Virus record (IMG/VR): IMGVR_UViG_3300049489_000594
Span: 1-21,513 of that record
Strand: one strand, 5' to 3'
DNA length: 21,513 bases
Source of the DNA: a virus
Part shown: positions 1 through 21,513 of the stretch, one piece after another
Layout of the letters: each line of letters begins with the position of its first letter
How positions within the stretch are numbered: position 1 is the stretch's first letter
Made by a program: the position numbers and the translations under genes
The notes under the pieces: generated by a model
Told to the model about the DNA's origin: nothing
Seen by the model: only the letters and a program-made list of their open reading frames with translations
Database searches by the model: none

Positions 1-1293
1 ATTCTCCCTTTCGAGACCTTGCAGTTCAAGGCAAAGTCTAACGGTGAGATCAAGAAGGCAATGCAACGCATGCCTACTGGTGAGACAAAAGAGTTCTTCC
101 CGCAAGACCTTGTGCACTTCTATAGTAACCGTAACCCAGGGTTCACAGTTGGTACACCAGAGCTGTATGCAGCTCTGGATGACATAGCCTTACTACGTAG
201 AATAGAAGAGAACGTAGAGGAGCTAATAGAGACCAACTTGTTTCCGGTGTTTCATTACAAGGTTGGCTCCGACAACTTCCCTGAGCGTGTAGGAAAGGAT
301 GGGCTCAAAGAGTCTGAGGTTGTACGGAACACTATTGAGTATATGCCTGCCGGCGGCATTTATGTCTCTGACCACAGACACGAAATTACAGCTATTGGTT
401 CAGAAGGTAGAGCGTTGAGAATTGACTTCTATCTCTCGTACTTTAAGAGCAGAGTGTTGGCCGCAATTGGTTCCTCTGACGTTGATATGGGTGAAGGTGG
501 TACTTCCAGCAGGAGCACTGCCTCAACAATGTCTAAGGGCATGTTGATGGATGTAGAGGCTGCGGCCTGTCTAATTAAAGCCTTCTTTGACTTCTTTATG
601 ATCAGTGAGATCTTGCTTGAAGGTGGGTACGATCCTCTCGATGAAGAGACTAAGGTAGAGATTAAGTTTGGTGTCATAGACAAGGACGAAAAGAGAGCAG
701 ACGAGAACCATCAGATTCAAGCCTTCCACGGTAACGTTCGAGATATGAATGAGGTACGCAAGGCTCTTGGTGAGAGCCCCTGGCGTGAAGAGCAGATGGA
801 TCTCACATACTTCAAGATGTTCGAGGAACCTCTCGCTCTCGCTAAATCTCTTGCTCCTGGTTCGGCTTCTGGCGAAGTACTTGCTGGGCTGCCTAGCTCC
901 AATATGACTCCCGAAGCTCTAAAGAAAGAGCAGAGTTTTGCCAAAGAGATGTCTAAACAGAAAGCTCCTGCTGGTGGCGCTTCCGGTGCTAAGCCTGGAG
1001 CTTTAGGTGCTGGCTCTCGTAGTGCTTCGGCTTCGCGCAACAGACCTTCTAATCAAACAGGGGCGCGCGCAACAGCTAAAACCAACAGCGACTTGACTAC
1101 AAACGACACTACCATTACCATCTATTCTGATGATAAGAAGGAGTCCTGTGAAATAACTCTCGACTTCCAAGTTGATGAGAAGATTTTCTCCAAGTGGCAC
1201 CAAGAAGTTATCGATAGATATGCAGTGTTTGGTAAGTCTGGAATATCATTGAGTTCTGTTGTTGACACAATGTTGTGGCGCCTAAAAGGATAA
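1..1293 (+). CDS. Portal protein, 5'-truncated by the window edge
   Basis: The reading frame is open from base 1, so the true start lies upstream; the TTG at 19 is probably internal. About 430 codons are visible. Portals form the dodecameric ring at the capsid vertex through which DNA is packaged and the neck docks. The segment at nt 172-250 (LDDIALLRRIEENVEELI, then LFPVFHYKVG) and the segment at nt 385-470 (GSEGRALRIDFYLSYFKSR) look like the stem/wing regions of phage portals, followed by a helical 'clip'-like part. From about nt 840 to 1090 there is an Ala/Ser/Gly/Pro-rich low-complexity linker, then a separate C-terminal segment of about 65 residues whose role I do not recognise. The gene sits directly upstream of the prohead protease, the usual order. 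Identification is by pattern and context only. Confidence 0.75.
   Translation: MLPFETLQFKAKSNGEIKKAMQRMPTGETKEFFPQDLVHFYSNRNPGFTVGTPELYAALDDIALLRRIEENVEELIETNLFPVFHYKVGSDNFPERVGKDGLKESEVVRNTIEYMPAGGIYVSDHRHEITAIGSEGRALRIDFYLSYFKSRVLAAIGSSDVDMGEGGTSSRSTASTMSKGMLMDVEAAACLIKAFFDFFMISEILLEGGYDPLDEETKVEIKFGVIDKDEKRADENHQIQAFHGNVRDMNEVRKALGESPWREEQMDLTYFKMFEEPLALAKSLAPGSASGEVLAGLPSSNMTPEALKKEQSFAKEMSKQKAPAGGASGAKPGALGAGSRSASASRNRPSNQTGARATAKTNSDLTTNDTTITIYSDDKKESCEITLDFQVDEKIFSKWHQEVIDRYAVFGKSGISLSSVVDTMLWRLKG
157..178. repeat. Inverted repeat, 9-bp arms, 4-nt loop
   Basis: Arms CCAGAGCTG and CAGCTCTGG flank the loop TATG, inside the portal gene. No T-tract follows, so it is not an ordinary terminator. 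Confidence 0.85.
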
Positions 1294-1296
1294 CTA

Positions 1297-3000
1297 ATGA
1301 TCAAGCTTACAGATATTGTTCAGATAGAGCCCAGCGGTAGTTATGCTTCTCTTGACAAACAAGAGAAGCATAAGCTCATGGACTCCGTGTTTCAGAACGC
1401 TTCTCCTGAAAAGCGGGGGCTACTCATTCACTTTGGTTTGAGTAACTCGGGACGTCGAATTAACAATAGAATCTACACCCCAAAGGGTCAGATAGATGGG
1501 GCTGCGTCTTGGACGCAGCCTTTCCCCAAGCCTATAATCCTCAACCATAATAGAGAGGGTGATCCTCTAGGTAGGTTTACTTCTGTACGTTATGTATCAA
1601 CAGAAGACCAAGCAGTGCCATTCTTTAAGAAGGTGTCTGACTTCATGGAGATGAAGGACTCCTTCATTGCTGATGATCCTAAGAAGATCTATCGCACTCT
1701 AAAGAAGTTCGGTCTACTTACTGACAAAAGATGGCCGGGCCTTGGAAGATTGGAAGCCTCTGCTCGTATCACAGACGAGTCTGCCGTAGAGAAGTTTCTA
1801 GATGGTCGCTATTTGACCTTCAGTGCAGGCTCTCACACTGACCGGTATGTCTGTGGTATTTGTGGCTCTGACTGGGCCAAGGGTGACATCTGCGACCATA
1901 GACCAGGGCAGATAGATACTGATGGAGAGATGGGTATCTTTGTCACTGGTACATTCGAAGGCGATGAAGCTTCGGTACTAAACACTCCAGCAAATGATCT
2001 AAGCCAGATATTTTCTATGGAGTTTAGCGATTCAGTTGATTTCAATAATCGTGTATCGATAGACTCTAGACGAATTGACACTTCGTCTGTGTACACAATG
2101 GATGCACAGCTGACTGTTGGAGAACCAATCATGCACAAGACAGATGCTCAGACAGACGAGAAGCAGCCAGAGACAACCGTTGAGGTTGCTGCTGAGGTCG
2201 CCGTTGAGACTGATGCTAAGACCGAAGAGAAGCCCCAAGAGCAGGCGGCCTCTACTGAGGCCGCCCCAGAGACGGTTGTAGCAACAGTTGATGCTCCCAC
2301 CGTTGAGGAAGACATTGACTGGGATCTTCTTGATCTCGCTCTTGAGGCAGAGGTTGGTCGTTTGGCTCAGGAGGATGTTGCGCTCAAGGATGCACAGCTC
2401 TCTTCCGAGAAGAGAAGCAAGTTGAGTGAGGATGCTTTTTGTGGCCCCAACCGCAGCTTCCCTGTGCCTGACTGTGCTCATGTTACTGCTGCACGTAGAC
2501 TCGTTGGTCGAGCTAAGCTGAGCGCCTCTCAAAAGGATAAGGTCTTGGCTTGTGTCAATGGAAAGGCTAAGTCTCTTGGTTGCGATTCGGAGAAGGATTG
2601 CCAAACCAAGGCATGTAACTGTGATTCTCTCCAAAAGGACTATCTAGAGGCACTCAAGGTAATTGACATCCTAAAGGTCGAGCTTGAAACATTCAAGGGT
2701 AAACTTGAAGATGCGGAGACCAGTCGTGATACTATTCAAACTAAAGTAACTCCTGTTATTCAGGAAGTGAAAAAGGTTGAGGATCCTTCTGTAGACAGCT
2801 CTGATGCTAAAGCACCCAGTGCAAGCTCGGCGGACTCTAGAAAGAAAGTTACTGATTTTGAACATAATGTGTTGTCTCGTTACCGAGACATTAAGAAGTC
2901 TGATGGTGTTGAGGCAGCTGACGCCTATATCGATGGCAGGAAGCGGCTAGGATACCTTAGAAAGAGTTTCGATCCAAAACAACTAATCGAGGAGATCTAA
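1297..3000 (+). CDS. Prohead protease fused to a scaffold-like C-terminal half
   Basis: 567 aa. The start ATG is 6 bases after an AAAGGA ribosome-binding site that overlaps the portal stop region. Residues 1-245 resemble phage capsid-maturation (prohead) serine proteases: a likely catalytic His84 in ILNHN, and a likely catalytic Ser176 in YLTFSAGS. A CxxC...CxH cluster (C186, C189, C199, H201) follows at once and looks like a small metal-binding insert. Residues 280-360 are acidic and Glu/Ala/Thr-rich. Residues 377-429 form a Cys-containing module (FCGPNRSFPVPDCAHVTAAR onward) resembling short modules found at the ends of other phage protease/scaffold proteins. The remainder is charged and helical. 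Known biology: such proteases digest the internal scaffold and trim head proteins during maturation. My inference is that the C-terminal half acts as scaffold. No separate scaffold gene lies between this gene and the capsid gene. Confidence 0.75.
   Translation: MIKLTDIVQIEPSGSYASLDKQEKHKLMDSVFQNASPEKRGLLIHFGLSNSGRRINNRIYTPKGQIDGAASWTQPFPKPIILNHNREGDPLGRFTSVRYVSTEDQAVPFFKKVSDFMEMKDSFIADDPKKIYRTLKKFGLLTDKRWPGLGRLEASARITDESAVEKFLDGRYLTFSAGSHTDRYVCGICGSDWAKGDICDHRPGQIDTDGEMGIFVTGTFEGDEASVLNTPANDLSQIFSMEFSDSVDFNNRVSIDSRRIDTSSVYTMDAQLTVGEPIMHKTDAQTDEKQPETTVEVAAEVAVETDAKTEEKPQEQAASTEAAPETVVATVDAPTVEEDIDWDLLDLALEAEVGRLAQEDVALKDAQLSSEKRSKLSEDAFCGPNRSFPVPDCAHVTAARRLVGRAKLSASQKDKVLACVNGKAKSLGCDSEKDCQTKACNCDSLQKDYLEALKVIDILKVELETFKGKLEDAETSRDTIQTKVTPVIQEVKKVEDPSVDSSDAKAPSASSADSRKKVTDFEHNVLSRYRDIKKSDGVEAADAYIDGRKRLGYLRKSFDPKQLIEEI
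1341..1373. repeat. Inverted repeat, 14-bp arms, 5-nt loop
   Basis: Arms TTATGCTTCTCTTG and CAAGAGAAGCATAA are perfect complements around ACAAA. It begins 45 bases into the protease gene and has the longest looped stem in the window. Confidence 0.9.
1500..1520. repeat. Inverted repeat, 9-bp arms, 3-nt loop
   Basis: Arms GGCTGCGTC and GACGCAGCC around TTG, inside the protease gene. It is followed by only TTT, so terminator function is unlikely. Confidence 0.85.
2244..2265. repeat. Inverted repeat, 9-bp GC-rich arms, 4-nt loop
   Basis: Arms GGCGGCCTC and GAGGCCGCC around TACT, in the low-complexity Ala/Glu-rich part of the protease-scaffold gene. Confidence 0.85.
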
Positions 3001-3001
3001 A

Positions 3002-4357
3002 ATGACTGTAAAGCGCACTTCTGCGAACTTCAGACAGAGAACAGATGTACTCGATCAGATTACCCCCAAGGTCGTTGTACAGCCTGATGTCTGTGCTCCA
3101 GCCGGGAAGTGGAAGCCAGCTGCCTGGCTTCCCGTCCAGTTCACTAAGTCCAACATTCAAGTTGGTACGAATGCATTCGTGTGTTCGAGTGGCAAGGTTG
3201 TAGCGATGGACTCGGAGAGCCGTATTGTTCCTGCTGGCGTTAAGCTTCAGCTTCGGGACGCAGTGGCTGCTCTAGTCTATACCGCTGACGACGTTGAGTG
3301 GGGAGTAACTGATCTAGTCACCGGCGAGCCTGTTGCGGCAGCCGTCACCTATACCAATGTTGAGGTTGCTGCGGCTATTGTCGAGCGTGGCCTGGTTCTA
3401 GAGCAGGATGTACTTGCTCTCGGCGGCACTATTCCTCCAACACTTACTGCTCATGCAAGAGTTATTACAGATCTCTTCATTAGCTATCCAGTAGGCTTTG
3501 CTGCTTATGACTTCTATGTCTGGAGTGGTCAGCCCGAGGATGGCGATCAGGTCTTTACAAACCTCTCTTACCAGCATGCAGTACAGTTCCTCACTGCTGG
3601 TCAACTCCAGATGCCACAGCTTGTTGCTGGTGAAAATGCTGGCGATGCTTTCGATGTTGCTGCCCTTGATGGTGGTGGCTCTGAGACTTCCGCTGGTGGT
3701 GAGCAGATCATGCCAGGCGAGTACTGGGACGCAACCAACATCGCTACCCTCACTCGGTATGCTGGTGTTGTAACTGCTTCTAGTCCAGTAGTTGCATTAG
3801 GTCTTGATCCTGCTGGTACTGGCGACCAGTTCAGAGTTGCACGCAACACTGATCGCACTCCTGTATCTTGCGATATCGATGGTGTTCTCGTTCGCGAGCG
3901 CTCTGGTATCGATCTGATTACAAAGGAAGGCGATTGGTATCTCGATGCTGAGCTTGGTGTGCTCTTTATCCATTCTGACACCTGGGCAACCGGTGTTGCT
4001 GGTGCGGTAACAGCTACCTTCACTTACAGCTACTATGTCTCTGGCGCAGCTTCGGCACATCGTCAGGTACACTTCGATGGTCCTGCACTTCCAGGGCGTC
4101 GGGTAACCTTTGATTTGCAGTCGAACTGGGTCATGGATACTGGTACTGCTGCAGAGGAAGACATCCTAGGTAAGATTCTTCGCATCGACCGTCAGCCACT
4201 CCCACTATTGTCTTCGGTCAAGACTGGATTCAATGTGTCGGGCGCGCCTGCTACCTTCCAGATGCCTGGTTCTGCAACAAAGGGCTTCACCGATATGATC
4301 ACCCTTTCTGAAGAAGTTGTTGCTGACCAAGTCGTCATCATCAACGCAAAGATCTAA
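3002..4357 (+). CDS. Virion protein of unknown fold in the decoration-protein position
   Basis: 451 aa. The ATG follows the protease stop by one base and has a GAGGAG ribosome-binding site about 8 bases upstream. I do not recognise a named family. The sequence is rich in Val, Ala, Thr, Asp and Gly, has no signal peptide or membrane segment, and reads as mostly beta (for example VTATFTYSYYVSG near residue 340). Codons often end in C, as in the capsid and sheath genes, which suggests high expression. Lying between the protease and the major capsid gene, it occupies the usual place of a capsid decoration or stabilising protein. It is much longer than lambda gpD-type proteins, so a multi-domain decoration or head-fibre protein is an alternative. 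The function is inferred from position only. Confidence 0.55.
   Translation: MTVKRTSANFRQRTDVLDQITPKVVVQPDVCAPAGKWKPAAWLPVQFTKSNIQVGTNAFVCSSGKVVAMDSESRIVPAGVKLQLRDAVAALVYTADDVEWGVTDLVTGEPVAAAVTYTNVEVAAAIVERGLVLEQDVLALGGTIPPTLTAHARVITDLFISYPVGFAAYDFYVWSGQPEDGDQVFTNLSYQHAVQFLTAGQLQMPQLVAGENAGDAFDVAALDGGGSETSAGGEQIMPGEYWDATNIATLTRYAGVVTASSPVVALGLDPAGTGDQFRVARNTDRTPVSCDIDGVLVRERSGIDLITKEGDWYLDAELGVLFIHSDTWATGVAGAVTATFTYSYYVSGAASAHRQVHFDGPALPGRRVTFDLQSNWVMDTGTAAEEDILGKILRIDRQPLPLLSSVKTGFNVSGAPATFQMPGSATKGFTDMITLSEEVVADQVVIINAKI
3111..3132. repeat. Inverted repeat, 9-bp arms, 4-nt loop
   Basis: Arms GGAAGCCAG and CTGGCTTCC around CTGC, near the start of the decoration-position gene. A competing pairing with a CGGGAAG copy just upstream is possible. 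A 14-bp palindrome follows at 3167-3180. Confidence 0.85.
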
Positions 4358-4368
4358 CGGAGTTAACT

Positions 4369-5676
4369 ATGAAGCTCAATACAAGAGACGGTTCTCTAGA
4401 TCTTCCAGAGAGTCCCAAGCAGGCAGCCAGATTTATGGCTGATCTCTTCTACAACTCTGGCCGAGTTGTTGATGAGGACGTGCGGGTTTCTTGGGAAGAC
4501 ATGTACAAGAATATCTCTCCCAAGCTCAAGGACGCGACGACTGCTCCAGACATTCGTCCACTTCTTCAGAGTTCGCTAGAGATTCTCATTCGTGAGCCTG
4601 TCGAACCACTAATGGTCATCACTAGCCTCTTTAACCGGGTTGAAGCTAAGGGTCTAAACACCCAAGTGCTTGCTGGTGCACTAGGCGCTGTAAGCGCAGA
4701 GGACATTCCAGAGCATGGCACATATCCCGAGGTCATGTTCCAGATTGGTGGAGCAATGCAGACTGCTTATATCGGGAAGAGCGGCCTTGCCGCCTCCTTC
4801 ACTGATGAGGCTCTGCTTTACTCGACCTGGGATATCATGGCTCTCAACATGCGCCAGATGGGTGCTGCACTTGTTCGCCACAAGGAGCAGAAGGCTGTTT
4901 CGTTCCTAAAGAGCCTTGGCACCGAGCTTTACAACAACGCAGCTCCTTCGACTTCGCTCTTTGGTGTAACAACCGGGCGTGGTCTTGATATGGCTGCGAA
5001 CGGCTCGTGCACAATGGATGACCTCTTCCAGGCTATGGCACACATGGCTGAGGAAGGCTTCCAGCCCGACACCATCCTAATCAACCCACTCTTCTTCTAC
5101 CTCTTTGTCCAAGACCCTGTCATGCGGACAATGATGCTCGCCCACGGTGGCGGTGACTGGTTCACCCCCTTCAGTGGCCAGCCCGGTCCTCTCGACCCCT
5201 GGAGCAATGGTGGAATGGGTGCAAGAGGCCCAAGCCTAGGCAATAGAATTGCTCGTGGCTCTTCGTCTCCTGGTGGTGGCACCGCGACTGGTATTGCTGG
5301 TCGTGAGCATGGAATGACCGCGGCTGCTCCAATCCCAACTTCGTACTTCCCCTGGCGGATGCAAGTTGTGGTTAGCCCCTTCGTTCCCTTTGATCCTGAG
5401 ACTCTTCTCGGCGATATCTACCTACTCTCTTCGGGCAACGTAGGCTTCTACCTCGTTGACGAGGATCCCGTCACCGTTGAGTGGCGTGACGAGCATGTCG
5501 ATGTTGTCAAGATGAAGATTCGTGAGCGTTACGGGTTTGCCGTCTCTCATGAGGGTCAAGGTGTGGGTGTTCTTAAGAATGTCAAGCTTGTACGCAATTA
5601 CTTTGATGGTGTGGTACATGCACATACTTTGGACGTCGACTCCGAAATCGCCCCCGATGCAGTAATCGACCTCTAA
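4369..5676 (+). CDS. Major capsid protein, HK97-fold type
   Basis: 435 aa, with a GGAG ribosome-binding site 6 bases before the ATG. The layout fits HK97-like capsid proteins of large myophages: a helical N-terminus (residues 14-65), a segment around LIREPVEPLMVITSLFNRV that resembles the strand and turn preceding the E-loop, a long spine-like helix around residues 145-185 (WDIMALNMRQMGAALVRHKEQ), and a C-terminal segment with VTVEWRDEHVDVVKMKIRERYGFAV resembling the final P-domain strands. Residues of about 258-310 are a Gly/Ser/Pro-rich stretch (GGGDWFTPFSGQPGPLDPW onward) that looks like an extended surface loop or insertion. The codon choice favours C-ending codons, and a strong hairpin follows the gene, both typical of a very highly expressed gene. 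No N-terminal cleavage site can be called from sequence. Confidence 0.8.
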   Translation: MKLNTRDGSLDLPESPKQAARFMADLFYNSGRVVDEDVRVSWEDMYKNISPKLKDATTAPDIRPLLQSSLEILIREPVEPLMVITSLFNRVEAKGLNTQVLAGALGAVSAEDIPEHGTYPEVMFQIGGAMQTAYIGKSGLAASFTDEALLYSTWDIMALNMRQMGAALVRHKEQKAVSFLKSLGTELYNNAAPSTSLFGVTTGRGLDMAANGSCTMDDLFQAMAHMAEEGFQPDTILINPLFFYLFVQDPVMRTMMLAHGGGDWFTPFSGQPGPLDPWSNGGMGARGPSLGNRIARGSSSPGGGTATGIAGREHGMTAAAPIPTSYFPWRMQVVVSPFVPFDPETLLGDIYLLSSGNVGFYLVDEDPVTVEWRDEHVDVVKMKIRERYGFAVSHEGQGVGVLKNVKLVRNYFDGVVHAHTLDVDSEIAPDAVIDL

Positions 5677-5696
5677 TCTGGTTTAGTGATTAGAGT

Positions 5697-5730
5697 TTAG
5701 AGGGAGGCCGCGTAAGCGCCCTCCCTCTAA
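5697..5730 (+). terminator. Hairpin after the major capsid gene
   Basis: An 11-bp stem (TTAGAGGGAGG paired with CCTCCCTCTAA), one mismatch, then CGC/GCG closing a GTAA loop. The downstream tract is weak (CTGTTTC), so it may terminate only partly or protect the 3' end of the capsid mRNA. It lies wholly in the gap between the capsid gene and the next ORF. Confidence 0.75.
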
Positions 5731-5753
5731 CTGTTTCAAGAGAAGGAGTTTTT

Positions 5754-5969
5754 ATGAGCGGCTGGTTTAAAGAAAGTCTTGAGGTGTATCATATTGATCA
5801 CACACAGACCAGAGTTGAGGGTAGTATTCTTGATGCTTCGGTTAATCCTTTTGTCACTATGGTCTCAGATATAGAAGAGTTTGAGAAGGTACACATTCCA
5901 TCCCTACGATTAAAGAAGGAAGAAGAAAGTGACAGCACCAATTGTCCTATCGACATACCCTGCAGATAA
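5754..5969 (+). CDS. Small hypothetical protein between capsid and neck genes
   Basis: 71 aa. The ATG follows an AGAAGGAG ribosome-binding site with good spacing, which supports translation. The protein is polar and acidic, with no Cys pair, membrane segment or motif I know. Its last 41 bases overlap the GTG start of the next gene in another frame, which suggests translational coupling. It is the first gene after the capsid terminator-like hairpin. Small proteins here in other phages can be head accessory proteins, but nothing in this one shows a role. Confidence 0.6.
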   Translation: MSGWFKESLEVYHIDHTQTRVEGSILDASVNPFVTMVSDIEEFEKVHIPSLRLKKEEESDSTNCPIDIPCR

Positions 5970-7056
5970 AGATTCTGGAATACCTATCGGTATCTCTATA
6001 GAGGTACAGTTTGATAAAGGTATAGATCTGGAGATTGCCAAGGGGTCAGTTATATTGTACGGTGCGGACTTCGACCGCACCTCTGGACCTGAGCAAGCTG
6101 CTTGGATTAATCTAAAGACTGGTGAGAATCCTTTCTACCTGAAGTCACCTGGATTCAGAGGCACGGTACCTCTAGACTTCAGGGTTGAGTATTATGACTT
6201 AGATACCCTTCAGCCGGTTTCTTCTGGGGTTATAACGTCGTCTAGCGACGAGGCAGGGGGCACATCAACCCCTACCATTGGGCATCGTTTAATAGCCACT
6301 CCACAAGAGAAATTGGCTGCTAATACTTTGTACAATTTGTTCATACTAGGAGACCCCTCTGAAGTTGGTAGTGGTATCTCTAAGAGAACTGTATTTGATG
6401 TGGAGTTAAGCAACCCAGTTGCAACTGGGTTGCTGTATATCTACGGTACCTATACAAGAGGGTTAGCCGATAGAGTGGTAATGGAGGTTACGCGCGCAGG
6501 TGACATCGGTACTGCTCAGTATAAGTGGTGGTACGTTTCAGAAGGCCCAGCCGCAGCACGGCTGGGCCATGTAACCTCAAGACGCTATCGTAGACTTGAG
6601 GACGGCCTACAGATACGGTTTAACGGTTCTGCATTTGTTTTGGGGGATACATATGCTTTCAATGTTGAACCGATTGAACGTATGGAGACGAACACTCAGC
6701 TTACGTTTACTACTAATGATGGCTCTTTCTCTGAGCCTCCCGAATCTCCAAGCACTCCTGCTGTTGCAGAACCTCCCTCTACGATTCTTCCTCCTGTGGG
6801 CGGTGGATCCCCTAGTCAGAGCACTCTCTTCGATGTCTTGGGAATGGTTCCAGAGGATAGATCATTCAATGTAAATATGAATACTAGACAGATCACAATA
6901 ACTTTCACTGACAATATTGATGAAGATAGTATTACTGATGAGAGTGTGAAGTTGTATCTAGTATCAGCCGTTGGGCAGTATGCTGATTCAATGGCGCCCC
7001 GGATTCTAAGCAAGAAGCTGACTGTAACTGACAACGTATTAGTAATTGATTTCTAA
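5929..7056 (+). CDS. Virion protein with two SbsA-type Ig-like (Big_5) domains
   Basis: 375 aa from a GTG start preceded by a purine-rich GAAGGAAGAAGAAA stretch; the domain begins at residue 3, so this start is probable. Residues 4-45 (PIVLSTYPADKDSGIPIGIS, then IEVQFDKGI) and residues 300-375 (VPEDRSFNVNMNTRQITITF, then NIDEDSITDESVKLYL) both show the Big_5 pattern: Pro-x-D near the start, a valine-rich strand with F.D.I/L, then a 'SV.LY' strand. Between them are a beta-rich middle section and a Pro/Ser-rich linker near residues 263-297. Such domains are common in phage surface and tail proteins and may bind carbohydrate or host surfaces. Its position before the neck genes suggests a head or neck appendage. 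The exact role is unknown. Confidence 0.65.
   Translation: MTAPIVLSTYPADKDSGIPIGISIEVQFDKGIDLEIAKGSVILYGADFDRTSGPEQAAWINLKTGENPFYLKSPGFRGTVPLDFRVEYYDLDTLQPVSSGVITSSSDEAGGTSTPTIGHRLIATPQEKLAANTLYNLFILGDPSEVGSGISKRTVFDVELSNPVATGLLYIYGTYTRGLADRVVMEVTRAGDIGTAQYKWWYVSEGPAAARLGHVTSRRYRRLEDGLQIRFNGSAFVLGDTYAFNVEPIERMETNTQLTFTTNDGSFSEPPESPSTPAVAEPPSTILPPVGGGSPSQSTLFDVLGMVPEDRSFNVNMNTRQITITFTDNIDEDSITDESVKLYLVSAVGQYADSMAPRILSKKLTVTDNVLVIDF
6409..6434. repeat. Perfect 26-bp palindrome without a spacer
   Basis: The half-site AGCAACCCAGTTG is followed directly by its reverse complement, inside the Ig-like protein gene. It could form a hairpin or cruciform, or be a symmetric protein-binding site. Confidence 0.9.
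6544..6568. repeat. Inverted repeat, 10-bp GC-rich arms, 5-nt loop
   Basis: Arms GGCCCAGCCG and CGGCTGGGCC around CAGCA, 110 bases after the 26-bp palindrome in the same gene. No T-tract follows. Confidence 0.9.
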
Positions 7057-7067
7057 AGGAGATATCC

Positions 7068-8177
7068 ATGACCAATCGTAATGGGGTTCTCGCCGGCGAA
7101 TCAATCACTCTTAGAGTTGTTGTTACTGATGGCTCCGGGGAGCTTAGAAACACTGACAGTCTTCCTGCGGTATACATCTACGATCAGAGTGTTGATGACT
7201 CTGAATTGATCCAGGAGGAAGTAGATGCCGCGACTTTTGCTAGTGCATTCGCGGGCCCACTCACTCCAACACTAGTAGCTCCTGGCTTCTATGAACTGAC
7301 TTACACAGTACCTGAAGGCTCTACGGGTGGTGACTGGCATGATGTTTGGGTAGGTGCTCTTAACGGTGTAGCAACAACCTCTATACAGAGGTTTGCTGTA
7401 ACCGAGGGCGGCCTCATTACTACCCAGAGCATTACTTACAATCAGATGATAGTAATCGAGCTAGATAGCTCGATTACCAATCAACTAAGAACCTCTTCCC
7501 TTAGAGAAGACATCATACTAACCTTCTCTACGGTCTATAAACCTTACTATGCTTCTATAGAGTTGGTGCGCCAAGAAGCAGGTCCGTGGATTGAATATGT
7601 TCCTGATGATACTTTAGCCTTGATGATTCATTGGTCTTCACTAGAGGTAGACTTCATAGCTCCTCCATGCAAGTGTACTGCTGATTTTAAGAGGGCGCGC
7701 ACCAGATTTGTTGTCTACGATACTGCCCTAAAAGCTCTTACTCTTCCTGGGGGCGCTTATGCAAGCGCCCTAGGTAGTTCAGCAGGTGATAGTAAGTCTC
7801 TTGGTGAGTTAGCTATTAAGAAGGGTAACCCAGTAGGTAGTGTATTGTCTGGCGGTGTAGATCTAGATACCATTAAATACTTCCGTGGTAAGAGAGAAGA
7901 GTGGTGGCGCGTGGTTAACGCCGGTGGTTGCATAGTTCCAGGGGAGGGCCTCGGGCCCTCCTTCGCAGTAAAAGGGAAGTACGATCCTGACAAAAGGTTG
8001 ACCGGGAGGCTATGGGAAGACCCAGAAGAGTACTTCTATAGACTTCCCGCCGCCAATACTCGTGCTATCAGAGGCAACCGTAGAAGAGCACGTCATGGCT
8101 TCCAAGACTTCAGAAGTAGAGCGGGAGCTGTACAGATAGGTGGGATAGTAGAGAGAGACTTGGTGGCAGATGATTAA
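7068..8177 (+). CDS. Probable head-tail adaptor with an N-terminal Ig-like domain
   Basis: 369 aa, with AAGGAGA 6 bases before the ATG. Residues 1-115 read as a beta-sandwich (LAGESITLRVVVTDGSGELR, then GFYELTYTVPEG and GDWHDVWVGALNG), a pattern seen in phage virion proteins. Residues of about 155-265 are helical (KPYYASIELVRQEAGPW, PDDTLALMIHWSSLEVDF, RARTRFVVYDTALKAL, KSLGELAIKKGNP) and resemble the helical head-tail adaptor (gp6/gp15-type connector) proteins. The C-terminus is basic (RGNRRRARHGFQDFRSR), suiting contact with DNA or portal. I infer a neck adaptor role from this fold resemblance and from its place before the stopper-like and terminator-like genes. The fusion of an Ig-like domain to an adaptor is inferred. 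The last 8 bases overlap the upstream ATG option of the next gene. Confidence 0.55.
   Translation: MTNRNGVLAGESITLRVVVTDGSGELRNTDSLPAVYIYDQSVDDSELIQEEVDAATFASAFAGPLTPTLVAPGFYELTYTVPEGSTGGDWHDVWVGALNGVATTSIQRFAVTEGGLITTQSITYNQMIVIELDSSITNQLRTSSLREDIILTFSTVYKPYYASIELVRQEAGPWIEYVPDDTLALMIHWSSLEVDFIAPPCKCTADFKRARTRFVVYDTALKALTLPGGAYASALGSSAGDSKSLGELAIKKGNPVGSVLSGGVDLDTIKYFRGKREEWWRVVNAGGCIVPGEGLGPSFAVKGKYDPDKRLTGRLWEDPEEYFYRLPAANTRAIRGNRRRARHGFQDFRSRAGAVQIGGIVERDLVADD
7452..7477. repeat. Inverted repeat, 11-bp arms, 4-nt loop
   Basis: Arms GTAATCGAGCT and AGCTCGATTAC around AGAT, inside the adaptor-like gene. Two shorter 8-bp hairpins lie further on in the same gene at 7751-7770 and 7943-7961. 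Confidence 0.9.
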
Positions 8178-8190
8178 TTCAAGGAAGAAT

Positions 8191-8772
8191 ATGTTTAATA
8201 GTGGGGGCGCCACCTCTAACCTCTACGGTCTAGCACAGTCTGTCTCTACAGGCTCAGGTAGAGAGATCGATCTCCGTGCAGAGATGGATAGTATTCTTTT
8301 CGGTACGAGTACTTCACCCCGAAAGGGATACCCAATAGTAATTCGTAGGTTGCGCCGAGAGGGAGCAACCCCTATACCTTGTGAGTGTAAAGACAAGTTT
8401 AGTGGTGAAGCCGAACCAGACTGTTCATACTGTCAAGGTGAATCTTGGTTGTGGGATGAATTCTGGTATATTGGTAGGGCTGAGTTTGTTGGCTCTGATG
8501 GCGGCTTGGGTAACCGTTTTAGACTTCTACCTCCAGGTGAGTTGCGCGGAGACTCGAAAGTATTTTTCCTCCGCTATGACACGCCTATCGCTCAAGGTGA
8601 CAAGATCGTGGAGATGAAGTTGGATGACGAGGGGAATCCGGTTGTGCCTTACGTACGCCAAGTTATCTACAAGCCACAAACAATTAATCGTCTACGTTCC
8701 GACAATGGTCGTGTAGAGTTTATTGCAGTCTACTGTTTAGAGAATGATGCTATCCGTTTGGATATACCCTAA
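8191..8772 (+). CDS. Probable neck (head-closure/stopper-like) protein with a zinc ribbon
   Basis: 193 aa from ATG 8191, chosen because AAGGA lies 5 bases upstream; an in-frame ATG at 8170 has no clear ribosome-binding site and overlaps the previous gene. The segment CECKDKFSGEAEPDCSYCQG (about nt 8383-8442) carries a CxC...CxxC pattern likely to bind zinc, as in many phage neck proteins. The rest is beta-rich: EFWYIGRAEFVGS, KVFFLRYDTPIAQGDKIVEM, then RVEFIAVYCLEND near the end. This resembles head-closure (stopper) proteins with a 'P...GD.I' strand and a terminal 'GR.E' strand. It lies between the adaptor-like and tail-terminator-like genes. Stopper function is inferred. The stop and the next start overlap as TAATG. 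Confidence 0.55.
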   Translation: MFNSGGATSNLYGLAQSVSTGSGREIDLRAEMDSILFGTSTSPRKGYPIVIRRLRREGATPIPCECKDKFSGEAEPDCSYCQGESWLWDEFWYIGRAEFVGSDGGLGNRFRLLPPGELRGDSKVFFLRYDTPIAQGDKIVEMKLDDEGNPVVPYVRQVIYKPQTINRLRSDNGRVEFIAVYCLENDAIRLDIP

Positions 8773-9515
8773 TGAGCGAAACAAGCCAGCTGGTTGAAAA
8801 GATTCCGGAAGCCCTCAAGGCTGAGGAAGAGTTCTTTGTTGAGATTGTAGACTCTCTTTCTGGAAGAAAGTACGAAACTTCTGTGAAGCTAAAGAGTCCC
8901 TATGAGTTTGATCTAACAAGGTTTATTCCTACCGATCAGATCACAGGGCTTCCAGAGTTTTTCAATCTCGCCGACCAGATTATTCGCGATGCCCAAGACC
9001 GTGAGGGCATCATAGCTGATGCCCGAGTACTACTTAAGGAAGACTTCAACGTAGACGAGTTTTCTCAGCATGGTGAAGAAGTCATCACTTGGAGGGTTAT
9101 CAAGCGTGAGCCAGCCAACATGGATACTAAGGCTCAAAGCAGACCTCAGAGAAGAACTCTTTTCGACTACAACTTGCGTTCCGCTCAGTATCCGAATAAA
9201 GTAATCATTGTCGAGTCACGTCCTGTAGACCATGTCATAGAGTTTTCTTGCTGGTCTTCAGCAGCTCAGCTCGCGAACTCGCGAGCATTGTGGTTAGAAA
9301 GACTTTTTATAGATCATAGTTGGGCTTTTACAGTTAAAGGGGTTGAGCGGTTCTACTGGACAGGTCGGGGTTCCGATTCTATTCAGGCAGTTGGTGGTAA
9401 TCGACTACATCAGAGACCTTTACGGTTCTTTGCGAGGTTTAGAGAATTCCATACCGTCGCCCACCCAGCAATCAAGAACTTCACTTTCGAAGTAAATACA
9501 TCTGATCAAACCTAG
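8772..9515 (+). CDS. Probable tail terminator / tail completion protein
   Basis: 247 aa. Its ATG overlaps the previous stop by one base (TAATG), so translational coupling is likely. The N-terminal 100 residues are acidic. The C-terminal half reads as a tail-terminator-like alpha/beta domain: PNKVIIVESRPVDHVIEFSC, a helix around SAAQLANSRALWLERLF, GVERFYWTGRG, then PLRFFARFREFHTV. In myophages the terminator sits on top of the tail tube and sheath, stops their polymerisation and joins the head. The gene directly precedes the sheath gene, as expected. A neck or sheath-terminator role cannot be distinguished from sequence alone. Confidence 0.55.
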   Translation: MSETSQLVEKIPEALKAEEEFFVEIVDSLSGRKYETSVKLKSPYEFDLTRFIPTDQITGLPEFFNLADQIIRDAQDREGIIADARVLLKEDFNVDEFSQHGEEVITWRVIKREPANMDTKAQSRPQRRTLFDYNLRSAQYPNKVIIVESRPVDHVIEFSCWSSAAQLANSRALWLERLFIDHSWAFTVKGVERFYWTGRGSDSIQAVGGNRLHQRPLRFFARFREFHTVAHPAIKNFTFEVNTSDQT

Positions 9516-9526
9516 GAGAATCCAAA

Positions 9527-11866
9527 ATGGCTTATGAAAATATTCCGGGGGTCAAGGCAACATACCTTGACGGTTCGTTTAGAACTCCAACCGGATCTAC
9601 TCAGCCAAAGATCCTGGTTGTCGCACCTGCAGAGAGTGGCTTGTCTTTCGAGCTATTCAATGTAGCTAATGTGCGGCAAGCCGAGACAGAGTTTGGTGCA
9701 GACACAGACCTACTGAAGGGTGTTCACGAGGCAGTTGCTCAGCGGGCTGACAATGTTGCAGTAATGCGCATTGGCGGTACCCAGGGCTCGTTGGTTCTAA
9801 CCGACTCTGCTGGCGGCACTCTAACAATCACTCCCGAGATCCGTGATGATGAAGCCATGGATCGGTATGCTCTTATTCTCGATGGCTCTGGCTCCGAGAA
9901 TCGGATCGTTGTTTGGGATCTCCTCGATGAGCAGTTCGTCTATGACAGCGCTGAAGTACTGGTACTCGATGAGGGAACTGTAGAGGTAGTAGATACTGGT
10001 CTTGACCTATTCAGTGTAGGAACACTCAATGATCTCACCACCTATGTCTCGTTTGCAGACCTAGTAGTTGGTGACTTCACTGCTGAAGGTTCCGCTACCA
10101 TGGCTACTGTCGTACCAACTCAGGGTACTGATGGACAGTCTGGCTCTCTTGTTGAGAAGTATGCGGCGCTAAACACTGCCTACCATCTTCTAGACTACAG
10201 AGATGCAGACTTTGTCGTACCTCAGGGTGTCTATGTAGACGATGCCAATGTTGTCGATTCTGATGCGGTTGCTAACTTCTTCAAGGGAGTGCCTGTTGCT
10301 GGAAGTGAGACTGACGAGCTTGGCTATGTCTGGCAGTACATCTACAGAGGCAAGATCTACACCTACTTCACCGATAGCGCAACCTACTTCACTGATCTAG
10401 ATACCGCAGACTTTGCTACTGCAACTGTAGACACTGATGTAGTGTTGACTGCAGCGAAGACGGGCGTTGGTGGTAACGGAATTACTTATGAAGCAACTTC
10501 CCTTGCTTCTGGCCCGACACCAATTGTTACTATCTCCGAACCCGATGCTGAGTCGCTTAGCATTGTTGTTCAAGGCAATGCTTCTGATACTACCGCTGAT
10601 GTAGTGACTGCAATCAATGACGCTCTCGAAGCCTTCACCATGGCTAATGGTGAGCTAGCTTCAACTCTAGTCGTAGCGACTGGTGGTTCTGGCGCTGCTC
10701 ACACTGCAACAGAAGCAGAGACTCCTCTTGCTGGAGGTCTCGGTAGTCATGCACTTACTCATGCAGAACTTACTGGCGATACAGTGCCCTCTGACGTAAC
10801 TGCTCGCTTTGCGGCTGGTCAGGATGCTGAGCTACGTGAGGTAAACTTTGCTCACCAGCTAGGCTCGTTCCTAGAAAAGGCCTCCACGACCTGGAAGGCT
10901 ATGCTAGGCTCGATCAGCTTCAAGGAGCCTGTCGCTCTAAGCCGGCTTGCTATTTCCAACTGGGCAGGTAGCGCAGCTATCTATACCATTGGTCCAGATG
11001 GCAAGACTCTCATCATTGATGCTCCTGCTGATAATGGTAGTGGTATTCTTGGTAACAAGTTCCTTGCTGGTATGGCTGATGCTGCTGGTGGTTTTCGTAA
11101 TGATGCAATTCCTGATGCTGCTTCATCTACCGATGGGCTAGCGTTTGGTGGCTTCATTAAGACAGTTGGCGCATCTCTTCCAAACGCAGCTGATTTTCCA
11201 GGTCACTCGTATGGAGTTGATAGTGCTGATGAGGCGAAGGATTCTAACAACAGACCAATTGATCTTGGTAAGCATCTATTGATTACTTACGATTGGCCGA
11301 TCCATCGTAATGCATTCAATGGTGGTACAGCTTATAGAGGCACTCTCAGCACTCTACTTGTAGCTAAGGTTGCAACTCTCCCCGAGAACCAAGAGCCTAT
11401 TGGTGTTAATGGTCGAATTGGTGGCATTACTGCTCCTCCAAGAGTACATGCTACTCAGCAAGACCAACTAGCTCGTATTAGAGCGATTGGTTTGCGCCGG
11501 GAAGATGGTGTTGGGCTGATTGTTGTATCTGCTCGTACCGCTGCCCACCCCGATAGCGATTGGGCTCGTCTCTCGACTATTCGCTCTGTGAATAGAGAAC
11601 TTGAGGGTATCAGAAGAATCGCCAAGCCCTATATCGGTAAGGAGTTCAGCGCGCAGAAGCTAGTTGCTCTCCAGGGTGCAATTGACGGATATCTTCAGGC
11701 CGAACGTAAGGCTGGGTTCAACCAGGGCGCCAGAGCTAGCATTAGCTTCAATCGCTCGGATAGAATCGTTGGCAGGTTAAAGATCAAACTTCGAATGGTC
11801 CCGCCCTTCTCAATCGAGACAATTGATGTCGAGACATCTCTTGCCGCTGATGAGACAGAGCTCTAA
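9527..11866 (+). CDS. Contractile tail sheath protein
   Basis: 779 aa, with TAGGAGA upstream of the ATG at good spacing. The N-terminus (IPGVKATYLDGSFRTPTGST, then KILVVAPAESGLSFELFNV) and the C-terminal 200 residues carry sheath hallmarks: a HLLITYDWPI strand, AGxxAxxG-like segments (VNGRIGGITAPPRVHATQQD), DWARLSTIRSVNRELEGIRR, and a final tube-facing domain (GRLKIKLRMVPPFSIETIDV). Residues of about 100-430 are large, Asp/Thr/Ala-rich insertions that probably form surface domains, making the protein long for the family. Many subunits surround the tube and contract to drive infection. Codon use is that of a highly expressed gene, and I found no inverted repeat with arms above 7 bp in it. Confidence 0.92.
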   Translation: MAYENIPGVKATYLDGSFRTPTGSTQPKILVVAPAESGLSFELFNVANVRQAETEFGADTDLLKGVHEAVAQRADNVAVMRIGGTQGSLVLTDSAGGTLTITPEIRDDEAMDRYALILDGSGSENRIVVWDLLDEQFVYDSAEVLVLDEGTVEVVDTGLDLFSVGTLNDLTTYVSFADLVVGDFTAEGSATMATVVPTQGTDGQSGSLVEKYAALNTAYHLLDYRDADFVVPQGVYVDDANVVDSDAVANFFKGVPVAGSETDELGYVWQYIYRGKIYTYFTDSATYFTDLDTADFATATVDTDVVLTAAKTGVGGNGITYEATSLASGPTPIVTISEPDAESLSIVVQGNASDTTADVVTAINDALEAFTMANGELASTLVVATGGSGAAHTATEAETPLAGGLGSHALTHAELTGDTVPSDVTARFAAGQDAELREVNFAHQLGSFLEKASTTWKAMLGSISFKEPVALSRLAISNWAGSAAIYTIGPDGKTLIIDAPADNGSGILGNKFLAGMADAAGGFRNDAIPDAASSTDGLAFGGFIKTVGASLPNAADFPGHSYGVDSADEAKDSNNRPIDLGKHLLITYDWPIHRNAFNGGTAYRGTLSTLLVAKVATLPENQEPIGVNGRIGGITAPPRVHATQQDQLARIRAIGLRREDGVGLIVVSARTAAHPDSDWARLSTIRSVNRELEGIRRIAKPYIGKEFSAQKLVALQGAIDGYLQAERKAGFNQGARASISFNRSDRIVGRLKIKLRMVPPFSIETIDVETSLAADETEL

Positions 11867-11878
11867 GGAGATAAACTA

Positions 11879-12559
11879 ATGTCAACTACCAGTTTGGAGC
11901 TCAGTAGACAGTACACAAGCTTTAGTGGGGTAGATATCCGCGCGGTTGTCCAGGGCGAAACCATCGGTGCACTCCAAGCAATCTCCTACGCCATTCAGCG
12001 TGAGAAGGCGCCCATCTACGTGATGGGTCGAGTGGATCCTCTTTCCTTCTCCAGAGGAAAGAGAGGTATTGCGGGCACTATCATCACCCTCATGCTCGAC
12101 CAGCATGTCATGTTGAACCTACCGTTCAATGATATGAAGTTTGTTGCTGACAATGATGAGATTTATCCCAGTACGGATGAGCTGAACAATGCAGCTAGTG
12201 GGTCTAGTGGTCTTGAGGAACTTGATACCATCGGCCCGACAACCTTTGATGCAGGCGATCTTGGTTCTAACTTCACCATCAGTCAGGCGTGGTATGTAGA
12301 CCAGATTCCTCCATTTGATGCAGTGATTGTTGCGGCGAATGAATATGGCCAAGCAGCAACCATGCGTATCTATGGTATTGAGATTCTGAACGAAGGCTCT
12401 GGCTTCTCAATTGACGATATTGTAATTGAGAATCAGATGACTTATGTTTGCCGTACCATTCTTCCTTGGCAGAAGCTTGGCAGTTGGGACTTTAATGCTA
12501 CTTCTGGCAACCCCTTCAAGCCTTCTGGTGATGGTAGTAGCGTAGGTGGGCCAGCCTAG
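11879..12559 (+). CDS. Tail tube protein 1 (probable main tube subunit)
   Basis: 226 aa, with AAGGAG 7 bases before the ATG. It lies right after the sheath, the standard tube position, and is followed by a strong terminator, which together with its C-ending codon preference suggests it is the abundant subunit. N-terminal motif YTSFSGVDIRAVVQGETIG, then IQREKAPIYVMGRVDPLSFS and IAGTIITLM; the C-terminal strand IEILNEGSGFSIDDIVIENQ leads to MTYVCRTILPW. The same layout recurs in the next two genes, so the three are paralogues. Tube proteins stack as hexameric rings inside the sheath. Confidence 0.8.
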   Translation: MSTTSLELSRQYTSFSGVDIRAVVQGETIGALQAISYAIQREKAPIYVMGRVDPLSFSRGKRGIAGTIITLMLDQHVMLNLPFNDMKFVADNDEIYPSTDELNNAASGSSGLEELDTIGPTTFDAGDLGSNFTISQAWYVDQIPPFDAVIVAANEYGQAATMRIYGIEILNEGSGFSIDDIVIENQMTYVCRTILPWQKLGSWDFNATSGNPFKPSGDGSSVGGPA

Positions 12560-12580
12560 CTCAACTAGTTTTAGTTAAGC

Positions 12581-12589
12581 TGTTATAAT
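12581..12589 (+). promoter_or_regulatory. Candidate extended -10 promoter element
   Basis: TGTTATAAT is an exact match to the bacterial extended -10 form (TGn then TATAAT). No good -35 hexamer sits 16-18 bases upstream. Transcription would start near 12596, inside the left arm of the following hairpin, so such a transcript would escape that terminator and feed tube gene 2. Prediction only. Confidence 0.4.
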
Positions 12590-12622
12590 GGCTAGGAACT
12601 GACTTCCTAGCCATTAGTTTTT
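12586..12622 (+). terminator. Intrinsic terminator after tube gene 1
   Basis: A perfect 13-bp stem (12586-12598 with 12604-12616; core ATGGCTAGGAA / TTCCTAGCCAT), a CTGAC loop, then G and five Ts. This is the best intrinsic terminator in the window and separates tube gene 1 from tube genes 2 and 3. Confidence 0.85.
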
Positions 12623-12634
12623 AGGAGGATATGC

Positions 12635-13531
12635 TTGGCAACAGATACTTTCTCTCCGATTGTCAATCGGTATTCTTTCTCTGGTGCGGATGCTAAGGCT
12701 TACGCTTACTATGAAGGGTTCTCTTCAGAGTTGTGTTTGCTTGAGTCTATGCACACTATAAGCGTCTCTATACATGAAGGTAAGGGTCAGGCTAGGGCTT
12801 TAGGGTATAGAGGTATAAAGGGTATTGCGCGCGGTATACGCACTATCGCCGGGTCTATGATTATGACCGTAGTAGAGGATCATCCCATGCGCCAACTAGT
12901 ACAACTAGTTGGCCCCTATCTACACGCAGAACCATCTATCTGGGGTGGGTGGAGTTTTGATAGGGCGATTAATGGTACTGGTTCGGTGGCTGATCATATT
13001 GACTTCAATAACCGTATAGAGACATTGTTGCCGCCGTTTAATATATTGGTGACTTATGTTTCGGAGGGCGCGCAATACTCAGAATTCCAGACAACAACTA
13101 CTGACATTAGGTTTGCTCCAGTAGGAGCTACTCAGACTGGTCCGGTTGAGAATTTTAATGGTGGCATTGGCGCTCATATTCCTGGCGCAGGTTTATTACT
13201 ACTAGGTGTAGAGATAATAGATAGTGGTATTGTTACGTCAGTGAATGACGTAGTATCTGAGATGAGCTTTAGTTATATCTGTAGAGATATTAAGCCACTC
13301 GCTAAACTAGACCTAACCAGTATACCTTCGATGACTGCTCCTACTGAGGAGCAGATAAGAGAGGAAAACTTCTTGAAGAGATTGTTTGGCGGCGGAGTTA
13401 ACAAGTTTAATAGACAGCAGAGCAGATCTGCCCAACAGCTTCAGAAGGATCTACGTGAGGCAGGTGCTTCTCAAGAAGAAATTGATGCAAACCTCCGAGC
13501 TGCTGGCTTCGACCCCTCACAGGTGAAGTAA
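12635..13531 (+). CDS. Tail tube-like protein 2 with a charged C-terminal extension
   Basis: 298 aa from a TTG start, chosen because AGGAGG (12623-12628) lies 6 bases upstream. The ATG at 12631 is too close to that site, is in another frame and would give only 21 codons. Its N-terminus (YSFSGADAKAYAYYEGFSSE, then HTISVSIHEGKGQARALGYR and IARGIRTIAGSMIM) and the strand LLLGVEIIDSGIVTSVNDVV leading to MSFSYICRDIKP match tube protein 1, so it is a divergent paralogue. The last 65 residues are an added charged helical tail (EEQIREENFLKRLF, QQLQKDLREAGASQEEIDAN). It follows a terminator and a possible promoter, and its codon use is less biased, so lower expression is likely. A special ring at the tube tip or top, or a baseplate hub component, is plausible. 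Confidence 0.7.
   Translation: MATDTFSPIVNRYSFSGADAKAYAYYEGFSSELCLLESMHTISVSIHEGKGQARALGYRGIKGIARGIRTIAGSMIMTVVEDHPMRQLVQLVGPYLHAEPSIWGGWSFDRAINGTGSVADHIDFNNRIETLLPPFNILVTYVSEGAQYSEFQTTTTDIRFAPVGATQTGPVENFNGGIGAHIPGAGLLLLGVEIIDSGIVTSVNDVVSEMSFSYICRDIKPLAKLDLTSIPSMTAPTEEQIREENFLKRLFGGGVNKFNRQQSRSAQQLQKDLREAGASQEEIDANLRAAGFDPSQVK
12891..12913. repeat. Inverted repeat, 10-bp arms, 3-nt loop
   Basis: Arms GCCAACTAGT and ACTAGTTGGC around ACA, in tube-like gene 2. An 8-bp hairpin (CTGCTCCT / AGGAGCAG) follows at 13335-13354. Confidence 0.9.
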
Positions 13532-14377
13532 ATGTCTCTATACACATATGAGTATTTCTGTGGGGCTAACGTTGTAGTCCAGGTAGAAGGAATGGAGATG
13601 CATGAGGCCGCGGGCATCTCTTTCTCCATCAGAGAGAGTCGCCTTCCCTTATATGGTTATTCTTCCAGACACTTTGATGCTATGGCTAGAGGTCAAGTTA
13701 TTGTTCAAGGCAGTTTGATAGTCAACTACATACACCAGGACTATCTGTTTAGGATTATAGAGTCTGGTAGAGAGCAGGGTACTGGATTTGAAACAGTTAA
13801 TCCTAACGTTGTCACTCAGATTGATTCCCTTCAAGCCCAAGCCGAGCTTTTGGATGCTCTGCAGAACGAAGAGGCTGCAAAATCTTTCAATAATCAGATA
13901 CTCAGCGACCCTGATCGTAACAGGGATCTAATCCAGGCTATGCAGGGTAGTATCTGGGGGAGTGGTGCTCCTATTTTTGGAGTAGCTCCTAGAGGAGCTA
14001 CTGCTATTGATCCTACTGGATTAAACCCTCATGACATGAACTCTTCTGTTCAGATAAAGATAACCTTTGGCGCACGCTCACCTTTTAATAATAGTAATGG
14101 CTCCACTGGCTTATTATTGAGCGGTGTACACTTTGTTAGCCGAGGAGTACCAGTAAGGATAGACGAAGAGGTTATCGTTGAGGAGTATGGATTTCTTGCG
14201 CGCAATGTACATACTCTGAATTCAGAGTCGAGTATTGCAGCGCTACCACTCTCTTCTCGCAATCAAGCTAGGAATCCTTTAGCGATATCTGAAGATCCTT
14301 TGGATTTTACTTTTGATGTACCAGGTTCTATTGTGGGAGGAAGTTTTGGTAACACCTTTAGTACTCCCAAATCATAA
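13532..14377 (+). CDS. Tail tube-like protein 3 with a helical insertion
   Basis: 281 aa. The ATG follows the stop of the previous gene with no gap, and only a weak AGGTGAAG site precedes it, so coupled translation is likely. The tube pattern recurs: YEYFCGANVVVQVEGMEMHE, then ISFSIRESRLPLYGYSSRHF, ARGQVIVQGSLIVNYIHQDY, and at the end SSVQIKITFGARS plus LLLSGVHFVSRGVPVRIDEE leading to YGFLARNVH. A Gln/Asn/Glu-rich helical stretch of about 60 residues (QIDSLQAQAELLDALQNEEA and onward) is inserted in the middle, and a Ser/Gly-rich tail ends the protein. It is a third paralogue, probably a minor ring or connector of the tube. Confidence 0.65.
   Translation: MSLYTYEYFCGANVVVQVEGMEMHEAAGISFSIRESRLPLYGYSSRHFDAMARGQVIVQGSLIVNYIHQDYLFRIIESGREQGTGFETVNPNVVTQIDSLQAQAELLDALQNEEAAKSFNNQILSDPDRNRDLIQAMQGSIWGSGAPIFGVAPRGATAIDPTGLNPHDMNSSVQIKITFGARSPFNNSNGSTGLLLSGVHFVSRGVPVRIDEEVIVEEYGFLARNVHTLNSESSIAALPLSSRNQARNPLAISEDPLDFTFDVPGSIVGGSFGNTFSTPKS
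13981..14002. repeat. Inverted repeat, 9-bp arms, 4-nt loop
   Basis: Arms AGTAGCTCC and GGAGCTACT around TAGA, in tube-like gene 3. A perfect 16-bp palindrome (half-site ACTCTGAA) lies downstream in the same gene at 14213-14228. Confidence 0.9.
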
Positions 14378-14408
14378 AACGACTTCAGACGCCGTTCTCG
14401 TTTTGTTT
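14376..14408 (+). terminator. Weak hairpin with T-tract between tube gene 3 and chaperone gene 1
   Basis: Arms AAAACGA (14376-14382) and TCGTTTT (14398-14404) are separated by 15 nt and followed by GTTT. The AT-rich 7-bp stem is weak; it may be a partial terminator. Confidence 0.3.
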
Positions 14409-14437
14409 CACCTTTCTAGATAAAGAAGGATTATTGA

Positions 14438-15211
14438 ATGCCAGGTAGATTACGTGTTCCCCAGGAGGGTCTTAACCCTCACCAGCAGTCTCTTATTAGG
14501 AAGACTTCTGTTACACCAGAACAGATATTTGAGAATATGGATTCTCTAAACGATGAGATTGCTGAAACATACCAAGGTAAAACCAAAACAACTCCTGAGC
14601 CTGTAGTACAGAAGAAGATGGTTGCCGCCGGCCCTCAGAGAGTGCAAAGAATTCATGTACCAGAACCAAAGAAGGAAGCCCCAATGCTAGATATAGACGA
14701 GATGGAGAGAGGATTAGAAGCAGAGCTGGCTGCAGTAGAAGCCAAGCAGAGACAGCAGCCAGCTTCTAAGCAGGTCGAGGCTGCTCCCGAAGAGGAGCAG
14801 CTTTCCCCAGCCGAGCAGCAGAGACTAGCTATACTTGATCTTTTAAAGAAGACCCCGGGAGCGCCCTCTGAGGCACAGATTGAAGCTCTGAAGGCTAAGA
14901 ACGATAACAGTGTGTATGTGCTTGCTCTAGGCGAGGGGGATGTATATGTCTTTACACATCTTCGTAGAGGAGCTTTCCAGAAGATTCGTAAGTTGGTTGC
15001 CGCCGGGCAGGAAGGCCAAGTAGGTGGTGACCCAGAGGAGATGATGAAGGAGAAGGTGCTCCAGTACACAGTACTTTGGCCCAAGGTCGGTAGCCCTGAG
15101 TTCCTATACAACTCTCGGGCAGGTGTAGTCGACACTCTTTACCAGACTGTACTTCTACACTCTTACTTCTTGACTCCTCAGCAATCGATGATGCTAACCA
15201 CACAGCTCTGA
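14438..15211 (+). CDS. Tail assembly chaperone 1 (long N-terminal region, chaperone-like C-terminal domain)
   Basis: 257 aa, with AAGAAGGA 7 bases before the ATG. Residues 1-150 are low in order, rich in Pro, Glu, Gln and Ala, with a likely coiled region (MERGLEAELAAVEAKQRQQP). Residues of about 163-250 form a domain with VYVLALGEGDVYVFTHLRRG, FQKIRKLVAAG, VLQYTVLWPKVGS, then RAGVVDTLYQTVLLHSYFLT. The 'WP...AGVV..LY..vL..S' pattern is typical of phage tail assembly chaperones, which load onto the tape measure protein during tail assembly. The gene lies two positions upstream of the tape-measure-position gene. The next ORF carries a similar domain in the +1 frame. Confidence 0.65.
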   Translation: MPGRLRVPQEGLNPHQQSLIRKTSVTPEQIFENMDSLNDEIAETYQGKTKTTPEPVVQKKMVAAGPQRVQRIHVPEPKKEAPMLDIDEMERGLEAELAAVEAKQRQQPASKQVEAAPEEEQLSPAEQQRLAILDLLKKTPGAPSEAQIEALKAKNDNSVYVLALGEGDVYVFTHLRRGAFQKIRKLVAAGQEGQVGGDPEEMMKEKVLQYTVLWPKVGSPEFLYNSRAGVVDTLYQTVLLHSYFLTPQQSMMLTTQL

Positions 15212-15218
15212 TCTTTTG
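15198..15218 (+). other. Candidate +1 (or -2) frameshift junction between chaperone ORFs
   Basis: ORF 1 ends CAG CTC TGA. The +1 frame is open only from 15198, because a TAA in that frame sits at 15195-15197. Slipping one base at CTC-TGA would read GAT CTT TTG CCT into ORF 2; this resembles the CTT-TGA site used in bacterial prfB. A CACACA run at 15199-15204 could instead allow a -2 slip. The second ORF has no visible ribosome-binding site. Confidence 0.4.
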
Positions 15219-15905
15219 CCTAACCTAGATACAAACCTCCTTATGGAGGCCGATAGCCTCTTCGAAACTGTCTACCCAAGTGGGCACAGTTTTGTGTGGA
15301 GGCTTTTGTCTCTCAAGGAGTACAAGAGGTTTCGTGCACTCCGCGATAGCGGCGGAGTGCACCCTTTCGTTATCAATTCGATGGTCTTTGAGAGATGCCT
15401 CGTAGGTGATTCTAACTTTCTCCACAATGATACCCCTGCGGGACTAACTATCTCTTTGGGTGAATGTATTATGTGGTTGAGTGGTGATTGTGAGAACACC
15501 ACCTTAATGCTTGATATTGATAATGCTCGGCGTGCTTATCCAAGAGACTCTGTGAAGGAGTTTATGGCGCGCACTATCTTCACTGCTTTCCCCTCCTATA
15601 TCGAGGAAGATGTATCCAAGTGGACATACCTTGAGCTAGTGAGAAAGTTTGTTATTGCTGAGAATCTTCTACTAACTAGAATTCCAGATTACAAACCCCT
15701 TGATCTGCGCAAGATTACTACTGGCAGTGGGAAGAAAACCCCCGCAGACTCGAAGGAGCTTGCCAAAGAGAATCAAGAGCTAGATCAAGCAATGGGTCAA
15801 AGAGCGCATCCGCTGGACATGACCCCAGATGAGTTTGCTAGTATAGGGAAGAAGCGCATCTCCCCTAATATGGCAAGGAGATTAGATAAGCGCCGAAGAG
15901 GTTAA
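15216..15905 (+). CDS. Tail assembly chaperone 2 (possibly made by frameshift from chaperone 1)
   Basis: 229 aa if begun at TTG 15216. Neither this TTG nor the next in-frame ATG (15243) has a ribosome-binding site, so it is probably made by frameshift or by coupled re-initiation from the ORF ending at 15211. Residues 20-95 (SFVWRLLSLKEYKRFRALRD, VFERCLVGDSNFLHN, PAGLTISLGECIMWLSGD) align by eye with the C-terminal domain of chaperone 1, so the two look like tandem copies of one fold. The C-terminus is basic (KKRISPNMARRLDKRRRG). It ends 2 bases before the tape-measure-position gene, the classic place for the second chaperone product, which contacts the tape measure. Confidence 0.65.
   Translation: MPNLDTNLLMEADSLFETVYPSGHSFVWRLLSLKEYKRFRALRDSGGVHPFVINSMVFERCLVGDSNFLHNDTPAGLTISLGECIMWLSGDCENTTLMLDIDNARRAYPRDSVKEFMARTIFTAFPSYIEEDVSKWTYLELVRKFVIAENLLLTRIPDYKPLDLRKITTGSGKKTPADSKELAKENQELDQAMGQRAHPLDMTPDEFASIGKKRISPNMARRLDKRRRG
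15334..15362. repeat. Inverted repeat, 11-bp arms, 7-nt loop
   Basis: Arms GTGCACTCCGC and GCGGAGTGCAC around GATAGCG, in chaperone gene 2. An alternative inner pairing CCGC/GCGG is possible. Confidence 0.9.
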
Positions 15906-15907
15906 GC

Positions 15908-18900
15908 ATGGCCTTTGAACCTTACGGCGGCCTAGTCTGGTCAGAGGAGCCAGCTCCTCCGGTTAATCCAATACAGAATCAGATGCTTGCCCTAGGAGCG
16001 ACTACTGCTCTTGGCGCAAGTATGCTTGCTGGTGGAGCTTATTACGGTCGATCGGATTGGAATCCGATCGACTCTGTTATTCAGAGCGCGAAGCTCGCAG
16101 GTAATCTCTCCCCTTATGGGTTTGCGCATACTTTTCGGGTACCAGAGTTTCTTTCGCCACTGGCTTCTCCATCTCACCAGGGGTTGAGTAGCTACCTACC
16201 TGATTCGTCTATACCGCTTCCTGGTCTTTCAAAAGACCATTTAGGTTACAGATGGGACGCGGCCTTTCTCAAAGAAACAAAGACTCAGCAGTATCTTCAA
16301 GCGATTACTGGTCTTGATAGTAGTGAGCTTGGTAAGAGAGGTATCAAGCTAAATATGGCTGGGTCGCCAGACGAACTGGCGACCGATCTCATCTTCGAGC
16401 GTACGAAGGATAGTCCGCGCGGCACTCTTTACACTATGGTTAAGGGTGAACGCAAAGTACTCTCCGATTCAGTCTCTCTCATGAGAATGACTCGTGATAG
16501 TCCCGATATGCTTCATGCTGATAGGTTCATGAATAGAGCTGCGCATGGTGTATTGCAAGCTCTTGACCTATGGAACAGGTTTGGTTGGGAACAACACGCA
16601 GGCAAGAAAGTCTTCAAGTTGCATCAAGATGACCACGATCTACTTGATGCTAAGCCAAAAGATGAGTGGTTTCCCGTACCGTCAATCACAGGTAAGCTTG
16701 ATAACCTAGATGACTTAGGTAGACGTACGGCTCTCCTAAGAGCCGTACCAGCTTTCGAGATGGAGCGGTTTGGCCGATTAGCTAGTGGTTTTGCGCGCCA
16801 AACTTTCGGCCCAGAAGCAGAGAAACTTCTCAAAAGTATTACTGGTCTAGGTTTAGAAACATTACCAGGTCCCTCTCTACACACCTTTGGAAGAATCGGT
16901 GCTAGAGCAGCCCTTGTTGGTGGTGGGTTACTAGCTGTATCTCAGAGCGACTGGATACGAAGAAACTATGGCATTTTAGGTCATGCAGGTGTTAGTGCCG
17001 GCGTCAGCGCCGGCATAGGTTACACCCTTAACCGAATGGGTGCACGCCCACATGTAGCAATGTTTGGAGCTGCAGCAAGCTTCTTCGGGCAGATGGTATT
17101 GCCAGGCTTTGATCAAGGAGTCTTGCCTGGACTAGCGACAGTGTATGCGCGTACTTCTACTATGCGCGCGCATGACCTAAACCCCTTCAACTACTACAGA
17201 CGCACTCTAGAGGGTTTCCTTCCCGGCTCTTCCGATTGGAAGACAGGAGCTTTCTTAGCATTGGGTACGGTACTCGCAACGCAGATGCGAGTACCAGGTA
17301 GCAGACATAAGCTTCCCCAATACCTTTTAACCAAATTTGGTCACCATACCTTTGGTTTAGAAAAGAATGTCTTAATGCCTGATGGGCAGTTGGAATATGT
17401 AAAAGCTCCTAGGACAGCAAGAGACATCTTCTGGAAGCAGGTCACTGAGAACAAGGATGTTGCTTCTGCTATCAATGTTACTGATCTAGGGGAGGTCGAG
17501 TCTCTTACAAAGAGGATGACGCTTTCTTGGAGACTTGGAAAGGCTCAATGGGAGTCTTCGGCTTTTGGCAATTGGACAGATCTCGGCGGACTTCTCAACA
17601 AGACCTGGATGACTGCTGAGAACATTCATCACAAGGAGCTAGATTACAACTCCGTCAATCAAGCGCTCTTGAACCGCTTAGATAAGATCAGTGCTGACTT
17701 TCCTGGCAGTGATTACGTCTCTCGTATATCTAAGGAAGCTATGGGTGCTGGTGCCCAAGCTTGGTATTCTTTCTTTGGAGCTGACGCCACACATGAAGCC
17801 ACTGCTAGTGCTATTCGTGCAAAGGGCTTTGGAGAGATTCCTCTACCCAATTTTCTAAAGCATGTCTCTTCTAGCTTCCCAACGTCGCTACCCATCAGTC
17901 CTACAGCTAAGCTAGGAGCTATGGCTTCTGTTGGGTTAGCAGTCTTTGGGTTACATCAGCTAGTTACGGGTAGTCTATTTGGCTCTATGGAGACGGCTTC
18001 AGAGCTAGACGATATTTACTCTGGTAGAGAGCTAGTAAAGGTTAAGAAGTCTCGTTTCTGGGAAGCTGGTGGCACTCCTTTTGGTGGTATGGAGGGCGGC
18101 GCCTATTTCCGTCCACACGCCTATGCTCTAATGATGAATCGTGTTAGAGAGAAAGGCATTTGGGGAGAGGATGAAGATAGTATCTCTCCTATAGGAAAGT
18201 TCTTTAGGAAGAACTTTACTTACGATCTTGAGACGATGCACTACTACGATAGACCTTATCCTATAAGTAGTGCTGCGTTTGCCGATGTGCCAGTAATAGG
18301 CGGCATACTGTCTTCTTTGGTTGGGCAGTTTATTAAGCCGCCCAAACTAATGCACACCGGCGAGTGGATTCAAGAAGGTGAGGGTGGTGGTTTAGCCTTT
18401 GGTAGCTTGTATGAGGGGTGGCGCCGCGAACCCGCATATTCTCTTGGCGCGCCTAAGCCTGGCATACCTGCTTCTCCCTATGACACATCGCATGTCTTTT
18501 CTCAGATGACTTACCAGTTCAGAGAACTTGAGGGACTTTGCTTTGTGGGCGATACCCTTATTACTACGGAGCATGGGTATAAGCCTATTCGAGATGTTGC
18601 TGTTGGAGAGTCTGTTCTCAGTCTGAATGGACAGTATCTGAAAGTAGAAGGGAAGCTAGTAATTCCCAAGCACAGTAAGCAACTGGTTAAGGTTTCGTTT
18701 TTCAATACGGGCACATCTTTTATAGCAACTAGTAATCACTGGTTGCCTGTTTTAAGAGATGGTGTTGTGACAGACTTGCAAGTCTCTGACTTGCAGAAGA
18801 AGGACTATGTTGTGGTTCCCTTACCAAGAGACAGGGAACCTGTCCAAGTAGACTTAGCTCCATTTGCTGCTGGTTTAAATACAGAGAGATATATTTATTG

Positions 18901-21364
18901 GGAAAGATCCAAGAGTGATTTTGTTGAGGCTATCGAATTTATAGAAGAAAACGGCGACCAGAGGTGTGGACGAAACAGAATTATTCTGCCACACCTCAAT
19001 CGTACAGATGTTTCACATGCTGCCAAAAGAATTCGAGAGAATTTGCCTATAAAGCGTTGGAAGCGTTTTCTTGATTTAACTGATGAAGATGTTTTGTGGT
19101 TTCTAGGATGGTTCGTTGCAGAAGGTTCCACTGAGATTGCGAACTCTCGGATTGCTTTGACATTAGGATGGAAAGAGAGAGAAATTGCTAACAGACTAAA
19201 AGAGATTGCTGTAAACAAACTTGGCTGTCTGCTCCAGCAAGAGTGCCTTGTTGAGAACTCAAGTATTACTCTTCGCTTTTCTCACGGAGGTCTTGTTCAT
19301 TGGCTTAGAAGTCAGTTTGGCAGAAATTGCTATGAAAAGCATGTGCCAGAATGGGTCAAGCAGCTTCCTCAGAGACTGCTAGTACATTTTGCATCTGGCC
19401 TTTGCAATGGAGACGGATGGGCTGGCGGGTTTAAGTCCTGTTCAGCTACCTTAGTTAAGGATGTTTTCTTAGTTCTGGCCAAGCTCAGTATTTGCTCTAA
19501 TGTTCAATTGCATAGACATGATAAGCAGGGTTTAGAATATAGTCAGCTGTTTATTACTGAAAGACACCTAGAGAACTATACTTTAGTTTTAAATCGTCAA
19601 CTTCCTGAGATACTTGATGAGCGTCCTTCCGCTCATAAATATGCTTTCTTGAGTCATAGAAGGCTGTATATACCAGTGAAGTGTATTAATTATCTTGACA
19701 CTACCGAGCCAGTTTATGACCTAACAATACAAGGACACCATTACTACACTGCGGAGTTAATAGCTGTACACAATACCGGCTGGTCGAAGAACCTTATTAG
19801 CGAGATGGTAACTGGTTCCTCGGCAATTGGCACTGATCAACCAGTTCTCAAAACCTCTAGTGAGATGACTAGCTGGACCAATAGGTTCCTAGAGACTCAG
19901 CAAGGCGGCTTGTTCTTTTCTAACGAAATCATTAGACGTATACTTGGTAAGCCTCAGTCTGGGTTCGATAGACAGAATCCAATTATGAATGATATGCCCA
20001 CCTGGATGCCTCAGCGCTTCAAGTATGGTGACCCATATCGTGCTGTTGAATGGGGTGAGGCACGTATGCCTGGTCCTGGATTTGCGGCATTACATCCAGA
20101 ACTCAGAGGTACTTCTCCTGAAGACTATCCAATGCTTTATAGGTATTCGATTCTAGCTGACGTAGCTCCATGGACCCATGAGCTACGTTGGACGAGGGAG
20201 CAACTCTATCAACAAAGAGGCGCTGGGTTGACCTCTGGTGCTGAGAATCAATACATGGATGAGATTGATAAGCAACTAAGAGAGAAGTACAACAGGTATA
20301 CATTTGATCAAGCGAGAGCGGGCGCAATTGAACTCCCTGGCTCCCAAATAACTCAAGCTTTACACTCTATAGCTAAACAAGGTCTCAGAAGGTTTGCTGC
20401 TCCAGTTGAGTATTTAATTCCATTTGGTTTTCGCCCTGTGCAGAAGTTGATGGGTGATGATCGATCTATGATCGAACAGTACAAGTATGAACGGATGTCT
20501 GGCACTCCATTCGCCTTCTGGAACAAGCCGTGGAGAGATTGGTTCAGACCGTCGATACTAAGTGCGCTTAACGCATTCGGGTTTGACAACAAACCCGAAT
20601 GGAGAAAAGAGGCCGATGCTAACCAAGAGTACTTTGATAAGTTAGAGTTCGTGAAATGGATGACGCTTGCCCAGCAAGCGTCAGACCATGGAGACGTGCG
20701 TTTGAGCCACCAGTATAAGTATATGGCCGCTGGGACGCGCACAGGTATCAACCCGCAGGGCAACCCTCTAAGCATCTATTGGTCGATGCCCGAGTCAGAG
20801 AGAGCTTTCTTTAACTCCTTCTCGTTTGCCCAGGGTGGTGAGAGAGAAAAGATCCTTAACATGGTCCCAGAAGACCAAGCTCACTTATATCAGGCTGTTT
20901 GGGAGCGCATGGATTCGGGGGACCCCGGTCTCTGGGCTGGATCTCCCTCGTCGGTAGATGATCAATACTTAGCGCAGCAGTTCCGTGGTGCGCAGGAGTA
21001 TTTTGACTACAATCCAAGGCCACCTGATGACTGGATAGGACATAATAGTGACGCTGATATCGGCGATATTCGTGTACGGTATCTCACAGAGATGGGCCGT
21101 GATCTTCATGACTACGGCGAATGGGAAGGCTCGGTTAAGGATGCTTATGCTCAAGAGTTCTATGAGGGCTCTACGGACTTCTTGCCTACAGGTGGGGGTG
21201 TAGGTAGGGGTACTCTCTGGAGCGAACTAAAGAGACTTTCTGGAAACGCAGGCAGTACTTTGCACACTAATGCTTCAGTTCAAACCAGAGCTAATATTCA
21301 GTATAATGACAACCGTGACTCAGACTTCAGAAAAGGTCTAATGGATTATCTATATGGGTATTAA
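15908..21364 (+). CDS. Tape-measure-position giant tail protein, interrupted by an intein
   Basis: 1818 aa precursor; the ATG is 6 bases after AGAGG and 2 bases after the chaperone 2 stop. Removing the intein (residues 878-1289) gives a 1406-aa product. Position right after two chaperones argues for the tape measure protein, which sets tail length and helps pass DNA through the host envelope. Several hydrophobic stretches fit this: LALGATTALGASMLAGGAYY near residue 30, ALVGGGLLAVSQ near 345, HAGVSAGVSAGIGYTL near 360, VAMFGAAASFFGQMV near 385 and LGAMASVGLAVFGLHQLV near 670. However, much of the rest is Trp/Pro/Tyr-rich and not coiled-coil-like, so it could be an internal tail or DNA-ejection protein, with tape-measure function shared with the next gene. 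It carries at least eight perfect inverted repeats with arms of 8 bp or more. Confidence 0.6.
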   Translation: MAFEPYGGLVWSEEPAPPVNPIQNQMLALGATTALGASMLAGGAYYGRSDWNPIDSVIQSAKLAGNLSPYGFAHTFRVPEFLSPLASPSHQGLSSYLPDSSIPLPGLSKDHLGYRWDAAFLKETKTQQYLQAITGLDSSELGKRGIKLNMAGSPDELATDLIFERTKDSPRGTLYTMVKGERKVLSDSVSLMRMTRDSPDMLHADRFMNRAAHGVLQALDLWNRFGWEQHAGKKVFKLHQDDHDLLDAKPKDEWFPVPSITGKLDNLDDLGRRTALLRAVPAFEMERFGRLASGFARQTFGPEAEKLLKSITGLGLETLPGPSLHTFGRIGARAALVGGGLLAVSQSDWIRRNYGILGHAGVSAGVSAGIGYTLNRMGARPHVAMFGAAASFFGQMVLPGFDQGVLPGLATVYARTSTMRAHDLNPFNYYRRTLEGFLPGSSDWKTGAFLALGTVLATQMRVPGSRHKLPQYLLTKFGHHTFGLEKNVLMPDGQLEYVKAPRTARDIFWKQVTENKDVASAINVTDLGEVESLTKRMTLSWRLGKAQWESSAFGNWTDLGGLLNKTWMTAENIHHKELDYNSVNQALLNRLDKISADFPGSDYVSRISKEAMGAGAQAWYSFFGADATHEATASAIRAKGFGEIPLPNFLKHVSSSFPTSLPISPTAKLGAMASVGLAVFGLHQLVTGSLFGSMETASELDDIYSGRELVKVKKSRFWEAGGTPFGGMEGGAYFRPHAYALMMNRVREKGIWGEDEDSISPIGKFFRKNFTYDLETMHYYDRPYPISSAAFADVPVIGGILSSLVGQFIKPPKLMHTGEWIQEGEGGGLAFGSLYEGWRREPAYSLGAPKPGIPASPYDTSHVFSQMTYQFRELEGLCFVGDTLITTEHGYKPIRDVAVGESVLSLNGQYLKVEGKLVIPKHSKQLVKVSFFNTGTSFIATSNHWLPVLRDGVVTDLQVSDLQKKDYVVVPLPRDREPVQVDLAPFAAGLNTERYIYWERSKSDFVEAIEFIEENGDQRCGRNRIILPHLNRTDVSHAAKRIRENLPIKRWKRFLDLTDEDVLWFLGWFVAEGSTEIANSRIALTLGWKEREIANRLKEIAVNKLGCLLQQECLVENSSITLRFSHGGLVHWLRSQFGRNCYEKHVPEWVKQLPQRLLVHFASGLCNGDGWAGGFKSCSATLVKDVFLVLAKLSICSNVQLHRHDKQGLEYSQLFITERHLENYTLVLNRQLPEILDERPSAHKYAFLSHRRLYIPVKCINYLDTTEPVYDLTIQGHHYYTAELIAVHNTGWSKNLISEMVTGSSAIGTDQPVLKTSSEMTSWTNRFLETQQGGLFFSNEIIRRILGKPQSGFDRQNPIMNDMPTWMPQRFKYGDPYRAVEWGEARMPGPGFAALHPELRGTSPEDYPMLYRYSILADVAPWTHELRWTREQLYQQRGAGLTSGAENQYMDEIDKQLREKYNRYTFDQARAGAIELPGSQITQALHSIAKQGLRRFAAPVEYLIPFGFRPVQKLMGDDRSMIEQYKYERMSGTPFAFWNKPWRDWFRPSILSALNAFGFDNKPEWRKEADANQEYFDKLEFVKWMTLAQQASDHGDVRLSHQYKYMAAGTRTGINPQGNPLSIYWSMPESERAFFNSFSFAQGGEREKILNMVPEDQAHLYQAVWERMDSGDPGLWAGSPSSVDDQYLAQQFRGAQEYFDYNPRPPDDWIGHNSDADIGDIRVRYLTEMGRDLHDYGEWEGSVKDAYAQEFYEGSTDFLPTGGGVGRGTLWSELKRLSGNAGSTLHTNASVQTRANIQYNDNRDSDFRKGLMDYLYGY
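16047..16072. repeat. Inverted repeat, 12-bp arms, 2-nt spacer
   Basis: Arms GTCGATCGGATT and AATCCGATCGAC around GG, near the start of the tape-measure-position gene, extended by a G-T wobble pair. Confidence 0.9.
16362..16384. repeat. Inverted repeat, 9-bp arms, 5-nt loop
   Basis: Arms GGTCGCCAG and CTGGCGACC around ACGAA, in the tape-measure-position gene. Confidence 0.9.
16725..16748. repeat. Inverted repeat, 10-bp arms, 4-nt loop
   Basis: Arms GTACGGCTCT and AGAGCCGTAC around CCTA, in the tape-measure-position gene. An 8-bp GC-rich hairpin (TGCCGGCG / CGCCGGCA) follows at 16996-17015. Confidence 0.9.
17269..17295. repeat. Inverted repeat, 10-bp arms, 7-nt loop
   Basis: Arms GGTACTCGCA and TGCGAGTACC around ACGCAGA. 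Two 12-bp palindromes lie nearby at 17162-17173 and 17330-17341. Confidence 0.9.
18196..18217. repeat. Inverted repeat, 9-bp arms, 4-nt loop
   Basis: Arms AAAGTTCTT and AAGAACTTT around TAGG, upstream of the intein. An 8-bp pair (GCACTACT / AGTAGTGC) with a 20-nt structured loop follows at 18239-18274. Confidence 0.85.
18539..19774 (+). mobile_element. Intein with LAGLIDADG homing endonuclease, in frame in the tail protein
   Basis: 412 aa (precursor residues 878-1289). Inteins excise themselves and join the flanking sequences. Seen here: Cys878 opens block A (CFVGDTLITTEHGYKPIRDV), block B is GTSFIATSNHWLPVL with His944, block F is PVYDLTIQGHHYYTAEL, and block G ends AVHN with the His1288-Asn1289 pair, followed by Thr1290 as the +1 nucleophile. 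All residues needed for standard splicing are present. Between the splicing blocks are two LAGLIDADG motifs, FLGWFVAEG (Glu1072) and ASGLCNGDG (Asp1169), both keeping the acidic metal ligand, so the endonuclease looks intact and the element probably mobile. The junction is RELEGL / TGWSKN. The intein appears more AT-rich by eye than its host gene. Confidence 0.93.
18961..18997. repeat. Compound inverted repeat inside the intein
   Basis: Outer 9-bp arms GAGGTGTGG (18961-18969) and CCACACCTC (18989-18997) enclose an inner 5-bp hairpin CAGAA-TTA-TTCTG. A 14-bp palindrome also lies in the intein at 18772-18785. Confidence 0.8.
20160..20188. repeat. Inverted repeat, 9-bp arms, 11-nt loop
   Basis: Arms ACGTAGCTC and GAGCTACGT; the loop can form three more pairs (ATG/CAT). 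Located after the intein. Confidence 0.8.
20574..20601. repeat. Inverted repeat, 12-bp arms, 4-nt loop
   Basis: Arms CATTCGGGTTTG and CAAACCCGAATG around ACAA, in the C-terminal part of the tape-measure-position gene. Confidence 0.92.
20661..20683. repeat. Inverted repeat, 10-bp arms, 3-nt loop
   Basis: Arms TGACGCTTGC and GCAAGCGTCA around CCA, only 60 bases after the previous hairpin. Confidence 0.9.
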
Positions 21365-21513
21365 CGATTCATACAATAATGAGAACGGTAGCTCCAATCC
21401 GTTTAAGGATCTACTAAGATATACTGTTGGACTTGCACCTGTAGGTATAGGTTTAGCCTCCGCTTATAGGAAGATTGACGCCAACACTTCTATTACTTCT
21501 AGTGTTCTTAATA
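21354..21513 (+). CDS. Hypothetical virion protein, 3'-truncated by the window edge
   Basis: The ATG at 21354 overlaps the end of the tape-measure-position gene by 11 bases and the frame stays open to the window end (53 codons). It begins MGINDSYNNENGSSNPFKDL, followed by a hydrophobic stretch YTVGLAPVGIGLASAY that recalls the N-terminus of the preceding giant protein, which also has an Ala/Gly-rich hydrophobic segment near its start. No ribosome-binding site is obvious, so coupled translation is likely. It may be a second part of the tail-core or tape-measure machinery, but too little is visible to say. Confidence 0.55.
   Translation, partial: MGINDSYNNENGSSNPFKDLLRYTVGLAPVGIGLASAYRKIDANTSITSSVLN

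Follow-up and report, generated by a model that had tools for sequence, protein, structure and literature searches.

Perfect inverted repeats (IRs) with short arms occur in excess in the genes of prokaryotes, and Ladoukakis and Eyre-Walker, as cited in PMC4060949, attributed them to template switching; the word 'phage' is absent from that citing paper's main text. Quasipalindrome template-switch mutation is cited in PMC7202029 both for T4 rII and yeast CYC1 (Ripley 1982) and for E. coli thyA (Dutra and Lovett), while short spacers are favoured in yeast template switching and the excess of short IRs is given the same attribution (PMC8604942). Concerted arm change has been described, and template switching proposed, for the mitochondria of nematomorphs (PMC6649704), and single mutation events create or repair perfect stems in RNA hairpins (PMC8794818).

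The locus analysed here is a 21.5 kb virus record (the window, meaning the whole stretch of DNA under analysis). It resembles the prokaryotic pattern, cp8g6 in PMC4060949, in carrying perfect short-arm, short-spacer IRs within genes beyond codon-matched expectation, and our bacterial control loci are likewise in excess. It departs from that type, as PMC4060949 relays it, in degree: the excess is about 10-fold in the window and 3.7-fold in its phage family, versus 1.3–1.5-fold in T4-like phages and bacteria on the same measure. The likeness to quasipalindrome mutation, as represented in PMC7202029, lies in exactly perfect arms arising from imperfect ones at the DNA level, and hence in indifference to G.U pairs; in T4 rII, CYC1 and thyA, however, the events were seen directly, whereas here only the end state is visible and the footprints were not found. 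Nematomorph mitochondria share many perfect, often species-specific IRs in conserved protein genes, but their arms reach 142 bp, compared with 8–14 bp in this phage. The template-switched RNA hairpins of PMC8794818 are in RNA genes under structural selection, unlike the protein genes studied here, which show neither G.U tolerance nor conservation.

Inverted repeats in a phage structural module

The window derives from an uncultured tailed phage and holds a structural module of the contractile-tail type, with genes for the portal, head maturation protease, major capsid protein and tail sheath, as well as an intein-containing ORF of 1818 aa (15908–21364). The intein splicing domain (PF14890) of this ORF occupies residues 893–1289, a stretch so much longer than the 155-position profile that there is space for an endonuclease domain. 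Megablast against the phage-record collection returned no close record, and a search of genome contigs with the major capsid protein found no relative. Its closest relatives, at ~70% nucleotide identity, are IMG/VR contigs, some of them 110–190 kb long; none above about that identity turned up in the collections searched.

Counting perfect IRs with arms of at least 8 bp and spacers of 0–7 nt, we found 31 in the window, including 20 with arms of at least 9 and 13 with arms of at least 10:

157..178, unstranded, perfect IR, arm 9, spacer 4; portal gene
1341..1373, unstranded, perfect IR, arm 14, spacer 5; longest arm, gene 1297–3000
1500..1520, unstranded, perfect IR, arm 9, spacer 3
1651..1667, unstranded, perfect IR, arm 8, spacer 1
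2244..2265, unstranded, perfect IR, arm 9, spacer 4
3111..3132, unstranded, perfect IR, arm 9, spacer 4; near-perfect in 7 relatives (conserved peptide)
6409..6434, unstranded, perfect palindrome, arm 13, spacer 0
6544..6568, unstranded, perfect IR, arm 10, spacer 5
7452..7477, unstranded, perfect IR, arm 12, spacer 2
7751..7770, unstranded, perfect IR, arm 8, spacer 4
7943..7961, unstranded, perfect IR, arm 8, spacer 3
9005..9024, unstranded, perfect IR, arm 8, spacer 4
9269..9286, unstranded, perfect IR, arm 8, spacer 2
12039..12063, unstranded, perfect IR, arm 9, spacer 7
12586..12616, + strand, intrinsic terminator hairpin, arm 13, spacer 5, then GTTTTTA; intergenic gap 12560–12634, outside the coding excess
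12891..12913, unstranded, perfect IR, arm 10, spacer 3
13335..13354, unstranded, perfect IR, arm 8, spacer 4
13981..14002, unstranded, perfect IR, arm 10, spacer 2
14213..14228, unstranded, perfect palindrome, arm 8, spacer 0
14780..14801, unstranded, perfect IR, arm 8, spacer 6
15334..15362, unstranded, perfect IR, arm 11, spacer 7
16047..16072, unstranded, perfect IR, arm 12, spacer 2
16222..16239, unstranded, perfect IR, arm 8, spacer 2
16362..16384, unstranded, perfect IR, arm 9, spacer 5
16725..16748, unstranded, perfect IR, arm 10, spacer 4
16996..17015, unstranded, perfect IR, arm 8, spacer 4
17269..17295, unstranded, perfect IR, arm 10, spacer 7
18196..18217, unstranded, perfect IR, arm 9, spacer 4; fully paired in contigs L019 and L021, at least partly explained by the peptide KFFRKNF (self-complementary codons)
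18777..18795, unstranded, perfect IR, arm 8, spacer 3
20574..20601, unstranded, perfect IR, arm 12, spacer 4
20661..20683, unstranded, perfect IR, arm 10, spacer 3

The original prediction had read about 26 perfect IRs (arms 8–14, spacers 0–7), nearly all inside genes. It was right about the excess and about the coding location, which applies to 30 of the 31, and too low in its count; the coordinates of its eleven repeats with arms of at least 10 are all exact, those at 12586 and 13981 having been overlooked. Its view that the repeats are not terminators holds for the other 30, judged by their location within genes, and fails for 12586–12616. That terminator runs directly into a Shine-Dalgarno sequence (AGGAGG) and then, at 12635, a TTG start, placing termination inside the structural operon. 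As had also been claimed, the arm sequences are all different and form no dispersed repeat family, and an Rfam search gave no RNA-family match. Their spread along the window is Poisson-like (gap CV 1.08) with no position preference, and the codon-phase classes number 15/8/7 in the window and are near the null family-wide.

Mononucleotide shuffles of the window yielded 2.1 IRs with arms of at least 8 and 0.12 with arms of at least 10. Synonymous codon shuffles (n = 500), which leave the proteins and the codon use of each gene unchanged and which had been proposed with the prediction as the comparison able to overturn it, left the excess standing, with 3.6 IRs (sd 1.6, maximum 10) against 31 observed for arms of at least 8, and 1.2 (maximum 3, with one fixed intergenic hairpin included in the 1.2) against 13 for arms of at least 10. 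The density of IRs in the window is thus ~10 times what its proteins and codon use require, and the excess is real. Chance, base composition, codon use or self-complementary peptides do account for a minority, namely about three IRs per shuffled window and the repeats at 18196 and 3111, but as an explanation for the bulk they are refuted by the shuffles, and we regard them as the least probable of the readings weighed here. Under the definition used in PMC13155455 (arms of at least 10, spacers up to 8), the window has 15.9 IR bases per kb, compared with a median of 1.306 over the 118,019 genomes of that survey, whose counting details may differ from ours.

Distribution of the excess among phages and bacteria

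IRs inside ORFs were counted against codon shuffles at 347 loci, of which the 301 whose coding sequence exceeds 8 kb were ranked by density. The window ranked first, and ranks 2–7 were all taken by members of its own family. Family-wide, 208 IRs with arms of at least 8 were observed versus 56.5 expected (3.7-fold), while T4-like loci reached 1.5-fold, nrdA-bearing phages 1.3-fold, and 80 bacterial recA neighbourhoods 1.5-fold (3.7-fold for arms of at least 10); since the loci inside each group are partly redundant, these group ratios are descriptive. A larger sample of the family showed an excess ranging from ~10-fold down to chance, with high density in many members, and in two long family contigs the excess extended genome-wide at ~3-fold.

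The T7-like loci (L112–L191) stood at the opposite end, with 5 IRs observed versus 137.5 expected for arms of at least 8 (0.04-fold, a 25-fold depletion). Stems of at least 10 pairs with one mismatch were reduced equally (2 versus 41, 0.05-fold), and the depletion was robust over lineages, with 2 versus ~33 in 18 representatives. We read this as selective avoidance of stems, which may be connected with the phage's cruciform-cutting endonuclease or with its transcription; a literature search on IR depletion in T7-like phages found nothing.

Perfection and turnover of the arms

The excess is confined to perfect stems. Against codon shuffles, the window held 29 perfect stems versus 2.8 expected for arms of at least 8, and 13 versus 1.05 for arms of at least 10, whereas one-mismatch stems were near expectation (10 versus 6.6 for at least 8 pairs, 1 versus 1.3 for at least 10), so that imperfect stems of similar thermodynamic stability show no enrichment. 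Across the family, perfect arms of at least 9 were enriched 7.9-fold and one-mismatch stems of at least 9 pairs 1.9-fold. Selection on stem stability should raise both classes, so that the rise of perfect stems only argues against it; that T7-like phages lose both alike indicates that this comparison can see structural selection. Near-perfect stems contained 40 G.U and 36 A.C mismatches, both ~1.6-fold over expectation, and single-side changes in close pairs were likewise balanced (49 G.U, 51 A.C), so that this test of RNA-level selection gave no sign of a G.U preference. Measured over 0.95 Mb of coding DNA from the family, the excess peaked at spacers of 4–6 nt and was gone by ~15. Loop composition in the family was that of chance, with C-G closing pairs favoured and no preferred tetraloop (GNRA 5 and UNCG 2 of 82), and in the window pairing ended sharply at the arm ends, the sequence beyond being random.

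At ~70% identity, with up to 20 relatives per IR, the IRs of the window were neither conserved nor covarying beyond chance, the exceptions being 18196 and 3111, which lie over conserved peptides. Doubly changed pairs in these distant relatives were Watson-Crick at a frequency of 0.333, where chance is 1/3; a higher value relative to slid controls was an artefact of slid partners starting unpaired. Arm asymmetry against distant relatives gave no signal in what is a saturated comparison.

Close pairs of family genomes (77–98% identity) behaved differently from these distant comparisons, in a sample that is small and comes partly from low-excess members: 18 of 99 IRs were perfect in both genomes, arms diverged ~17% less than expected (0.142 versus 0.172 per site), and 20 of 29 doubly changed pairs (69%) were Watson-Crick, compared with 0.43–0.48 for chance-level IRs (P ~0.01, normal approximation). 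The compensatory arm changes for which the original prediction had proposed to look are therefore absent beyond chance at ~70% identity and modest in closer pairs. Some maintenance or inter-arm copying could be at work here, through templated correction or weak selection, and the indifference to wobble favours the former.

Classical template switching is expected to produce clustered one-arm changes and, now and then, inversions of the spacer, the latter being the classical footprint of intermolecular switching and not required of intramolecular switching. At IRs broken in the sister genome, one-armed multinucleotide changes in close family pairs numbered 16 versus 16.3 expected, so that the individual candidates L019:2309 (TCC to AGT) and L019:8762 are unsupported by the pooled test. 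A one-arm test polarised by an outgroup was also null (5 of 13, versus 225 of 543 in controls), no burst of changes was seen on the IR-bearing branch (0.66 versus 0.74 per IR), and none of 101 changed spacers in the family was inverted. The same script found inversions in 9 of 51 spacers in T4-like phages, indicating that the method can see them; these nine (among them those in L038/L057 and L048/L073) lie between perfect arms of the AAAGGG..CCCTTT type, apparently at terminator hairpins. Gaps at IRs in close family pairs (10% versus 8%) gave no sign of an origin by insertion. Births of the window's own IRs cannot be watched, because no relative closer than ~70% identity was found.

Perfect-only repeats missing from relatives are also what fold-back errors in a low-coverage consensus would look like. 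Such a sequencing, library or assembly artefact is nevertheless very unlikely: residues encoded by the arms are conserved like those of random segments (0.399 versus 0.418, sd 0.035) and include no stop, whereas simulated one-arm overwriting from seeds of 3–4 bp lowered conservation to 0.31–0.33 and introduced 2.4–3.2 stops (P < 0.02), with a weaker contrast for seeds of 5–6 bp (P 0.05–0.11). Moreover, relatives in the family that come from other samples also have the excess, and contigs of different metagenomes have some IRs in common (L417/L418, L019/L021). We give slightly less credence still to a defence-related structure, likewise among the explanations of the original prediction, in which hairpins would block restriction, CRISPR or RNA-targeting nucleases; nothing beyond hairpin density speaks for it, and the diversity of the arm sequences, the turnover of IR positions between relatives and the lack of an RNA-family match all speak against it.

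Origin of the excess and its implications

The excess is real, perfect-only, dependent on hairpin geometry, indifferent to wobble, respectful of proteins, family-specific and turning over. We lean, with reserve, towards reading it as the steady-state trace of mutation at the DNA level, through quasipalindrome correction, rather than as a set of functional elements. The replicating strand would fold on itself at a short imperfect palindrome, and the polymerase would briefly copy the opposite arm, as in this form of template switching, making each arm the exact complement of the other; only synonymous or tolerated events would survive purifying selection on the proteins. The process may be unusually active, or decay by point mutation unusually slow, in this family and most of all in the lineage of the window. 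Both replication template switching as the cause and the reason for its strength in the family are what we infer from these patterns. Template-switch perfecting, one of the explanations put forward in the original prediction, gives the best fit to a perfect-only, loop-length-dependent and sharply bounded pattern, and the Watson-Crick double changes and slower arm divergence are as arm copying predicts; since neither one-armed changes nor spacer inversions were detected in close relatives, however, it is the leading and not a demonstrated mechanism. These null results lower our confidence in large templated patches as the source, leaving corrections of one to two bases, or mutation combined with weak selection.

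The slower divergence and the compensatory excess could come from selection instead. Weak selection on many perfect DNA or mRNA hairpins (which might, for example, protect mRNA, cause pausing or serve a DNA-binding factor), with sites turning over fast and density rather than position being kept, is a less probable reading that we nonetheless take seriously. It would suit the spacer optimum and the C-G closing pairs expected of stable hairpins, the high density in many family members and the good folding of single window hairpins (z −4.6 to −6.7), but it sits poorly with the lack of enrichment of stable one-mismatch stems, the equality of G.U and A.C, the absence of a preferred loop class, the chance-level pairing and lack of conservation at ~70% identity, and IR positions without preference. 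The mRNA stability or processing signals and pausing sites suggested in the original prediction are disfavoured by most of the same observations, together with the absence of the IRs from relatives, and the analysis does not support a role for the IRs as RNA elements.

The family consists of myophages with a C-family polymerase: all eight long contigs (G001–G008) encode a C-family (DnaE-type, bacterial-type) DNA polymerase, and family A or B polymerases are absent from these eight. In seven of them separate ORFs carry the two parts of the NTPase domain (PF07733), the break falling near profile position 102, while in G001 a single 1146-aa ORF contains both halves and has an insertion at that position. 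In L430, for example, the halves (11331–13487 and 18548–19807) are ~5 kb apart with other ORFs between them. It is conceivable, though we consider it rather unlikely, that this family, whose replicase is of bacterial type and split in its catalytic domain in most members, replicates with exceptionally frequent hairpin-templated copying. It would then be a natural mutator of a specific structural kind, continuously adding perfect hairpins to its genes, and T7-like phages would mark the other extreme; the link between the C-family polymerase and the IR excess is a testable idea and not a finding. The kind of process is known, and the unusually high level makes this an extreme instance.

Mutation templated by hairpins is usually met with in model genes, one event at a time. 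A family in which its apparent end product lies ~10 times above codon expectation, set beside T4-like phages at 1.5-fold and T7-like phages at 0.04-fold, forms a ladder of replication systems for comparing rate, polymerase type and nuclease content. The contrast between perfect and one-mismatch stems, with T7-like phages as calibrator, offers a cheap way of separating mutational from selective hairpin excess. For annotators it brings a caution, in that a strong hairpin in a phage gene is not always a regulatory RNA.
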